Below are positions 1 through 64,000 of a stretch of 64,000 nt of DNA, piece after piece. A program made the position numbers and the translations under genes. The notes under the pieces were generated by a model. The model did no database searches and was not told the origin of the DNA. It was given only the letters and a program-made list of their open reading frames with translations. Source of the stretch: a virus; IMG/VR virus record IMGVR_UViG_3300011115_000575, positions 1 through 64,000 of that record. One strand, 5' to 3'. Position 1 is the stretch's first letter, and the number at the start of each line of letters is the position of its first letter.

Positions 1-543
1 ATATTGTTGTAAAAGTAATTATGCTTCAGCAGATGGCAAGCAAAGCATAGTGTTGCTAACGTGTCAGCATTTTGTTAACGTTTATTTTCTACTAGCATTT
101 TTTTTATACTGTGGGCTTGGAGTGACAGGGTTATATATATTATTGGGATCCGGCAGAAAAAATCCGCGAAATCAGAAAATTTGACCGAGTGGGTATTGAA
201 TTACATTTTCAAAAACCTAATTTCCGAGATCTCAAAGCACTTTTTATACATAAAATATGTTTCAACATATACACTGGAAGATGACGGATCAATACTTCTT
301 CTCTCAATTACTTTTGCCAAAGCAGATAGATAAGAAGAACGAACTATCCGCTCGAACATAAACACTAAAACATTTTTACTACCTATCCAATTACATTTCG
401 ATTCAATTACATTTCCATTTTGATACAAATTATTTTGGAGCACAAATCTGACCTAGCAAAATCCATTCAATTACATTCTTCTGACCTTAAAATTTTTCTT
501 ACTATAGGAGCACCAATTTAAAACAAAAGTATTACCTTTACAT
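1..543. other. Left-edge region without a convincing gene
   Basis: No reading frame here looks like a real gene. The stretch holds one copy of the CCGGATCCC 9-mer (145-153, as its complement GGGATCCGG) and four copies of an AATTACATT-type word. It may be the regulatory end of the early transcription unit that begins with the gene at 544. No Bacteroidota-type TAnnTTTG element was found directly upstream of 544. Confidence 0.5.
199..477. repeat. Dispersed AATTACATT(T) repeats
   Basis: AATTACATTT or CAATTACATT occurs at 199-208, 388-398, 404-414 and 468-477, all on the plus strand of a non-coding stretch. The related words CAATTACTTTTTTAG and CAATTAGATTTTTAG recur in the non-coding regions near 3831, 4057 and 5314, and CAATTACATTTT occurs at about 6426 between two genes. 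In AT-rich DNA such words can arise by chance. Their concentration in intergenic DNA suggests a shared binding or leader element. Confidence 0.35.
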
Positions 544-840
544 ATGAGCAAAAAAGGTCAACATCTGAATTTACTTAATCCCTTGAATATCAAGGTTTTA
601 GATGATAATCCGTTATGCTCGATTACACTAGTTTACACAATTTTTAAACAATCAAATCCAATTACAATGACAAAATTTCAATTCTTAATCGTTACTTATT
701 TCGAAGATGGTAATGTAAGCACAAGGCAATTAGTTAACATCCGTAGAAAGCGATTTGATTCTGCTGAAAACTACATCAAAACCAAATACAAAGGTTGTGA
801 TGGTTTCTTCGTAGAGTTAAACAATTCTTGGTCAATCTAA
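544..840 (+). CDS. Hypothetical protein, 98 aa
   Basis: Not recognised. The product is a small, mildly basic soluble protein. Its C-terminal half (residues about 66-90) carries a basic stretch followed by a Tyr/Gly/Phe-rich segment. The start ATG at 544 follows an A-rich leader without a Shine-Dalgarno sequence, as for most genes here. It is the first gene of the rightward cluster containing the amidoligase and glutamine amidotransferase. Confidence 0.55.
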   Translation: MSKKGQHLNLLNPLNIKVLDDNPLCSITLVYTIFKQSNPITMTKFQFLIVTYFEDGNVSTRQLVNIRRKRFDSAENYIKTKYKGCDGFFVELNNSWSI

Positions 841-871
841 ATCAATTTCAAACAATCAAAACAAACACAAA

Positions 872-1033
872 ATGAAAAAGCAATTTATCCCAATGTTCGC
901 CATCGCTCAAGGTCTAATTCCAATGACTATTTTTTGTGCAAAGCATAATGGTTTTGCAGAAGCAATTTTCTGTGTTATTGCCTATGTCGGCATTAGCATT
1001 CTTACAATTTTTATAGGTCAAAAAGAAAACTGA
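872..1033 (+). CDS. Small hydrophobic protein, 53 aa
   Basis: A short reading frame with an ATG behind an A-rich leader. The product has two hydrophobic segments, residues about 5-21 and 31-49, separated by a short hydrophilic stretch (CAKHNGFAE). This suggests a small integral membrane protein with two helices. It lies 31 bases after the preceding gene and 41 bases before the amidoligase, in the same direction. The function is unknown. Confidence 0.5.
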   Translation: MKKQFIPMFAIAQGLIPMTIFCAKHNGFAEAIFCVIAYVGISILTIFIGQKEN

Positions 1034-1074
1034 TTTAACTAAACAATTCAAACACAATTTAAACAATTACAATT

Positions 1075-2796
1075 ATGAACGTAACAACAATTTTTGGACA
1101 ATCAATTCACGAAGAATTAACATCAAAATTACATTCTTCTTATGGTCAAAATCAATTCATCAATTCATATGATATGACAAGAGATTCGAATTCAAATGAA
1201 TTTAAGAAAGTTACTTGGGCTTATTACTTTAATGAATCTAATCACATATGGCAAAGAGGTTTCTTCATGAAATCTGATTGCGTTAGATATCATCGTAATC
1301 CAAATAATGAGGGGAATACATACATTGCTAATATATCATTGGTACATACAATTAAAATACAATATGCTGATAAGACATTATACTTTATGTCGCATGAGCA
1401 AAGATTTAATGCGGGATATGTGTATTCATTAGATGAGCATAGATGGTTAGATTTAAAAGTAACTGACAAACATATGTTTGGCGATTTGGTTTTGATTCGC
1501 AAAGCCAATGACAAAATGGATTATGTCGCAAAGAAATTTGCTACCATATATGAATCAATGATTTCAAGTTTAGTAAGAACTAGGAATACGGTTTCAATGT
1601 CACAATGTCCAAGTAAAAGATTCGTTTTGCTTGTTACATTTGACCATCAAGATGTTGTTACTTGTTTCATAAGCAATAATAGATTTTTAAGAACGGATTG
1701 TCGTGAATACTATGTAGTAGATTCTCATGGAGTAAATGAATTGATACACATATCTCATGGTCAAGCAATGAGATTAATTTGGGGAGAATCATATGAATTC
1801 ACAATGATGGATGGAGATAGTATTTATTTCAGATACAATCCGATAATACATGATGGCATTTATTATTTCGATATGAATTCTGCCATTGTAAATGGATATG
1901 TGGATAGAATTTGTCCAATCTGTTCTTCAACATTAGATGCACAACATGATGCAGATGTTTGTGCAAGAAGAAACCATAAGAATCCTCGTTATGATTATCA
2001 CAGAGATTTTACGGTTAAGCAGATTCAATTAGAGCAAAAATTTGTATTCAAAATGGGAGTCGAAATTGAGAAACAATCTTATCTTGGTAGTAAGCATTCG
2101 AATGTATCTATAGGTCAAAGATTCGGTTGGAAGAAAGAAAGGGATGGCAGTTTATGTGATACAATCGGATATGAATTAGTTAGTCCATGTTACCCATTGT
2201 TTACTGATGATTTAATCAATGAGGCAAAAGAAATTGAGTTAGCATTCCCTAACTTAATCAATGGCAATGACCATGATTTAATTAGCCATTCTCGTGGCAA
2301 TTCCGCTTGTGGAGGACATATACATTTCTCTCGTAGTTACACATCTGCAAAGGATACATTCGAAATGATTAGTGGTTATATCCCTTTGTTTTATGCCATC
2401 TATCGTAAACGTAGTGAATCAGATTATTGTGGTGCTAAAGAGAAATTAAGAATGAAAGGATCTACCGAGAAGATGCAAGCAGTTCGAATCATCGAAGATA
2501 TCATTAATCCTCGTATTGAATTCCGCATCTTCCCATTAGTAAAAGACATTGACCAATTACAATGGCGAATTGATTTACTTAGAATCATGGCAATGAATCC
2601 AACTAACCGATTCAATGAAGTTGCCAATATGCTAACTGATAAGGAATCAGATTTATATAAGCATATGACAAAAGAGTTTAGCCCAAGCAAAATCAAGCAA
2701 AGGATATTAGATTCTATTGACATGGCGAAGAGATACGATAGGGATTTCTATTCATTCGATTTCTCTTCTATTAGAAATGCAGTTAACAATATGTGA
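1075..2796 (+). CDS. Amidoligase-like enzyme (GCS/glutamine synthetase fold), 573 aa
   Basis: The C-terminal half matches the carboxylate-amine ligase (amidoligase) superfamily with the glutamine-synthetase/GCS fold. It has GVEIE at residues 328-332 (metal-binding acids), RDGSL at 356-360, YELVSP shortly after, CGGHIHFS around 412-419 and PRIEFRIF around 479-486 (E482 and R484). Family members use ATP to join a carboxylate to an amine or ammonia. The N-terminal half (1-275) is not recognised. Between the halves lies a possible zinc site: C280, C283, H291, C296 and H301. The next gene is a class II glutamine amidotransferase, which could supply ammonia. The family call is fairly secure; the substrate (cell wall, protein or nucleotide) cannot be read from the sequence. 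Confidence 0.75.
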   Translation: MNVTTIFGQSIHEELTSKLHSSYGQNQFINSYDMTRDSNSNEFKKVTWAYYFNESNHIWQRGFFMKSDCVRYHRNPNNEGNTYIANISLVHTIKIQYADKTLYFMSHEQRFNAGYVYSLDEHRWLDLKVTDKHMFGDLVLIRKANDKMDYVAKKFATIYESMISSLVRTRNTVSMSQCPSKRFVLLVTFDHQDVVTCFISNNRFLRTDCREYYVVDSHGVNELIHISHGQAMRLIWGESYEFTMMDGDSIYFRYNPIIHDGIYYFDMNSAIVNGYVDRICPICSSTLDAQHDADVCARRNHKNPRYDYHRDFTVKQIQLEQKFVFKMGVEIEKQSYLGSKHSNVSIGQRFGWKKERDGSLCDTIGYELVSPCYPLFTDDLINEAKEIELAFPNLINGNDHDLISHSRGNSACGGHIHFSRSYTSAKDTFEMISGYIPLFYAIYRKRSESDYCGAKEKLRMKGSTEKMQAVRIIEDIINPRIEFRIFPLVKDIDQLQWRIDLLRIMAMNPTNRFNEVANMLTDKESDLYKHMTKEFSPSKIKQRILDSIDMAKRYDRDFYSFDFSSIRNAVNNM

Positions 2797-2804
2797 TTGT
2801 GTAT

Positions 2805-2826
2805 GGGGAGATGAAATATTCTCCCC
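2805..2826 (+). terminator. Intergenic hairpin, possible weak terminator
   Basis: A perfect 7-bp stem (GGGGAGA / TCTCCCC) with an 8-base loop starts 8 bases after the amidoligase stop codon. No T-tract follows, so it is probably a weak terminator, an mRNA 3'-end stabiliser or a processing site between the amidoligase and the amidotransferase gene. Confidence 0.4.
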
Positions 2827-2901
2827 TACAACAAATTCCACTATCAGCAATTCAATTACTCAAACACAATTATTTTTCAAACAATTTAAATTATAACTAT
2901 T

Positions 2902-3705
2902 ATGTGTATCGCAATTTTAAATTCCCCAAACATTACATTCAAAGAATCATTAATCCGCAATTGTTGGGATAACAACAAAGATGGTGGCGGAATGATTTGG
3001 ACTGATGTAAAGTCAAATCAATTATACATTCACAAAGAGATTCAATCGTTTCAGAATTTCTACAACAAGTACATCGAGATTCGTAAAGAGAATCCACAAT
3101 CAAATATCGTTCTACATTTCCGTATCTCTACAAGTGGTGGAGTTAATGAAACCAATTGTCACCCATTCCAAGTCAATAAGGATTTGGCATTCGTTCACAA
3201 TGGAATCATATCAGAACTGAATGGTATTGATGCCAAGAAATCAGATACCAATCTATTCAATGAAATGTATCTTCGTAAACTACCAAGTGATTTCATCTAC
3301 AATGATGCTATCCTTAAATTGATTCAGAAATTCATTGGTAGCAGTAAATTAGTTTTCTTAAATGCTTATAATGAGTATACCATTATCAATGAATCATTAG
3401 GCAAGAGAGATGCCGAATTCGAGGGATGTTGGTTTAGTAATTCTACCTACAAGAAAATCGATTATGTTGATTATGGTGGCACAAAAATTTACAATAATGC
3501 CAAGCCTAAATACCGATGGAATTCTGAATCCTCATGGGATATGCCCAAGCAAAAGGAAATCGTTTATCCTCCTATAGTGGATGATGTGTACGAAGAATTC
3601 GATGTGTATCAAGAAAGGTTTAATGAGTTAAAGAAGAAAGATGTTACATCGTTATCCATTGCCGAATGGGAAGAAATGGAGAATCTCAAATGGTATTGCA
3701 TCTAA
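2902..3705 (+). CDS. Class II glutamine amidotransferase domain protein, 267 aa
   Basis: The product is an Ntn-hydrolase-type glutaminase domain. It starts Met-Cys, so removing Met1 would expose the catalytic Cys2 typical of class II amidotransferases. Further family motifs are HFRIST at 72-77, the GGVNETNCHPF segment at 79-89 and FVHNGI at 97-102. Such domains hydrolyse glutamine and pass ammonia to a partner synthase. The protein lacks a synthase domain and ends in a Lys/Glu-rich tail, so it probably serves the amidoligase encoded just upstream. A rho-independent terminator follows it, closing the unit. Confidence 0.8.
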   Translation: MCIAILNSPNITFKESLIRNCWDNNKDGGGMIWTDVKSNQLYIHKEIQSFQNFYNKYIEIRKENPQSNIVLHFRISTSGGVNETNCHPFQVNKDLAFVHNGIISELNGIDAKKSDTNLFNEMYLRKLPSDFIYNDAILKLIQKFIGSSKLVFLNAYNEYTIINESLGKRDAEFEGCWFSNSTYKKIDYVDYGGTKIYNNAKPKYRWNSESSWDMPKQKEIVYPPIVDDVYEEFDVYQERFNELKKKDVTSLSIAEWEEMENLKWYCI

Positions 3706-3727
3706 TACCAATTCTTAATTCATAGTA

Positions 3728-3760
3728 CAATCCCTCGTAGAAATATGGGGGATTTTTTTT
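3728..3760 (+). terminator. Rho-independent terminator
   Basis: The stem AATCCC (3729-3734) / GGGATT (3749-3754) is followed by a run of eight T. It lies just downstream of the glutamine amidotransferase gene. Confidence 0.75.
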
Positions 3761-3837
3761 GTGCCATATAAAAATCTAATTCAATTTTTTGTAGCTCCGC
3801 CAATTTTCCGGTTTGCACTGGTTGAATTCAATTACTT

Positions 3838-3876
3838 TTTTAGTTTTGTCTAAAATTAAATTTAGGTTAGCCTAAA
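3838..3876. repeat. Double inverted repeat, operator-like
   Basis: TTTTAG-N6-CTAAAA (3838-3855) is followed at once by TTTAGG-TTAG-CCTAAA (3861-3876), giving four CTAAA/TTTAG half-sites within 39 bases. AATTCAATTAC precedes it. A TAGTTTTG word at 3841-3848 fits the -7 promoter consensus but has no well-spaced -33 element. This is probably a binding site for a dimeric regulator. Confidence 0.5.
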
Positions 3877-3903
3877 AAATGTAAATCAATTTTTCCCAAA
3901 AAC

Positions 3904-3981
3904 ACTATCATCATTTTGCAATCCGTTAGGCATAATTTTATTTCCCTCAAATTCCACTATCATCATTAGCTATCCGTGTGG
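3904..3981. repeat. Imperfect direct repeat with CACTATCATCATT
   Basis: CACTATCATCATT at about 3904 and again at about 3956 is followed in both copies by a GC[A/T]ATCCGT block and a TAGGC or GTGGC block. The units are about 28 bases long and 52 bases apart. No coding sequence explains them. Confidence 0.5.
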
Positions 3982-4062
3982 CTGAATATAATCTAATTGA
4001 ATTTCGTTTACTGCTGGAGCCAGTGCTGGTTGCAGGAGAAAATATGGTAAAACTCAATTACT

Positions 4063-4082
4063 TTTTTAGGTGCGTCTAAAAA
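4063..4082. repeat. Inverted repeat TTTTTAG-N6-CTAAAAA
   Basis: A perfect 7-bp inverted repeat (TTTTTAG at 4063-4069, spacer GTGCGT, CTAAAAA at 4076-4082) preceded by CTCAATTAC. It has the same architecture as the elements at 3838 and 5321, with an unrelated spacer, which suggests selection on the two arms. Confidence 0.55.
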
Positions 4083-4110
4083 TGTAAGTAAATGAATCTC
4101 CGGCGTTCCA

Positions 4111-4134
4111 GTGATCCCACAGGTGATCCCACAG
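4111..4134. repeat. Perfect tandem 12-mer (GTGATCCCACAG x2)
   Basis: GTGATCCCACAG occupies 4111-4122 and is repeated exactly at 4123-4134. It lies about 25 bases upstream of the promoter candidate for the gene at 4225 and may be an activator or repressor site. Confidence 0.5.
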
Positions 4135-4159
4135 GAGAAAAATAAATATTAGAAAACAC

Positions 4160-4191
4160 TTGACATTGCTATATCAAATGTATTATCTTGC
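4160..4191 (+). promoter_or_regulatory. Promoter candidate for the 4225 cluster
   Basis: TTGACA (4160-4165), an 18-base spacer and TATCTTGC (4184-4191), an imperfect match to the Bacteroidota -7 element TAnnTTTG. The expected start lies about 30 bases upstream of the ATG at 4225. Confidence 0.45.
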
Positions 4192-4224
4192 ACTATTATT
4201 AATCAAACAAATCAAATTAACACA

Positions 4225-4644
4225 ATGAAAAAATCAATTAAAGACCAATTGACTGCCATCGATGTGCAGTTAAACGAATGGTACGGATGTATGCCATTTG
4301 TAGCGTTAAGTCGCATTCACTTTGAAGATATCGTCCACGAAGCGATAACAATGCCAAAGGATAAGTTCCAAGAGTATTTAGACGCATTGCGTGAAGAATG
4401 GAATGAATCCTCTATTATTGACAAGATAGAAGTATACGAGGAGTGTTACGAGATGTTCGAGGATTTTATGCCCGAATTAGATGAAGATGAAGAAAGTTTC
4501 GATGAAGTCAAAGGAGTCCTATCCTTGTATTCAGATGATTTCGAAAGGTCACACACTTGGGAAGATGTATGCGAAATCGTAGGTGCTGATGCCGAGTACG
4601 ATAATGTATCAATCAAATTTATAGGAGTTTTACAATCTAAATAA
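4225..4644 (+). CDS. Very acidic hypothetical protein, 139 aa
   Basis: Not recognised. The protein has roughly three acidic residues for each basic one, with an Asp/Glu-rich stretch around residues 85-98 (LDEDEESFDE). Small acidic early phage proteins sometimes act as DNA mimics or inhibitors of host enzymes; that is only a possibility here. It is the first gene behind the repeat-rich control region, so it is probably regulated and expressed early. Confidence 0.6.
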   Translation: MKKSIKDQLTAIDVQLNEWYGCMPFVALSRIHFEDIVHEAITMPKDKFQEYLDALREEWNESSIIDKIEVYEECYEMFEDFMPELDEDEESFDEVKGVLSLYSDDFERSHTWEDVCEIVGADAEYDNVSIKFIGVLQSK

Positions 4645-4651
4645 TAACACA

Positions 4652-4801
4652 ATGAGAAAGCTATTAATCGATGCCCTTGAAGATTTGTTGGGCGATGAGT
4701 ACGATGCGAATGATTTGGTTCGTTTAAGCGAAGGAGAATTAATTCAGCAGTTAATTAATGTAGCACACTATTACAAAGACCAATATCAAAACGAAGACTA
4801 A
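4652..4801 (+). CDS. Small acidic hypothetical protein, 49 aa
   Basis: A short frame beginning 7 bases after the preceding stop behind an A-rich leader. Its stop codon overlaps the next start (TAATG at 4799-4803), a typical translational-coupling arrangement that supports it being real. The product is acidic and helical-looking (DALEDLLGDEYDANDL). The function is unknown. Confidence 0.55.
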   Translation: MRKLLIDALEDLLGDEYDANDLVRLSEGELIQQLINVAHYYKDQYQNED

Positions 4802-5046
4802 TGACATCAGAAGTATTTTGGCAAAAAAGAGCCATTGAAGTTTTGCAAGGCAAGACTATCATAAAAGTTGAGTACATCTCTAAAGAAGTTGCAGAGAAGA
4901 ATGGTTGGCATAAGCGAGGCATTATAATGGAATTGAATGATGGCATCATATTAACTATCTTATCTGATGATGAGGGAAATGATATGGGAGTTATCGAGTA
5001 TTATCGTGAAGAGCATTACTGCGGAATTTTACCAAGTTTACAATAA
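4801..5046 (+). CDS. Hypothetical protein, 81 aa
   Basis: Not recognised. The product mixes charged helix with beta-like segments (GIIMELNDGIILTIL). Its start codon shares a base with the stop of the preceding small gene, so the two are probably coupled. Confidence 0.6.
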   Translation: MTSEVFWQKRAIEVLQGKTIIKVEYISKEVAEKNGWHKRGIIMELNDGIILTILSDDEGNDMGVIEYYREEHYCGILPSLQ

Positions 5047-5063
5047 TTTAAATAAATACAATT

Positions 5064-5279
5064 ATGGAAAAAGAAATCAGAGTATACGGAATTAATCAAG
5101 AAGAACTTAAAGAAGAATTCTTGGATGCAGTAGAGATTATTGGGTGGAGTAAGATTGCTAATTGGGAATTCATTGAATGGGCTACAGAACAAGGTAATGT
5201 ATGGTCATTAAAGGGTTTCGAAGAGGCATTTAATGGTGTAGAAATATGTACAGATATGTTTGTAATTCGAATCATATAA
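5064..5279 (+). CDS. Hypothetical acidic protein, 71 aa
   Basis: Not recognised. The small acidic product contains several Trp residues (GWSKIANWEF, VWSLKGF). It lies 17 bases after the preceding gene with an A-rich leader. It ends just before the inverted repeat that precedes the methyltransferase gene. Confidence 0.55.
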   Translation: MEKEIRVYGINQEELKEEFLDAVEIIGWSKIANWEFIEWATEQGNVWSLKGFEEAFNGVEICTDMFVIRII

Positions 5280-5320
5280 CACTGGTGCCAGCCCAGATCC
5301 TCTGGTTAAATTCAATTAGA

Positions 5321-5340
5321 TTTTTAGATTAAACTAAAAA
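5321..5340. repeat. Inverted repeat TTTTTAG-N6-CTAAAAA upstream of methyltransferase
   Basis: Perfect 7-bp arms (5321-5327 and 5334-5340) with spacer ATTAAA, preceded by TTCAATTAG. It ends 4 bases before the ATG of the C5 methyltransferase. The position suggests an operator or translational control element for that gene. Confidence 0.55.
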
Positions 5341-5344
5341 AGTT

Positions 5345-5992
5345 ATGAAAAGAGTATTAGTAGCTTGCGAAGAGAGTCAAGCAGTCACATTAGCATTTCG
5401 CAAATTAGGTTTTGAAGCCTATAGTTGCGACATATTACCATGTAGCGGAGGTCATCCCGAATTCCACTATCAACAAGATGTGTTCGAAGTAATCGACAAA
5501 GGTTGGGATTTAATGATTGCACATCCACCATGTACCTACTTATCAGTAAGCGGTGCAAGACACCTATATAATAAAGATGGCACACCAAACGAAGAAAGGT
5601 ACGAGAATCAGAGGCAAGCATTAGTATTTGTCTATAAGCTAATGTTGGCGAACATTCCACGGATTGCGATTGAGAATCCCGTATCAGTCATATCATCGAA
5701 ATTGCGTAAGCCCGACCAAATCGTTCAGCCCTATTGGTTTGGAGATTCAGCGAGCAAGACTACTTGTTTGTGGCTAACTAATTTACCAAAGTTAGTGCCT
5801 ACAAATATGGTTGAGAAAGGGAAGTTCAAAGAATGGGTTGATGGGAAGTCGGGGAAAACTAAACGACAAGCGATGTGGTATTACGAAGCATTGCAGAAGG
5901 CGAAGTCGCCCGAAGAACGTAGAGGAATGAGAAGTAAAACATTTCAAGGCATTGCCGATGCGATGGCGAGCCAATGGGGTGCAGTATTGTAA
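5345..5992 (+). CDS. DNA cytosine-C5 methyltransferase-like protein, 215 aa
   Basis: The compact C5-methyltransferase-type protein has an N-terminal AdoMet-binding start (VLVACEESQAVTLAF, residues 4-18), the catalytic HPPCT motif with Cys63, and the IENP motif at 109-112. A WFGD-to-TCLWLTNLP region follows, as is common in phage-encoded members. It would transfer a methyl group to cytosine in DNA, perhaps to protect phage DNA from restriction. At 215 aa it is much shorter than bacterial Dcm-type enzymes and has little room for a target-recognition domain. An inverted repeat ends 4 bases upstream of the start. A second, distinct family member is encoded at 18348. Confidence 0.75.
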   Translation: MKRVLVACEESQAVTLAFRKLGFEAYSCDILPCSGGHPEFHYQQDVFEVIDKGWDLMIAHPPCTYLSVSGARHLYNKDGTPNEERYENQRQALVFVYKLMLANIPRIAIENPVSVISSKLRKPDQIVQPYWFGDSASKTTCLWLTNLPKLVPTNMVEKGKFKEWVDGKSGKTKRQAMWYYEALQKAKSPEERRGMRSKTFQGIADAMASQWGAVL

Positions 5993-6011
5993 AACTTTAA
6001 ATGTAAATGAA

Positions 6012-6422
6012 ATGAAAAATCGTAAAGAAGTAATTAGTGCATTAGTATCACATTTTGGGCAAGATAATTCTAAAGAAGGGGAATCATTATTCCTTTTAGA
6101 CCTTGCATTTTCAAATGATGAGCAATTAATCAGCAAGTTAGTTGATATCGTAAATGATATTGATTTACCAAAAAGTAATAAGAGTCAAAGTGGGGCAAAG
6201 AATGGTCACTATTGGTTTGAGTTATTGACTAATGGTCAAAGAAAGAAGTTTAAAGCCAATTGGAATAACGAAAGGAGGATGAGTAATTGGGTATTTGAAG
6301 ACTACCTTGATAAAGAATGGGATTCAATAGATTCATTTCTTCGAAGTGGGTTTGTTTACATTACATCTAATGAAGGGTTATCTTATTGGCTTGAGTTGGA
6401 GACTGATCTCAGGAACAAATAA
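6012..6422 (+). CDS. Hypothetical protein, 136 aa, paralogue of the next gene
   Basis: The ATG at 6012 is preferred over an upstream in-frame start at 5952, which would lie deep inside the methyltransferase gene. The C-terminal half (residues about 66-130) carries a motif series shared with the next protein: YWFELL, a Q/R-K-F/Y-K stretch, FE(D/E)(Y/F)L, SI(D/K)xFL, GFV and EGxxYW. The N-terminal half is unique. The function is unknown. Confidence 0.6.
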   Translation: MKNRKEVISALVSHFGQDNSKEGESLFLLDLAFSNDEQLISKLVDIVNDIDLPKSNKSQSGAKNGHYWFELLTNGQRKKFKANWNNERRMSNWVFEDYLDKEWDSIDSFLRSGFVYITSNEGLSYWLELETDLRNK

Positions 6423-6451
6423 AATTCAATTACATTTTAACCAAGCAAATT

Positions 6452-6877
6452 ATGCCTACAAGAAAAGATTATTTTGAGTTGCTGTCATTTGACCAACAAG
6501 ATAAATACAAGTCCGAATATAATCGGCAAAACAATAAGCCAAGTTTTGAAGAATTTCTAAATGATAAATGCTTTTCTATAAAGCAATTCTTATCTGGCGG
6601 GTTTGTTTTTGATTTAAGCCAAGAGGGTTATTTCTATTGGTATAATCTATCAAACGAGAATATGTGTTTGCCTAATTGGGTAAACGTATATTATAATGAT
6701 GTTGACTTACATAATCCAAACAAATGGGTAATCAAGATTGGGTGCAAGCATTTTAAGTTGCCTAATAACTTTGCTGATTCAATAGCAGAAGATTTGCTAT
6801 TGAATAATTTGATAGGAAGTTACATCGTTGTAAGAGAAGAGTCAAAGAATATATTTTTTGAAGCAGATTTAATTTAG
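6452..6877 (+). CDS. Hypothetical protein, 141 aa, paralogue of the previous gene
   Basis: Residues 6-70 resemble the C-terminal half of the preceding protein (YFELLS, FEEFL, SIKQFL, GGFVF, EGYFYWY), so a domain was probably duplicated in tandem and attached to a different partner segment. The C-terminal half (about 85-141) is not recognised. A CAATTACATTTT word lies just upstream. Confidence 0.6.
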   Translation: MPTRKDYFELLSFDQQDKYKSEYNRQNNKPSFEEFLNDKCFSIKQFLSGGFVFDLSQEGYFYWYNLSNENMCLPNWVNVYYNDVDLHNPNKWVIKIGCKHFKLPNNFADSIAEDLLLNNLIGSYIVVREESKNIFFEADLI

Positions 6878-6882
6878 AAGTT

Positions 6883-7131
6883 ATGAGAATTATAGTTGAT
6901 GTAAATCCATTTACAATGGTTGCCAAGATATCGGCAAAAGTTAATAAGGTAGAAGAACGTACGGAAATCACTTGGTCTCCGTACGATTTTGGGAATGTTT
7001 GGTACACCTTTGGATTAGGTGGTAAAACATACGACATACTATTCTCTTACGAGGGGGCATTGTCAGTTGTAGTAGAAGATGCCGAAGATGGCACAGAGCA
7101 GTCAGTTAAATTAGAAATCTCTTTAAAGTAA
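6883..7131 (+). CDS. Hypothetical protein, 82 aa
   Basis: Not recognised. The composition looks beta-rich (ITWSPYDFGNVWYTFGLGGKT). It begins 5 bases after the preceding stop and is followed without a gap by the next ATG. Confidence 0.5.
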   Translation: MRIIVDVNPFTMVAKISAKVNKVEERTEITWSPYDFGNVWYTFGLGGKTYDILFSYEGALSVVVEDAEDGTEQSVKLEISLK

Positions 7132-7227
7132 ATGAGTAAGAAGCAAGTAACTACAGGGGAAGCACTGGAGTTTGTTTTATGTTTAATATTTGTAGCAGTT
7201 GTGTATTTTTTTATAGTTGTATACTAA
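7132..7227 (+). CDS. Single-pass membrane peptide, 31 aa
   Basis: The ATG directly follows the preceding TAA. The product has a short basic N-terminus (MSKKQ) and one hydrophobic helix (residues about 13-31). Small one-helix peptides are common among early phage proteins. The function is unknown. Confidence 0.4.
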   Translation: MSKKQVTTGEALEFVLCLIFVAVVYFFIVVY

Positions 7228-7238
7228 ACCAAATCAAT

Positions 7239-7424
7239 ATGAAATCAATTCAAATTATATCAGCGATAAGCTTTGTATCCCAAATGTTTGGATGCAGTTA
7301 CACTGATGACCAAAACTTGAAGTCAGACCTATTGTTAATCGGTATGGCTTGTTTATTTACATTAATGTATTCGTCTCATTTAGTTGGGATTCAAAATAAA
7401 AACAAAATTAAAAATGAAAAATAA
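7239..7424 (+). CDS. Small membrane protein, 61 aa
   Basis: The ATG at 7239 behind an A-rich leader is preferred over an upstream frame that overlaps the previous gene. There are two hydrophobic segments (residues about 3-17 and 31-49) and a lysine-rich tail. It looks like an inner-membrane protein of unknown role. Confidence 0.45.
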   Translation: MKSIQIISAISFVSQMFGCSYTDDQNLKSDLLLIGMACLFTLMYSSHLVGIQNKNKIKNEK

Positions 7425-7635
7425 AAAGCATATCATTGAGGCAATTGCGATTTGTATTGTGTTGTCTTGCGTTGTAATTATTTATGTAAACAAAGTATTT
7501 AAGCAGAAAGATAAACCCAATGTTTCTTTAAGTAAAGAGAGGTTTGGAATTGTTACAAGCGAGGATATTTATATTGATAATATGGAAAAAAATGCGAAGT
7601 ATACATCTCATGGAAGATTAATTACCAATGAATAA
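7414..7635 (+). CDS. Membrane-anchored small protein, 73 aa
   Basis: The ATG at 7414 overlaps the end of the preceding gene by 11 bases. A hydrophobic helix at residues about 6-25 follows a basic start (MKNKK), giving a signal-anchor pattern, and the rest is hydrophilic. The function is unknown. Confidence 0.45.
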   Translation: MKNKKHIIEAIAICIVLSCVVIIYVNKVFKQKDKPNVSLSKERFGIVTSEDIYIDNMEKNAKYTSHGRLITNE

Positions 7636-7643
7636 TAACTATT

Positions 7644-7877
7644 ATGGTAGATTTTAATTGGGATTTATTACAAACAAGTGATTACAAAGTAATTACAAGA
7701 GAGCGTCACGATATTATAATTGGGGGCATTAACATTAAAGCTAAAGATGGGCATCAGATTGTCGGTTGGATAGAAATAAGAGGTGCTTACGAGTCGTATG
7801 CTTGGGATTTAACAGGAAAATTATATGGGTGGCACGGAACTGACTACCCTTATGATTTATTTTTAACTAAAATTTAA
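7644..7877 (+). CDS. Hypothetical protein, 77 aa
   Basis: Not recognised. The product is Gly- and aromatic-rich with a beta-like pattern (IVGWIEIRG, YAWDLTGKLYGWHG). It lies 8 bases after the preceding stop in the same direction. Confidence 0.5.
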   Translation: MVDFNWDLLQTSDYKVITRERHDIIIGGINIKAKDGHQIVGWIEIRGAYESYAWDLTGKLYGWHGTDYPYDLFLTKI

Positions 7878-7889
7878 ACAAAAACTAAA

Positions 7890-8213
7890 ATGGAAATTAA
7901 ATTGCCAATAAAAAACATTCATATAACGGATAATATGACATTTGAGGACATTAAGAAAATATCTAAAATTCAGATATATGGTGATACTCATGATTTGTTA
8001 GTATATAAGCACGAGAATGAGTCAATGAGAAAAGAAACTATTTTTCATGGAGATATACATTCTGAATGGGATATAGATAAATCTATCTTTTTTGATGTAG
8101 AAATGGATGAGCTTGAAATAGTTGCAACTGCAATTTTAAAGCAAATAGAATTAATTAGGAGAAACTATTCGGAGCAGATTAAATTTCAAACAGATATGTG
8201 TAATTACGTTTAA
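7890..8213 (+). CDS. Hypothetical protein, 107 aa
   Basis: Not recognised. The soluble, acidic protein ends in a helical segment rich in Ile, Glu and Arg. It has an A-rich leader with no Shine-Dalgarno sequence and belongs to the run of small early genes. Confidence 0.55.
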   Translation: MEIKLPIKNIHITDNMTFEDIKKISKIQIYGDTHDLLVYKHENESMRKETIFHGDIHSEWDIDKSIFFDVEMDELEIVATAILKQIELIRRNYSEQIKFQTDMCNYV

Positions 8214-8252
8214 ACTAAAAGAATATAAACTTAACAAGCAAAAATAAATAAA

Positions 8253-8564
8253 ATGGAAGAGAATAAAAAAGTAATTGGAAGCGTTGTTTTAGAAAGTGGT
8301 AACATCAAGCACATATACGCAGTGCAGAGTAGCCATATCAATACCAAAATATTATCCGTAGCGAAAAAATATGAACAACCACATATGTATAGGGTGTCAT
8401 ATAAATTGGGTAAAAATTTAGAGGAAATTGAGGGGACATTTGTTAAAGCAACAAAAGATTTTAGGACATTGGTGTTTGGGAGTTTTGATGAAACTAAAAA
8501 AACTATTGGGATTCCTATTAGTAAAGTTGTTTCTTGTGAGAGAGTATATAATGTGAGAGATTAA
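8253..8564 (+). CDS. Hypothetical protein, 103 aa
   Basis: Not recognised. The Lys-rich, beta-like protein is the last gene before the promoter and structured RNA at 8576-8684, so it probably ends the upstream unit. Confidence 0.55.
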   Translation: MEENKKVIGSVVLESGNIKHIYAVQSSHINTKILSVAKKYEQPHMYRVSYKLGKNLEEIEGTFVKATKDFRTLVFGSFDETKKTIGIPISKVVSCERVYNVRD

Positions 8565-8575
8565 ATAAATAGTAT

Positions 8576-8583
8576 TATATTTG
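8576..8583 (+). promoter_or_regulatory. -7 promoter element TATATTTG
   Basis: TATATTTG followed by CGT is an exact match to the Bacteroidota -7 consensus TAnnTTTG. The same TTTGCGT extension occurs at 15306 and in the minus-strand element near 58670. No clear -33 TTTG lies at the usual distance. Initiation would be expected about 5 bases downstream. Confidence 0.6.
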
Positions 8584-8588
8584 CGTGT

Positions 8589-8684
8589 TGAGTTAGTTAT
8601 CTGATTGAGGGGTTAGATAACAAACTATAGGATTTAGTCCTATCCCCAAGATTCTTTCCCTCGAAGGTCTTGGGGTTTTTTTTT
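8589..8684 (+). ncRNA. Structured small RNA or attenuator leader, about 95 nt
   Basis: The stretch between a good -7 element and a strong terminator folds into three consecutive hairpins. Hairpin 1 is GTTATCT (8596-8602) / AGATAAC (8615-8621), extendable by one G-U and one A-U pair. Hairpin 2 is ATAGGA (8627-8632) / TCCTAT (8638-8643). Hairpin 3 is the terminator stem at 8644-8675. Loop 1 contains GAGGG (8607-8611), complementary to CCCTC (8658-8662) in the terminator loop, so a kissing interaction is possible. The stretch encodes no plausible peptide. It could be an independent small RNA or an attenuator leader for the replication genes starting at 8691. The exact 5' end is estimated. Confidence 0.6.
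8644..8684 (+). terminator. Strong rho-independent terminator
   Basis: A perfect 8-bp stem CCCCAAGA (8644-8651) / TCTTGGGG (8668-8675) is followed by nine T. It ends 6 bases before the ATG at 8691. Confidence 0.85.
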
Positions 8685-8690
8685 CGACAA

Positions 8691-8885
8691 ATGGATTTAG
8701 AATTAGAGTGTCATCTAGCAGTAGTCAGATTAAAGTTAATTAATTGTCAGATAGAACTACAAGAGTATGAGTTTGTTATGCAGTATGCTATGCCAGAAAT
8801 GGAATGTTTTGACAAATTATTATCCATTATAGAGAAGTTGATTTTAGATATAAAGTTTTTAGAAACCAAATTAAAAGAAGCATAA
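8691..8885 (+). CDS. Small helical protein, 64 aa
   Basis: The ATG at 8691 was chosen because upstream in-frame codons lie inside the terminator hairpin. The short, acidic, Leu/Glu-rich product looks alpha-helical and may form a coiled coil. Its stop lies immediately before the start of the replication initiator gene. The function is unknown. Confidence 0.5.
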   Translation: MDLELECHLAVVRLKLINCQIELQEYEFVMQYAMPEMECFDKLLSIIEKLILDIKFLETKLKEA

Positions 8886-9587
8886 ATGAGGTGGTACGCA
8901 GTCATCCCTAACGAGATTCTCTCGGATAAAGAGTTGTCTTCAAGCGAAAAATTATTGGTGGGAGTTTTGATTAGTTTATCTAATAAGACAGGGTATTGCT
9001 TTGCATCTAATCAATACATTTCAGATACATTAGGAATGTCAAATGTCTATGTAAGGTCTTTGATTAAGGAGTTAGAAAATAAGAAAATTATAGTTAGAGA
9101 AAATGTATCAAAAACCAATACTGAATTAGGTAGCAGAACGATACGTTTAGCGGATTTAAAGTTAATCAAGGAGGATTTACTTGTACAAGGGGGTGATGGT
9201 ATAGCATCAGGGGGGGTGATGCTCGGCAAGCAGGGGGGTGATGCTATAGAAGCACCATATAATAAAGTTAATAATAGAGTTAATAATAAAGTAAATATAA
9301 TATCCGATAGGTTTGAAGAATTTTGGGATGTTTACGGGAAAAAGGTGGGTAAGGAAAAAGCTAAATCTAAATGGCTAAAGCTAAAAGAATCTGATAAGGA
9401 TGCTTGCCTATTAGCAATTCCTAAATACAAAACAGCAAGACCCGATGTTCAATTTAGGAAAGACCCTGAAAGGTATCTTACTCATCGAGTATGGGAAGAT
9501 GAATTACCACAATCTAATTCAGTTCCTTTAACACAAGAAAATCAAACTAACACATCATACGAAATAACAATTCCAGAACAATGGTAA
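8886..9587 (+). CDS. Winged-helix replication initiator-like protein, 233 aa
   Basis: The N-terminal region (residues about 1-95) is a winged-helix domain of the kind found in phage replication proteins: LSSSEKLLVGVLISLSNK, then SNQYISDTLGMSNVYVRSLI as the helix-turn-helix. The C-terminal region has FWDVYGKKVGKEKAKSKW and RKDPERYLTHRVWEDE, a module common in phage initiator/helicase-loader proteins. It overlaps the DnaB-like helicase gene by 7 bases, which fits a role in helicase loading at the origin. Residues about 102-135 are a low-complexity linker whose DNA contains G-rich repeats and an AT-rich tract, a possible origin as in the lambda O gene. Confidence 0.7.
   Translation: MRWYAVIPNEILSDKELSSSEKLLVGVLISLSNKTGYCFASNQYISDTLGMSNVYVRSLIKELENKKIIVRENVSKTNTELGSRTIRLADLKLIKEDLLVQGGDGIASGGVMLGKQGGDAIEAPYNKVNNRVNNKVNIISDRFEEFWDVYGKKVGKEKAKSKWLKLKESDKDACLLAIPKYKTARPDVQFRKDPERYLTHRVWEDELPQSNSVPLTQENQTNTSYEITIPEQW
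9189..9306 (+). other. Candidate replication origin inside the initiator gene
   Basis: Three G-run/TGATG repeats with a 22-23 base period begin at 9189, 9210 and 9233; TGATG is at 9194, 9217 and 9239. The first has an inverted partner (TGATG-GTATAG-CATCA). An almost pure A/T tract with internal repeats of the TTAATAATA type follows at about 9256-9306. Iterons followed by an AT-rich unwinding element within the initiator gene is the lambda-type origin layout. The role is inferred from layout only. Confidence 0.5.
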
Positions 9588-11014
9588 AAAAATCATCCCA
9601 AATTATTGACACAATGCTTGAGCAAGACTTGATAGCCTACTTGCTTGAGAATTCTCATAGTATTAATGAAGTTTCGAAAGTTATAACATCTGAATCCTTT
9701 ACTGATCCATTGTTTAAGGCATCATTCTTTGCGATGGTTGACTTATCTTTAGATAAAGGTCTATTCACACGATTCGATGTATTTCGATTGCTTAAATCAA
9801 AGGAATCTGAATTAGGAATAAATTCTTCAAAGCTAATTTCGGTAATGCCTAATCGTTCTATCGATTCTATGCAAGTCGCATTTGCTTTAAAGGAGTTAGA
9901 GAATAAGAGAAGAATCTACGAGATGGCTGTTAGTCTTGTGTCGTGTATAGAAGATGGAGAAGAAGTTTCCACGATGACCACACTAATAGAGAATGGCTTA
10001 ACGGATATGATTGATGCCTCCGCATCTAAGGAAGTTTATGGTATCGACCAAATCTATGATGAAGTAATTGCAAAAATGGAAGCTTCTGCTGGAAGTGAGA
10101 AAACTTTTAGTGGCATCGACACCGGATCCCGAAAATTAAATTATGCGTTGGGCGGGTGGCAAGAAGGTATGTCAATCGTATCTGCAAGACCATCGATGGG
10201 TAAGACTATAGTTGGACTTGACTTTGCTAAAGCTTGTGCTAAATCGGGAAAGAAGTGTTTGTATCTATCTCTTGAGATGCCGAAGGAGTCGTTGATTTAC
10301 AGATACATTTCATCAGAAGCATTTGAATACAATTACTCTGACCTAAAGGCTAATCGGATTAAACCCGAAGATGTCGAGAATATTAAACGTTCAAAAGCAA
10401 GGGAGTTAAAGAATCTTCCTATTTACTTTTATGATTCCGATAACAGGGATGTCAATTACTTATCAATGATGATGACTGCCGAAGTTCGCAAGAATGGAAT
10501 TGATATGATTGTAATTGATTATTTACAGCTTATGGGGGATAACCAAGTTAAAGGGCAAGATGATTTTACTCAAGTATCTAAAGTAAGTAATAAGATTCAG
10601 AAGCTAACAAGGAAGTTAGGCATCCCAATCATTTGTTTATCGCAGTTGTCAAGGTCGGTTGAGTCAAGGGCTAATCGCCAGCCTATGCTATCAGATTTGC
10701 GGTCATCGGGCAATATTGAACAAGATGCTATCGTTGTAATTGGATTATATCGTGATGATTATTACAAGTATGTTGACGCAAAATCTAATAACCAACCCGT
10801 TGCCCCTATGGATAATACGTTGAAGTTTATTATTCTAAAGAATAGGGATGGCGAAGTCGGAGATGTAAACAGATTTGTTGATGTTAAAACTAATCGAGTT
10901 GCTGATAGTGAAGAAGAACTCTTTCAGTTTACAAAGCCAGAAATATTATATCAGAATTCTGTATTAAATATTATGCCAAATGATTTTTCAAACGAAACAA
11001 TAGCCCCATTCTAA
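9581..11014 (+). CDS. Replicative DNA helicase, DnaB family, 477 aa
   Basis: The protein has the DnaB/RecA-type helicase core: Walker A SARPSMGKT (residues 201-209, Lys208), LYLSLEMPKE, the Walker B-type MIVIDYLQLM, the CLSQLSRSVESR motif and the SDLRSSGNIEQDA arginine-finger region. The N-terminal helical domain (about 1-110) and linker are also present, so the gene looks complete at normal DnaB length. It would unwind DNA at the replication fork as a hexamer. The start overlaps the initiator gene by 7 bases. One copy of CCGGATCCC lies in its codons for T-G-S-R at 10122-10130. No primase or DNA polymerase gene was recognised in the window. Confidence 0.92.
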   Translation: MVKKSSQIIDTMLEQDLIAYLLENSHSINEVSKVITSESFTDPLFKASFFAMVDLSLDKGLFTRFDVFRLLKSKESELGINSSKLISVMPNRSIDSMQVAFALKELENKRRIYEMAVSLVSCIEDGEEVSTMTTLIENGLTDMIDASASKEVYGIDQIYDEVIAKMEASAGSEKTFSGIDTGSRKLNYALGGWQEGMSIVSARPSMGKTIVGLDFAKACAKSGKKCLYLSLEMPKESLIYRYISSEAFEYNYSDLKANRIKPEDVENIKRSKARELKNLPIYFYDSDNRDVNYLSMMMTAEVRKNGIDMIVIDYLQLMGDNQVKGQDDFTQVSKVSNKIQKLTRKLGIPIICLSQLSRSVESRANRQPMLSDLRSSGNIEQDAIVVIGLYRDDYYKYVDAKSNNQPVAPMDNTLKFIILKNRDGEVGDVNRFVDVKTNRVADSEEELFQFTKPEILYQNSVLNIMPNDFSNETIAPF

Positions 11015-11015
11015 T

Positions 11016-11222
11016 ATGACACCTAAAGAAAAAGCAGAAGAAATTTATGATAAATGCCTAAATAAAATACAAGGATTAGAAGGCATAGTATGGTGGGAAT
11101 CTGCCAAACAATGTGCATTAATTACAGTAGATGAGATATTAAATAATGATTATCCTCCATTTGAGTTTGAATCTGATTTTATGTACTGGAATGAAGTTAA
11201 ACAAGAATTAGAAAAGCTATGA
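11016..11222 (+). CDS. Hypothetical protein, 68 aa
   Basis: Not recognised. The acidic helical protein starts 1 base after the helicase stop, so it is probably co-translated. Its composition (KAEEIYDKCLNKIQG, ALITVDEILNN) resembles many small phage proteins of unknown function. Confidence 0.55.
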   Translation: MTPKEKAEEIYDKCLNKIQGLEGIVWWESAKQCALITVDEILNNDYPPFEFESDFMYWNEVKQELEKL

Positions 11223-11371
11223 GCATACTAAAGAAAATGAAAAAGAAATGGTATGCTTTAAACTCGCATCGAATAGATGAGATAAAAGACCAAAAGGCGG
11301 GAGAAGAATTAATGAGAATTGTTAAAGAATTAGACAACCATATAAAACAAAAATCAAATGAAAAAATATAG
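11219..11371 (+). CDS. Small basic hypothetical protein, 50 aa
   Basis: The start overlaps the preceding stop (ATGA at 11219) and the end overlaps the next gene by 14 bases. The product has a lysine-rich N-terminus (LKKMKKKWYALN) and a helical remainder. The close packing supports it being real. Confidence 0.5.
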   Translation: MSILKKMKKKWYALNSHRIDEIKDQKAGEELMRIVKELDNHIKQKSNEKI

Positions 11372-11618
11372 AATAATAGAAATTAAAGAGCCAGATATTA
11401 TAAAAGTTTCTGAAATAGGTTGTTTGCCTTATATGCGTCAAATAGGCTACAGAGTGCAGTATAAAATTGAAGAGTTAAAAGAAATAAAACTTTTTCCTTG
11501 GGGTAAAAGAAAAGAATGGGTTGATATTGGAAACTATTATGAAAAAATAGAACACGCTGAATTTGATATTAAATTTTTTCAAACAGAATCAGTTAAAACT
11601 ATAATAAAAGAATACTAA
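11358..11618 (+). CDS. Hypothetical protein, 86 aa
   Basis: Not recognised. The basic protein has beta-like Ile-rich segments. The phrase YRVQYKIEELKEIKLFPWGKRKEW suggests a mixed alpha/beta fold. Its stop overlaps the next start by 1 base. Confidence 0.5.
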   Translation: MKKYRIIEIKEPDIIKVSEIGCLPYMRQIGYRVQYKIEELKEIKLFPWGKRKEWVDIGNYYEKIEHAEFDIKFFQTESVKTIIKEY

Positions 11619-11869
11619 TGGCAAATAAAAAAACAGCATTACAACGAGCAATACTCGTATTAAAGAAAAGACAATGGCTTTATGAAGGTGTTGATGATGA
11701 GATGGCTTCGGTAATAGAGGAATGCATTTTGGGTATCGAGAACTATCTTGATGTAGAACAAAAGCAGATTATAAAGGCATACAAAGATGGCATTGAAGAT
11801 ATGGCAATAGGTCAATACTATAAACCAAAACATTATTTTGAAAATAACTTTAAACAACAAGACAAATGA
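11618..11869 (+). CDS. Hypothetical helical protein, 83 aa
   Basis: Not recognised. Mostly helical, with an ALQRAILVLKKRQWLYEG stretch near the N-terminus and an acidic middle. It overlaps both neighbours by 1-4 bases, consistent with translational coupling. Confidence 0.5.
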   Translation: MANKKTALQRAILVLKKRQWLYEGVDDEMASVIEECILGIENYLDVEQKQIIKAYKDGIEDMAIGQYYKPKHYFENNFKQQDK

Positions 11870-12069
11870 GAACAATAACTAAATCTGTAATTAATTTATC
11901 TGAAATACCAAAAGAATTACAAAACAATGAGCTATTGCTTGGACACAAGAAATACACTTTGATTGAATTTCATATCGATGATTCAGAGAATGATTTATTG
12001 ACATTATGGTTACTTAATAGCTATCCAACATTAAAACGTAAGATTAGTTTTTTTATTTATATAGATTAA
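11866..12069 (+). CDS. Hypothetical protein, 67 aa
   Basis: Not recognised. The start overlaps the previous stop (ATGA). The product has a short amphipathic start and a hydrophobic C-terminus (KISFFIYID). Function unknown. Confidence 0.45.
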   Translation: MRTITKSVINLSEIPKELQNNELLLGHKKYTLIEFHIDDSENDLLTLWLLNSYPTLKRKISFFIYID

Positions 12070-12081
12070 ACAACAAGACAA

Positions 12082-12855
12082 ATGAATGTATACAAAGAGT
12101 TAGCCAAATTTAAAGGCATCAAGTATTATGATGAGCCACATAAGTATTTTATAGGCGAGCAAGAACTTACATCAGGAACTGCATTCATTGGAGGGTTTAA
12201 AGAGAAGTTTGATTCTGAAGGTCAGTCAGTTAAGTCAGCCAAGAAGAAAGGTGTATCCGTAGAGGAAATACTTGCAGATTGGGACTTTAAAGGAGATTTT
12301 TCTAGAACTAAAGGAACTCTTTTGCATAACTATGCAGAGAATTATTGGCAAAATAAAGTGTTGCCACTTGACTACACTATTTATGATGAAAAGTTTGGCG
12401 AAGGCTTAATGAAAGAGAGGCTTGAGGAATGCATTAGAATGTTTCATAATTTTTATAATGAATCTAATTCAGCATTAATCCCTATTGCACTAGAGCTTGT
12501 GATTGGAGACGCAGAACTTGGAGTGGGAGGAATGGTTGATGGATTATTTTGGAATCAAAAGCACGGAGAGTTACAGATTTGGGATTATAAGACTAATAAA
12601 GAAATAGCTGAATACTCCAAGTATAAAAAGAGAATGAAGATACCAATCAATTTTCTTCACGATTGCGAGCTTGAAGGGTATTCAATTCAGTTAAATCTAT
12701 ATAAGTATATCATAGAAAGAAATACAAACTTAAAAATCGGCAAATGCTACCTTGTGCATATCCACGAAGAACAAGAGAAGTATAATGTAATCGAGTGTAA
12801 AGAGTACCAACATATTATTCAATTATTATTTGACTATAAAACCAAACAAAAATGA
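12082..12855 (+). CDS. RecB-like PD-(D/E)XK nuclease, 257 aa
   Basis: The protein matches phage RecB/Cas4-type nucleases. It has GTLLHNYAE (helix with motif I His), then LELVIGD with Glu138, GGMVDGLF with Asp153, the WDYKTNK motif with Asp168 and Lys170, and the downstream YSIQLNLYKYIIE helix. These make up the metal-binding site of the fold. Such enzymes process DNA ends in recombination or replication. It lies among the replication genes, and a Cys cluster for an Fe-S site is not visible. The next gene overlaps its end by 4 bases. Confidence 0.75.
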   Translation: MNVYKELAKFKGIKYYDEPHKYFIGEQELTSGTAFIGGFKEKFDSEGQSVKSAKKKGVSVEEILADWDFKGDFSRTKGTLLHNYAENYWQNKVLPLDYTIYDEKFGEGLMKERLEECIRMFHNFYNESNSALIPIALELVIGDAELGVGGMVDGLFWNQKHGELQIWDYKTNKEIAEYSKYKKRMKIPINFLHDCELEGYSIQLNLYKYIIERNTNLKIGKCYLVHIHEEQEKYNVIECKEYQHIIQLLFDYKTKQK

Positions 12856-13139
12856 AAAAAATAATAGATCCCGTTGAAGATATAGTATCTGAAGCAGAAA
12901 TTTCGGTTAGAGAAGCTTACCAAAGAGGATGGAATGATGGATATTCTGAATCTGGAGTAGTGCAAGATAAATTATCTGACCCACGCATTATATTAAAAGA
13001 TTTTATCGTATTTATTAAAGGATTTAAGTTAGTTATATATGATAATGAAAAGTTTTTTTCTAATGGAGAACACGCTGTAACAGATGATTCTATTATATCT
13101 AATTTTTTATTACGATTTGACTATTACGATGAAGAATAA
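12852..13139 (+). CDS. Hypothetical protein, 95 aa
   Basis: Not recognised. The start overlaps the nuclease stop (ATGA). The N-terminal half is helical and acidic (EDIVSEAEISVREAYQRGWNDGY); the C-terminal half is Phe/Asp-rich. Confidence 0.5.
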   Translation: MKKIIDPVEDIVSEAEISVREAYQRGWNDGYSESGVVQDKLSDPRIILKDFIVFIKGFKLVIYDNEKFFSNGEHAVTDDSIISNFLLRFDYYDEE

Positions 13140-13155
13140 TAAACCAAATTATAAA

Positions 13156-13365
13156 ATGATAACTAACAAAACAAAGTTAAGCCTGATAAATGATGGCACA
13201 ACGATTTCGGTTGAGTTTGACAATATTGACGTAGATTTAGACCAATATTTCCAAGCTTTCAAGACTCTATTAGTAGGAGCAACTTTTTCAGAAAAGCAAT
13301 TTGATCATTGGATTATTGATGAGGCAGAATTATTGAGCGACAACGAGGATAATAATGAGCGATAA
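13156..13365 (+). CDS. Hypothetical protein, 69 aa
   Basis: The start at 13156 follows the phage's usual A-rich leader. Upstream in-frame ATGs (13129, 13084) would overlap the preceding gene more deeply. The product is acidic with a Gly/Ser-poor beta-like N-terminus and a DNEDNNER tail. Function unknown. Confidence 0.45.
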   Translation: MITNKTKLSLINDGTTISVEFDNIDVDLDQYFQAFKTLLVGATFSEKQFDHWIIDEAELLSDNEDNNER

Positions 13366-13489
13366 AGTTAAATATGTTTTACAAAACGATGCCTATTTGT
13401 GTAACACGTTTTATGTTATTTGTGGTAAAAATCCATCATTAAATGAGAAAATGTCATATAATGAGGGTAAAATTCAACAAATAGTGTAA
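13355..13489 (+). CDS. Small hypothetical protein, 44 aa
   Basis: A short frame overlapping the end of the previous gene by 11 bases. The product contains two Cys residues (YLCNTFYVICG). It is supported mainly by the tight overlap. No further gene follows until 13582. Confidence 0.35.
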   Translation: MSDKVKYVLQNDAYLCNTFYVICGKNPSLNEKMSYNEGKIQQIV

Positions 13490-13581
13490 CAAAGTTAGGG
13501 CATAATTGTTACAGATTTTGGTATTAACCCTACATATATTGGACAAAAAGTAAAGCTACAGCTTGACAAAACAAAAATCAA

Positions 13582-13809
13582 ATGACAAAGAAAATTAAAT
13601 TAATGCATTACCGAAAAGGTAAAAACGTAGCACGGGTAGATTACAATAACTTAAAAGTTGAATTTTTCGAAGAAAATAACTATCATTACAGATTGTTAGG
13701 AAGCAATACAGATAGAATAGAATCTAATCTAATGTATAATGATTGGAAAAAAATATATCCGAAAGAGTTTGATTCATTAAAAGATAAAATTAATCTCAAT
13801 ATCCAATGA
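13582..13809 (+). CDS. Hypothetical basic protein, 75 aa
   Basis: Not recognised. The protein is basic, with Lys-rich N- and C-termini and an Asn/Tyr-rich middle. It starts after a 92-base gap that contains no convincing promoter. The next gene overlaps its stop by 4 bases. Confidence 0.5.
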   Translation: MTKKIKLMHYRKGKNVARVDYNNLKVEFFEENNYHYRLLGSNTDRIESNLMYNDWKKIYPKEFDSLKDKINLNIQ

Positions 13810-14078
13810 TAATTAAAGAAGGATTAGACTTAAAATGTTTTATTCAAAACAATACCACATCAACTCTAAATGAATTATCTATAGGATATGAATTAGGGTC
13901 TTGTGATTTAGCAATAACTACATTTTATAAAATAGATGTAATATCCCCGCTTCCTGATCCGTACGATTCTTCAAAAGAATATACAGAAATTCATTCTGGA
14001 GGTATGGTTTTTATATGTGAATTAAATTATTTACAAGTTAAAAATCTTATCAAAAATGTTTCATCATTATCGGTATAA
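13806..14078 (+). CDS. Hypothetical protein, 90 aa
   Basis: Not recognised. The predicted fold is beta-rich (STLNELSIGYELGSCDLAI). The start is an ATGA overlap with the preceding stop and the end overlaps the next gene by 23 bases. Confidence 0.45.
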   Translation: MIIKEGLDLKCFIQNNTTSTLNELSIGYELGSCDLAITTFYKIDVISPLPDPYDSSKEYTEIHSGGMVFICELNYLQVKNLIKNVSSLSV

Positions 14079-14238
14079 AAACATAAAGGGGTACGAGATA
14101 ATATTATTTGGTCACATAATTCGTGCAGAAAAATATTATAAGTATGCCCCATATGAATTAGTAACAAATGAAATAAAGCATATTTATTTTAACGGATATT
14201 ATATCTACGCAGTTAAATTATGGAGGAAGAGAAAATAG
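14056..14238 (+). CDS. Small basic Tyr-rich protein, 60 aa
   Basis: Not recognised. Very rich in Tyr, His and Lys (FHHYRYKNIKGYEI, EKYYKYAPYEL), ending in WRKRK. It overlaps both neighbours by about 20 bases, so the exact start is uncertain. Confidence 0.4.
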   Translation: MFHHYRYKNIKGYEIILFGHIIRAEKYYKYAPYELVTNEIKHIYFNGYYIYAVKLWRKRK

Positions 14239-14450
14239 ATTACTATAAAATTGCTATCGATTGGGGCAAGAACTATCTCTTAAATAACACAGAATCAAAG
14301 TCATTCAAATACAAAGTAGCAGAAACTATCTTAGATGATATTCATTTTGTTTCCACTAATGTATTTAGATTAGAAAATAGTAATTTAAGAGAGAGGCAAG
14401 CTTCATATCGAAGAATAAGGGAATTTAAAAGATTCCTTGAGAATAAGTAA
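14220..14450 (+). CDS. Hypothetical protein, 76 aa
   Basis: Not recognised. The helical, charged protein has an Arg-rich C-terminal region (LRERQASYRRIREFKRFLENK). It is the last gene of this unit; the promoter at 14459-14489 follows directly. Confidence 0.5.
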   Translation: MEEEKIDYYKIAIDWGKNYLLNNTESKSFKYKVAETILDDIHFVSTNVFRLENSNLRERQASYRRIREFKRFLENK

Positions 14451-14458
14451 AACTTATG

Positions 14459-14489
14459 TTGTTAAATTAATTGTTTTATATTATATTTG
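14459..14489 (+). promoter_or_regulatory. Promoter TTG-N20-TATATTTG
   Basis: TTG (14459-14461), a 20-base spacer and TATATTTG (14482-14489) fit the Bacteroidota consensus. The start is expected about 12-14 bases before the ATG at 14507. This also decides that start over an in-frame upstream codon at 14471. Confidence 0.7.
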
Positions 14490-14506
14490 TCAAAACCAAA
14501 CATAAA

Positions 14507-14860
14507 ATGAGGAGATTATTAACAGACAACGAAATTCGTAATATGGTATGCTATTATGCTAAATGCCAATCGTTGAGAGATTTTATAGATGAGAAAGTTG
14601 TCCCTTCTCAATTCCATTATCAAAAAGTTAAGCAGTACACCAACCTTCTTATAGGAGAACTTGAAACGCAAGTCGATGTCGTTATGAAAGCTAACGGAGG
14701 CGAGGCTCAAGGGGATGTATTAGACCAATTTGTTAACGCATCTATTCAGTCTGACTATTTATTTGATGTAGCATTGAAGCTTGAAGGGATAGAGTATGAT
14801 AAAAAAATAGAGTGTGCAAAAAAAATATCAGATATACTTAAAGAATATGGAATCGAATAA
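14507..14860 (+). CDS. Hypothetical protein, 117 aa
   Basis: Not recognised. The ATG at 14507 was chosen because the promoter's expected start point lies downstream of the earlier in-frame codon. The product is mostly helical (LTDNEIRNMVCYYAKCQSL and a Lys/Glu-rich C-terminus). It overlaps the next gene by 14 bases. Confidence 0.55.
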   Translation: MRRLLTDNEIRNMVCYYAKCQSLRDFIDEKVVPSQFHYQKVKQYTNLLIGELETQVDVVMKANGGEAQGDVLDQFVNASIQSDYLFDVALKLEGIEYDKKIECAKKISDILKEYGIE

Positions 14861-15203
14861 CGAAAACATCACAACATTTACAGATAGCATAGTATTTGAT
14901 ACTATCAAAGACCTTGCAAGCAGAGCTGAGGTAGGCTTGAATAAGTATAACAAGACAATGGATAGGGAAGACTTAATTGCATCTGACTGGGTGCAACACG
15001 CTTATGAGGAGTGTTTAGACATGGCATTGTATCTAAAGCGTTTAAGAAAAGATATGCTTGCAATGGAGGAAGAATTAAGGGCATTTAAAACGCAGAATAT
15101 GATTAAAGATAAATTGGAAGAAGAATTAGATAATAAAATTGGCACGAAAATTGTATACAATACAATACCGAAACCAAACAAAAAATATGCGTGGCATCAT
15201 TAA
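14847..15203 (+). CDS. Helical protein, possibly MazG-like, 118 aa
   Basis: Residues about 23-65 (RAEVGLNKYN, then DWVQHAYEECLDMALYLKRL) resemble small all-alpha phage proteins with an E-x2-D type helix, as in nucleotide pyrophosphohydrolases of the MazG kind. The similarity is weak and the full set of metal-binding acids is not evident. A coiled-coil-like segment and a basic tail follow. A terminator lies 37 bases downstream. Confidence 0.5.
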   Translation: MESNNENITTFTDSIVFDTIKDLASRAEVGLNKYNKTMDREDLIASDWVQHAYEECLDMALYLKRLRKDMLAMEEELRAFKTQNMIKDKLEEELDNKIGTKIVYNTIPKPNKKYAWHH

Positions 15204-15239
15204 TAGTAGTTTTTCATAATTGTGTTTAAGGATTAAAAG

Positions 15240-15268
15240 TACCCTGCCTTGCGGGGTATTTTTATTTT
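15240..15268 (+). terminator. Rho-independent terminator
   Basis: The stem TACCC-T-GC (15240-15247) pairs with GC-G-GGGTA (15251-15258) around a CTT loop, giving 8 pairs including one G-U, followed by a T-rich tract. It closes the unit that starts at 14459 and lies just before the next promoter. Confidence 0.8.
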
Positions 15269-15278
15269 AACTAAACAT

Positions 15279-15309
15279 TTTGTTTTATAACATATTTGTA
15301 TTAAATTTG
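15279..15309 (+). promoter_or_regulatory. Promoter TTTG-N19-TAAATTTG
   Basis: TTTG (15279-15282), a 19-base spacer and TAAATTTG (15302-15309), followed by CGT, are an exact fit to the Bacteroidota promoter consensus. It should drive the unit from 15329 to 19019. Confidence 0.8.
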
Positions 15310-15328
15310 CGTAACAATCACACATTAA

Positions 15329-15508
15329 ATGAAAAAACAAACTTACATCGATGTGCTCTGCAAGGCGGAGGCTATCGCACAAGACCCAAAAAGTTTAAAA
15401 AATAATGGAAGATTTAAAATGCCCGTTCAACGTAGATTATCAAGGTTATCTGCAAGAATAGGATTTTTGAGTCAATTTGAAAAACCAAGTGAAGAGTACA
15501 ATTATTAA
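15329..15508 (+). CDS. Small basic hypothetical protein, 59 aa
   Basis: The first ATG behind the 15279 promoter. The basic product is Arg-rich in the middle (MPVQRRLSRLSARIGFLSQF) and has an acidic tail. Function unknown. Its position as the first gene of the recombination/SSB unit and the 23-base spacing to the next gene support it. Confidence 0.5.
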   Translation: MKKQTYIDVLCKAEAIAQDPKSLKNNGRFKMPVQRRLSRLSARIGFLSQFEKPSEEYNY

Positions 15509-15531
15509 TCATTTAAAACCAAACAAAAATT

Positions 15532-16242
15532 ATGGCACGATCAGATGCTTATTCGGTTAAAGCCGAAACTCCTGTTAAGAAGTACATTAAATGGTCTTCT
15601 AACAAAAAATGTTTCACATTCTATGACAAGAATTTGAAAGCCGAAAGGGATGTTAAATTACCTTTAACATTGATTTACTTTGATTCATATTCAAGTATCA
15701 AAGGTTTTAGTGACAAATCGCAATCATCTATTTATTCTAATGAAGTTAAGTCTACTAAGACTGAACCATTGGTTGTACGCTCATTTAAAGGTGGAGAAAT
15801 TGTAAGCGGTCTATATCAAGACATTAAACTTAAAGTCGTTGAAGAAGGTGGTCATTACAATGCAAGTGTATATGCTATGCTTGAGGGAGAGATTATCAAC
15901 ATTGAAATGAAGGGTGCTGTGCTTCAACATTGGTCTAATTTTACAAAAGATAATTTCAATAAGTTTTTAAAAAATGAAATTGTAATTAAGACAGCATTAG
16001 ATGCCAAGAAAGGTGCGGTTAATTATTCAGTTCCTGTGTTTACATTAGGAGGCGAGATTTCTGATGCCAATGGTAAACAAGGAGACATCTTATTTGATGA
16101 GTTACAAGCATACTTTGTAGCCCGTAAGGCACAAGGGAATGTAGATGACCAACAACATAATGTTCAAGCTGAAGAGCCATTATCTATTCGTCCACTTGAA
16201 GAACCAGTTTTTGAAACAGAAGATAATCCATTACCTTTTTAA
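15532..16242 (+). CDS. Single-stranded DNA-binding-like protein, 236 aa
   Basis: The C-terminus ends acidic then NPLPF, like the partner-binding tail of bacterial and phage SSB proteins. The body (1-190) has a beta-rich pattern compatible with an OB-fold-like domain, with Lys-rich, aromatic segments. Its place between the replication/nuclease genes and the resolvase supports the call. No family motif is decisive, so it might instead be another DNA-replication accessory protein. Confidence 0.55.
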   Translation: MARSDAYSVKAETPVKKYIKWSSNKKCFTFYDKNLKAERDVKLPLTLIYFDSYSSIKGFSDKSQSSIYSNEVKSTKTEPLVVRSFKGGEIVSGLYQDIKLKVVEEGGHYNASVYAMLEGEIINIEMKGAVLQHWSNFTKDNFNKFLKNEIVIKTALDAKKGAVNYSVPVFTLGGEISDANGKQGDILFDELQAYFVARKAQGNVDDQQHNVQAEEPLSIRPLEEPVFETEDNPLPF

Positions 16243-16243
16243 T

Positions 16244-16714
16244 ATGTCGGAAATAGTTCAACTAAGACAATCCCCAATCTTCTCTGCAAATAAGTCAGAG
16301 ATGGTTGGGATGGTTAATTCTTATTTAGAAGAGTTAGCATTTAATGGAGGAGAGCCATTAAAGGATTTGATTTTATGTAGGAAATATTTTTTCTTACTTG
16401 AAGAAATCGAAAAAGGATTGAAAGATTACGCAATGAGCGAACTGAAATCTCACGATGGAAGTGAAGCAGAGATGTATGATTCAGTACTTAAAGAAGTAGA
16501 GTCGGGAGTTAAATATGACTTTTCGGCAACATCTGCTTGGGTAGCACAAAAGAAAAAAGTCGAAGAAGAAGCATCTAAGTTAAAAGAAATTGAAGCTTTT
16601 ATAAAAGGATGTAAGGCTAAGACAACTATTGTAGATGAACAAACAGGAGAGGTGTCGGAATATTTCCCTGCGTCAAAAACAAGTTCAACATCCATTCGTA
16701 TAACACTTAAATAA
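16244..16714 (+). CDS. Hypothetical coiled-coil protein, 156 aa
   Basis: The ATG at 16244, 1 base after the SSB-like stop, is preferred over an earlier start inside that gene. The product is Lys/Glu-rich with a helical central region (WVAQKKKVEEEASKLKEIEA) and a beta-like C-terminus rich in Ser/Thr. Phage genes of this kind often sit next to SSB and recombination genes, but no specific role can be assigned. Confidence 0.6.
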   Translation: MSEIVQLRQSPIFSANKSEMVGMVNSYLEELAFNGGEPLKDLILCRKYFFLLEEIEKGLKDYAMSELKSHDGSEAEMYDSVLKEVESGVKYDFSATSAWVAQKKKVEEEASKLKEIEAFIKGCKAKTTIVDEQTGEVSEYFPASKTSSTSIRITLK

Positions 16715-16715
16715 A

Positions 16716-16856
16716 ATGAATTCATTTAATCAAGTGTGGGCAAATATCCACCATCAATTAGAATTGACTCATCGAATTAAGATTGAGCAAGCAAAACTAA
16801 AGTTCAAATTAGAAAAAGAAAATGAAGAAAGACTTAATAAAAAAGCTAAGAGCTGA
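16716..16856 (+). CDS. Small coiled-coil protein, 46 aa
   Basis: A short, highly charged helical frame that starts 1 base after the previous stop and overlaps the XRE-type gene by 35 bases. That overlap is long, but without it a 107-base gap would be left. Confidence 0.4.
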   Translation: MNSFNQVWANIHHQLELTHRIKIEQAKLKFKLEKENEERLNKKAKS

Positions 16857-17046
16857 ATTGGGGATGACTCTATCAGAATTTGCAAAAGCATCGGGAGTTA
16901 ATTCATTTCAACAAATATGGTTATATGAATCAGGAAAAAGGCAACTTGGATACAATCTACTTAATCGTATTATCTGTACTCTTGCGTCTAATGGATACTT
17001 AGTTTCGCTTGATATAACTGTCATGATTAACGATAAAAAACTTTGA
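16822..17046 (+). CDS. XRE-family HTH regulator, 74 aa
   Basis: A helix-turn-helix of the Cro/CI (XRE) type spans most of the protein: LIKKLRAELGMTLSEFAKASG, then NSFQQIWLYESGKRQLG. It is a DNA-binding regulator without an extra domain, so it may be a small repressor or Cro-like switch. It is one candidate binder for the repeat elements elsewhere in the window; no evidence ties it to them. Confidence 0.75.
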   Translation: MKKDLIKKLRAELGMTLSEFAKASGVNSFQQIWLYESGKRQLGYNLLNRIICTLASNGYLVSLDITVMINDKKL

Positions 17047-17047
17047 T

Positions 17048-17257
17048 ATGGAAGATGCAAGATTTGATAAGTTGTTGTATACAGACAAGGAACTTAGAGG
17101 GATGTTGGGGATTACTGCAAGGAAACTTGCTCATTATCGAAAGGAAAAGTTTATTGTTTATATAGATACAAAGCCAATTCGCTATACAAGGAAAATGATA
17201 CAAGACTTTTTAGAATATGTTAACAAGTATCCCGGATCCCTAGTTTCTAAAAAATAA
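17048..17257 (+). CDS. Excisionase-like HTH protein, 69 aa
   Basis: Small MerR/excisionase-type helix-turn-helix: YTDKELRGMLGITARKLAHYRKE, then an RYTRKMIQDFLEY helix. No integrase was recognised in the window, so the protein is more likely a regulator than an active excisionase. A CCGGATCCC copy at 17232-17240 encodes P-G-S near its C-terminus. Confidence 0.6.
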   Translation: MEDARFDKLLYTDKELRGMLGITARKLAHYRKEKFIVYIDTKPIRYTRKMIQDFLEYVNKYPGSLVSKK

Positions 17258-17260
17258 TTA

Positions 17261-17461
17261 ATGATTAATCCTAGTAATCTAAAACCAGCCGAAAGGCTAG
17301 ATGAGATAATGGAACTCTCCAACAAGTACGGAGTAGTTTCCATTGTCTCTTATTTTTTAAATGAATTATCAAAAAATGCAAATCATAAAAGTTTTGCTGA
17401 TGAGTGTTATTGGAAAGATGTAGAGGAAGAATTTAAATCAAGACTTAAATATGATATTTGA
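17261..17461 (+). CDS. Hypothetical protein, 66 aa
   Basis: Not recognised. The acidic, helical protein ends with an overlap of 11 bases with the RusA-like gene. Confidence 0.45.
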   Translation: MINPSNLKPAERLDEIMELSNKYGVVSIVSYFLNELSKNANHKSFADECYWKDVEEEFKSRLKYDI

Positions 17462-17852
17462 CGAAGAGATTGACCAATTCGTTATTGTTTGGGAGGGGGT
17501 AGATTTATCCTTGAATAAATGGTATGCCAACAGGCATTGGTCTTTTAGAAATAAAGAAAAAGAATTTTGGTCTAACCTATTCTTAAAGTTGCTCCCTAAG
17601 AGAACAAAAAAGATTGACAAGTATATGATTACCCTATACTTTAATAGTCGCTTAGATGCAAGCAATACCGTGCCTATGATTAAAATTTTTGAGGATACGA
17701 TGAAGAAATCTCATTACATTATTGATGACTCCAAGAAATTCTGCAAGGGCATATGTATTTTCCCCGATGAGGAACTTGGTAAAAAAAATTATAAACTAAT
17801 CGTTCATATTATATCTTATGCTACTAAAGAAAGTAAAGCTTATCGCTCCTAA
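17451..17852 (+). CDS. RusA-like Holliday junction resolvase, 133 aa
   Basis: Similar to RusA endonucleases: an SLNKWYANRHW segment near the N-terminus, Asp69 in RLDASNT, then MIKIFEDTMKK and IIDD with Asp92 and Asp93. The conserved aspartates would form the metal site for cutting four-way DNA junctions during recombination or before packaging. The length is normal for RusA (about 120-140). It overlaps both neighbours. Confidence 0.7.
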   Translation: MIFDEEIDQFVIVWEGVDLSLNKWYANRHWSFRNKEKEFWSNLFLKLLPKRTKKIDKYMITLYFNSRLDASNTVPMIKIFEDTMKKSHYIIDDSKKFCKGICIFPDEELGKKNYKLIVHIISYATKESKAYRS

Positions 17853-18351
17853 TAATTATCAGCATACATTGTCTGAATTATTTATGAAGGAAGTCTACTC
17901 TACTAACAAGGAGCAATACGACAAAAGAAACCAAACACAAAGAAGTAAAGTCGAATCAGATATTTACATTGGTAAAATGGCGGAGTTTGCGGTATGGAAT
18001 TTCCTTGTAAATCAGAGTAAGTTAGCGACATTCCCCGATATCGGAGTGTACCCTAAAGAATTGAAGTCATTTGATGCAGACATCACATCTGGCGATGTAA
18101 AGATTCACGTCAAGTGTTGTATGGAAGTGTGGGATTATCAGAACTCTTGGGTATTCCAACCTAATGATTCTTTATGCACATCTCCATCCGAAAAAGAATT
18201 CATCGCCTTTGTTATCTGCTCGCCCGATAAAAAGTTTGAAGCATATTTTGTTTTAGCTTCAAAAGTAATTGGGATGTATCGACCTCCAAGAAAAGAAAGT
18301 CTCGACAAGAAAGTAATTTACGAAGAAAATCTAATGGTATTAGAAGTATGA
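17818..18351 (+). CDS. PD-(D/E)XK-fold nuclease-like protein, 177 aa
   Basis: The pattern is consistent with a PD-(D/E)XK endonuclease: a helix with Glu56 (GKMAEFAVWNFL), Asp88 in the FDADI strand, and a second strand with His97-Val98-Lys99 (KIHVKCC). The HVK in place of (D/E)XK is non-canonical but known variants exist. Its last bases overlap the start of the C5 methyltransferase (ATGA), so the two may form a restriction-modification-type pair, or the nuclease could be a homing or packaging enzyme. The start overlaps the resolvase gene by 35 bases and could lie further in. Confidence 0.55.
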   Translation: MLLKKVKLIAPNNYQHTLSELFMKEVYSTNKEQYDKRNQTQRSKVESDIYIGKMAEFAVWNFLVNQSKLATFPDIGVYPKELKSFDADITSGDVKIHVKCCMEVWDYQNSWVFQPNDSLCTSPSEKEFIAFVICSPDKKFEAYFVLASKVIGMYRPPRKESLDKKVIYEENLMVLEV

Positions 18352-19019
18352 AAGTATTAGAATTGTTTGCCGGATCCCGTTCAATAGGTAAAGCTGCTGA
18401 AGAATTAGAGATGGAAGTATTCTCATCTGATCTCTTACCATTTGATGGGATAGATTACGCTTGTGACATCAGAGAGTTTGATTTAGCAAAGCTACCATTT
18501 GTTCCCGATGTAGTATGGGCATCCCCGCCTTGTACGGCATTTTCTGTTGCCTCAATAGGCAGACATTGGAAGGGAAGTAAGAAAGGCTCTTATGTGCCAT
18601 TTACTGACTCCGCAAGACTTGGCTTAGAATTACTTGATGCAACACTAAAAGTAATTGAGCAGATTAATCCGAAGTTTTTCTTCATTGAAAATCCACGAGG
18701 ATTAATGAGGAAGATGCCTCAGCTTGAGCACTTTTATAGGCACACAGTTACTTATTGCCAGTATGGGGATACGAGGATGAAGCCTACAGATATTTGGCAC
18801 AACCAAGTGTCGTATCAACCAAAGCCACATTGTAATAATGGAGACCCTTGCCATACTCCTGCACCAAGAGGTTCGCAGACAGGAACACAAGGATTAAAAG
18901 GAGCTTATAATAGAAGTAAAATACCACACGAGTTTTGCTTAGAAGTAATGGAGTTCTGCAAGAAACAGAATGAAACTTATTTACTTTTTCCCGCCACGAG
19001 ACCTTTTATCGCCCGCTGA
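18348..19019 (+). CDS. DNA cytosine-C5 methyltransferase-like protein, 223 aa
   Basis: The C5-methyltransferase hallmarks are the AdoMet motif VLELFAGSRSIGKAAEE (residues 3-19), the catalytic ASPPCTAFS motif with Cys62, and IENPRG at 113-118. The TYCQYGDTRMKPTDIWHN segment fits the later conserved region. It differs clearly from the enzyme at 5345, so the phage encodes two distinct C5-type enzymes. A CCGGATCCC copy at 18370-18378 encodes A-G-S-R in the AdoMet motif. The 3' end overlaps the minus-strand gene at 18981 by 39 bases. The PD-(D/E)XK-like gene directly upstream suggests a paired function. Confidence 0.8.
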   Translation: MKVLELFAGSRSIGKAAEELEMEVFSSDLLPFDGIDYACDIREFDLAKLPFVPDVVWASPPCTAFSVASIGRHWKGSKKGSYVPFTDSARLGLELLDATLKVIEQINPKFFFIENPRGLMRKMPQLEHFYRHTVTYCQYGDTRMKPTDIWHNQVSYQPKPHCNNGDPCHTPAPRGSQTGTQGLKGAYNRSKIPHEFCLEVMEFCKKQNETYLLFPATRPFIAR

Positions 19020-19250
19020 ATCTGATTTAGAGCCTCTGTTTACGGAGGCTTTTTTCATTACAATCCCTTTGCTAGTATGTGATGCGTCCTTACCATCTCC
19101 GTTGCCATAAGTTCCTCGCTCACGATTAACCTTAACTAACTCAACACGTTTAGCCCGTTGTTCAGGCTTCTTATTGAATTCTTTATTGTAAGCATCTTTC
19201 TTTGCTTTGGCTTCTGGATTACTTGCGTAATACTTGGCAGATTTTTTCAT
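18981..19250 (-). CDS. Small Lys-rich basic protein, 89 aa
   Basis: A very basic, low-complexity product starting MKKSAKYYASNPEAKAKKDA, with a Gly/Asp-rich middle (GTYGNGDGKDASH). Similar small basic proteins occur next to structural genes in many uncultured Bacteroidota and aquatic phages (from memory). It is the last gene of the leftward late operon and overlaps the convergent methyltransferase by 39 bases. The function is unknown; DNA or capsid binding is possible. Confidence 0.6.
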   Translation of the reverse strand: MKKSAKYYASNPEAKAKKDAYNKEFNKKPEQRAKRVELVKVNRERGTYGNGDGKDASHTSKGIVMKKASVNRGSKSDSAGDKRSRGGKK

Positions 19251-19257
19251 ACCACTA

Positions 19258-19728
19258 TCAACTTTTATGATTTTGAGCTACTAAGTTACAAATTTTTATG
19301 AAATCTTTTTGACTAAATGTCCACTTGGCGAAGTTAATATCTTTATGAAGTAGTTGGATATTTCTTTTAATGTAACCCTTGTCGTTGTTAATCCTGTCGA
19401 TTGACACCATCCCATTCTCTGTATCTGTATTGAAATCTAATGGGAGACCCGACAACGCACACTTCCTATCTTGCTTAACATAAATAGACCAAATGTATTT
19501 AATATCAAACTCAAACTCTCTACCCTTTTCTAAAGCCTTTCTTTTTTTACCATCAAACCAAGAAATTGGAATTTCCTTATACTTGCCCTTATTATTTTTA
19601 CCCGATTTATTATGACAACTGATACAAAGCGAATTATTTTTGGTCGCCCTTCCTAGTTCATACTTGGTGGTATAATATTGTTTTTTACCACAAGACTGAC
19701 AGAACTTAAAGAACTCAGTTACTTTCAT
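19258..19728 (-). CDS. HNH homing endonuclease-like protein, 156 aa
   Basis: The N-terminal zinc-binding region has CxxC pairs (CQSCGKK and CISCH). The C-terminal HNH-type core includes CALSGLPL, SIDRINNDKGYIKRNIQLLHKDIN and a terminal helix. This pattern is typical of free-standing phage HNH endonucleases. It sits between small late genes and its start overlaps the neighbour at 19725 by 4 bases, so it probably inserted there as a selfish element. Confidence 0.75.
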   Translation of the reverse strand: MKVTEFFKFCQSCGKKQYYTTKYELGRATKNNSLCISCHNKSGKNNKGKYKEIPISWFDGKKRKALEKGREFEFDIKYIWSIYVKQDRKCALSGLPLDFNTDTENGMVSIDRINNDKGYIKRNIQLLHKDINFAKWTFSQKDFIKICNLVAQNHKS

Positions 19729-20015
19729 TTACTTTTTTTATTCTTTGCGGCAAAGTTTCTTGCAGCTTCTACGCTGCCAAAACCCCAAGCCTTTAAAGCT
19801 AATGCCTTTCTCGTAGGTTCTCCGTTAGGCTTCTTCATAGGACCAGCCATGCCCGCAAACCTAGCTGCAAAAGAAACCCTTCTAGGGTTAGTCCCCTCCT
19901 TAACAGGAGCTTTTAGATGCCCACCTGTCTGAGCATTGTATGAGGCTCTGCCCTTTGCATTTAAGCCTCCCGCCTTGTTTTGACCCTCCTTGCGAGTCCA
20001 AGCACCTGTTGCCAT
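19725..20015 (-). CDS. Conserved small phage protein, 96 aa
   Basis: Basic product starting MATGAWTRKEGQN, followed by GGLNAKGRASYNAQTGG, a motif set widespread in uncultured and aquatic phages near structural genes (from memory, the DUF6321 type). The function is unknown. The start is 4 bases from the end of the next gene to the right. Confidence 0.7.
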   Translation of the reverse strand: MATGAWTRKEGQNKAGGLNAKGRASYNAQTGGHLKAPVKEGTNPRRVSFAARFAGMAGPMKKPNGEPTRKALALKAWGFGSVEAARNFAAKNKKSK

Positions 20016-20016
20016 A

Positions 20017-20163
20017 TTATTTCTTCTTTGCAGTCTTAGCCGCTTGCTTAAATTGCTTTGCAGTGGGAGCTCCCTTGCTGCCTACCTTTCTCATTGTTTC
20101 GCCTGAGCCTGCTTCGATACGCTTTCTTTTAGCGTTAATGTTCGCATATAATCCGTTCTTCAT
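20017..20163 (-). CDS. Conserved small basic phage protein, 48 aa
   Basis: A short, strongly basic frame (NAKRKRIEAGSGE, MRKVGSKGAPTAKQFK, ending in KKK). The MRKxGSKGAPT motif recurs in very small proteins of Bacteroidota and aquatic phages, usually beside structural genes (from memory). It is tightly packed between its neighbours. Function unknown. Confidence 0.65.
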   Translation of the reverse strand: MKNGLYANINAKRKRIEAGSGETMRKVGSKGAPTAKQFKQAAKTAKKK

Positions 20164-20164
20164 A

Positions 20165-20632
20165 TTACTTAAAAGTTAGTCTGTATAACGTTTGTTCAAC
20201 CAAACCATTGATCTCATCTAAAATGTTTGATAACGCAGTATTTCCTAATACACACATTCTAGCACCACCTGAAATATAATCTTTAAATGAAGATAAAAAT
20301 GCAACAGGAGCTTCCATTGTATATGGTTTAACCTCTAAGTCGCATCCCATCATAATACGTCCATAACATCCTTGATATGCTTCAATGAATTTATCCATTA
20401 AGTCGTTAAATCCTTCGTAGAACTCACCCATTGCCTCGTGTTCTGCAAAAGAACTTGTTTGCCAATGGAATACCTTTGCTTGAGCAGATGCTTCTAACAT
20501 CTCGCACAACAATTCTTCTTGAGGGTCTTCTACTTCTCCTGATTCAGATGCAGGTTGTGAGTAGTCACTCATTAAAGTACCAAACGCTTGTGAAGCTCTT
20601 TTGGCTTTTTGCATTTCTATTATACTTGCCAT
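20165..20632 (-). CDS. Dps/ferritin-like helical protein, 155 aa
   Basis: The central motif FHWQTSSFAEHEAMGEFYEG, then DLMDKFIEAYQG, resembles the helix pair of Dps-type ferritin-like proteins (HW..T...AEH.A....Y). The length is also Dps-like. In phages such proteins occur in late clusters and might protect or package DNA, but iron binding cannot be claimed from the sequence. Confidence 0.55.
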   Translation of the reverse strand: MASIIEMQKAKRASQAFGTLMSDYSQPASESGEVEDPQEELLCEMLEASAQAKVFHWQTSSFAEHEAMGEFYEGFNDLMDKFIEAYQGCYGRIMMGCDLEVKPYTMEAPVAFLSSFKDYISGGARMCVLGNTALSNILDEINGLVEQTLYRLTFK

Positions 20633-20659
20633 AATATTATTATTTTCTTAAAGTTACAA

Positions 20660-20800
20660 TTATTTTTTCTTTTTCATATGCTTAAACATTTCAACTTGTT
20701 TTTCTCTTTTTTCTATTCCCGCCTTTGTTTTAGCAGTACCTAAATTTCTTCCCGTAGTTTTTGAGACTAACTGATAGCCTCCTTTGATTTTTTTTATCAT
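20660..20800 (-). CDS. Small basic protein with KGGYQLVSKTTGRNLG motif, 46 aa
   Basis: A short Lys/Arg-rich frame beginning MIKKIKGGYQLVSKTTGRN and ending HMKKKK. The pattern of KGGY followed by RNLG and a KR-rich helix is recurrent in very small phage proteins (from memory). It lies between the giant virion gene and the Dps-like gene. Function unknown. Confidence 0.55.
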   Translation of the reverse strand: MIKKIKGGYQLVSKTTGRNLGTAKTKAGIEKREKQVEMFKHMKKKK

Positions 20801-20804
20801 TTCT

Positions 20805-23800
20805 TTATTTTTCTTTAGATTTTAATTCTTCGTAAATTTTTCTAACATTTGAATTCAAAATTCCAAATCTTCTTAAATCCTTTCTATATAATTCCATATT
20901 AGGGATTTCATTTGTTTTTTCAAATTCAACCATTATTTCTGCTTTAGCCCTTGCGTCTGGAGCAAATGCCATCGCAAAATAATCAGGTTCGTAAATTTTA
21001 TACTGAATCTTATCTTTTTTCTTTAGATTCAATGCATAGTTTTGAATTCCTTGAACATATTCTCTTCCTTGACTTTTAGCATAAACTCTAATATCATGCA
21101 TAGAGACTCCATCATCAACCATTGATTTTATTTTATCATGCATCATAAATAACTTATCTGATTCCCCCATTTTAATTTTAGCATATTCTGGGTTATCATA
21201 TCGTATATCAGGATTAGTAGTTCCTTTAAAACGGTCTTTAATAGCATCTCCAATTGAACTCGGAACAGATGTCCAAGCATTTTCTTTATTAAATTTTGAA
21301 CGATAAGATTCAGGCATCTCCGTAAACTGATTAACCGATTTATCTATTAATGAATATCCCATAGAAATAAGTGGGTTAGTCAATGGGAATATGTCATCAG
21401 CAAATTTTTGAGCTTTTGCTGGAGATAATTCAACTCCTTTTCCAAAATCCGTAGCCGCAATTGCTTTCCAAAATTCAGCAACATTTTTATTTTTAACTCC
21501 TTCTAAGAAAGGAGATGTTTTACGATTTTTATCTTGCTCAACAATTTGTTTGCTTCTCCAAATATCATAATTAAAACCATACTCAATCATACCTTTAGCT
21601 ACAGGTGGCAAAATGCTACCAAATCTTGGAGCAAACATATTTGAAGTTTCTTTCCAAATACTTGTCCTTTCTTGCCATTTCTCAATACGCTTAGGGTCTT
21701 GTAAAACTTCTTTTAAGTAAACTCCCTCTGCAATATGTTGGAATCTATTCAAAAACCATTTAACAGTTGGAGGAACAGCTACTTTAGTGTATCCTCTTGT
21801 GCCATCTGCATTTTTGTAAGTATTAAATATAACAAGGTTGTTTATGATATCTCTTTGAACATCATCATTATCATAGTCGCCCGCAGCAACCATCATATTA
21901 TACATTGTCACCGCCATTACAAACAATCCAGCACCACCAATCTTCTTCCCAAATTCAACTTTATTATTAGAAATATAAGAAGCAGAGATTTTAGATACTT
22001 GCATCATTACATTAAAGTACGGAGCAAATCCATCCAACCATTTAGATGAAGTACCACCTCTATGGTAATCCATAGCCGCTCTTGATTTATATGCAGCTTC
22101 GGTTTTAATTTTCTCTAAATCTTCTTCTCTTGCTTCGAATCCGTTTTTCTCATAATACTGATCAACTAATCTATCTTTAACAGTTTGATATGCATTTAAT
22201 TTAGATGCTAGTTCAGATATATTACCAAATGTCCCCAATCCGTCAACAATTTTACCCCAATTACCTTCCATTTGTGGAGAGTATTCACGAGTTAAACTCA
22301 TCATAAGACCTCCTGTTTCTGCAAATTCGTAAATTAAATTGCTTATTTCAGACTTGTCTCCTAAATTAAATTCAGCAGCAGTTAATCGCTTTGCCATCTC
22401 AAGAGTTCCCATCATTGCTTGCTGATATCTTTCGGCAATTGTTCCTTCGTAAATATCTGTTAAATGTATTTGAGATATTACGTCAATAGGAATGTTGGTA
22501 ATAGGGAAAGCTACGTTGATACCTGTTGCAAAGGTTTTCATTATCCCTGCACCTAACCATTTAGACCAAAATTTATATTGCTCTCCTTTAAGGTCACGCA
22601 TTTCAATGTCATTGAATTCGTCTGCTAATGGTGTCTCTTCTGTATTCTTTAATTGGAATGCATATTTTTTACCATCAACCTTATAAACCATGTTTATAAA
22701 GCGATTGTCTGTAGGAGCAATGAATTTAGGAGTACCATCTGAATCTAATTTAATAGTCCCGTCTTTGTATTTTTCATATTCAGCTTCTTTGATAAACCCG
22801 TAATTAGCTAATTTAGAATCTTCAGCAAGAGCTTTCAAAGCTTTATTTGTTGAAACACGAATCTCTGCTGTAACAAGAGCTGATTGTAATAAACGAGCTG
22901 AGTCAGCATCAAGGTAATCCATATCTCCGCCACTAATCTTCTTTAATTCATCTGAACTAAGCATAGATCCTCTATTTACAAACGAATTAGATTGTAATGG
23001 AGTTTCTTTTACCATGTTGCCATTTGCATCTTCATACAACTGACCATAAGCAAATCTTAAAAAGTTTCTTGGCTGATAATCGTAATCTTTGAACATCTCA
23101 TAAGTAGCTTCAGTAATCAAACCGCTATCTAATTTATATTTCAATAAATCACTAAACGCTTTAAAGTATGTGTCCGCTCTTTTATTAAATTCAGCGTAAG
23201 CCTCTACCCCTATCTTTTTTTCTAATTTAGCAAGTGATGCTTCAGCAGACTCTTTATTAGAAACTATTTTCTTATTCTTGTCATTTACATCATTATGCTT
23301 CCCGTGTTCTGGTCTTTCTTTAGTTTTTGCTTTTCTCATCAATTTAGCCAAATCATTTTTCAATGAATTGATAGATTCATTAGCAATTGCTTTTTCTTCA
23401 GAAGTCGATTTAGGATTAGTTATGATAGCATTTTCATCTTCAATCTGTTGCTTAACCGCATCCGCTTGCTCTAATAATGCATTACGCTGATTATCAAAGT
23501 TGGCATCAATTGCAATTACTCTTCTTAATTGAGTAACGCTATCTACTATAGCAACTCCATTTTTATTAAGACCGCCATATATCTCTTTACGATATTTACC
23601 AAATTTAAGTTGAGCAAATTGAGATGCACCCGCTTTATTATACATCATCTGCATAGCGTATACCATCTCAGCCTTTTCAAGTTCTTTTCTGATATTTACA
23701 TTACGCTCAAACCATTGCTTATAAAGCCCCAAATATTTACTATTAAGGAAATCTTTATTAAACCATTTAAGGAAACTATCATTTTTACGAGCTTCCATAG

Positions 23801-26800
23801 AGGCACGGGCAGACTGAAGTAAATCAATGTCTATTAAATCAGCTTTGTCAACTCCTGTTTTTGCACGAATAGTTTGTTGCTTTGTAATCTTAATTGCATT
23901 GGCATCGAATACAACATAATTCATTAACCCATCTTGTCTTCCTCCTTGAGCATAATATGTAGGAACTCTAATTCCATCAACTCCAGCTTGCTGTAATAAC
24001 CAAGAAGCCATTTGTTGTGCTGTAGTTAAAAAATTATCTCCAGATTTATTAGCATAAGGCATAGATGCGAATCGATACTGAATAGATTCATACACATCAG
24101 ACCCATTTTGAGACAAGAATTGCAACCCCTTACCTCCTCCATTATATTCGTTTAAAATAAAATTAATTACACTTAATGAGTCTTTAGTATATTGGTCTTT
24201 ATAAGATAGCATCTGCATTGCCCTTTGCATACTTAAAAGCCCCGCAAACGCAGTTGTTGCTGCTTGTTGATTATAAGGACCAGAACGATGCCAATCAAAC
24301 CATACTCCATCACTAACTCTTTGCCCTGTAACGTGAGCTGTATAATGATTTCTTTCTCCGAATGCATTATACAATTTCTCTCGATTAGATTTTGAAATAC
24401 TTAATCCAAGAAATCCTTTATTATCTTCTAAGAATCTTTTCCAATCTGCAAGTCTTGTATTTGGATTCTGCAATATTTTATATGCTTTTTTCTGCAAATC
24501 CTTTCCTAAAAAATCAAGGTAATTTAATCTATTCATTTTATTCCCTTGATTACTCATAGCATATGCATTAGCAACATCAAAGTCTTCACTTAAATAGATT
24601 CCCCAACCATACGCTTGAGCACCTTCTCCTGTTCCAATTTTCTGATTATTAAATCGGGCAAAACTCCAAGGGGATCCGTGATAAAGGATTCTCTTTTGAG
24701 ATATGAATTCTACTTTATTGTCAGAACCATCTGTAACTTCTTCCTCAATTTCTTTTGAAATTACTTTCTCAGAAACAGGCATCATTTTATAATTAGCTTT
24801 TGCTATCTCAGACTTTGCCTCCTCTGTTGGAGCAAAACCAATTCCTTTTGCCACATTTGTAGCTACATTAGGGGCTTTTGGTCTTAACAACCCTTTAGGA
24901 GCAAGATATTCTTTTTTGAATTTAGACTTAACTGTGCCTTTTAAATCAGAGTATGTTCTTGTTTCAAAGGACTTATCACGAGATTCTTTTTCATAGAACT
25001 TATCTTCAGTATAGATATCTCTAACCATTTGATCCCTCTCTGCTTCAGTTAATTTATTAGGGTCTATTTCCGATTCTGGCTCTGCAAATTTTGCAAAGTT
25101 TTCGTTTACTCCATATAATCCATCAAGAGTGAAATGATTAGTACCAGCAAGTTTAGCATTAAACATATCGTGAACAATACCTTTAGATTGCAACGCTTCA
25201 ATTTGGTCGTCACGTTCTATTCCTTCTGGCAATACATCTAATTCAAATCCACCTACTACATACCCTCCTTTGTCATTATTAATTAAATCATCGGTTAATA
25301 TTGTATTATCTCCGTATTCTTTAAGGAAATTATAAAAACTATAATCAATTTTATTAAATGCTATTTTACTATATCTTGTCCCGACATCAGTTTTTGTGCC
25401 TGAATTTTTAGGTAAAATCCCAAGTCCAATAACTTTTCTTACATCGAATGTAGTTTTGTCAATATATTCTTGCTGCAAATCCGCTAATACTTTTTCAGAC
25501 ATATTAGGAGTAACCTTATTGAATATATCAATTATTTGCTGTCTTTCTGTTTTATTCTTTGCTACTTTGCTAACAGTTGTACTTGTATTGATAAAATTAG
25601 CAATAGCTTCCTTTGATTTAATTAAATCCTCTTCACTTGTATTTGCAATTTGAGATAATCCTCTGAATAAATATTTTACTCCGTAAGCATTATTGATTGC
25701 AGTAGAGGGATTTTGAATCATAATTAAAACTGCAACTTTCCCTTGTCCGTAACTATTAAATGCAGCAGTATATGTACTTTTTACTGTACTTACATTTAAA
25801 CTTGCAAATCCAATTCCATCTTTTACGTTCTGAGCATTTAATGAAAATCCAAATCCTCCAAAGATTGGCTCTCCTTTGCTGTCAACACCGTATCCTGTAG
25901 CATCACTTGTAATAATAACAACTCTTCCATTATATTTCTCAACAACATCGTTAAGGCTCATAATAGGATGAGATACAGTCTCAAGCATAGGAATAGTTTT
26001 AGGGAATTCATAATCCCCTATACGTTTTTCGTTTATTTCATCTAACGGAGTATAATCAATTTCAGATGGGAATGGTATAGCAATACCTTCATCATATGTC
26101 TGGTCCGAAGATATCTTTTGACTAATCTCATCCGATGAAGCAGTTACACCTTCTTTAGTAAATTGCTTTGTGAATTCCATATTCACATCTGTTCCTTCTC
26201 TTAAAGATTTTGCAAATGATTCAAAGAATTTAGCAAGTTCTTCGGTTGAATTTGTGGTAGCACCTACTTTGTCAGCAAGCTCCATTAGTAACTTATTATT
26301 AATCTTAGCAGCGTACTTTTTAACAAGCTCACGAAGCCCCAATATAAATTTTTGACCAATTGAGCGATTTAAAGCAAAGTCTACTTCAACAACAATATTT
26401 TCTCCCGCCTCATTTACTTTTGAAAATGATAATCTTTTAGCAGTAAGTACCCCAAGTAATTCAGATAAGAATTCTTCTGCCATTACATTTTCTCCTTTTT
26501 CTGCATATAGATTAGAGAAGTTTTGTAAGTAAGAAAGTTCAGCCTTAGAAAGCATCCCTTTTAATTTATTAACCATCTCAACAAATGCTGCTGGGTCAGA
26601 ATCTCTTATAAACTTAACTGCTTCGTGGAATATCTCATGAGGAACAGTTGCGTCATCTGCAATAGATATGTTGATATGAACAACACCACTATGCTGTAAT
26701 CCCATTGATCCTTTAGCAGCTTCTCTTGCCCTTTTAGCAGTAAATCCTTGAGCAACAAGCCCCTTTGCCATTTTCTTTTCACTATCATACAATATGATTT

Positions 26801-29270
26801 GAGCATTTGGGCTAAAGCTCTTTAATGCTTTATAGTAATTAGCAAAGCGTGATTTTTGATTAGGAGTAAGTTTTCCTAACACTTCATTACCTTGTACAGA
26901 TTCAATATCTTCGCTAACAGAATATCCTTCATTGGATGCCTTAACTAAAGATTGTCTTGCTTGAACCGCTTGTAAGTAGGAAACAAGTTCATCATTATTA
27001 GTATTAAACGTTTTCTTACCCTTTGTATCAGTAATTGTTGCTGAAATCAATTTCCCATCTTCATCACGTTTAATTTCACCAACCTCTAATGTGCCTTTAA
27101 TTTTAAATGGCTCATTAGATTTGTTTTCGCTTTCCGATTTATAGGCAAATGATTTACGAACAGGAGCCATAGTTACATCTCCATTTTCATCAACGCTTGC
27201 TCTCAATGAAATATTTCTACCATCTTCAGTTTTAAACTTAAAAAGTTCTCCTTCGAATCTATTATTACGCACTTTCTTTGACCTCTCAGCCCTTAACTCT
27301 GAGTTAGTGGTACGATTGGGTGTTGCGTCTGCTTCTGTCAGCAATTTGCCATTCTTTGTAATCTTATCATAAGACTCTAATGAATCTAATCTAGAGTATA
27401 CATCTTGCAATACATAGTTTCTTTCTTGATTAGTTAATTGGTCATCAGCAATAACGCTCGCCTCTAAATCATACAAAGAAGAGGTAGCTTTATTTACTTC
27501 ATTAATGTCAACTAATTCCCCTGCTTGAATACTGTCAAGTAGGTCTTGATTATTTTCTGTAAATCCGAGATAGTAGTTATTTTCTGTCAAGTAATTGGCA
27601 GCTTTCTCTCTTGATAGTTTTTGTTGTTCCTTAACCGCAGCAGAGCTTCTTGAGTATATTGCATCAATATTCTCTTTCATTATAGCATCTACCTTAGCTT
27701 TCTTTTCTTCTATAATAGCATTTGAAGCTGCGACTAAACTTTCATCATGAAGTTCTCTTTGCGAGTCTTCTTCTGATCTAATTTCATTTAATGTATTAAT
27801 TACTTCTGCCCGCTTGTTTACATTTTCAATATCAGAAATTAACCGATAGTTGTCATATGTTGCACCAGCATTAGAATCTCTAATATCTTTAATTTTATTA
27901 GCTGCTGATTCTCGAATTTCTTTTGAAAAACTTTCATTGTCTGCAACTTCTTTGTAACGCTTAATAGATTGTTCTTGCTCAGAAGTTAATTTTACCCGTG
28001 AAGCCCGTGCCGCTATACCACTAACTACTCCACCAGAAGCAGCTCCTAAGACAAATGCATCTATAGAACTTTGAATTAATTTATTATACTCTGCGGGATC
28101 AAATTTATTATCAGCAACTCTGTCTATTACAAAACTACCAACATTAGCAATTATTTCTTCTACCCCTTCTTCATTAGCTCCAGCAAATGCTTTCTTAACA
28201 ATTCCTCCATATCCACGAATAAGGGCTTCTTTTGTAGCTTCTTTCCCTTCCGAAGAAATTATCTTTCTTAAACTATTAAATGCTTCTATATCTGTTCTAA
28301 ATATAGTTTCTGTTAATCCCTCAACAATACCTTTACCTATTGATACTAAAGCATCTTTCCCTGATATCTCTCCATCTTTAGCATACTCTTCTCCTAATGA
28401 AGCTCCCGCTCCCATTAATCCTGCTCCCGTAAATACGGCTCCAGCGGATCCTCCCGTTAAACCAAGTGCTACAATTTGAGGCATTTGTTGAAGAGAACTT
28501 AACCCAAGATTAATAAACGCATCTCCTACTTTTCCTTCTTGAAGTAATTCAGTAAATGTTTTATCTACGTCTGCGTTAGCAATTCCATAGTCAGTCTTAG
28601 CTTGCCTCATAAATGAGTTACTAACATTTTGAAGAGTTTGAGCTTGTTCATACAATGCACCAGCTACTCCTTCTGACGAGGCTACCTTTGTGTTAACTTG
28701 GTCTTCTTTGCTAATTAAACCTTTTGCACGAGCTCCAATATTTTGCATGAAATCTGCTGCACCACCAAGAATATTTAAAGCGGTTGCTCCTACTGTTCCT
28801 ATCCCTCCTGATATTAAAGACTCCACCATTGGGAGTGTTCCCGTTTTATCTGCAAGAAAAGAATATCCTCGTGTAGTTATATTTGATGACAATAAATTTG
28901 ATGTAACAATATCATCAATAGCCGCACGTTGCTTTAACCCTTTTTGATAAGCCAATTTTTCTTCGGCTGTCATTTCATCCGAGTCTCTATCGTAAATTCC
29001 TTGTTTTTTAGTTAACTCTTGAGCAAAAGGAGCTGTACCTAACCCTGAATGGATAGGTTGTGCTTTTGAAAAATAATCTGCAATATCAGAAAATAACCCC
29101 CCAGAATCTTCCTGCCCAGATAATGCCGTAACGTCTTTTTTTTTTGAAATAGTTTCGTACTTCGAAAAGTCAATACTACTTAAATTAGAAGAAGTATCAG
29201 TAGAAGGCTTAGATTCACTAACGTCCCCGTATTTTGAAAAATCTATTGGTTGAAGCCGTTGTTTAGACAT
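20805..29270 (-). CDS. Giant polyvalent internal virion protein, 2821 aa
   Basis: One uninterrupted frame of 2821 codons, the largest in the window. The N-terminus carries two copies of an IDFSKY motif (about 8-13 and 33-38). A Gly/Ala-rich hydrophobic region (about 150-300) may insert in membranes. HEIFHEA at 878-884 (HExxH) marks a zincin-like metalloprotease domain. HGSPWSFARF near 1531, then EGAQAYGWGIYLSE, matches the ADP-ribosyltransferase-like polyvalent domain. A coiled-coil region lies around 1950-2050, and a late segment around 2400 (DYHRGGTSSKWLDGFAPYF) recalls large polyvalent-protein domains. Such proteins are packaged in the head and injected with the DNA, where the enzymes could act on the host. 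The individual activities are inferred from motifs. Confidence 0.75.
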   Translation of the reverse strand: MSKQRLQPIDFSKYGDVSESKPSTDTSSNLSSIDFSKYETISKKKDVTALSGQEDSGGLFSDIADYFSKAQPIHSGLGTAPFAQELTKKQGIYDRDSDEMTAEEKLAYQKGLKQRAAIDDIVTSNLLSSNITTRGYSFLADKTGTLPMVESLISGGIGTVGATALNILGGAADFMQNIGARAKGLISKEDQVNTKVASSEGVAGALYEQAQTLQNVSNSFMRQAKTDYGIANADVDKTFTELLQEGKVGDAFINLGLSSLQQMPQIVALGLTGGSAGAVFTGAGLMGAGASLGEEYAKDGEISGKDALVSIGKGIVEGLTETIFRTDIEAFNSLRKIISSEGKEATKEALIRGYGGIVKKAFAGANEEGVEEIIANVGSFVIDRVADNKFDPAEYNKLIQSSIDAFVLGAASGGVVSGIAARASRVKLTSEQEQSIKRYKEVADNESFSKEIRESAANKIKDIRDSNAGATYDNYRLISDIENVNKRAEVINTLNEIRSEEDSQRELHDESLVAASNAIIEEKKAKVDAIMKENIDAIYSRSSAAVKEQQKLSREKAANYLTENNYYLGFTENNQDLLDSIQAGELVDINEVNKATSSLYDLEASVIADDQLTNQERNYVLQDVYSRLDSLESYDKITKNGKLLTEADATPNRTTNSELRAERSKKVRNNRFEGELFKFKTEDGRNISLRASVDENGDVTMAPVRKSFAYKSESENKSNEPFKIKGTLEVGEIKRDEDGKLISATITDTKGKKTFNTNNDELVSYLQAVQARQSLVKASNEGYSVSEDIESVQGNEVLGKLTPNQKSRFANYYKALKSFSPNAQIILYDSEKKMAKGLVAQGFTAKRAREAAKGSMGLQHSGVVHINISIADDATVPHEIFHEAVKFIRDSDPAAFVEMVNKLKGMLSKAELSYLQNFSNLYAEKGENVMAEEFLSELLGVLTAKRLSFSKVNEAGENIVVEVDFALNRSIGQKFILGLRELVKKYAAKINNKLLMELADKVGATTNSTEELAKFFESFAKSLREGTDVNMEFTKQFTKEGVTASSDEISQKISSDQTYDEGIAIPFPSEIDYTPLDEINEKRIGDYEFPKTIPMLETVSHPIMSLNDVVEKYNGRVVIITSDATGYGVDSKGEPIFGGFGFSLNAQNVKDGIGFASLNVSTVKSTYTAAFNSYGQGKVAVLIMIQNPSTAINNAYGVKYLFRGLSQIANTSEEDLIKSKEAIANFINTSTTVSKVAKNKTERQQIIDIFNKVTPNMSEKVLADLQQEYIDKTTFDVRKVIGLGILPKNSGTKTDVGTRYSKIAFNKIDYSFYNFLKEYGDNTILTDDLINNDKGGYVVGGFELDVLPEGIERDDQIEALQSKGIVHDMFNAKLAGTNHFTLDGLYGVNENFAKFAEPESEIDPNKLTEAERDQMVRDIYTEDKFYEKESRDKSFETRTYSDLKGTVKSKFKKEYLAPKGLLRPKAPNVATNVAKGIGFAPTEEAKSEIAKANYKMMPVSEKVISKEIEEEVTDGSDNKVEFISQKRILYHGSPWSFARFNNQKIGTGEGAQAYGWGIYLSEDFDVANAYAMSNQGNKMNRLNYLDFLGKDLQKKAYKILQNPNTRLADWKRFLEDNKGFLGLSISKSNREKLYNAFGERNHYTAHVTGQRVSDGVWFDWHRSGPYNQQAATTAFAGLLSMQRAMQMLSYKDQYTKDSLSVINFILNEYNGGGKGLQFLSQNGSDVYESIQYRFASMPYANKSGDNFLTTAQQMASWLLQQAGVDGIRVPTYYAQGGRQDGLMNYVVFDANAIKITKQQTIRAKTGVDKADLIDIDLLQSARASMEARKNDSFLKWFNKDFLNSKYLGLYKQWFERNVNIRKELEKAEMVYAMQMMYNKAGASQFAQLKFGKYRKEIYGGLNKNGVAIVDSVTQLRRVIAIDANFDNQRNALLEQADAVKQQIEDENAIITNPKSTSEEKAIANESINSLKNDLAKLMRKAKTKERPEHGKHNDVNDKNKKIVSNKESAEASLAKLEKKIGVEAYAEFNKRADTYFKAFSDLLKYKLDSGLITEATYEMFKDYDYQPRNFLRFAYGQLYEDANGNMVKETPLQSNSFVNRGSMLSSDELKKISGGDMDYLDADSARLLQSALVTAEIRVSTNKALKALAEDSKLANYGFIKEAEYEKYKDGTIKLDSDGTPKFIAPTDNRFINMVYKVDGKKYAFQLKNTEETPLADEFNDIEMRDLKGEQYKFWSKWLGAGIMKTFATGINVAFPITNIPIDVISQIHLTDIYEGTIAERYQQAMMGTLEMAKRLTAAEFNLGDKSEISNLIYEFAETGGLMMSLTREYSPQMEGNWGKIVDGLGTFGNISELASKLNAYQTVKDRLVDQYYEKNGFEAREEDLEKIKTEAAYKSRAAMDYHRGGTSSKWLDGFAPYFNVMMQVSKISASYISNNKVEFGKKIGGAGLFVMAVTMYNMMVAAGDYDNDDVQRDIINNLVIFNTYKNADGTRGYTKVAVPPTVKWFLNRFQHIAEGVYLKEVLQDPKRIEKWQERTSIWKETSNMFAPRFGSILPPVAKGMIEYGFNYDIWRSKQIVEQDKNRKTSPFLEGVKNKNVAEFWKAIAATDFGKGVELSPAKAQKFADDIFPLTNPLISMGYSLIDKSVNQFTEMPESYRSKFNKENAWTSVPSSIGDAIKDRFKGTTNPDIRYDNPEYAKIKMGESDKLFMMHDKIKSMVDDGVSMHDIRVYAKSQGREYVQGIQNYALNLKKKDKIQYKIYEPDYFAMAFAPDARAKAEIMVEFEKTNEIPNMELYRKDLRRFGILNSNVRKIYEELKSKEK

Positions 29271-29312
29271 CTATTTTATTAGTTTAAATTAATATTTTAA
29301 ATTTACTTATTA

Positions 29313-30935
29313 TTAATCAACATATTTGAGATCTTTTGCCCCATAATCAGCTATCATTTTTGCCTCTGCTGCTTTAGTAAAACCATGCCTTATATATAAA
29401 GTTTTTGTTGCTTTATCATATCCTTCTGAAGGTTTAGGAGCTGGCTTAGGTGTTGCGGGATTAGGAGTCTTCGGTTGATCAGGTGACGTAGGTTGCCCAA
29501 TTTCAACAGAATTGAATCGATTATATCTTGCTTTTGCATTTTGCCCTTTTGCTTTTGATAAAGCTGGTCCATTAATAGCTGAAATAAAATTCTTGTATGT
29601 TCTTGAATCCCTTGATATAGTAATTTCTGTTTGTTCCCCTAAATCTTCTGCTGCCCATTTCCCTTCAATTCCTTTTGGAGCTGGTCTTCCTTTTAATTTA
29701 TATTTTTGAGTTGCTGCATCATAAGACAAATCTGTTGCAACAAATGGAGTCATTTTACCATAAAGATTAACAGAATTAACTTGAATAGATTGCCCAAAAT
29801 TTACATTTTTTTCGTTGCCCTTTACAGTAATTCCCATATTCTCTAAAGGAGATGAACTACTAATTGTTTCTTCTGTAAGTTGATTAGCAAGCCTTTCGCC
29901 TTTTGTCCTTTCATTAATTAACCCAATATTAGCAATTGATGTTCTATTTTCAAGGGATTGTTTAGTAGGCAAGTTTTCTACCGTAAGTTTAGATTCTTTT
30001 GCTTTATTCTCTTCTGTTACAGTTTGAGCCGCAGATTTAGTTTCAATATTCTTCTGAATGGTATTATTTCCGTTAACGTAATTTTTGAAATAAGAATCAA
30101 ATAGTTGTTCATCTGATTGAAATACAGAATGATCTCCCATTTGTTTTTTAATTGCTTCAATTACAGTTGAACCACCAGCATTTATAAAATCTTGATATTT
30201 TGAATTTGAATATGAAGTCATTTTAGGAGTTCCATCGGGATTAACCGCAAGAGTTCCATCTGCATTTTTAGCTTGAACTTGTGCTGGAGCGGTAAATTTA
30301 CTAGTAGTAGGGTCTAACACATATTCAGATATTTTTTTTCCTGCAATTCCGTATGTAGCCCCATCCTTGCTATATGTTTGCTCATATGTTTGAGTTGGAG
30401 CAATACGAGAAGCCATATCATTAAATACCTTTGAAGTATTAACATTTTTTTGATAAACAGCTTGCATCTGTCTTCCCATATCTTCGGCAGAAAGATTTTC
30501 TGGGTTTAAGATTACGCTACGCATTCCATCTAATGTAGTACCAAGACTAAGTAAATCATCTTTAGTTGCTAAAGCAGTTTGAGCCATCTCTTTATACATT
30601 TGAGTGCCCGCTTCAATAGCTGATTTTCTGTTTTTAATAGTGCTAACTTTATTACGAATTCTACCTATTTCAGAATAATCTACTTTGCCATTCTTGATTA
30701 TGCTTTTAGCAGCATCGTCTAATAATGAAGTTGTTTTAGATGTAATTTCCTCTTGACCATATTCGCCTAACTTATCTGTTAAAGCATTAATATTCTCAAA
30801 AGTTTTTTCTGCTATATTATAATCGTTCTGTTTTTGAGCAATAATACCCGTAAAGATATTGCCAAGTACAGCTTGTGTTTGACTTGCTGCTTTGTTAATA
30901 CCTTCCGTTGGATTAAATAAATAAGACTCTGCCAT
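29313..30935 (-). CDS. Structural or internal virion protein, 540 aa
   Basis: Not assigned to a family. The N-terminus (SYLFNPTEGINKAASQTQAVLG) leads into long helical, Gln/Lys-rich segments, then a Pro-rich stretch (about residues 485-512) and a short C-terminal domain. Its position between the giant polyvalent protein and the Gln-rich protein, in the late operon, suggests an internal virion or ejection protein, as in T7-like phages. Confidence 0.6.
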   Translation of the reverse strand: MAESYLFNPTEGINKAASQTQAVLGNIFTGIIAQKQNDYNIAEKTFENINALTDKLGEYGQEEITSKTTSLLDDAAKSIIKNGKVDYSEIGRIRNKVSTIKNRKSAIEAGTQMYKEMAQTALATKDDLLSLGTTLDGMRSVILNPENLSAEDMGRQMQAVYQKNVNTSKVFNDMASRIAPTQTYEQTYSKDGATYGIAGKKISEYVLDPTTSKFTAPAQVQAKNADGTLAVNPDGTPKMTSYSNSKYQDFINAGGSTVIEAIKKQMGDHSVFQSDEQLFDSYFKNYVNGNNTIQKNIETKSAAQTVTEENKAKESKLTVENLPTKQSLENRTSIANIGLINERTKGERLANQLTEETISSSSPLENMGITVKGNEKNVNFGQSIQVNSVNLYGKMTPFVATDLSYDAATQKYKLKGRPAPKGIEGKWAAEDLGEQTEITISRDSRTYKNFISAINGPALSKAKGQNAKARYNRFNSVEIGQPTSPDQPKTPNPATPKPAPKPSEGYDKATKTLYIRHGFTKAAEAKMIADYGAKDLKYVD

Positions 30936-30955
30936 TTTATTTTATTTTAACAATT

Positions 30956-31810
30956 TTATGAATTAAAAAGGCTTCCAGCCATGCTAGCTCCTTGCATATC
31001 TTGCCATCTTATAGGTTTCCCATTAGTCTCTGCTAAACCCATCATTTTTTGCATATCATTGGTTTTCATATTTTGCATACCAATTTGATTTAACCCTGAA
31101 CTAAATGTTCCAAGTATACCCGCTCCTGCATTCCACATTGATTGATGAGCTTGGTCAATAATTCCTTGAGCTGTCATTTCAGATTGAAATCCTTGCTGAT
31201 TTAAAGCCATTCTGCCAGATAAATCTTGCCCCATTAAACCAAGCATACCTTGTTGATTTGCTTGTTGAGAAGCAAATGATCTATATCCCTCCATTGCTTT
31301 TCCTGCAGCTAATTGACCTAATGAACTAAGGTTAGCCATTCTTGTTTGTCGCTGATCTTGAAGCATATTTTGTTGCCCCTCAGAAATAATTCTACCTTTT
31401 TGTGCTCCAACATTTTGTTGCCCCATCAATAATGATGTAGCCATATCTGCACGAGAACCACCTAATTTACCTGTAGCTTGTACAAGATTAGCATACCCTT
31501 GGTCGGCTTGGTCTAAAGCAAATTGGTCAAGTGCAGAACGAGTTGCACCAGAGGCTTGAACTTCATTCATACTTGCCTTATCAGCCATCGCTTGATAGGC
31601 TGTAGTATCAGCTTGGTAGGTTGGAGCAGCTTTTTGAAAAGCCATCATTTGTGCCATTTTCTCATCCCAACCAGCTTGCTGATTACGATTAAACATTGAC
31701 ACTTGATTCTTTTGATTTTCAGCTCGTTTAATAGCACTATTTGCACCAATCATGCCAACAATTCCACTGGCTATACCACCTACTGCTCCAGCAATTGAAA
31801 ACGGATCCAT
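30956..31810 (-). CDS. Gln/Ala-rich internal virion protein, 284 aa
   Basis: A Gly/Ala hydrophobic N-terminus (IAGAVGGIASGIVGMIGA), then a Gln/Ala/Met-rich helical body. This composition resembles short internal core proteins of podoviruses (T7 gp14 type), which insert into the host envelope during ejection. Sequence identity is not claimed. It sits next to the other internal virion genes. The ACGGATCCAT word near 31802 lies at its start. Confidence 0.6.
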   Translation of the reverse strand: MDPFSIAGAVGGIASGIVGMIGANSAIKRAENQKNQVSMFNRNQQAGWDEKMAQMMAFQKAAPTYQADTTAYQAMADKASMNEVQASGATRSALDQFALDQADQGYANLVQATGKLGGSRADMATSLLMGQQNVGAQKGRIISEGQQNMLQDQRQTRMANLSSLGQLAAGKAMEGYRSFASQQANQQGMLGLMGQDLSGRMALNQQGFQSEMTAQGIIDQAHQSMWNAGAGILGTFSSGLNQIGMQNMKTNDMQKMMGLAETNGKPIRWQDMQGASMAGSLFNS

Positions 31811-31822
31811 ATATTATTAGTT

Positions 31823-34800
31823 TTACGAGTGTCCAGATACGGGAGCAATCTCAACATCAATTGAGTTAATCCTCATATTCTGGCTTTTATCTTTTAAAGT
31901 TACAACAAATTTATTTAGATAGCCAACAATATAGTCTCCTTCTATGATAGCATTAGGCACTGCAACTCCACCTCTTTGGCTATTAGCATCTCTTAGAATA
32001 TGAGCATATAAGCGATTATCTTCCATTAAAAAGTTTGATTCAACTAAACTAGTTGCTTGACCATTTTCATTTGTAATATCAATAGTAAGTAAATTAGATT
32101 TAACATAATTAGTTGTTACACTCCAATCTACTACATTCATATCATGAGTAACAGATACATTTAATGGATGAATAGGTAGTCTACTGTTTAATGTAAATGT
32201 AATTGAACCATTGTATTCTGTGCCAAACAAATGGTTATAGTCATTTGTAGTTGTATTAGCAATTGGCTTATACATAACACCACTTTTAAATAATATTATC
32301 TTATCCCCATAACTTTCAGCAAAATCACTTTTTAAATTATATGATTCAGCAATCCATCGTTTAAGATTATCCGAATAGCCAGCAGATGTTGTATCAGAGC
32401 CAATTGCTACATAACACATATTATAAAACGGGTCATATGAAAAATTAGCTACACCGGATTTGGCTAGAAAATACGAACGCATATAAGTATCACTTACTAT
32501 TTCTAATCCATCAGGGGTATATTTAACCACTTTTTTATTAAAGTCATCCCACCACCATATATTACCTTTATAGTTCATTACAGAGGTTTTATCAAGCATC
32601 CCTAGGTTATTACCAAAGTTTCTGATAGTACCAATCATATTATTCGTAAGGGCATATACTGAAGAATTATTTCCTTGAGATAACTCTTGTTCTCCCATCA
32701 TAATATATGCCGATTCTTTTTGGCACAATACAAGTAACATTGAGCCATTCCCTTGTAAACGTGACGCTCTTTCCAATCCAGTTATTTCTCCATTTTCAAT
32801 AGCTACATCATTTGAATCTAAAGCAAAAAATGAACAAGTATTATTAATATTGGTACCTGATACATAGTTACCTCCGTAACGAATAGTATTAGTTCTTCGT
32901 GTCGATACTGAAGAAGTAGATATTATAGATGGTTTCCCCGCAGATGTATTCCAATATTTATTTGATGTTGCATTAGATATTGAACGAATAAGATATTTTG
33001 TATTAGTAGTTGATACTGTAGAATTGTTATCGTAAGTAGTAATTACCTTTGGTATAGTTCTATTGCCGTTTAATGTAATATTTATACCATAAGTTGAGCT
33101 AGATGTTTTAGATATTGTTATCTGAGAAGAAGAAACATCGCCTGTAGATATCAATGATAAAGCCAATTCAATATGAAATTTATCATTTGCTTCAAAAGGT
33201 TTTGTAATGCCCGTATTAAGTTCAATAATTTGTGTAGCTAATGCAGGTTCTGTTGTTCCTCCCGAACCCGTATCAGATGTTAATGTTGCTTGAGGGAAAA
33301 CATCAAAACTTTTACCTATTTTTTCTGAAGCTACATCATATTTATTTGTTGTATTATTATATGGTGTTCTAAATACTTGTGCTTTTAAAGACCAAGTTGC
33401 ACTACCACCTGCTCCGCCACCATTTAATATAAGTACTTTTGTAGCCGTTAGATTATACACAACAGTCAATCTATTTGTTCCCGCTTTTTGAACTCCAATA
33501 TCATAAAATCCAGCTATTTTAAATGCAGAACTGCTATCTACAATAGTAGAAGAATCCCCATTTGTAGAAATATTTACAATTGTAGGAATATCTGTTTTAT
33601 CTGTAGGAGAACCGGATCCCGCAGTACTATTTGCTAAAGAATTAATATTTGCATTTATAACCGTAATTATATTTTCATCAATACCTGCACCAATAATAGC
33701 AGGAACAGTCCTTTGTGTATTATATAAGAATGGAGCGGTTGTATATGTAGGCATTTCTAATTTAGAAAATACTGCATCTCCAATAAATTTAGATGCAGCA
33801 CCATTATTTAATGTGCCTGTAGCAGAAACAGTTTTTGATGAACTTGCTGCCCACGCAGATATATCAATTAAATTTCCGTATTCATAAAAAACTAATGATT
33901 GGTCTTCTTGAATTTGTTTTGGAGTATATATTTCAAAATACAATAATTTAGGATCAGGGATTGTAGTATTTGTCATTGCTCCACCCGTATATTCGCAATA
34001 AATTAAATTATTATCTTGCCCTACAATTTTTAAATCTAATAATCCATTAGGAGTATTAACTGTGATTCTATCTCCTTGTTCAACTGTATAAATATATCCA
34101 GCACGATACATTCCCATTAAATCAACTACAAAATATTTTATACTTTTAAGTTGATCCGCTGTAACAGATTGACTTGAAACCAATAATTCAGTTGTAGCTT
34201 TAGTTACAAGATTAGTATCTGTTTGAGTTACTTGAAAGTAAATATTACTTGCGTACCCTTCATAGAAGTAAGATTTACTTATGTTCTTTGTATAAACTAA
34301 TTGAGCAAACTTTGCCCAAGATGGCTTTACATATCCCGCATTTAATGTAACCGTAAATGTTGGGATAATCGGATACGCAAAATTACCTGTAGTAAACTTT
34401 TCAAACTTTTCTACTCCACGAGTTTTTAAAGCTGAATCATAAAATGCAATACCAACTCCGTAAACAGAATTGTTTACAAAAGGCTTTACATAATCACTTC
34501 CTGTTTCAGAACTTGTAGGAGTTGTTAATGGAGAACCTGATATATAAGAATTATATAATCCTCCACTAGGTAGTGTATATCCGCTTGCTGAGGATAATGT
34601 AAAATCTAAATTAGCAGATGACATATCATAATCATCTTTTATGTTAGCAAGAAATATTCTATTCTTAGCTATCTCAATATGTTTTGCATTAACAGGTACT
34701 GCATCATAAGGATTTCCAGTAGTTACAATGTCAAGACTTTCGTATGTCTGCCCAACCCAAGTAAATGTTGCTATAGTAGAAATTAATTGAGTACTAATTC

Positions 34801-35512
34801 TTCGCCAAATACCATCATTCCCAATCCTAATATATATTTCAAGGTATTCAGCAAAATATGGGCTTCCTGATACATTGAATGTTAATACATAACTTGATGT
34901 CCCTTTCTCCCCTTTATATACTTGACTATAATTACCTAATACCGAATATTCTTTATTTTTATATTGATATCTACTTGCAAATTGAAAATCATTTGATTCA
35001 AGAAAGTCAATCCCTGTGCCAATTGTTTTTGCAATACTAACAACATTATTAGGAGTGTCTTTCTGTAACTTTAAATCTAATATTGTACGAGTCCCTGTTA
35101 TTATATCTGTTGTTGGGCAAATAAGAACCGTGCCCTCTTCTGCATAATTCCACACAATAGAAGTTCCAATTATTTTTAAATCGGGTACAAATGTAGTTGA
35201 AACTAAATGAGTATATGTAACTAATGTAGTCTTAGTATCTAATGTTGTGGGAATCTTATAAATAGATGCTGTACTTCCATTATTACCAAGAACATAAATT
35301 GTACCATCAACATCTTGTGTTGTAGCTAATATGTTTGTAATAGAAACTCCCGAAGTTCTAATTGATTCTAACAAACGTACAGCTCCCGCACCACCTGACT
35401 TACCAAAGTCAAATACAATATTAGATGCTGAAGAATAATCTCCTTCTGGTAAATTGTTTGGATCAAAATCTTTATTCAAACCACCTGATGCTCTGAGACT
35501 TACCTTAGCCAT
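31823..35512 (-). CDS. Tail nozzle / tail tubular protein B-like, 1229 aa
   Basis: The N-terminus (SLRASGGLNKDFDPNNLPEGDYSSASN) and the C-terminal part (MNYKGNIWWWDDFNKKVVKYTPDG) recall podovirus tail tube or nozzle proteins with a beta-propeller body, as in crAss-like phages. The length is large but in range for that group. It is followed by the internal virion genes and preceded by connector/ring proteins, matching the usual tail order. A CCGGATCCC copy (33612) lies within it. Confidence 0.7.
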   Translation of the reverse strand: MAKVSLRASGGLNKDFDPNNLPEGDYSSASNIVFDFGKSGGAGAVRLLESIRTSGVSITNILATTQDVDGTIYVLGNNGSTASIYKIPTTLDTKTTLVTYTHLVSTTFVPDLKIIGTSIVWNYAEEGTVLICPTTDIITGTRTILDLKLQKDTPNNVVSIAKTIGTGIDFLESNDFQFASRYQYKNKEYSVLGNYSQVYKGEKGTSSYVLTFNVSGSPYFAEYLEIYIRIGNDGIWRRISTQLISTIATFTWVGQTYESLDIVTTGNPYDAVPVNAKHIEIAKNRIFLANIKDDYDMSSANLDFTLSSASGYTLPSGGLYNSYISGSPLTTPTSSETGSDYVKPFVNNSVYGVGIAFYDSALKTRGVEKFEKFTTGNFAYPIIPTFTVTLNAGYVKPSWAKFAQLVYTKNISKSYFYEGYASNIYFQVTQTDTNLVTKATTELLVSSQSVTADQLKSIKYFVVDLMGMYRAGYIYTVEQGDRITVNTPNGLLDLKIVGQDNNLIYCEYTGGAMTNTTIPDPKLLYFEIYTPKQIQEDQSLVFYEYGNLIDISAWAASSSKTVSATGTLNNGAASKFIGDAVFSKLEMPTYTTAPFLYNTQRTVPAIIGAGIDENIITVINANINSLANSTAGSGSPTDKTDIPTIVNISTNGDSSTIVDSSSAFKIAGFYDIGVQKAGTNRLTVVYNLTATKVLILNGGGAGGSATWSLKAQVFRTPYNNTTNKYDVASEKIGKSFDVFPQATLTSDTGSGGTTEPALATQIIELNTGITKPFEANDKFHIELALSLISTGDVSSSQITISKTSSSTYGINITLNGNRTIPKVITTYDNNSTVSTTNTKYLIRSISNATSNKYWNTSAGKPSIISTSSVSTRRTNTIRYGGNYVSGTNINNTCSFFALDSNDVAIENGEITGLERASRLQGNGSMLLVLCQKESAYIMMGEQELSQGNNSSVYALTNNMIGTIRNFGNNLGMLDKTSVMNYKGNIWWWDDFNKKVVKYTPDGLEIVSDTYMRSYFLAKSGVANFSYDPFYNMCYVAIGSDTTSAGYSDNLKRWIAESYNLKSDFAESYGDKIILFKSGVMYKPIANTTTNDYNHLFGTEYNGSITFTLNSRLPIHPLNVSVTHDMNVVDWSVTTNYVKSNLLTIDITNENGQATSLVESNFLMEDNRLYAHILRDANSQRGGVAVPNAIIEGDYIVGYLNKFVVTLKDKSQNMRINSIDVEIAPVSGHS

Positions 35513-35537
35513 TTGTTAAATGTTAAATTCTTGTTTG

Positions 35538-36296
35538 TTAATTCTTTATACTTCCGTGAATACCTCTTCTTGTAGCTCCAATGATATCAGCATAATCCAT
35601 TGAATTCATTCTAGCTCTAAATATTCTACGAGCATTATCGTACTCTTGTTTAGCTAATTGATATTTGCCTAACGTAGTACCTTCAGCTTTTACCGCCATC
35701 ATTTGTATGTATTTTGTAATTACATCTGTAGCGTAAGGTGTTACGAGATTAGCTGTAGACCTAGATACTGCAGAAGTAATATATGATAAAGTAACTTCCG
35801 TAAGAGCCATTGTATTTGAAAATACAATTTCAGAGTTAGTTGTATCAATATCATACACCAATAATGGCTTGCGTTGTTTACCATAATACCTTCCAACTAA
35901 TTCCCCTCTTGTATTTAAATTATTTGCACCAGAAATTAAGTTATAATTAAATTCTGCATCATAATTAATGTTAGTATCAGTAGGATACGGGATCCGGTTT
36001 CCACTATCATCATAATTATAAATTTTATTTAATGCTCTATCTCTTTCTAAAGGAAGTAATCTTTCTCCGTGTTTTGCTGAAACATCAACTACATCAATAA
36101 AATCATTAGGAAGAACAGCTCTTTGATAAGAAGTTGTACTCAATACCACCATTTTAACATTACCCATACTAAAGTCCATTGACAACTCGTCTGTAATCCT
36201 TAGTGCGTGGTGTAAGTACCTTGTGTAGTAATGAAGAGGAAGACCGTTGTCTAACAACGCATCTCTAACAATTATATTTATAGACTTAGTTTTCAT
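35538..36296 (-). CDS. Head-to-tail connector or ring protein, 252 aa
   Basis: Not a firm family match. The N-terminus (NIIVRDALLDNGLPLHYYTRYLHHALR) and C-terminal RRGIHGSIKN tail resemble adaptor/ring proteins of Bacteroidota podoviruses. It lies between the nozzle gene and another ring-type gene. A copy of the 9-mer at 35989 encodes N-R-I-P here, in sense with the gene. Confidence 0.55.
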   Translation of the reverse strand: MKTKSINIIVRDALLDNGLPLHYYTRYLHHALRITDELSMDFSMGNVKMVVLSTTSYQRAVLPNDFIDVVDVSAKHGERLLPLERDRALNKIYNYDDSGNRIPYPTDTNINYDAEFNYNLISGANNLNTRGELVGRYYGKQRKPLLVYDIDTTNSEIVFSNTMALTEVTLSYITSAVSRSTANLVTPYATDVITKYIQMMAVKAEGTTLGKYQLAKQEYDNARRIFRARMNSMDYADIIGATRRGIHGSIKN

Positions 36297-36298
36297 AT

Positions 36299-36940
36299 CT
36301 ATTGACCTTCTTGTTGACTAGCCATTTCAGCTTGTGAAACTCTACCTCCGCTAATTATATTTAATACTTCTGTAATTACAGCAGACTCTACTTCAGGAGA
36401 TATAGGTAACATATCGTTGTCCCCAAATTGAGAAAAGTCAGATGCTAGTATGTTTATAATAACAGAAGTTATTGAACCGTTTCCTACTAATGTAATGTCC
36501 TTTGTAAAGTAAACTCTCTTGTTCTGTACATAGTAACCAATCTGTCCTTCTAAGTAACTTAGGTTAGCCCCTTGGAATACTAGTACGTCTTGTGCGGGGA
36601 TAGGTATGTAGGGAGTCATTGCTGCATTAGATGCGGCTATACTCCATATTCCCATATTCAATGGCAATGTTAGTGGTATAACGGGCAACGTTGCATAAGA
36701 ACGACTATTGCCTGAGTCAGATACTACTGTTGCGGTATATTCAATAAGACTACACTTAGGAATATCTACTAATCCTGCCTTAAATGACTCAGCTACTTCA
36801 AGTTTTAATATCTTGTTAATAGCTTGATTTACAAGGAGCATTACCTCCCTTAAATCAATAACGTCCGAGGGGTTATCTTTGTCTAAAAAGCGAGCATAAA
36901 TACGCTGAATTTGCTCGGATAAAATATACTTTGTAGTCAT
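36299..36940 (-). CDS. Putative ring/connector protein, 213 aa
   Basis: Not firmly recognised. The mixed alpha/beta protein has a helical N-terminus (QIQRIYARFLDKDNPSDVID). It is next to a GIY-YIG endonuclease gene with which it shares base 36940. Its position between the 224-aa and 252-aa connector proteins supports a structural role. Confidence 0.5.
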   Translation of the reverse strand: MTTKYILSEQIQRIYARFLDKDNPSDVIDLREVMLLVNQAINKILKLEVAESFKAGLVDIPKCSLIEYTATVVSDSGNSRSYATLPVIPLTLPLNMGIWSIAASNAAMTPYIPIPAQDVLVFQGANLSYLEGQIGYYVQNKRVYFTKDITLVGNGSITSVIINILASDFSQFGDNDMLPISPEVESAVITEVLNIISGGRVSQAEMASQQEGQ

Positions 36941-37605
36941 TATGCGTATCTTAAATATGTGTCATTTTTACCTTTGCCATTTAATTTACTTCTTAATGTA
37001 GAGTAAATAATTTGATAGGCTTCCGATGCCTCTTTCATTGTGTCATAAAAAACCCCATTTTGTTCATTTATTAAAATCTTGAACCTTTTGCTATTAACTC
37101 CTGATATACTTTCTAATATTGCATTTCTAGTATTGTCTGGCATATCCTTCCCGAAATTCCAATGTTTTTCTTTAGATTGAGCTAGTGACATTTTTATTTT
37201 TGTTTCTATTGTATGTAATTTGCCAAGCATTTTATTTCTGACGTGCTCTGCCATTTTTCTCCCTTTTAATTTGTTGCTATGAGAAATTCTCCATTCTTCT
37301 GTTGGGCAATACCCACATACTCCATCTCCTCCATCAGTCATATTGCAAAGTATACCATCTTTATTTTTAGATTTTCTTTTATATAAAGATATTAACTCCT
37401 TTTCTTTTATACACGCATTATTCCAATCTAATTCATCAAATAAAATTTCAACCTTATAATCACTATTTTCAACTATTCTAGTCCAATGTATATTTCTATT
37501 TTTCTTAGAAAACGCTCTATTAAATTTTCCATTATCATCGCTTCCAATTCCAATGTAAAATGGTTCATTTTTATCTAATCTTATATGCCTATATACGTAT
37601 GCCAT
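36940..37605 (-). CDS. GIY-YIG homing endonuclease, 221 aa
   Basis: The N-terminus has the GIY-YIG pattern in the form VYRHI...FYIGIG. It continues through a middle region with NUMOD3-like repeats (SHSNKLKGRKMAEHVRNKM) and a C-terminal NUMOD1-like segment. It is precisely inserted between two structural genes: its start and stop each share a base with a neighbour. This is the typical situation of a free-standing homing endonuclease. It cuts DNA in phages lacking the insertion, helping to spread itself. Confidence 0.85.
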   Translation of the reverse strand: MAYVYRHIRLDKNEPFYIGIGSDDNGKFNRAFSKKNRNIHWTRIVENSDYKVEILFDELDWNNACIKEKELISLYKRKSKNKDGILCNMTDGGDGVCGYCPTEEWRISHSNKLKGRKMAEHVRNKMLGKLHTIETKIKMSLAQSKEKHWNFGKDMPDNTRNAILESISGVNSKRFKILINEQNGVFYDTMKEASEAYQIIYSTLRSKLNGKGKNDTYLRYA

Positions 37606-38279
37606 TATCTCTCATCGTTTCGCTGGTTACCATCTTTTATTTGTTCCGTTTGAATAAGAACAGGATTTTCTAATGTTACCCCTAAGTACATTAAAGTTCT
37701 TGCATAAATGTCACCCAAGAATCTATCTGAAATATCTAAGTCTACAGAACCAGAAGATGTATAAGTTATATTACCATTAGATGTGGTATAAGCATAAACT
37801 GCTACGTCTGGCTTCTTTACATAAACAAGTGTATATGCATAGTTGCCTGATACGGGTACAGGAGAAAATTGAATCTTAGGAGCGTTTGTGCTATCTAAAT
37901 AAATAGTTGCCGCAGGGTATGAAGTGCTTGGGGTTATTATCTTAGAGTTTGTTACCTCTAGAAACTGGTCCCAATTATATAACGTACCTTCAATTAAATT
38001 GCCATCAACTGTTATATAAACAGTTAACCCCTCTAAATAATCAGCAGGTAAGGACTGAATGCCTGTCGAAGAACCAACTGTAAAAGAAGTTCTTTTGGTT
38101 AGTAAGTGGTCGTAGTCAAAATGCTTTGTCTTCTTGAACTTAAAAACAACGGCTGAAATCCAATCGGAAACAGCTCTGTTTAAGTACATATCTATGTCTG
38201 CTGGAGAAGCAAATCCCCCTTTGTTCTTTTTTAGAATGCTTCTAATAAACTTATGTGCTTCATTGATTGAAACTGCCAT
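37605..38279 (-). CDS. Head-tail connector protein, 224 aa
   Basis: The N-terminus (SINEAHKFIRSILKKNKGGFASPADIDMYLN) is typical of connector/adaptor proteins in Bacteroidota podoviruses. The remainder is a beta-rich domain. It is the first gene of the structural block read from the 38303-38334 promoter candidate. Confidence 0.55.
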   Translation of the reverse strand: MAVSINEAHKFIRSILKKNKGGFASPADIDMYLNRAVSDWISAVVFKFKKTKHFDYDHLLTKRTSFTVGSSTGIQSLPADYLEGLTVYITVDGNLIEGTLYNWDQFLEVTNSKIITPSTSYPAATIYLDSTNAPKIQFSPVPVSGNYAYTLVYVKKPDVAVYAYTTSNGNITYTSSGSVDLDISDRFLGDIYARTLMYLGVTLENPVLIQTEQIKDGNQRNDER

Positions 38280-38302
38280 TATATTATTCTTTTAATTTAG
38301 AC

Positions 38303-38334
38303 CAAAGTTAATGATTTTTTGTTATATACGACAA
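38303..38334 (-). promoter_or_regulatory. Promoter for connector/tail operon
   Basis: On the minus strand TTG (38334-38332), a 21-base spacer and TAACTTTG (38310-38303) fit the Bacteroidota consensus. The start would fall about 20 bases upstream of the ATG at 38279. The -33 region overlaps an inverted repeat. Confidence 0.55.
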
Positions 38335-38363
38335 TCCCCCAACTCATAGAATCAAGGGATTGT
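38331..38363. repeat. Inverted repeat ACAATCCC...GGGATTGT
   Basis: Perfect 8-base arms (38331-38338 and 38356-38363) separated by 17 bases. It overlaps the -33 region of the tail promoter and could be an operator. The absence of a T-tract makes a terminator less likely. Confidence 0.45.
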
Positions 38364-38389
38364 TAAAATATTCAATGAAAAAACTTGTA

Positions 38390-38527
38390 TTATTTACCCT
38401 GCCCTACATAAGGCTTACTGTAGTTCTTGCTACCCTTAGCAGAAGAAGTCTTAGTTTTTGCGTGGATACCCTTGTTGTTCTTCTTAGGTTTACTTTTAAA
38501 TATTGTAACGTTTAGTGCCTTTGCCAT
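38390..38527 (-). CDS. Conserved small basic phage protein, 45 aa
   Basis: Lys-rich product with the motif KKNNKGIHAKTKTSSAKGS and a KPYVGQGK end. This pattern of GIH-x-KTKTS then SKNY and GQGK recurs in very small proteins of Bacteroidota phages near structural genes (from memory). Function unknown. Confidence 0.6.
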   Translation of the reverse strand: MAKALNVTIFKSKPKKNNKGIHAKTKTSSAKGSKNYSKPYVGQGK

Positions 38528-38566
38528 AAGTTTAATTTATTTAAACGGTGCTCCCATTAGTTTAAT

Positions 38567-39046
38567 TTATTTCCCAAATATATACTTAAAGTATAAAAAT
38601 CCCAAGATAATTAAACTCTCAAATATAAATGCAGTAACTAACCAAGATGGGTACGTCACCTTTGTCACAATTTTTGTAGAATTTGTGACATCAGAAGTTT
38701 CCTTATAACGATACTTTTTCTCATATACGCTCTTAATAGAATCAATATTTACAGTAGCTTGAATCTTGCCCCTGTAAGACCTTATAATAACCTTGCCTTG
38801 TGGTAGTGTTATCTTTGAGTAGAAAGTCGTTAAGATGCCCAAGGAATCGCAAGGGTTGTCTATTGTTAGCGTGTCGTGTACGGCATTATATTTAGTAATA
38901 ACTCTTTCGTTATGTACCGTATCAATGCGTATCTTTTCGGATACAACTGTTACTACCTTAGATGGCTTACAGGACACAGTAATTAAAATGATAAATAATA
39001 TCAAGTAACTCGGCAAATTTCCGAATTTGGCACGTTTATTTTTCAT
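38567..39046 (-). CDS. Single-protein (u-)spanin-like lysis protein, 159 aa
   Basis: The protein has an N-terminal signal with a lipobox-like end (LILFIILITVSC, Cys26), so it could be lipidated and sent to the outer membrane. A C-terminal transmembrane helix spans residues about 135-156. A lipoprotein with a C-terminal membrane anchor is the architecture of unimolecular spanins, which fuse inner and outer membranes at the end of lysis. The gene directly follows the lysozyme gene, overlapping it by 11 bases. No sequence family is claimed; the call rests on topology and context. Confidence 0.7.
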   Translation of the reverse strand: MKNKRAKFGNLPSYLILFIILITVSCKPSKVVTVVSEKIRIDTVHNERVITKYNAVHDTLTIDNPCDSLGILTTFYSKITLPQGKVIIRSYRGKIQATVNIDSIKSVYEKKYRYKETSDVTNSTKIVTKVTYPSWLVTAFIFESLIILGFLYFKYIFGK

Positions 39047-39500
39047 TAAAGTATAGTTTAATTTCTGCTATTCTTCTATTCCTTAGTCCTACATTAACAA
39101 CTCCGTTTACTTTAGTCCACCTCATAAACTGAGCCTTTATTTCGTCGTCAGACTTGTAAGCATTAATATACTTTAGTAGCGTAGATTTATTTAAAGCGTT
39201 TGTCCCGCAATTATATGCAAAGCACACCAAAGCGTCGAATTCGTTCTGTTTTATATCATCTCGCGTATAACTATCTACACTTCTCTCAAAATGAACGAGT
39301 ACGTCTTCCATTAAACAAGAGGCTTCATATTCGCTAATAGGCTTGTCTGACAAGTGAACTCTTTTACCATCCCTGTAATAAGTAGAACCGTATCCAATAG
39401 TTGCTACATCTGCCCCATCTAAATAAGGCTTTGCCCTAAATCCCTCTAGGTGTTTTAGTACGGTTAGACCGTTAGTACTAATCTTAGTTATCCTCTCCAT
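39036..39500 (-). CDS. GH24 (T4-type) lysozyme, 154 aa
   Basis: T4-lysozyme-type endolysin. Glu19 in HLEGFRAKPYLD, Asp28 and Thr34 have the same 9- and 6-residue spacing as the T4 triad Glu11/Asp20/Thr26. FNAL-like QNEFDALVCFAYNCG and a TKVNGVVNVGLRNRR segment are also typical. It would cut glycosidic bonds in host peptidoglycan. No signal peptide is visible, so it needs the holin-like membrane proteins encoded just upstream. Confidence 0.88.
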   Translation of the reverse strand: MERITKISTNGLTVLKHLEGFRAKPYLDGADVATIGYGSTYYRDGKRVHLSDKPISEYEASCLMEDVLVHFERSVDSYTRDDIKQNEFDALVCFAYNCGTNALNKSTLLKYINAYKSDDEIKAQFMRWTKVNGVVNVGLRNRRIAEIKLYFNEK

Positions 39501-39711
39501 CTGGATTATCTACTTTTCTATGTCTTCTATTTGCAAACTTTGCTGCCGTTGCGTTTGTTAATGACGCAGCTAATATTCCTAGTACAATGTTCTGTAGTCC
39601 ATCATTTGTTGGATAAGCTAACAATAGCCCAAAAACAACAAAAGACCCAATAATAGATATGAGTCTTGTATGAGAATACTTTCCTTCGTTTTTAAAGAAA
39701 TCAGTCAACAT
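39484..39711 (-). CDS. Holin-like membrane protein, 75 aa
   Basis: The start at 39711 is preferred because it gives an 11-base overlap with the previous gene; an earlier in-frame codon lies inside that gene. The product has two hydrophobic segments (residues about 18-33 and 38-55), a short charged start and a highly charged tail. It overlaps the lysozyme gene by 17 bases. The two-helix shape and position fit a holin or holin partner. Confidence 0.6.
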   Translation of the reverse strand: MLTDFFKNEGKYSHTRLISIIGSFVVFGLLLAYPTNDGLQNIVLGILAASLTNATAAKFANRRHRKVDNPDGEDN

Positions 39712-39898
39712 CTTTCTTAGTCTTGATAACTTGCTCTGTCTTGTAGTAGTAGTACCTGATAGCAAATGAACCTGATATGATTGCAACTATTCCTGCTACA
39801 ATCCCTACCATACTTTGGATGCTTGCTAGAGAAACAGCGGCACTAATCAAACTAAGAGTTACGTTTATTATTCCTGTTTCTGGACTGCTATTGTTCAT
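39701..39898 (-). CDS. Holin or antiholin-like membrane protein, 65 aa
   Basis: Two hydrophobic helices (residues about 10-28 and 30-48) followed by a basic tail (TEQVIKTKKD). It starts just downstream of a well-formed promoter with an overlapping palindrome and overlaps the next membrane protein gene. Together with the 75-aa protein it probably forms the membrane part of the lysis system; which one makes the hole cannot be told. Confidence 0.6.
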   Translation of the reverse strand: MNNSSPETGIINVTLSLISAAVSLASIQSMVGIVAGIVAIISGSFAIRYYYYKTEQVIKTKKDVD

Positions 39899-39903
39899 TT
39901 ATC

Positions 39904-39921
39904 TTGTAAGTTACCTTACAA
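39904..39921. promoter_or_regulatory. Palindrome overlapping lysis promoter (operator candidate)
   Basis: TTGTAAG-TTAC-CTTACAA is a perfect 7-bp palindrome. It overlaps the -7 element of the lysis promoter by 3 bases and covers the expected start site. A regulator bound here would block lysis gene transcription. As RNA it could also form a 5' hairpin. Confidence 0.55.
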
Positions 39922-39949
39922 AGATAAACTAGAATAATCCTATCTCAAA
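39919..39949 (-). promoter_or_regulatory. Lysis promoter TTTG-N19-TATCTTTG
   Basis: On the minus strand TTTG (39949-39946), a 19-base spacer and TATCTTTG (39926-39919) match the Bacteroidota consensus exactly. The leader before the ATG at 39898 would be only about 15 bases. Confidence 0.75.
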
Positions 39950-40074
39950 ATCTTTTTATATGTAATCTCCCAATCATTTTGGAATTTCCAAATTTTATAC
40001 ACCAAGAAGGCGATAGTACCTATACATATCGCCCCCCAAGATATAGCAAACCAAATTAATTGGTTATTAGTCAT
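39940..40074 (-). CDS. Single-pass membrane peptide, 44 aa
   Basis: The start codon overlaps the preceding stop (ATGACTAA). The product has one strong hydrophobic helix (residues about 6-25), then a Trp/Lys-rich hydrophilic end. Located at the head of the lysis cassette, it could be an additional lysis protein or antiholin. The function is not proven. Confidence 0.5.
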   Translation of the reverse strand: MTNNQLIWFAISWGAICIGTIAFLVYKIWKFQNDWEITYKKILR

Positions 40075-40516
40075 TTTCTTTAGTTAATTCTTCCTTAACT
40101 AATTTGAATACCAAGTTATAGTTTCCTTCAGAATCTATCTTCTCTAAGTCAGCTACAGTCAAAGGATTGTATTCAACCTCTTCTTCTTCAGATAATAACT
40201 TAGCCCACTCGTCTTGGAACTCAATAAACTTAGGATTAACCTTTGTTTTCTCCTCGTCTAAGAACGTTTCAATACCGATGCTACCATCCTTCTCTTCGCC
40301 AAACTTCTTGATAAGCTCATCACGCAAAGTCTCGATAGTTTTCTTCTTAGCAGTTAACTTATCAGATAACTTTGTTAACCAATACTTAGTAGCTAAGTTT
40401 AATTTTTCTTTAAGAAATCCTGATAAAATTTGTTCTCCTGATTGAGGATTTACATAGCCATTTAACTCGGCTTCTAATGTTAGCAATTCTGCTAATGACA
40501 ATTTAATCTTTTCCAT
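40067..40516 (-). CDS. Hypothetical coiled-coil protein, 149 aa
   Basis: Not recognised. Lys/Glu-rich helical protein with a coiled-coil-like region (residues about 48-72) and an acidic tail. It has its own promoter-like element at 40538-40545. Its late context suggests virion assembly or a lysis-related role, but nothing specific is visible. Confidence 0.55.
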   Translation of the reverse strand: MEKIKLSLAELLTLEAELNGYVNPQSGEQILSGFLKEKLNLATKYWLTKLSDKLTAKKKTIETLRDELIKKFGEEKDGSIGIETFLDEEKTKVNPKFIEFQDEWAKLLSEEEEVEYNPLTVADLEKIDSEGNYNLVFKLVKEELTKEND

Positions 40517-40537
40517 TCTGTTTGATTTAAAATTTTA

Positions 40538-40545
40538 CAAATATA
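40538..40545 (-). promoter_or_regulatory. -7 element TATATTTG
   Basis: TATATTTG on the minus strand, about 22 bases upstream of the ATG at 40516. No clear -33 TTTG is seen. Confidence 0.5.
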
Positions 40546-40548
40546 GTA

Positions 40549-40812
40549 CTAATTCTCCCATTTTTCTAGTGGGCACTTCTGTTCTTTTGGACTGTCTATT
40601 GGTGTATATATCTTACCTTGTAGAGGGCATCCACAGCTACCGCATAAGAAGTAGTTGTTAACTAATCCTCCTGTCATATTCTTTACGTCAACTTCTTGTA
40701 GTGATGGGCAAGTAGAACAAACTGCTGAACGCTTGTCAGCTAATTCTTTCTGTTCGTCTGTATGAAAAACGGCTATACCCCAAGCCTTTGCAATTGTTAA
40801 GAATTTATTCAT
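40549..40812 (-). CDS. Small Cys-rich zinc-ribbon-like protein, 87 aa
   Basis: Cys residues occur in CSTCPS, FLCGSCGCPL and KCPLEKW, enough for one or two zinc sites. Proteins of this pattern, with CGxCGCPLxxK followed by KCPxxKW, are common in phages (from memory) without a known function. Two promoter-like elements lie just upstream. Confidence 0.65.
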   Translation of the reverse strand: MNKFLTIAKAWGIAVFHTDEQKELADKRSAVCSTCPSLQEVDVKNMTGGLVNNYFLCGSCGCPLQGKIYTPIDSPKEQKCPLEKWEN

Positions 40813-40832
40813 CTTAATTTTGTTTGGTTGTG

Positions 40833-40863
40833 CAAATGTAATCTGTTTTGTTGTGCAAATATA
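40833..40863 (-). promoter_or_regulatory. Tandem -7 elements with GCACAAC
   Basis: On the minus strand TATATTTGCACAACA (40863 downward) and TACATTTGCACAACC (40840 downward) form two nearly identical elements 23 bases apart, upstream of the ATG at 40812. They could be alternative starts, or a duplicated promoter. Confidence 0.6.
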
Positions 40864-40881
40864 ATAATAAAAACAATAATA

Positions 40882-43728
40882 TTAACAAGTGTATGCTTCT
40901 TGTACACTAGCTCCATTGCCGTAGTTTGTTATAACCACCGAGTACTCGTTCACACAAGGAACTTGTCCAATAACTCCTGAAGAGTTAGCGTAGAAACTGA
41001 AGTATCCTAGACCTCCATTACAGTATGTATAGTAGCCGTCAACGTAGTATCCGTAGTCGTATGCAATAATATCGTACACCTTACATACTTGAATAGCAGT
41101 ACAAGAGCCTACCGAGTTAGCGTAGTTTTGTCCGTCGTTACCAAAGTTAGCGTCAGCAGTTGCCTCAGCCCCAGCTTGGTTATCTATTCCTGTGTAATAA
41201 TAGGTATTTGAATAGTTGACTATTCCTCCGTTATACCCCGCTCCGCAGTTATTTCTCGTGAAGTCTTGATTTCTATATGCAGAAGTTTGACACGGAGAAC
41301 TACCTAAAGAATTACTGTCACTAACTACGTTAAAATTTCTATCTCTTAATTGATATCTTACCTGATTGCTACATTCGTGGTTTACATCTTCGTATGCATA
41401 ATAATTTGTTCCCCCATAACAATAAACCCCTCTATTTGCCGAATAGTCAGGAGTTGTACTTGGTTGTGAATTAGAAGGATTTGATGACTGCCAATTACCG
41501 TTTACTAAATAAATATTTCCGCCACTATAGCATCCATTACTATTTACATAAACAGCTATAGCAGATAAGCCTCCGCTACAAGTATAGTATGTTCCTATTT
41601 GGTTGCCTTGGACTTGAGATAAATTAGCTCCGCAATCTGTCGTGTTACAAGTCTGAACTGTTTCTGTAGTTCCTGCATAATTGTTTGGAGAGCAATTGTA
41701 TCTTGTTTCCCTCTTTCTAGTAGTTCCGTCACAATAATAATTCCAATATGTTCCTTGGCAACTTTGATTACAACCGCAAGAACTAGACTGAGTTGGCGTT
41801 GTATTCCTATAAGAGTTGTCACAAGTATTTCTTTCTCTGTTGCCTAAGTAATCACATCCACTACAAGTAGGGTCTGAAACCCAACAACAGCAAGAGCCAT
41901 TGGCGTTAGCGTAGTTTTGTCCGTTAGCATTTACGTTTGCTACTGCGGCATTATAAGCAGACGTTGAAGCAGAAGATACTGCATCACTACAAGACGTTGT
42001 AGATACAGCTGAAGCGTACTGAGTAGGGGAAGCGTAGTTTACAGTTCCATTTCCATAGCAGTTAGCCCCACAATTGTTTCTAGTAAAGTTTGCATTGTAG
42101 TTACCCGCCACATTAGATGCTGTCCAAGTACAGTACCCCTCAGTATTATACTTAGCTTGTAATCCTGCATAGAATGCATTGTCTGCAATTACTTGAGCTT
42201 GATAGTTAGCGTCTGCTTGAGATATTGAAGATGTATAACTTCCACTTGTTGTATAAGAAGGATATCCTGCGTAGTTTAAGTACACAGTACTGCCCGCTAC
42301 ACTTGTTGTAGGAGAACAAGTATTGCTACAGTTGTTCTTAGTTCCTGTTACCGAATAACTTGCTGTAGCAGTAGCCGAATAAGAACAAGCTCCGTTTGTA
42401 GGTGCGGTAGTCCCCACGCTTACGTTATTCACATAGTACTGATTATATGTTGTAGAGTTAGTGTTAGTGTCCCTATAAACTAAGTAAGTTACATTTGAAG
42501 AGCAAGTATAATATGCCTGAGATGTTAAAGTTGGTGTTCTATTATAGTCAATGTAGTTAGCCTTAGTAGCAGTTGCAGTAAATGAGTTGCTCCCTGATAC
42601 ACTTGCAGTATTACTAATATTAGTATTCTCACCTGTAGCCCTTACTCGTATTTTAATATAATAGTTTCCTGTATAAACAACAGTATTTGAGTTAGCATTT
42701 ACTGTAACCGTCTGCCCCGATACAGAAGCTGTCCATCCCGCAGGAACTTCAGTCATAGAGACAAATGTTACTCCTGTTGGTAAAACGTCGGTAAACACTA
42801 CCCCCGTTGCAGAAACTGTACTAGCATTAGAGATTAACATTGTGTAGTCAAACTCTTGGTTATATGTTATTGTGCCTGCGTAGGGGTTTGTTTTTGTTAT
42901 CGTTAACGCAGCATAATTCAAGCTAATATAAAAATCAGAACTTAGTGGCTTATTGGTTGCATACGGAGTTGTTGACACCGTTGGTAAATAAACTATAGCG
43001 GGAGGAGATATTACTCCATTCCAACCCGAATACAAAGCCGAAGTCATCAAGACGCTTATATGATATGCGGCAGGATTAGTAGATATATTGTAGGGATTTA
43101 TCGTATTTGTAATTGTAATAGTTAACGTGCTTCCCGACAATGTAGCGGCTGTACTTGGAGTTATGACATTACCATCTCTTAGATGAAGTACAATAGGTTG
43201 CCCTCCTGATAATACACAAGACAATCCATTTGGTATTGTTAAAGTGAATACAACGTTACCCTGCGTAGATATTGTACCCGAATTTATAAAATGAAATGCG
43301 TAGTAGAACTGATTAGCAATTATATAGTTAGATGCCTGAGTTCCTAATGAACCCGAAGAATTTTGAGATACCTTATATCCTGTACTGCTAAAGTTAGCCT
43401 TATCGTAGTTATTTAATGCAGCATACGCTGAGGTTGAAATAGTTCTTGCCTCTAGTCCAATGGTAGGTCTAAGTGCAGTTATATCTCTTCTTGCTAGTAA
43501 TTGTAATCCTGTTTTTGAAGAATAGTAGACATTGCTAGTATCATAAAATACTGTGCTATCTGTAGAGGGAACACTCCCAGACATCCTAGATTTAGTCATC
43601 GCCCTCTTAGGAGTACCCATTGTACCGTAACCTGAATTAGGCACAAGCTTTTCAGCATTAACCGCATCAGTAATATTCTCAGCAGTAATGATTTTTAACG
43701 CAGGAATACTATCCCAATTAGTTGGCAT
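40882..43728 (-). CDS. Cys-rich surface/adhesin-like protein, 948 aa
   Basis: Residues about 280-395 match the pattern of DUF11-type beta domains (YNQEFDYTMLISN, ATGVVFTDVLPTGVTF). The C-terminal part carries several copies of a Cys-containing module of the DUF5977 type (FTRNNCGA followed by A-rich helix ending QNYANANGSC). Such modules are seen in Bacteroidota surface and phage tail proteins. Cys is very frequent after residue about 430, unusual for a cytoplasmically folded virion protein. It overlaps the fiber gene upstream by 11 bases, so it probably belongs to the host-contact apparatus. Confidence 0.6.
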   Translation of the reverse strand: MPTNWDSIPALKIITAENITDAVNAEKLVPNSGYGTMGTPKRAMTKSRMSGSVPSTDSTVFYDTSNVYYSSKTGLQLLARRDITALRPTIGLEARTISTSAYAALNNYDKANFSSTGYKVSQNSSGSLGTQASNYIIANQFYYAFHFINSGTISTQGNVVFTLTIPNGLSCVLSGGQPIVLHLRDGNVITPSTAATLSGSTLTITITNTINPYNISTNPAAYHISVLMTSALYSGWNGVISPPAIVYLPTVSTTPYATNKPLSSDFYISLNYAALTITKTNPYAGTITYNQEFDYTMLISNASTVSATGVVFTDVLPTGVTFVSMTEVPAGWTASVSGQTVTVNANSNTVVYTGNYYIKIRVRATGENTNISNTASVSGSNSFTATATKANYIDYNRTPTLTSQAYYTCSSNVTYLVYRDTNTNSTTYNQYYVNNVSVGTTAPTNGACSYSATATASYSVTGTKNNCSNTCSPTTSVAGSTVYLNYAGYPSYTTSGSYTSSISQADANYQAQVIADNAFYAGLQAKYNTEGYCTWTASNVAGNYNANFTRNNCGANCYGNGTVNYASPTQYASAVSTTSCSDAVSSASTSAYNAAVANVNANGQNYANANGSCCCWVSDPTCSGCDYLGNRERNTCDNSYRNTTPTQSSSCGCNQSCQGTYWNYYCDGTTRKRETRYNCSPNNYAGTTETVQTCNTTDCGANLSQVQGNQIGTYYTCSGGLSAIAVYVNSNGCYSGGNIYLVNGNWQSSNPSNSQPSTTPDYSANRGVYCYGGTNYYAYEDVNHECSNQVRYQLRDRNFNVVSDSNSLGSSPCQTSAYRNQDFTRNNCGAGYNGGIVNYSNTYYYTGIDNQAGAEATADANFGNDGQNYANSVGSCTAIQVCKVYDIIAYDYGYYVDGYYTYCNGGLGYFSFYANSSGVIGQVPCVNEYSVVITNYGNGASVQEAYTC

Positions 43729-45931
43729 TTAATTTTCTTTCTAGTTCTGCAATACGCTTCTGCAAAGATAATATAAGTAGTGTATGTGTGTCTGTATAGT
43801 TGACAGATAAATATCCGCTATCGTCTATGTTCACTAAGTCGGGACATAGGTAGTATACGTCTTGAGCTGAATAGCCATAACGAACCTTGTCCTTGTCGTG
43901 AGTAGTTCTTAGGTACTTGATTACATCTAAAGAAGATAGGTCTACATCAGGATTCTCTCCCAATACCATCTTATGTCTAATGTCAGAATATTCAAAGAAC
44001 GCAGTTGCTGTAATGTTAGCCGTTAATGTACCCGCACTTGTAGCATCAGAACCTACCGCGCAGACTTGTGCTAAGGAAGGTACTGCTCCTGCCGTAGAGT
44101 TTATTGTTACAGCTCCTAGTCCATTAGTTGGAGATATAGTTATGCCTGTGCCCGCTACAATAGAGGTAACTCCACTCTGATATTGAGGGATATTAAGGAC
44201 TCCTGTAGAAGAACTATATGTTGCCGCACCACTTGTGCCTGTTGTAGTTAAACTTATTGAAGACCTCGCCTGTGCTACTGTGATGTAGTTAGCGGGATTT
44301 GCTGCATCATAAGGAGTAAACGTTAACGCATTAGTCACGTTCAAAGATGTCAGCGTAAGTGTACCTCCTAATGTTAGACTGCCACTTGTTGTCACTGTAC
44401 CCGTAAGAGTAAGTCCACTAACTGTTCCTGCTCCACTAACGCTTGTTACCGTTCCCGTGTTAGTTGTGTACCCACTTGGGTTAGAACTATTGTAAGGAGT
44501 AAATCCTAACGCAGTAGTAACGTCAGACGATAGTAATACCACATCCCCTGTTCTACCAAACACACTTGTAACCGTGTCTGTAAACGAGGCAGTTAACGTA
44601 GAGCCGTTCTGCTTAGTTAATGTTATTGTCTTTGTTGTTGTACCTCCTACCGCTAACGTTATTAAAGACCTGTCATAGGCTGTGTTCCAGTTGGTAATGT
44701 TAGTGCCTGTAATTCCAAACGAAGGAGATGCCGTAAAGATAGGGTCTGTCTCTGCGTTAGAAATCTGTTGGTAGGTAATGTTTGTTGTGCCTACTACTAT
44801 AACGGTTTGGTTGGTGTTGCCGTACCTTGCGTTAATGTAAGTACCCGCTGTAATTAAGTACTGATAGCCCCTAAGTTCTGCGTCAGTATCTGAATCTGTA
44901 GACCTTGTCCAACTTCCTGATGCTGCGTCGTACACACCATTTGCAGTAGCCGTTGTTTGCCCTATAACAAGGATTCTATCTCCCGCTATAGGAGTATATC
45001 CATTGATAGCAGAAAGTCCGCTCAGTCCAACGTTTGAGGTAGCTACCGTCTTGACAGCAGCCCCTAGTTTTAGTCCTGTTAGTGCGGTGTTGTCAACGTA
45101 CTGCTTAGAGGCTGCGTGGGTTGCGTCAACAGGAGTTACAGGAACGTTTACATTAGACGTAAATGTCCAAGTGTTGTTAGCTGTAATTCCTGCTGAGTTT
45201 CCTATAACAGGAGTGATTAAACTTGTAGATGCCCTTAGTGTGCCGTTAACATCTAACGTGTAGGCAGGAGCATTTGTTAGGATACCTAGTCTATTGTTGG
45301 TGTCATCCCAAAAGAAATGGGCGGGGTCTGAGGCTAAGGTAGTTCCGTCTGAGAATAGTACCGAACCTGCAGTTGGCATTGTAAAGGTTGTCACTAGTCC
45401 CGTGTCCCCTATGCCTAGTATTCTTGTCTTTGTAGTAGGACTTACAGGTATTAGACCTGCAATGATAAGCGAGAATAGGTTAATGATATTAAGGCTTGTA
45501 GTGTCTCCTAGGTAGATTGTTTTTAAGCTAGAGCTTGCGGAGGCTACTAGTAAGCTATTTATCCTATATCCATTTGTTAAAGAAGAAGCTCCAATGTTAA
45601 TAGAGTCTCCCTTTACATCAAGTAAGTACTTAGGAGACTTGGTATTTAACCCGATTTTACTAGCGTTCTGATAAGCTACAGAATTAACCAAGTTGTCTTG
45701 TGTGTCGTTTGGCATCACAAGGTAGTTAGGGTCTGCCTCTATAGCGACGCTTGTTTCAATGGTGGTGTTTATAACCTCTGACTTAGCGGCTTTTCCTGAA
45801 GGGATTGCAGCGGGAGTTGAGACTACGGTTGTGGTGGTTGCTGATATAAAGTCAGATACGGGAACAGATACTACTGCTCCCGCATTGTCAACCATCATAA
45901 TTGAAACTATATTATCGGGTATTTTTGCCAT
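43718..45931 (-). CDS. Tail fiber/spike with S74 chaperone, 737 aa
   Basis: The long, Thr/Ser/Gly-rich beta-repeat body is typical of trimeric fibers. The C-terminus contains an S74-type intramolecular chaperone: SDIRHKMVLG (Ser-x(4)-Lys self-cleavage dyad), VIKYLRT, RYGYSAQDV and a final coiled coil (LQKRIAELERKLN). The chaperone assembles the trimer and then cuts itself off. Repeat phrases of the type LNVTNALTFTPYDAANPA occur within the body. Confidence 0.8.
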   Translation of the reverse strand: MAKIPDNIVSIMMVDNAGAVVSVPVSDFISATTTTVVSTPAAIPSGKAAKSEVINTTIETSVAIEADPNYLVMPNDTQDNLVNSVAYQNASKIGLNTKSPKYLLDVKGDSINIGASSLTNGYRINSLLVASASSSLKTIYLGDTTSLNIINLFSLIIAGLIPVSPTTKTRILGIGDTGLVTTFTMPTAGSVLFSDGTTLASDPAHFFWDDTNNRLGILTNAPAYTLDVNGTLRASTSLITPVIGNSAGITANNTWTFTSNVNVPVTPVDATHAASKQYVDNTALTGLKLGAAVKTVATSNVGLSGLSAINGYTPIAGDRILVIGQTTATANGVYDAASGSWTRSTDSDTDAELRGYQYLITAGTYINARYGNTNQTVIVVGTTNITYQQISNAETDPIFTASPSFGITGTNITNWNTAYDRSLITLAVGGTTTKTITLTKQNGSTLTASFTDTVTSVFGRTGDVVLLSSDVTTALGFTPYNSSNPSGYTTNTGTVTSVSGAGTVSGLTLTGTVTTSGSLTLGGTLTLTSLNVTNALTFTPYDAANPANYITVAQARSSISLTTTGTSGAATYSSSTGVLNIPQYQSGVTSIVAGTGITISPTNGLGAVTINSTAGAVPSLAQVCAVGSDATSAGTLTANITATAFFEYSDIRHKMVLGENPDVDLSSLDVIKYLRTTHDKDKVRYGYSAQDVYYLCPDLVNIDDSGYLSVNYTDTHTLLILSLQKRIAELERKLNAN

Positions 45932-45975
45932 AAGATTAATTTATTAATCGTTGTGAACCGCAGGTGAACATTAGT

Positions 45976-46335
45976 TTATACTGTTAGTGTTGGTTCTTCT
46001 ACAATAGGTGCTACTACAACAGGAATCCAAGGAAGTGGATTTACCACCACAAGAGGATTGATTTGATTATCAATATCTTGCTGTAGTCCTGCATCAATAG
46101 CCTCATAATCAAGCCCATTTTCTAGCCATCCACATACTTGCTCAAATGTCAAGTCTGGATAGGCTGTGAAGTCTGTCTCTGAAGGAGTGGCACAACCCAT
46201 TGTTCCATAAGTATACGCTGTGTATTCTCCATCTACTGCTGTTCTACCATAGTGAACTGTGATAACCACATCCACTAACGAATCTAGGGAGGGAGCTGTA
46301 TCAAGTTGATATACGCTCCAAAAAAAGTTTGTCAT
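45976..46335 (-). CDS. Small fiber-associated protein, 119 aa
   Basis: Not a named family with certainty. The N-terminus (FFWSVYQLDTAPSLDSLVDVVITVHY) and a Pro/Val-rich end (NPLPWIPVVVAPIVEEP) resemble small proteins encoded next to tail fibers in other phages. It lies 5 bases after the neighbouring fiber gene and may be a fiber accessory or tip protein. Confidence 0.55.
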   Translation of the reverse strand: MTNFFWSVYQLDTAPSLDSLVDVVITVHYGRTAVDGEYTAYTYGTMGCATPSETDFTAYPDLTFEQVCGWLENGLDYEAIDAGLQQDIDNQINPLVVVNPLPWIPVVVAPIVEEPTLTV

Positions 46336-46339
46336 TTGT

Positions 46340-47290
46340 TTATTTGTTTTTTAATGTGTCAATTTCTATTTTTAATTCTTGTACCGCCTTAACTAACGCT
46401 GCAATTATTGGTCTATCTGATAATCCAATAAACCCTTCTGTTTCTACATAAGCCTGTGGAATAAATTCTTTTACTTCCTGTGCAATAAATCCTAATTCCT
46501 TAGCCGATAAACCATCTTCAATTTTCATTCTATATAAAGTAGGCTTTAGTTGCAATACTTCATTTAAACCAATATTAGATTGCTCAAAATCTTTCTTTTT
46601 ATTTCTATCTGATAAAGGTGTATAAACACCATTACTCATATTTATTTGAGCAATATTCCCACCATTAAAGAAATATGAAAAACCTCCTGTTGCATAAAAA
46701 GTATATCTAGTAGAATCACTTCTATTTTGATAAACTAATGCAGCGTCAGTTCCAAGAGTAGCAATTAATGAATTTACTTGTAATTTCCAAGTTGCTGCAC
46801 TATCTGTAGATGTATTAATTAAAATATTCCCAACAGGAGTAATAGTCATAGCAAAATTACCTGAAGTATTATTTTGTCCTGCCTGATAAAATTGAATACC
46901 TCCTTTAGTTAAAGTATCTGCTCCAAAAGAAAGAATTCTTGTGTGTCCAGCATTAAAATCAATTATTCCATTACTTTGAGTTGTTGCATAACCAACTGAA
47001 CCTGACCTAACTTGAATTGCACCATTAACATCTAATAATTCATTGGGTGAGGTAGTTCCAATACCTACCTTTCCAGCAGAAGTAATTCGCATACGTTCTG
47101 TACCATCGACTGCAAATATATTTTGTGTGGTTGCGTTAAATGAAGTCGCAGATACACTACTCGAAAACTTAGCCACGCCTGTCACATCAAACGCAACCGT
47201 AGGCGAAGGTGTATTTATGCCAATTCTCCCATTGGTGATGTCAGCAGTTATATAATCTGTTAGGAAACTTAAATTGGTATTTTTTGACAT
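46340..47290 (-). CDS. Fiber-type protein with S74 chaperone, 316 aa
   Basis: The N-terminal part contains VGIGTTSPNELLDVNG repeat phrases shared with the larger fibers. The C-terminal S74 domain includes SDRNKKKDFEQ (Ser-Lys dyad), KELGFIAQEVKEFIPQAYVE and a closing coiled coil. Its DNA shares a segment of roughly 110 bases at about 90% identity with the 2297-residue fiber gene, a sign of module exchange. Confidence 0.75.
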   Translation of the reverse strand: MSKNTNLSFLTDYITADITNGRIGINTPSPTVAFDVTGVAKFSSSVSATSFNATTQNIFAVDGTERMRITSAGKVGIGTTSPNELLDVNGAIQVRSGSVGYATTQSNGIIDFNAGHTRILSFGADTLTKGGIQFYQAGQNNTSGNFAMTITPVGNILINTSTDSAATWKLQVNSLIATLGTDAALVYQNRSDSTRYTFYATGGFSYFFNGGNIAQINMSNGVYTPLSDRNKKKDFEQSNIGLNEVLQLKPTLYRMKIEDGLSAKELGFIAQEVKEFIPQAYVETEGFIGLSDRPIIAALVKAVQELKIEIDTLKNK

Positions 47291-47355
47291 AAGTTTAAAT
47301 GTTTAAACGTTGAGGAGCGTTAGCGACTCATAATATTATTTGTTTTTTAAAATTG

Positions 47356-48279
47356 TTATGTATTAGTATATCCTTGATTTAAAGCAACAAGGGAAACAAT
47401 ATAAGTTCCACTTGCCATTGATAAATTTAAATTTTCATTACTTACAGAATAGTTTCTACTTGGTGGAGTTGAAAATATTTGTGAAGAAATTACAGATATA
47501 GAACCTGAGTTCATATATAAAATTAAATCTGTAAAAGTAGGTCCATTACCTGATCTTACACCACTTACTAAAACTAAATTTCCTGAATTTACACCTCCAA
47601 TATTAGTAGATGTAAATATAGTTGTCGTTGATGTAGTTACTGTAATCCCATTAGTAGATGACTTTAAATATCCTGTTCCATAATTAAATGCATTTCCAAA
47701 ATTCATAGAAAAAGAACTGCCACCTATATTTGCACCACTTATATTTCCACTTGCACTAATACCTCCAGATACTTGTAATTTATTACCATTATCAGAAGTA
47801 GTACCAACAAGTAAATTCCCCCCACTTGTAATTCGCATACGTTCAGAAGGTGCAGCATTATTAGTTGTAGAAGTATTAAAAGTAATAAAAGAATTGCCAC
47901 TTGCACTATTAAGACTAATGATAGCAGAGGCAATTGCTGTGTTTGGAAATGTTCCAGCAGTACCATCTCTTGCAATAGAAAGTTCTACAGAACTATTTGT
48001 TTCGTTTGAATATAAAAATCCAGGTGAGGTGGTACCACCAAGACGAAGTTGACTTGTTCCAGAAGCAGCTAATAAATGAAGAATTCCTAATGATGGACTT
48101 GTAGTTCCAATCCCTACAGACCCTGATGCTGTCGCAAAGTATGCAGACGTTGTCACCCTTGCAGTCCCAGTTAAATCTAAAGAATAAGCAGGGCTAACAT
48201 TATTTATCCCTAAACGACTATTTGCTAAATCAGCCGTTAGTATATTGGTTAAACTATATTGATTGGATATTTTTGTCAT
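47356..48279 (-). CDS. Fiber-type protein without S74 domain, 307 aa
   Basis: The N-terminal and central parts carry the same VGIGTTSPSLGILHL and SERMRITSGGNLLVG phrases as the two neighbouring fibers. The C-terminus is different and shows no S74 motif. It could be a fiber with another type of tip, or a recombination product that lost the chaperone. It lies between two S74 fiber genes. Confidence 0.65.
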   Translation of the reverse strand: MTKISNQYSLTNILTADLANSRLGINNVSPAYSLDLTGTARVTTSAYFATASGSVGIGTTSPSLGILHLLAASGTSQLRLGGTTSPGFLYSNETNSSVELSIARDGTAGTFPNTAIASAIISLNSASGNSFITFNTSTTNNAAPSERMRITSGGNLLVGTTSDNGNKLQVSGGISASGNISGANIGGSSFSMNFGNAFNYGTGYLKSSTNGITVTTSTTTIFTSTNIGGVNSGNLVLVSGVRSGNGPTFTDLILYMNSGSISVISSQIFSTPPSRNYSVSNENLNLSMASGTYIVSLVALNQGYTNT

Positions 48280-48283
48280 CTTA

Positions 48284-51200
48284 TTATTTATTTTCTAATG
48301 CTTCTATTCTATTAATTAAAGAAGTGTTTTCTGCTGATAATTCTTGGATGGCTTTGACTAGGACAGGTACTATTTTAGAGTAATCTACACCTTGCATATA
48401 TTCGCCATCTTTTTCTCCTGTAACTGCATAAGGTATTACTTCTTGTAGTTCGTGAGCTAACACACCATCCATACGCATATTAGAAGATTTATATTTATAA
48501 TCATAAACTTTAATTGCAGATATTTTTTCTAAACCTTTAATTTCTCTTAAATCTTCTTTGAGTCTATAATCAGATGTTACGTTATACGATGTAGTTGAAC
48601 CATTTGATGTTATTGAGCCTACACCAGTTGCTCCTGCTTGAAAATAATTAAAATAATATGTACCCCCATTATTTATTGCAATTGATGCATTACAAAATCC
48701 TCCTGATGATATTTGTTCAATAAAATATCCATCAGTCCCACTTGAACTAACTTGGACTCTAGCATTTTGTCCTCCTGTTGCAGTTCTATTAATCAATAAA
48801 TTCCCCCCACTCGTAATTCGCATTTTCTCACTTTGACTTCCTCCTCTTGTCCAAAATTGCAAATAACCACTATAATCACTACCTGTTGCATTTTCTTTTA
48901 ATCCACTAATTCCTGCCCAGTTTGCACCTGCTGAATTAGATGCTACTGCTCTACCTCCAAAAGCAATAGAACCACCTTTATTGATAGCCATTGCATCATT
49001 ACTTTGAATAGTTAAAATAGCAGTTAAATCACTTGTTGAAGGTCTTGATGGACCAGTAAATAGTCCTTGATAAATTGCTTCTCCAGATGTATTAACTGTT
49101 CCATCTGAAATATCTAATGTTGCTCTTGGCGAACTCGTTCCAATACCTACGTTGCCAGCAGAAGTAATTCGCATACGCTCTGTGGCATCAACAGAAAATA
49201 TATTTGTTGTGGTTGCGTTAAATGATGTCGCAGATACACTACTCGAAAACGTGGCTGCACCACTCACCCTCGCAGTACCAACAACATCTAATCTGTATCC
49301 TGCATCAGTAGTTCCCCCTAACAATAAATTACCATAAATAGCAGTAGTTACCGTAGATGAGTTTCCAAGTACGGTTGTATTTGAACCAAGACCTACTTGT
49401 CCAGCCGAACCATTATATCCCGCTATTACAACTTCGTTTGTGTTTCCACTTGCAGAAGAACGAACATCGTAACCAATGTAAAGTGAATTGCTTGATGTTT
49501 GATTGGCAGTAGTAGAAGAACCCGCGTAACGACCTGAATTAAACCCTAAAAATATATTTTGTTGTCCACCTGTTGAAGAATATCCAGCATTTTGTCCAAT
49601 AGCAGTAGTACCAGAAACATATAATGAATTATATAAAGCATAACTACCTATTGCAGTATTATTAGGTCCTGTAGTATTAAGTCTCCCAGCTTGATTTCCT
49701 ATAAATGTATTATCATACCCACTTGTATTATTTGTACCAGATATAAAGCCAATAAATGTATTTCCATTTCCAGTATAATTACTATTACCTGTTGAATTAC
49801 CAATAAATGTATTCCAATAACCACTTGTATTATTTTGACCAGCATTCGAACCAATAAATGTATTAGAATCTCCTGTTGTATTTCTTCTACCAGCATTTAG
49901 TCCTATGAATGTATTACTTATAACACTACTCGCCCTCACCTCAATAATACTTACACCACTACTATTAGCAAATGTACTTGATGCCGAACTTGTACCAATT
50001 GATTTAATTGACAGTACGATAGTACCATCAAAATCTGTCGTAGGAGTAATTGTTAATACCGCAGTAGATGAAGCTAATAGACCATATGCTCCTGTTGCAG
50101 TTGCACCTGTCAAAGTACCTCCATAAGCAATACTAATACTCCCCGCCGTTCTACCCGTGATGGTATAGGTTATTTGGTAATATGTACCACTAACCGCTGC
50201 TAATGTAGTAGTCAAAGGAACTACCGAACCCGTGGTATGAGTATAACCACCAACGTTTAAGTTAGTACCCGCTAATGTCCAGTTGGTACCTGTTCCTGTT
50301 ACTGCTGCTAATTCTGAACCTAATGGAGCAGTGTCCGAAGCCGTAGTACCAATGAAACGAGTAGTTCCTGCGACATCTAATCTGTATCCTGCATCTGTGA
50401 ATGTTCCACCGTTTTGTAGGGTAAGGTTTCCAGTAGTTCCAAATATTTGAAATTTTGTCGTTATAGGGTCAGTGCCTCCATAAGTCGACCCTTTTGTTAA
50501 AATTTGTAAATTACCACTAAAACTTCCATTATCTATTGATGCTAATCTAACACCTGGTAAACCATTACCAGCATCTGTGTATGTAAAAAAATCAATAGCA
50601 CTTCCAGCTCCAGAAAATCCTCCAGCATTTACTAAAGCTAATTGAGTTTTAATAGCACCACTTGCATTATTTGAAAGAGTTAATGGAACATATGAATAAC
50701 CAACTAATGATGTTGGTACTTGACCCATTAAAACATTACCTGTAAATCTTGCACTTAATCTTGATATACTTGTAAATGCACCTGTTGTAAACGTAGGATT
50801 AACATCTAAACCAACTAATACATCACTATTTGCAGAAGCAACTAATGTAGGAGTTTGATATATTCCTCTTGCTATTGCTGAAGCAGCAGTAACGCTATTA
50901 CTAACTAATACCCCTGTAGTTAAATCTTGAATAGAACTATTCCCTATCGTACCAGTTGCAGTAAACTTAGGCACATAGTTAGCAGTACCTGCTCCACTTA
51001 TGCCATTAACACTTGCTGTGTAGTTAATGCTCTGTACTTGGTCTCCTACTGTTGAAGCTACTGTTAGGACAAATGTTGTCCCATTAGTGGCTGTAAACTC
51101 TGAAGAGGTTAACTTTGAACCATTAACAAATACATCTATAAGTCCTACTATATACCCATTAGTAACTGTGAAGGTAGTCTGTGCTGCTGTGGCAGTAAAG

Positions 51201-54200
51201 TCTTGTACGTTTCTAGATGTTGGCAAAGCTGCAATACTTGACGTATAGTTTAATATAGTCACAGCATCTCCTGCCAATAGCCCAATTCCTAATACTACTG
51301 TCGTGCCATTTGTAGCTGTGTAGTCTGAAGGCAGATATCTAACACCATTGACATATACATCTACTAGTCCTACTACATAACCTCCCGTAATTGTGAAGGT
51401 TGTTTGGTTTGCAGTTGCAGTAAAGTTCTGCTCGTTTCTTGCAGAAGGATTTGTTGAGATAGTCCAAGTCCTGTCAGCAGATAAGTCGTAGGTAGTACCA
51501 TTAATCGTAAGTGTACGAGTTGAGGCAACACCACCTAATCCCGCTAGAGTATAGGTAGGGATGTTTAACGTGTTGGACACTAACGTTGCGGCACCTGAGC
51601 TTCCTGTAGTAGTTAAACTTGTAATTCTATTTGTATATGCAGTGTCCCAATTAGTAGCACTCGTTGTAGCAGGAATAACGTACCCACTTGTTAGGCTAAA
51701 TATTCCCGTAGTGTTGGTATATGTTAAACCCGTTGCAGTAGAAGACAATGCCGTTAATGCAATGTAGCTACTTGGATTACTTGACAAGTAATAAGTATTT
51801 GTATCTAAAGAAAATGTACCCGCCGCAGTCATCTTAACAAAAGAGGCACTTACATAAGCAAGTCCTGACAAGGAAGTTAAGTTGGTAGCCAACGGTTGCC
51901 CTCCCAATCCACTTAGTGTGTAAGTGGGTACGTTAAGCGTGTTGCTTACTAGTGTTGCAGAGCCAGAGCTTCCTGTTGTTGTTAGTGCCGTAATTCTGTT
52001 GGTATATGCCGTGTCCCAATTTGTTTGGGATGCCGTCGTTGGCAAAGAATATCCTGTAGCAAATCCTAGTGTTAAGTTTCCTGAAGTTGTTACGGATGTT
52101 CCATTTGTAAATCCTGTTGGCACAGTCAGTCCCACACTTGTTACTGTTCCTACGCTCCAAGTCCTGTCGGCAGTTAAGTCATAAGCCGTACCATTAATAG
52201 TAAGACTTCTTGCTGCGTTAGCAGGTGTGTATCCTAGTATAGTTGCAATAGACTTATTCTTCCATAACTGAGTTGATGTTTCCCAAAATAATCCATCATT
52301 ATTTAATGAACTACCATTAGGTGCTGCAACATTATGTAATTCTCCTAGTTCATATCCATTCTGTACCTTAACCTCAATCTGTCCTAATGTTGGGTGTGAA
52401 CGAGTAATGATACCAATATAAACTAAATGGGTAGGTGCTAATGTTTTAGTGGCAGTATATGTACCTGCAACCGTTCCTGATAAATATAGTTGTTGTCCCT
52501 CTGTAAATGCAGAAGTATCTAAGCCAGTTAAATCCCCTGTCATCACAACGTAACCTGTCGCATTATTTGCGACATCTGCTTGTAATAGTCCAAAGGTTTG
52601 TGCTGATGTAGCATCACCTGTTGCAATAGCCTTGCTAACAATAGGATTATTGCCCGTAGCACCACTAATATAAACAACCGTTCCCTTTGTTAATGTTGCA
52701 CCTGTTTGATTTCTTACAAGTCTAACTAAAGAACCTGACTGCCCAGCAACAGGGAAAGTAATTAAACTTCCATCACCTGCCACATATTGAGCAGTTGTTC
52801 CTGTAGGGGTGTTGTACTTTAAGTTTAATGCGTTCTGTAAGTCAGTCTGATTAGATAACGTTCCTGTAATTCCACCCCATATTGTTCCAACCGTAGGAGA
52901 AACTTCAATGTAAGTAGTTCCAGACCATCGATATATTTTATTTGTATCTAATGCAACATAGATTTTGCCTGTTGTACCACTCGCAGGAAAACCTGCAAGA
53001 TTGGTGTACTCCAAAACATCATCTACATAAGAAGGTAATTGAGTTGAAGGTACTAAACCACCTCCATCTAATGAAGCATATCCATTAGCAATTCCTTTGT
53101 TTGCACTATTCTCTGGAGTATAACTTAAAGCAGTTGTTACTTGTCCACTTGTAATTCCTGATATATATCCCGCAGGATTCGTTGCGTTGTAGGGGGTATA
53201 CGTCAACGCAGTTGTAACATCTCCACTCGTTAAGGTGATTGCACCAGTTCGTGTATTAAAACTCGTCACACCGCCTTGATAAGCGGGGATGTTTAGAACT
53301 CCCGTAGTAGAACTATAGGTAGCTGCTCCACTTGTTCCTGTAGTGGTAAGACTTATAGCAGCTCGTGCCCTAGCGTCAGTATAATATAGGTTAGTAACCT
53401 CTGTAACCAAGGCAGTAGTGTAGTCTCCTGAAGCAGGAGTGATAGCACCTGTCCTAGTATTAAACGAGGTAACACCACTAGCGATAGTCCAATTCCTGTC
53501 AGCAGACAAGTCGTAACTAACACCGTTAATGGTAAGACTTCTATTGTTTGGTACAGGTATGTAAGTTAATGCAGTAGTAACGTCAGAACTAGACAGTACA
53601 ATAGCCCCCGTCCTAGTATTAAACGAGGTTACACCTCCAATATAAGAAGGTATGTTTAGTATACCCGTAGTGTTGTCGTAAGTAGCTGCACCCGTAGTAC
53701 CCGTAGTAGTAAGACTTATAGAAGTCCTCGCCCTAGAGGGAGTGAAATATAGGTTAGTATTCTCAGGGACATTTAAAGTATTTAAAGTAGCCAAGGCTCC
53801 TGCTCCCGTGATGTATTGAGCTGAAGTACCTGCTGCGGTTATTGCAAGTGTACCCGAAGCGGTTATAGGCGAACCTGTAACAGTAAATGCCGCAGGTGTA
53901 GTCAATGCTACGCTTGTAACAGTACCTGTGTTGGCAGTAGCCCCCGTAGCAATACCATCTAACTTAGTTTTATCAGACGCACTCATTGCTCCCGCACTTC
54001 CTGAAGTAGCCGCAGCTAAAGAAAGAGCCTGAGTAGAGATGCTTAGTCCGTTAGCAGTACCAATCGTTACAGGGTTATGAAACCTTGAATCGTTCCCTTG
54101 AGCAAATGTATTTAAAGTTGTTCCAAATGTAGGCGAGTAGGTAACATTGTTGTTGGTGACAATAGGGACTAATGCCGCACTACCAGACGCAAATGTTAAC

Positions 54201-55177
54201 GTACTTCCTAACGCAACGGGGTCTGTATTCGTCCCGTCAGATATAGTAAATGAGTTTGTTGTAGAAGCCGCCAACTCAAATGGCAGCATCTTAGTGGCTT
54301 GGTAACTATAAGTTCCTGTGTAAGGCTCTAGTATTGACAATAACTCCCTTAGTATAGGCTCTGAACCGTCCTGAGTGGAGGTCTGATACCTTGTAATCAA
54401 GTGAGAATATAACGCTATAACTAAGTCATACTGTTCACTTAGTATATTAAACTGAGTGTCATTAGTTTCCTTATACGCATCTATAATTCCTCTGTAGGTA
54501 TTAATCTTAGCCACTAACTCTAGTTGGTTGGGGCACTTCTTAATACTAAACGTCTTAGAGAATGTTCTTGAGTAATAGACTGTCAGCCAAGAGTTACTGC
54601 TATGTGTGTACGTTATCGACACAGCACTTGTAGGAGTATATACCCCCTCGTAGTAGTTTACTGCTGAGACAACGTTAATTGTATTAGACGACGTAGAAGA
54701 CACTGGAGTCTGAGTTGATGCCTCAGAGGTGCTAGGAAAAGAACTAGAAAGAGTCCTAGTAAGTGTTCCCGTAAAGCTACCAATAGGTGAGTAGGACGTA
54801 GCGTCCCTAAACACTACCTCTGGAATAACAACGTCAGACAAGTTTGTAATCCCGTTACTTGGCTCAATCCAATTAAAGTCAAACTGTCTTGATAATGGAG
54901 TTTGTATTGTAGAGGTGTTGTCAGTTACAGCATAACTAATCGTATAAGCACCTGTAATTACATTGTTGTTTATGTCAGTTACACAAGGAATATCAATAGA
55001 GCCACCAGAAGCAGTTAAGTCAGGATTAGCAAAGTCAGGTAAATTCCTAACTGAACCGTCAGGAAACTCTACTTTAAAACAACCCTTGCCGTATGTAAAT
55101 CCTGTTGAGGTATCAGTTAGTCGAATAACACGAGTTGTTGCATTTATTCTAAACTGTATATTGAAGTTTACTGCCAT
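48284..55177 (-). CDS. Large tail fiber with S74 chaperone, 2297 aa
   Basis: A very long fiber made of repeated beta modules. Examples are ARTSISLTTTGTTGAATYDN, then tandem NTFIGxxAGxxNTTG-type motifs (about residues 1760-1830) like those of trimeric adhesin heads. The C-terminal S74 chaperone has SDYRLKEDLREIKGLEKISAI (shortened here), LAHELQEVIPYAVTG and a coiled coil. It is the main candidate receptor-binding structure. The repeats make the DNA prone to internal recombination. Confidence 0.8.
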   Translation of the reverse strand: MAVNFNIQFRINATTRVIRLTDTSTGFTYGKGCFKVEFPDGSVRNLPDFANPDLTASGGSIDIPCVTDINNNVITGAYTISYAVTDNTSTIQTPLSRQFDFNWIEPSNGITNLSDVVIPEVVFRDATSYSPIGSFTGTLTRTLSSSFPSTSEASTQTPVSSTSSNTINVVSAVNYYEGVYTPTSAVSITYTHSSNSWLTVYYSRTFSKTFSIKKCPNQLELVAKINTYRGIIDAYKETNDTQFNILSEQYDLVIALYSHLITRYQTSTQDGSEPILRELLSILEPYTGTYSYQATKMLPFELAASTTNSFTISDGTNTDPVALGSTLTFASGSAALVPIVTNNNVTYSPTFGTTLNTFAQGNDSRFHNPVTIGTANGLSISTQALSLAAATSGSAGAMSASDKTKLDGIATGATANTGTVTSVALTTPAAFTVTGSPITASGTLAITAAGTSAQYITGAGALATLNTLNVPENTNLYFTPSRARTSISLTTTGTTGAATYDNTTGILNIPSYIGGVTSFNTRTGAIVLSSSDVTTALTYIPVPNNRSLTINGVSYDLSADRNWTIASGVTSFNTRTGAITPASGDYTTALVTEVTNLYYTDARARAAISLTTTGTSGAATYSSTTGVLNIPAYQGGVTSFNTRTGAITLTSGDVTTALTYTPYNATNPAGYISGITSGQVTTALSYTPENSANKGIANGYASLDGGGLVPSTQLPSYVDDVLEYTNLAGFPASGTTGKIYVALDTNKIYRWSGTTYIEVSPTVGTIWGGITGTLSNQTDLQNALNLKYNTPTGTTAQYVAGDGSLITFPVAGQSGSLVRLVRNQTGATLTKGTVVYISGATGNNPIVSKAIATGDATSAQTFGLLQADVANNATGYVVMTGDLTGLDTSAFTEGQQLYLSGTVAGTYTATKTLAPTHLVYIGIITRSHPTLGQIEVKVQNGYELGELHNVAAPNGSSLNNDGLFWETSTQLWKNKSIATILGYTPANAARSLTINGTAYDLTADRTWSVGTVTSVGLTVPTGFTNGTSVTTSGNLTLGFATGYSLPTTASQTNWDTAYTNRITALTTTGSSGSATLVSNTLNVPTYTLSGLGGQPLATNLTSLSGLAYVSASFVKMTAAGTFSLDTNTYYLSSNPSSYIALTALSSTATGLTYTNTTGIFSLTSGYVIPATTSATNWDTAYTNRITSLTTTGSSGAATLVSNTLNIPTYTLAGLGGVASTRTLTINGTTYDLSADRTWTISTNPSARNEQNFTATANQTTFTITGGYVVGLVDVYVNGVRYLPSDYTATNGTTVVLGIGLLAGDAVTILNYTSSIAALPTSRNVQDFTATAAQTTFTVTNGYIVGLIDVFVNGSKLTSSEFTATNGTTFVLTVASTVGDQVQSINYTASVNGISGAGTANYVPKFTATGTIGNSSIQDLTTGVLVSNSVTAASAIARGIYQTPTLVASANSDVLVGLDVNPTFTTGAFTSISRLSARFTGNVLMGQVPTSLVGYSYVPLTLSNNASGAIKTQLALVNAGGFSGAGSAIDFFTYTDAGNGLPGVRLASIDNGSFSGNLQILTKGSTYGGTDPITTKFQIFGTTGNLTLQNGGTFTDAGYRLDVAGTTRFIGTTASDTAPLGSELAAVTGTGTNWTLAGTNLNVGGYTHTTGSVVPLTTTLAAVSGTYYQITYTITGRTAGSISIAYGGTLTGATATGAYGLLASSTAVLTITPTTDFDGTIVLSIKSIGTSSASSTFANSSGVSIIEVRASSVISNTFIGLNAGRRNTTGDSNTFIGSNAGQNNTSGYWNTFIGNSTGNSNYTGNGNTFIGFISGTNNTSGYDNTFIGNQAGRLNTTGPNNTAIGSYALYNSLYVSGTTAIGQNAGYSSTGGQQNIFLGFNSGRYAGSSTTANQTSSNSLYIGYDVRSSASGNTNEVVIAGYNGSAGQVGLGSNTTVLGNSSTVTTAIYGNLLLGGTTDAGYRLDVVGTARVSGAATFSSSVSATSFNATTTNIFSVDATERMRITSAGNVGIGTSSPRATLDISDGTVNTSGEAIYQGLFTGPSRPSTSDLTAILTIQSNDAMAINKGGSIAFGGRAVASNSAGANWAGISGLKENATGSDYSGYLQFWTRGGSQSEKMRITSGGNLLINRTATGGQNARVQVSSSGTDGYFIEQISSGGFCNASIAINNGGTYYFNYFQAGATGVGSITSNGSTTSYNVTSDYRLKEDLREIKGLEKISAIKVYDYKYKSSNMRMDGVLAHELQEVIPYAVTGEKDGEYMQGVDYSKIVPVLVKAIQELSAENTSLINRIEALENK

Positions 55178-55223
55178 ATCAAAGCCAAGTATAATTTGTG
55201 TAAATATACTATAATTTATTTTG

Positions 55224-55261
55224 CTTTAAAAAAAGAAAGGAGCTACAAAATGCAGCCCCTT
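55224..55261 (-). terminator. Rho-independent terminator after the 272-aa gene
   Basis: On the minus strand an 11-pair stem (55261-55251 with 55247-55237, two G-U pairs) around a 3-base loop is followed by a T-rich tract. It separates the capsid genes from the large fiber gene. Confidence 0.8.
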
Positions 55262-55301
55262 CTAATCAACCGAAACCAAACAATCAATCCTGTAATCGGA
55301 T

Positions 55302-56120
55302 TTACCCTAAACGGGTCTTGATGGCATTAAGCTCATCCGGATTGTTTTCTTCTAGGTAGTCAGCTAATTCCTTAATGTAATTCTTATTAGGAGATTTTTT
55401 GTATTTAAAAATTTCCTTTTCAGTATCTGACCATTCAAACACTTGTGAATTTACATTATTTTTTATAATTCCTTGTTTAATAGCTTCTTTTAAAACAGAT
55501 TCTACTCCAAGAGATGCTCTTTCAACAATTGACATAAATTCTTCTGGATTTGTTTCTGCAAAATCTTCTAATTGATTGCGTACTTCATCTAATGATTCTG
55601 CTTCAATTCCAAGTGCCATCCCAACTTCTTTAGCTCTAGTGTCATCTAATTCTAAAGCCATATTAATTGCTTTCACTATCAACTTTCTAGTTGTTCTTTC
55701 TTCTATAGCTTCTTTCTTATTATCAACTCTATAAAAAACCGGATCCCCTTTTTCTTCACTTCTATCTTTATTAGAAGCATTGTAATTACATAATTCAAGA
55801 AATTGATACATCTTTTGATGAACCGAATTATTCCCATTCAAAAATATGTAACCAAGATTATTTGCAGAAAAAACTATGCTTAAAAAAATAGGTTCGCCCT
55901 TATCATTTTGGCTTTCTATTGCAGCTATATTTACAAACTCCCCTTTTTGTTTATCAAATACTTGATCACTAGATGGGATTTGGTGAGCGGCAGGAATTAA
56001 AAACTTACCGTAATTATCGGGATCAGGTCTTACATTTAAAACCCTATAAGTTGCCCTTTCGTCTTGTTTAAGAACTCTCTTCATAGAAGGAGAGAAGTTA
56101 TTGTATTCTGATGCTTTCAT
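55302..56120 (-). CDS. Capsid-adjacent structural protein, 272 aa
   Basis: Not recognised at family level. The N-terminal part is a mixed fold (YRVLNVRPDPDNYGKFLIPAAHQ), followed by acidic helices (ELDDTRAKEVGMALGIEAESLDE). Coming directly after the major capsid protein, it may be a head accessory protein. One CCGGATCCC copy (55739) encodes G-D-P. Confidence 0.6.
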   Translation of the reverse strand: MKASEYNNFSPSMKRVLKQDERATYRVLNVRPDPDNYGKFLIPAAHQIPSSDQVFDKQKGEFVNIAAIESQNDKGEPIFLSIVFSANNLGYIFLNGNNSVHQKMYQFLELCNYNASNKDRSEEKGDPVFYRVDNKKEAIEERTTRKLIVKAINMALELDDTRAKEVGMALGIEAESLDEVRNQLEDFAETNPEEFMSIVERASLGVESVLKEAIKQGIIKNNVNSQVFEWSDTEKEIFKYKKSPNKNYIKELADYLEENNPDELNAIKTRLG

Positions 56121-56150
56121 TTTTTATTTTGTTTGGTTTGTATTTTTAAT

Positions 56151-56180
56151 AAAAAGAGGGATTTTTAGCCCCCTCTTTTT
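56151..56180 (-). terminator. Terminator after the major capsid gene
   Basis: Arms AAAAAGAGGG (56151-56160) and CCCTCTTTTT (56171-56180) form a perfect 10-bp stem. On the minus strand it is followed by an A/T-rich tract with T runs. Partial termination here would raise capsid protein relative to downstream genes. Confidence 0.65.
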
Positions 56181-56196
56181 ATGATAATCATTGGAA

Positions 56197-57528
56197 CTAA
56201 GCTAAGTTATACTTTATAAAGTGCTCATTACCAACAGTTTCCAATCCTTCAATAGAGCTATACACGATATCAAGTGTATCAGTATCAGAAGTAGGAGTTG
56301 GAGCTAACCCTCCAAGCATTTTCTCACGGAAACGAGAGTTAATACCATCAGACATTTCTAAGTAACGCATTTGCATACGATCTACTTGACCACCACCTTG
56401 CTCAACTTTAATTTTACCAGCAGGAATCAAATAAGCTTCCTTAGTATAAATTGTGTTAGTAGCAGTAGAAGTGATTTGTGGATGCGATAATGCACTTAAA
56501 CGCTTCTTGTGGAAAGTACGACCAAAAGCATTAAATGATTGGATACCCAATGTTACAGCGATTTCTTTGTTACCATTGTAAGTAGCATAGTTAATACCAC
56601 CATTCAAGAATGGAGAAGTAGAACTAATTGCAGTATCAAAGTTGTTATCAAAGTCAGCACCAGCCCATAATTGGTATTCAATTGGGCAACGGTTAGCATC
56701 CATCAAACGAGACAAAGTAGATAAGTCAGACAAAGCAATTGTTGAAGTAGCTGTATTTGAAGTAATACCACCTGCATTAACAATAGTGTCACGCAATCCA
56801 CGAGTTGTATTGATTGCATTACCATTAGCATCAGTTAAACCAGCAGACTCACGACCAAACAAAACAGTATAAAGAATATCCATTCTGTGCTTCAAATAAG
56901 CATCGTGTTGTTGCTTTAAGAAGTAGTAAGGCTTTCCTTTAAATTCAACCTCAATCTTAGAACCGTAAGCGATATCTGTGATAGATGTCTTAGTTTTAAA
57001 GATTTGAAGTTTGTTAGAACGCTTAACTAAATCAGACTTACGCATTTGGTTAGAACCAGTACCTTCAGCATATGCATTAGAGAAGAAAGATAATTTCGCT
57101 CCAGTTGCAGCCGCAGGAATTGCGTCAGCAGAGTTAACAGGCTTAACAGTAATAATAAAGTCAGTAGCTGCAGAAATAGCAGAAACATAACCTACAACAC
57201 CGTTAGCGAACAAAATTAATTCACCTACTACAGGCTTAACTGAAGTTGCTCCAACGCAAGTAATATCTACAGATGCACCAGCAGCTCCAGCAGAAGTTCC
57301 CGGAGTTTTAACTGTAGCCATAGCATACAAGAAGTTGTTTTGTACAGTAAAGTATTCAGTTTGAGCAGAAGCTTTAGAGCGACCTGTCCAATCTAATACA
57401 TCAAGCATAGACGCTTCTTCATCATAGATGTCAAGAACGTCCTTTAAAATTTCACGCTGCTCTAGCGTGTTTGTGAAAGAGACCGTAGATAAAAAGGTAC
57501 GATCTATATTTCCTGCTGCAATAGCCAT
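56197..57528 (-). CDS. Major capsid protein (HK97-fold type), 443 aa
   Basis: The protein has an extended N-terminal arm region, a Gly/Ala/Val-rich insertion region (about 85-165), then DIAYGSKIEVEFKGKPYYFLKQQHDAYLKHRMD, GLRDTIVNAGG and a C-terminal strand-rich end. Its length, its place after the scaffold-like protein and before a structural protein, and its own strong terminator all fit a major capsid protein. It resembles those of crAss-like and related Bacteroidota podoviruses. The call is based on context plus composition. Confidence 0.75.
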   Translation of the reverse strand: MAIAAGNIDRTFLSTVSFTNTLEQREILKDVLDIYDEEASMLDVLDWTGRSKASAQTEYFTVQNNFLYAMATVKTPGTSAGAAGASVDITCVGATSVKPVVGELILFANGVVGYVSAISAATDFIITVKPVNSADAIPAAATGAKLSFFSNAYAEGTGSNQMRKSDLVKRSNKLQIFKTKTSITDIAYGSKIEVEFKGKPYYFLKQQHDAYLKHRMDILYTVLFGRESAGLTDANGNAINTTRGLRDTIVNAGGITSNTATSTIALSDLSTLSRLMDANRCPIEYQLWAGADFDNNFDTAISSTSPFLNGGINYATYNGNKEIAVTLGIQSFNAFGRTFHKKRLSALSHPQITSTATNTIYTKEAYLIPAGKIKVEQGGGQVDRMQMRYLEMSDGINSRFREKMLGGLAPTPTSDTDTLDIVYSSIEGLETVGNEHFIKYNLA

Positions 57529-57556
57529 TTTTTTTTAAAATTTAAAAAGTTAAAAA

Positions 57557-58648
57557 TTATTTTCTTGTAACTTTCATCCCTTTTAAAAATCCTAATCTGT
57601 CATCATATGGGTTATCGTTTCCTTCATCCCCTACCACAACTGATTTTGAAGTCATATTGGGTGTTACATTTTTTAACTCAGTCTCCATAGCTTTTCTACC
57701 TAAAGACTTTCCGTGTTTAATTAATTCTCCAATAAATAAGTCAGGGTTTTCCGTAAACGCAACAACCTTAACCCATTTATCCCAATCAACACTTCCATCT
57801 TGTTTTGCAAACGTAGATAGAAACTGAGTTGAATCAAGTGCGTAATCAACAACTCTATTAGTATCTGCAACTTGGAAGTTAATTCCTTCTCCGTTAGCTC
57901 CAACTTTAATATAACTGTTTTTTAATACACCTTCAATTCCACTTTGAGCAAGTTGCCTATTTTGCTCTTGTTGAGCTTGTAGTTGTTCTTGTGAAACTGT
58001 AATCTGTTGTTCTTGTATCGTAGGTTGAATAGATTGTAAGAATTGCGTTTGCTCTTCCTTGAGTGAATGTCTTAGCTTATTAGCATCTCGCTTTAATAAG
58101 GCTTGACCAAGCTCAATATCATCTTCTTCATACGAATCAAGATTGTACTTTTCAAGCTCCTTCTGAAATAATCTATCTCTGGTTTTTGCTGGTAAATCTG
58201 AATTGTCCTTATCGAACTTCATCTTTAGCAACTGCGAATCATCAACAGTATCATAATCAGTCTGAGTGGCTTCTAAAAAAGGTTGCAGTGTTCCATACTT
58301 CTCGTAATAGTCAACTGCTTTCTTTATAAAGTCATCCTTGAATTTATAATCTGTGGGTTCGGATTTGCTTTCTTCAAATTGGTCTTCTATGATTGTGTCA
58401 GCAACTTTTTCGTTACTTCCATCTGTTTTTACATAGACCTCTTCGTCAGTTTCTTCGTTCCCCGCATTTTCATCTGTTAAACCCTCATCGTTCTGAGGAT
58501 TATTATTTTCAACAGTATCATCAACTCCTTCGCCTTCAGCAGCATTATCTGCTTTATCAATCGATTCGGTATCTGTTTTTTCTGTTGTATCTTCAATTAC
58601 TGTTTCATTTTTATCTAACAGTTCATCTAAATTAATTGGCTCTGCCAT
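57557..58648 (-). CDS. Acidic scaffold-like protein, 363 aa
   Basis: The first 110 residues are extremely acidic and low complexity (many Glu/Asp/Asn/Thr). They are followed by Lys/Glu/Gln-rich helical segments (residues about 195-235) and a mixed C-terminal region. This is the usual look of a scaffolding protein, and it lies directly before the major capsid gene as scaffold genes do. Confidence 0.65.
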   Translation of the reverse strand: MAEPINLDELLDKNETVIEDTTEKTDTESIDKADNAAEGEGVDDTVENNNPQNDEGLTDENAGNEETDEEVYVKTDGSNEKVADTIIEDQFEESKSEPTDYKFKDDFIKKAVDYYEKYGTLQPFLEATQTDYDTVDDSQLLKMKFDKDNSDLPAKTRDRLFQKELEKYNLDSYEEDDIELGQALLKRDANKLRHSLKEEQTQFLQSIQPTIQEQQITVSQEQLQAQQEQNRQLAQSGIEGVLKNSYIKVGANGEGINFQVADTNRVVDYALDSTQFLSTFAKQDGSVDWDKWVKVVAFTENPDLFIGELIKHGKSLGRKAMETELKNVTPNMTSKSVVVGDEGNDNPYDDRLGFLKGMKVTRK

Positions 58649-58668
58649 ATATATATTGTTTGGTTACG

Positions 58669-58676
58669 CAAAACTA
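58669..58676 (-). promoter_or_regulatory. -7 element TAGTTTTG
   Basis: TAGTTTTG followed by CGTAACC on the minus strand, 20-28 bases upstream of the ATG at 58648. The CGTAAC extension equals that of the 15302 promoter. No -33 element at the usual distance; it would give extra expression of scaffold and capsid genes. Confidence 0.45.
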
Positions 58677-58680
58677 TAAA

Positions 58681-60978
58681 CTATTTTTTATAATCTGACA
58701 TTTTAATAGCAGATTTCTTTATCTCTGCAATATACTCTCTTGAGTCAGCTTCTATTTTACTCATATCTATTTTACCAGACATTTTCATTTGCTCAATTTG
58801 TGCTTCCATTTGAAGTTTCATTAGAAGCATTTGCGATTCAAGCTCTTTTTCTTTTTGAATAACCGCCATTTTAGCTTGAGTTTCTATTTGAATAGTCTGC
58901 TGTTGCATTTGAGCTGCTACTTGAGCAGATTGTTGCTGAATCTGACCATTCATTTGTTGTTGTTGCATTGACCTTTCTTGAGCATCTTCTTGGTTCTTAC
59001 TTATTTTGTATGCTAATAATAATTCAGCATACTTTAAGTTATCCAAATTTTCAACCATCATTGCGTCAGCCAATGTTATTTGCCCCGCTTGTATTGCCTG
59101 CTCAATTCTTCTATCTAATTTTTCTCTATCTGCTTCTGTTGGTTTTTGTTCGATTATCAAACCACATTCGTAAGCAGAAACATTAGGATCTAACTTAAAG
59201 AATTGAACTGTATTAGAACCTAATGCTCTAACAAATCCATCAATAGTCCCCATTTGAGCAGCATCTTGAATTCTTAAAGTTAACGAATAGCATAACCTCT
59301 CTAGTAAGTTTCTTTCAGAACGCTTAATATAGTCAAGAGAATTATTTGTTGATTCAGATGCATACTTGGCTACTCCCTTTAATGTGCGGGGATCCGGCGT
59401 TGAACCATCTGTAATCTCATTAAACCCTAATATATCTCTCAATAATTGAATATTGTTTGTAATAATATTAAAGTATTGTACAGCTTCATTCCCAATACCG
59501 TTTTCAAGTTCTTCAATTGGTTTGTAGTTACTTGCTTGCCCTTCATCATTTAATCTACGATAAACTAAATTTCCAGTTTGATTATATAAATCTATAACAT
59601 CCATTGGTTTAAGAGCTTTGCCTCCTCTACCAATTGGCACATTTTCCAATGCACCTAACTCTATCATTATACCTCTTGGTCTTGCCCTAAGCATTACATT
59701 TTGTAATTTATACCAAGCCATTTGTATCTGGTCCGCAATTGGTTTCATTTGTTCACCTAATGAATAGGTGTTCATTTGATATAATTGTGGAGCAACAACG
59801 TGATAAGATAAAGTAGTTTCAGTCATTGAAGACTTAGCCCTCTTCATATTTGTAGCTAATTGGCAATCAAAAAACATATCAGAATCAATAATCCATTTAC
59901 CTTGATACACAACTTTATAATCAGTTTTGGTATATTTCTTATCTGACTTATTGTTTTTTATTTTACTTGCTCTACCTACAACTGTATTTCCTTTTGAGTT
60001 AACTCTTTCTTCTTGTATAAAATGATTTACAGAATAAAACTCCAAGTCAAGAACTCTAATTCTAAAACCATCATAGTTTCTATTTTGGTTTGAGTTAACA
60101 TTTTTAAGTAACGCAGGATTTCCTAATTTATTTGTATACTTAGCTGCAATTATTTCGTATTGAGCTTCTGTAATTTGATCTCCCGCAAGTTCTTTAAGAT
60201 CAGAAATTGTCATCTCAAGTACTTCTCCAAAATATTGAACATCTTCAAAATTCGGATCAATAGCATATGACATAACCATATTTGCTGGAGATACATGGCG
60301 GGTTTTAATTGTACCTGACCTATCAAAGTATTCTTTGTAAGCAGTAATACCGTAATCAATTAAGTCTTCAACTGCTTTTTCTCTTTGTTGAGGAAATTTG
60401 TTTAAACTTAATATTAATTCCAACGCTTGCTCCATCTCAATTGCCATTCTATGCTTATATGAATAGTTCATATACATATCAAGCTCCTTTAATGAAGAAG
60501 CATCAACATCGGGGTCTGGCACCAAACTTGGGTCAATCCCTTGTTTTTTAAATTCTTCTTTTACTATAAGTGCAGATGCATTCTTTGCGTAAAATTCTTT
60601 TTTATCGTCTTGTGCTAACGGGTCAATTGCGTCAACAGAAATAGTATAGTCGGCTTTTAATAAAGTAGCTAAAGCTATTCTTCTAAACTTTGGGATAATT
60701 GGTAATATATCCCAGTTAATATTAATCCAAGATTGGTCTTCGTTAGCAACTTGATTAGGTTGAAATAACTTCTTATATCTACTTACCGATTGTTTCCCAA
60801 GCATATACAACTTGGTTTCATGGTACTTATCTCTTCCGTTATAAAGTTGATTAGGATAATAAGTTGAAAAATCCATCCAAGCGGATTTTATATATTGAGC
60901 AATCCATTTTTTATCCTTTTGAGAAGAATCTAATAGGTGGCTTGGAAAACCAAGTGTCGAAGTTACGTTATCATCCAT
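58681..60978 (-). CDS. Portal protein, 765 aa
   Basis: The protein forms the portal ring at the head vertex. It resembles crAss-like and related portals: an N-terminal helical region, ITAYKEYFDRSGTIKTRHVSPANMVM (short phrase), then a wing/stem region and a long Gln/Met-rich helical C-terminus (barrel). Gene order terminase-portal-scaffold-capsid and the length support the call. A CCGGATCCC copy at 59389 encodes P-D-P. Confidence 0.8.
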   Translation of the reverse strand: MDDNVTSTLGFPSHLLDSSQKDKKWIAQYIKSAWMDFSTYYPNQLYNGRDKYHETKLYMLGKQSVSRYKKLFQPNQVANEDQSWININWDILPIIPKFRRIALATLLKADYTISVDAIDPLAQDDKKEFYAKNASALIVKEEFKKQGIDPSLVPDPDVDASSLKELDMYMNYSYKHRMAIEMEQALELILSLNKFPQQREKAVEDLIDYGITAYKEYFDRSGTIKTRHVSPANMVMSYAIDPNFEDVQYFGEVLEMTISDLKELAGDQITEAQYEIIAAKYTNKLGNPALLKNVNSNQNRNYDGFRIRVLDLEFYSVNHFIQEERVNSKGNTVVGRASKIKNNKSDKKYTKTDYKVVYQGKWIIDSDMFFDCQLATNMKRAKSSMTETTLSYHVVAPQLYQMNTYSLGEQMKPIADQIQMAWYKLQNVMLRARPRGIMIELGALENVPIGRGGKALKPMDVIDLYNQTGNLVYRRLNDEGQASNYKPIEELENGIGNEAVQYFNIITNNIQLLRDILGFNEITDGSTPDPRTLKGVAKYASESTNNSLDYIKRSERNLLERLCYSLTLRIQDAAQMGTIDGFVRALGSNTVQFFKLDPNVSAYECGLIIEQKPTEADREKLDRRIEQAIQAGQITLADAMMVENLDNLKYAELLLAYKISKNQEDAQERSMQQQQMNGQIQQQSAQVAAQMQQQTIQIETQAKMAVIQKEKELESQMLLMKLQMEAQIEQMKMSGKIDMSKIEADSREYIAEIKKSAIKMSDYKK

Positions 60979-60980
60979 AA

Positions 60981-63038
60981 TTAAAACGGAAATACATCTC
61001 GTATTTCATATAGTTTTTGTTGTTGTTCAATCTTTTGAGTAAACTTTGATTTACTCGATGCAATTAAGGTATAACCACTCGCCATTGCTGCATCAAATTT
61101 AGTTGTTTTATTTATATCAAAGTGCAACCAATCGTTTAAAAGTTTTGGAAATTTTACTTTATGTAAATTATCCATTATATAACTTTCTGTTTCCTCGGCT
61201 ATCTGTTGGTGCACCTTTGTGCTAGCAGATATACCATACTTAGTAGAATTGGGCATTTTAATTAAAAACTTTTCGTATCCTCTATATTCAAAGTACTTAA
61301 TTAAACCAATTTTTTGATCCTCAGAAAGTATTTCACAACCAAAAAAATGGCACAACTTAATCATATCCTCATAAAATATTTCTGCTTTATCAGGTCTATT
61401 TAAGTATTCAATTAAAAATGTTTCACTCAACTCATCTGTTGCATCAAATCTCCTATAGACATATGCTGCTCCATCAGAACGTTCATTGCTTGTTGTTATC
61501 GAATGGTCAAAGGGGTCAACTCCAATTGCATATTTTGTTTTAGCTTTTGGTGTTTTCTTTGTGCCATACTCCTCAACTTGGTTATATGAATCAACGTCTT
61601 GTGGGTTTACTTCTTTTATTACAAGAAACTTACCCGTAGAACTTTCTTTAAAAATAACCTTGCTATCACGAACTCCATCTTCCCAGATAAATTCTCCTTG
61701 CAAATATAATTCTTTTTTATCAATCCACGATATTGTTTCAATTTGCCTATTGATTGCCATTGCATCATATAAGCAAGTCTCTCCTTCACTAAAGAATGCC
61801 TCCTCAATAGTAAATGGGTTTTTACGAATATAAGATGCTAATGCTCTACTATCAGATGACAACGCATCCCTTGCATTTATATAATAATCTTTTGCTTTTT
61901 CTTCGTCTGCAAATCCATACTTATCGTAGAATAGTGTTTTATAGGCGGGCATAAAGTATTGGTATAGCCCTGACATTGTTCTTCCATTCTTATCTCTTTT
62001 GGATTGGTCTGATGCCATCCAAAGTTGTTTAAAAGATGCTCCCCCATCTTCCATCTCCTCAACAGTAGTAGTATATAAAGCCTTACCAATAATATTTTCT
62101 TCTTGTTGTAAACAAAATTGAACCACTTGATGACGGTCATAAACATCAACATTCTTTGTTTTGCCCGCTTCATCCGCAAGGTATCTATGTAATTTCGTTC
62201 CATCGTATGAGAATTTATCTGCTGACTTAAATGTAATGCTTGACTCAAGTTCTATCTTTTTATCAAAATCAAAATCAGATGCACCCCTCTTATTTGTTTT
62301 AAAGAAACGAAGTTCTCCTTTAGGGGTCATACCTTTTTCAGTATCGTAAATCGGAATAAAGAAATCGGGTAGGTATTTAAATGGCATTACAACACCTTTA
62401 GCAAAAACGTTTTCTTTTGCATCTTCAAACGTTTTACTTTGTATACCTGCGTTTTTATTTCTACTACGGGAAGTAAGCTCAAATAAAAAAGCACCCGCCC
62501 TCATTGTCTTACCCTGTCTACGTTTTGTTACCTCAATCATTCCTAGACTGCGTGGGTCTTGGCATACATATTCTAAAAAGTAAAAAAACTCTTTGTCCGT
62601 AATACGAAAGTCAGGATACCCTACATCTATTTTCCAATGGACCAGATAAAAATAATGAAGCCCTGTAATATAAGTGGCATGACCATTGTTATAAAACCAA
62701 AATCCATTTAATCTTCTATCCCACTCTTGATTTCTATAGTTCTGAAGCTCACTACTTTGATAATCAGCATTTGTTTTTTGAGATAACATCTCACGCTTTC
62801 TTTTTGCTTCGTAATCATCGGGTGGCAAAGGTCTCTCCCAATACTGATTTTCCTTCCGCATAGACCGCTTAACCGGATCCCTTTTTTCCCATTCATTTGT
62901 GATAATATTATATACCCACCCAATAGGAGGAACATTTACCGTAATCCCATGAATATCAAGTTGTTTTGAATTTTTATGAACTCTATACATATTATAATGA
63001 TTGGTAAATGCCTTTTCTAATTCTATAGCAAACTGCAC
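60981..63038 (-). CDS. Terminase large subunit, 685 aa
   Basis: ATPase motifs: Walker A TKRRQGKT (171-178, Lys177) and Walker B-like YLADEAG with Asp289 and Glu290. The nuclease domain includes GVDPFDHS (around residue 503) and a later Asp-rich region (DWLHFD). It cuts and pumps DNA into the head through the portal. The longest frame begins with a GTG at 63038, overlapping the HNH gene by 16 bases. An ATG 16 codons further in (62990) is an alternative start. The gene order and length fit large terminases of Bacteroidota podoviruses. Confidence 0.88.
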   Translation of the reverse strand: MQFAIELEKAFTNHYNMYRVHKNSKQLDIHGITVNVPPIGWVYNIITNEWEKRDPVKRSMRKENQYWERPLPPDDYEAKRKREMLSQKTNADYQSSELQNYRNQEWDRRLNGFWFYNNGHATYITGLHYFYLVHWKIDVGYPDFRITDKEFFYFLEYVCQDPRSLGMIEVTKRRQGKTMRAGAFLFELTSRSRNKNAGIQSKTFEDAKENVFAKGVVMPFKYLPDFFIPIYDTEKGMTPKGELRFFKTNKRGASDFDFDKKIELESSITFKSADKFSYDGTKLHRYLADEAGKTKNVDVYDRHQVVQFCLQQEENIIGKALYTTTVEEMEDGGASFKQLWMASDQSKRDKNGRTMSGLYQYFMPAYKTLFYDKYGFADEEKAKDYYINARDALSSDSRALASYIRKNPFTIEEAFFSEGETCLYDAMAINRQIETISWIDKKELYLQGEFIWEDGVRDSKVIFKESSTGKFLVIKEVNPQDVDSYNQVEEYGTKKTPKAKTKYAIGVDPFDHSITTSNERSDGAAYVYRRFDATDELSETFLIEYLNRPDKAEIFYEDMIKLCHFFGCEILSEDQKIGLIKYFEYRGYEKFLIKMPNSTKYGISASTKVHQQIAEETESYIMDNLHKVKFPKLLNDWLHFDINKTTKFDAAMASGYTLIASSKSKFTQKIEQQQKLYEIRDVFPF

Positions 63039-63505
63039 TTACTGTTAGATTTATTTTTTTTTGCTAATTCTATTCTTGATGAATAAACAATTCCACTTGA
63101 TTTATCTAGAACAGGCTTTGTTGTAAACATATTTTTTACGTTTAATTTTCCTTTTTCCTTTGAAACACTTCTTGCTTTATTAGTTACATAAGATGTACCA
63201 ATCCTCCAAGAATGATTAATATTTTCAGACGGAGTGCACCATTCAAGATTTTCTACTCGATTATCGTTTTTTATTCCATTTATATGGTTTACTTCTTTTT
63301 TATTTAAGGGATTTTTAATAAACGTTTGTGCTACAATTCGATGTGCGGTATAATTTTTGCTCAAACCGTTTTTTGAAAGATTAACAACAACATAAGATTT
63401 TGATTTATTGCTTAACACTTTTAATGTTTTTTTATTCCTTACATTCCCCCTACAGCTAACTTCATACAATCCTTCGTAATTCACAATATCTTTCCAATTT
63501 TCCAT
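63023..63505 (-). CDS. HNH endonuclease with NUMOD4, 160 aa
   Basis: NUMOD4-type N-terminus (WKDIVNYEGLYEVSCRGNVRN), an HNH core (AHRIVAQTFIKNPLNKKEVNHINGIKNDNR in short, NLEWCTPSENINHSW), then the start of a NUMOD1-like segment (KPVLDKSSGIVYSSRIELAKKN) that breaks off at a short C-terminus. It lies directly before the large terminase gene and overlaps its start by 16 bases. The abrupt end suggests a truncated element. It is a free-standing homing endonuclease that inserted next to a conserved gene. Confidence 0.8.
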   Translation of the reverse strand: MENWKDIVNYEGLYEVSCRGNVRNKKTLKVLSNKSKSYVVVNLSKNGLSKNYTAHRIVAQTFIKNPLNKKEVNHINGIKNDNRVENLEWCTPSENINHSWRIGTSYVTNKARSVSKEKGKLNVKNMFTTKPVLDKSSGIVYSSRIELAKKNKSNSKCSLL

Positions 63506-63522
63506 ATTTTTTTTTGTTAATA

Positions 63523-64000
63523 TTATAAGTTAGATATTGCCTCAGGGGTCATACTTAATATTTTATCTTTTTTATCGCTATTATCTCCAAACAGTTTCTC
63601 TTCATAAGCCTCAATCCTTTTAATAATAGCATCGCATTCTCCCATTAACTTTGATTTAATTTCTAATGCTTGTAGTTTATCCTTATCATTTTTAAAATCT
63701 TTAATAGGATTCAATAACTCTTGCTGATACTGCCACAACACCTCTTCGTTAGCGGCTAATATTGACCACACCTTGGACTGCTGATACCGAAGATAGGCAT
63801 TTACATAACCTACTATATTTGGATGGCTTAAATCAAAGATTTGTTCATTAGCTTTTAACCCTACTAATTCAGCACACTCCTTCTTCCTATCTAATAACAA
63901 AGGTATCTTTAACCTAAGCGGAGACTTGCTATCATATAACAATATTACATACTTAATAATTGCTTCTTCAGTTGGAGATACTTTACCAAACAACTGCTCA
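63523..64000 (-). CDS. Partial gene, possible small terminase/packaging protein
   Basis: The frame stays open to the right edge of the window, so the start lies outside. At least 158 codons are visible. The visible part is helical and charged (RYQQSKVWSILAANEEVLWQYQQELL). Its place directly before the large terminase, apart from the inserted HNH gene, suggests a small terminase subunit or related protein; no motif proves it. Confidence 0.5.
   Translation of the reverse strand, partial: EQLFGKVSPTEEAIIKYVILLYDSKSPLRLKIPLLLDRKKECAELVGLKANEQIFDLSHPNIVGYVNAYLRYQQSKVWSILAANEEVLWQYQQELLNPIKDFKNDKDKLQALEIKSKLMGECDAIIKRIEAYEEKLFGDNSDKKDKILSMTPEAISNL

Follow-up and report, generated by a model that had tools for sequence, protein, structure and literature searches.

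A nine-base word dispersed through the genome of a phage related to Cellulophaga phi38:1 is selected as DNA and may form a recently expanded family of protein recognition sites

The DNA analysed here, referred to as the window, is a stretch of 64.0 kb (64,000 nucleotides) belonging to a 65,707 bp virus record of IMG/VR (IMGVR_UViG_3300011115_000575), which we will call G000. Its portal protein is 27-30% identical, over 83-96% of the length, to the portals of Cellulophaga phi38:1, Flavobacterium elemo phages and Maribacter Panino, and by this sequence homology G000 is tied to phages like Cellulophaga phi38:1 and the Flavobacterium elemo phages. Related contigs were found in IMG/VR (n = 35), and the comparison took in 26 members of the group, G000 included, as genomes or large fragments. 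The G000 contig ends in a 629 bp repeat (window 1-629 versus record 65074-65701) of 88% identity with the first 60 bases identical, and probably represents a circular genome to which a divergent haplotype has been joined; G001, whose portal is 98% identical to that of G000, has an exact 123-base end repeat, suggesting a complete circular map. The main features of the window are collected in Table 1; an exonuclease and a RusA-like resolvase are also encoded. A portal search of genome contigs revealed no prophage or host link. A further repeat, AACCAAACAA, lies at 12840, 15172, 15517 and 55274 (plus strand) and at 58665, 56138, 51409 and 40829 (minus strand), mostly directly upstream of start codons; it is present in many genomes of the group, and is a putative shared leader or translation signal.

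Table 1. Word copies, genes and other features of the window (G-numbers denote genomes of the compared group).
Feature	Position	Strand	Remarks
C5-type DNA methyltransferase	5345..5992	+	common to G001, G004, G005
Second C5 DNA methyltransferase	18348..19019	+	common to G001, G004, G005
XRE (HTH_3) protein	16822..17046	+	alternative candidate reader of the word; in nearly all relatives
Small MerR/excisionase-like helix-turn-helix (HTH) protein, 69 aa	17048..17257	+	candidate reader of the word (guess)
Portal protein	58681..60978	-	
AT-rich box AATAATATATATAACCCT	127..144	-	directly 3' of word copy; core AATATATATAACC
Word copy, divergent intergenic region	145..153	-	conserved in G001 and G005; probably same locus as 65218 of full record
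Word copy, DnaB-like helicase gene	10122..10130	+	TGSR, synonymous with relatives; absent in G001, G003
Word copy, near 3' end of small HTH gene 17048-17257	17232..17240	+	conserved in G001
Word copy, C5 methyltransferase gene, codons 8-11	18370..18378	+	AGSR, synonymous with G004/G005; conserved in G001
Word copy, 1229-aa structural-region gene, opposite strand to gene	33612..33620	+	G000 only
Word copy, 252-aa gene	35989..35997	-	conserved in G001
Word copy, 272-aa gene, opposite strand	55739..55747	+	conserved in G001; one codon gained versus most word-less relatives
Word copy, portal gene	59389..59397	-	PDPR, synonymous; G001 has CCGGATCCT
Word copy, 685-aa gene beside portal, opposite strand	62873..62881	+	RDPV, synonymous; conserved in G001
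One-mismatch copy ACGGATCCC	24671..24679	-	in G001 with the same flanks

The top dispersed word of the genome, ranking first among all 9-mers of G000, is CCGGATCCC. An earlier note had reported nine exact copies in the window and a one-mismatch copy at 24671, in both orientations and in different reading frames, with well under one copy expected from a hand estimate. Every one of these positions was confirmed, all three frames and both strands are in use, and a second one-mismatch copy (CCTGATCCC at 56019), missing from that list, was added. The one-mismatch copies are thus at chance level (2 observed, about 2 expected), so that the word is essentially all-or-none. The full record contains ten exact copies, the tenth at 65218; since the contig ends repeat each other, the copies at 145 and 65218 probably represent the same locus in two haplotypes, and the number of loci is then nine. 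The copies expected by chance number 0.005-0.09: dinucleotide shuffling gives 0.02, and Markov models give 0.053 (order 1), 0.087 (order 2, the most conservative) and 0.005 (order 3, a low value to which the depletion of GATC and CCGG contributes, so that the order-2 and codon-shuffle values are the fair figures). Shuffling synonymous codons, with proteins and codon usage kept, reduces the nine in-ORF copies to a mean of 0.04. The excess is therefore about 100-fold or more on every background tried; no unrelated 9-mer is equally frequent in G000, and among the 26 genomes of the group only G022 and G024 have dispersed words approaching this frequency.

Eight of the nine loci are genic, the exception being the copy at 145, and the word reads in the same direction as the gene at five of the eight and in the opposite direction at three. 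Alignment of the flanks of the 18 sites of G000 and G001 showed conservation limited to the nine bases, by which a larger surrounding repeat was rejected; the base preceding the word is A or G at 16 of these sites. A meaningful uneven spacing of the copies was also discarded, as the largest gap matches chance.

The history of the word can be followed among close relatives. G001 carries eight copies, six of them at the same loci as in G000; some have been gained or lost between the two, with 10122, 33612 and 59389 occupied only in G000, and 46049 and 51534 only in G001. Relatives with 84-90% portal identity carry none (G002, G003 and G004) or one (G005). From G000 to G001 the word is kept at 7 of 10 places where the identity of the flanks predicts 3.0 (P 0.006), and in the reverse direction at 6 of 7 (P 0.005); between G000 and G003, with flanks 68-85% identical, it is kept at none of 7, and three to five of the nine bases differ. 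The same degree of difference holds at most aligned sites of the relatives with 84-90% portal identity, with one gained codon and no other insertion or deletion. Retention in G001 beyond that of the flanks, together with this many mismatches to G003, indicates a recent origin by substitution of a word that is now held. Compared with word-less relatives, the encoded residues are unchanged at four of the eight genic sites (10122, 18370, 59389 and 62873), one residue has changed at 17232, 33612 and 35989, and a codon has been gained at 55739. It had been proposed that selection or spread acts on the DNA word itself, and the part concerning selection, on the DNA rather than on the protein, is borne out: reading frames differ, half of the genic sites are synonymous, codon shuffling abolishes the word, and change at its nine positions was fast with respect to word-less relatives and slow with respect to the word-bearing one. 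We conclude that the exact 9-mer is under selection as DNA, and that point changes created it at arbitrary positions, most of them within genes, in no other lineage than G000/G001, bar one intergenic copy in G005. An origin by insertion or from a mobile element was rejected, since homologous positions differ by substitutions, bar the codon gained at 55739. One G000 copy lies in the helicase gene and one G001 copy in the adjacent replication gene, which suggests that the region, rather than the exact position, may count for placement of the word.

The only intergenic copy, at 145, lies between early-type genes running rightward and structural genes running leftward, next to an AT-rich box whose core AATATATATAACC recurs unaltered in the corresponding intergenic slot of G000-G005, G014 and G035. 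The letters beside this core are variable: G005 has the same nine bases as G000, G004 has TCGGAACCC, and those of G002, G003, G014 and G035 are unrelated to the word. A variable slot beside a conserved box resembles an operator with changing specificity. None of G002-G005, G014 and G035 is enriched genome-wide for its own slot word.

The word contains both GATC and CCGG, which are otherwise purged in this phage group: GATC is absent (versus about 200 expected) in each of G002, G003, G014, G025 and G035, and CCGG, GGCC, GCGC, CATG and CTAG are also absent from G003. Several of the avoided palindromes are partly back in G000 and G001, and 10 of the 15 CCGG of G000 lie inside the word. The expansion of a word built of two avoided sites argues for a positive function. 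GATC has returned in the four genomes with both C5 methyltransferases (G000, G001, G004 and G005), two enzymes 85-95% conserved, far above neighbouring genes, for which PDB sequence searches gave no match; the CTGATC context is not depleted in G004 and G005. As a separate observation, the tail region of G000 (window 36.0-55.7 kb) has a single GATC (47552) and nearly no word copies, and several of its proteins are nearest to those of G035, a GATC-free phage; from this sequence proximity and the near-absence of GATC, the region is probably a recent acquisition.

A scan of the group for dispersed words gave one strong case besides G000/G001. The degenerate asymmetric motif AGNTCGGGGG is common to G022 and G024, with 17 and 14 copies versus 0.08 and 0.05 expected; both are temperate relatives with a tyrosine integrase and an XRE repressor. 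An apparent concerted C-to-T change between the words of both genomes was rejected as an artefact of exact-word counting, a single degenerate motif being present.

The reading we prefer, with a probability of roughly 0.45, is that CCGGATCCC represents a family of DNA recognition sites that is specific to the phage, has expanded recently and serves a putative phage-encoded DNA-binding protein, with a logic like that of stoperators or of P1 operators. Such a protein would bind the word as an asymmetric site that is read strictly; the copy at 145, beside the conserved box in the divergent intergenic region, would act like an operator, and the genic copies might roadblock transcription, or bridge and organise the genome, their exact position mattering little. 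The variation of the slot beside the conserved box between phages supports this reading, as does the second phage pair with its own dispersed asymmetric motif, integrase and XRE repressor. Several observations count against it: the sites are mostly genic and of mixed orientation; degenerate copies are nearly absent, which is unusual for a regulator; the dispersed word is confined to two genomes and is lacking in three close relatives whose XRE protein is similar; and no integrase or clear lysogeny repressor was matched in G000 or G001, an absence weaker for the G000 contig than for the circular G001. As for the binder itself, the most economical guess is the small HTH protein encoded at 17048-17257, or the XRE protein preceding it. 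The former matches Pfam HTH_17 with an E value of 0.0024 (below the cut-off) and a PHROG excisionase with 0.007, and the best PDB matches of its AlphaFold model (pLDDT 80) are MerR-type and excisionase winged helices, none below E 0.04. Its second helix reads TARKLAHYRKEK in G000 and TARRLAHYRKEK in G001 and is different in G002, G003, G004 and G005, and its gene itself holds a word copy; both features point to this protein, in a suggestive manner only since neighbouring small proteins diverge similarly.

A few temperate phages of other hosts are known to have dispersed families of asymmetric sites. The c1 operators of P1, a temperate phage with a known repressor, are likewise asymmetric and scattered over the genome, but longer, degenerate and promoter-linked. 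Cluster A mycobacteriophages carry many copies of one asymmetric word, the stoperator, whose specificity differs between related phages (PMC9283540, PMC6550527). G000 is like these phages (e.g., L5 and TipsytheTRex) in having a multi-copy asymmetric word genome-wide, at nine loci, one of them in a regulatory intergenic region. The stoperators of L5, however, are 13-mers that occupy promoters and the short gaps between genes, follow the direction of transcription and are recognised by an immunity repressor, whereas the G000 word is a near-exact 9-mer, genic at eight of nine loci, of mixed orientation, in a genome without an integrase match. A stoperator-like family of regulator sites, one of the suggestions of the earlier note, is the best fit among them, yet unproven, and the closer analogy fails: because of the genic placement and mixed orientation, we describe the word as a dispersed-operator-like family and do not class it as a stoperator system.

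A trace of a host-specific process had also been suggested. A rival explanation of this kind is a Chi-like signal, read by a host AddAB/RecBCD-type nuclease so as to protect phage DNA or promote recombination, and acquired after a change of host. The word is GC-rich, asymmetric and position-insensitive like phage Chi sites, and its density of about 0.15 per kb is close to that of Chi in phages lacking recombinases, 0.2 per kb (PMC3784561); its gain also coincides with altered restriction-site avoidance, as would follow a host change. Chi is, however, a word of the host genome, and CCGGATCCC was not enriched in the 22 + 396 Bacteroidota genomes (418) in which it was counted, although the true host may differ from those sampled. 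The densest genome (225 copies in 2.35 Mb, GC 64%) stays below the density of the phage, and 480 kb sampled from it hold 44 copies versus 45 expected from an order-4 Markov model. A same-composition control word was similarly abundant in most of the 33 genomes with the highest counts; the reversed control CCCTAGGCC was unusable as it contains CTAG, rare in the bacterial DNA sampled, and CCCGATCCG was used instead. One outlier, G102 (68 copies versus 13 of the control), was set aside because composition explains it (8 versus 6.2 expected in sampled sequence). AGNTCGGGGG was likewise at control level in 158 genomes, and the lack of enrichment of both words in the sampled genomes argues against a host Chi-like signal and favours a phage-encoded reader. 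Furthermore, the phage itself encodes an exonuclease and a RusA-like resolvase, and the excess of over 100-fold is far beyond the approximately 3-fold of Chi in phages, Chi being over-represented about 2.3-fold in the E. coli genome (Bobay et al., 2013; PMC3784561). We regard a host signal of this kind as unlikely.

A link with restriction and modification, in which the word would be the context for methyltransferase protection of GATC and CCGG, or the regulatory site of the enzymes, draws on the two purged tetramers within the word, the share of CCGG that it contains, the return of GATC alongside the two C5 methyltransferases, and the presence of the word in the intergenic slot of G005, which has the same enzymes. 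Protection would nonetheless account for tolerance of the word and not for its more than 100-fold excess over plain composition; moreover, G004 and G005 possess both methyltransferases without dispersed copies, and G007 has many GATC without these enzymes. We therefore consider this link improbable. The simpler idea of a plain modification or restriction target does not hold, since such a site would be avoided in the phage or neutral, yet the word is enriched over a hundredfold with GATC and CCGG depleted overall. At least as improbable is a signal for replication, recombination or packaging read by the phage machinery (priming, a recombination hot spot or genome compaction); the genome-wide, position-insensitive spread and the copy in the divergent intergenic region would suit it, but orientation is mixed, the uneven spacing is no different from random, and the conserved replication and packaging genes are common to word-less relatives. 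The earlier suggestion of a packaging or replication signal finds no specific support. An artefact or templated copying (an assembly error, a linker left from cloning, or a mutational process that generates the word), which the included GGATCC (BamHI site) and the exactness of the copies could evoke, is already disfavoured and very improbable, as two separate contigs share six loci with flanks 4-19% divergent, frames stay open, and the differences are substitutions, several of them synonymous, bar one gained codon.

The preferred reading of a phage-encoded binder can be extended, tentatively and with considerable doubt, to the proposal that separate lineages within one Bacteroidota-type phage group have each evolved their own genome-wide, exact or near-exact asymmetric words, largely in coding sequence, read by a phage protein and insensitive to position. 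If true, a self-marking or genome-organising system would be possible without lysogeny genes, distinct from promoter-linked stoperators. The family in G000 and G001 arose within the divergence of close relatives, which makes each substitution at its birth traceable, and it did so against strong restriction-site avoidance in a phage where no lysogeny genes were detected; identification of the reader would test whether scattered sites are a means by which such phages silence, mark or organise their genomes. Other repeats of the group are local: in G035, clusters of CGAACGTTCG palindromes separated by TTTT/AAAA spacers lie near 43.75 and 51.6 kb, and G014 has clusters of CACCAGAGG repeats near 48.7 and 56.9 kb.
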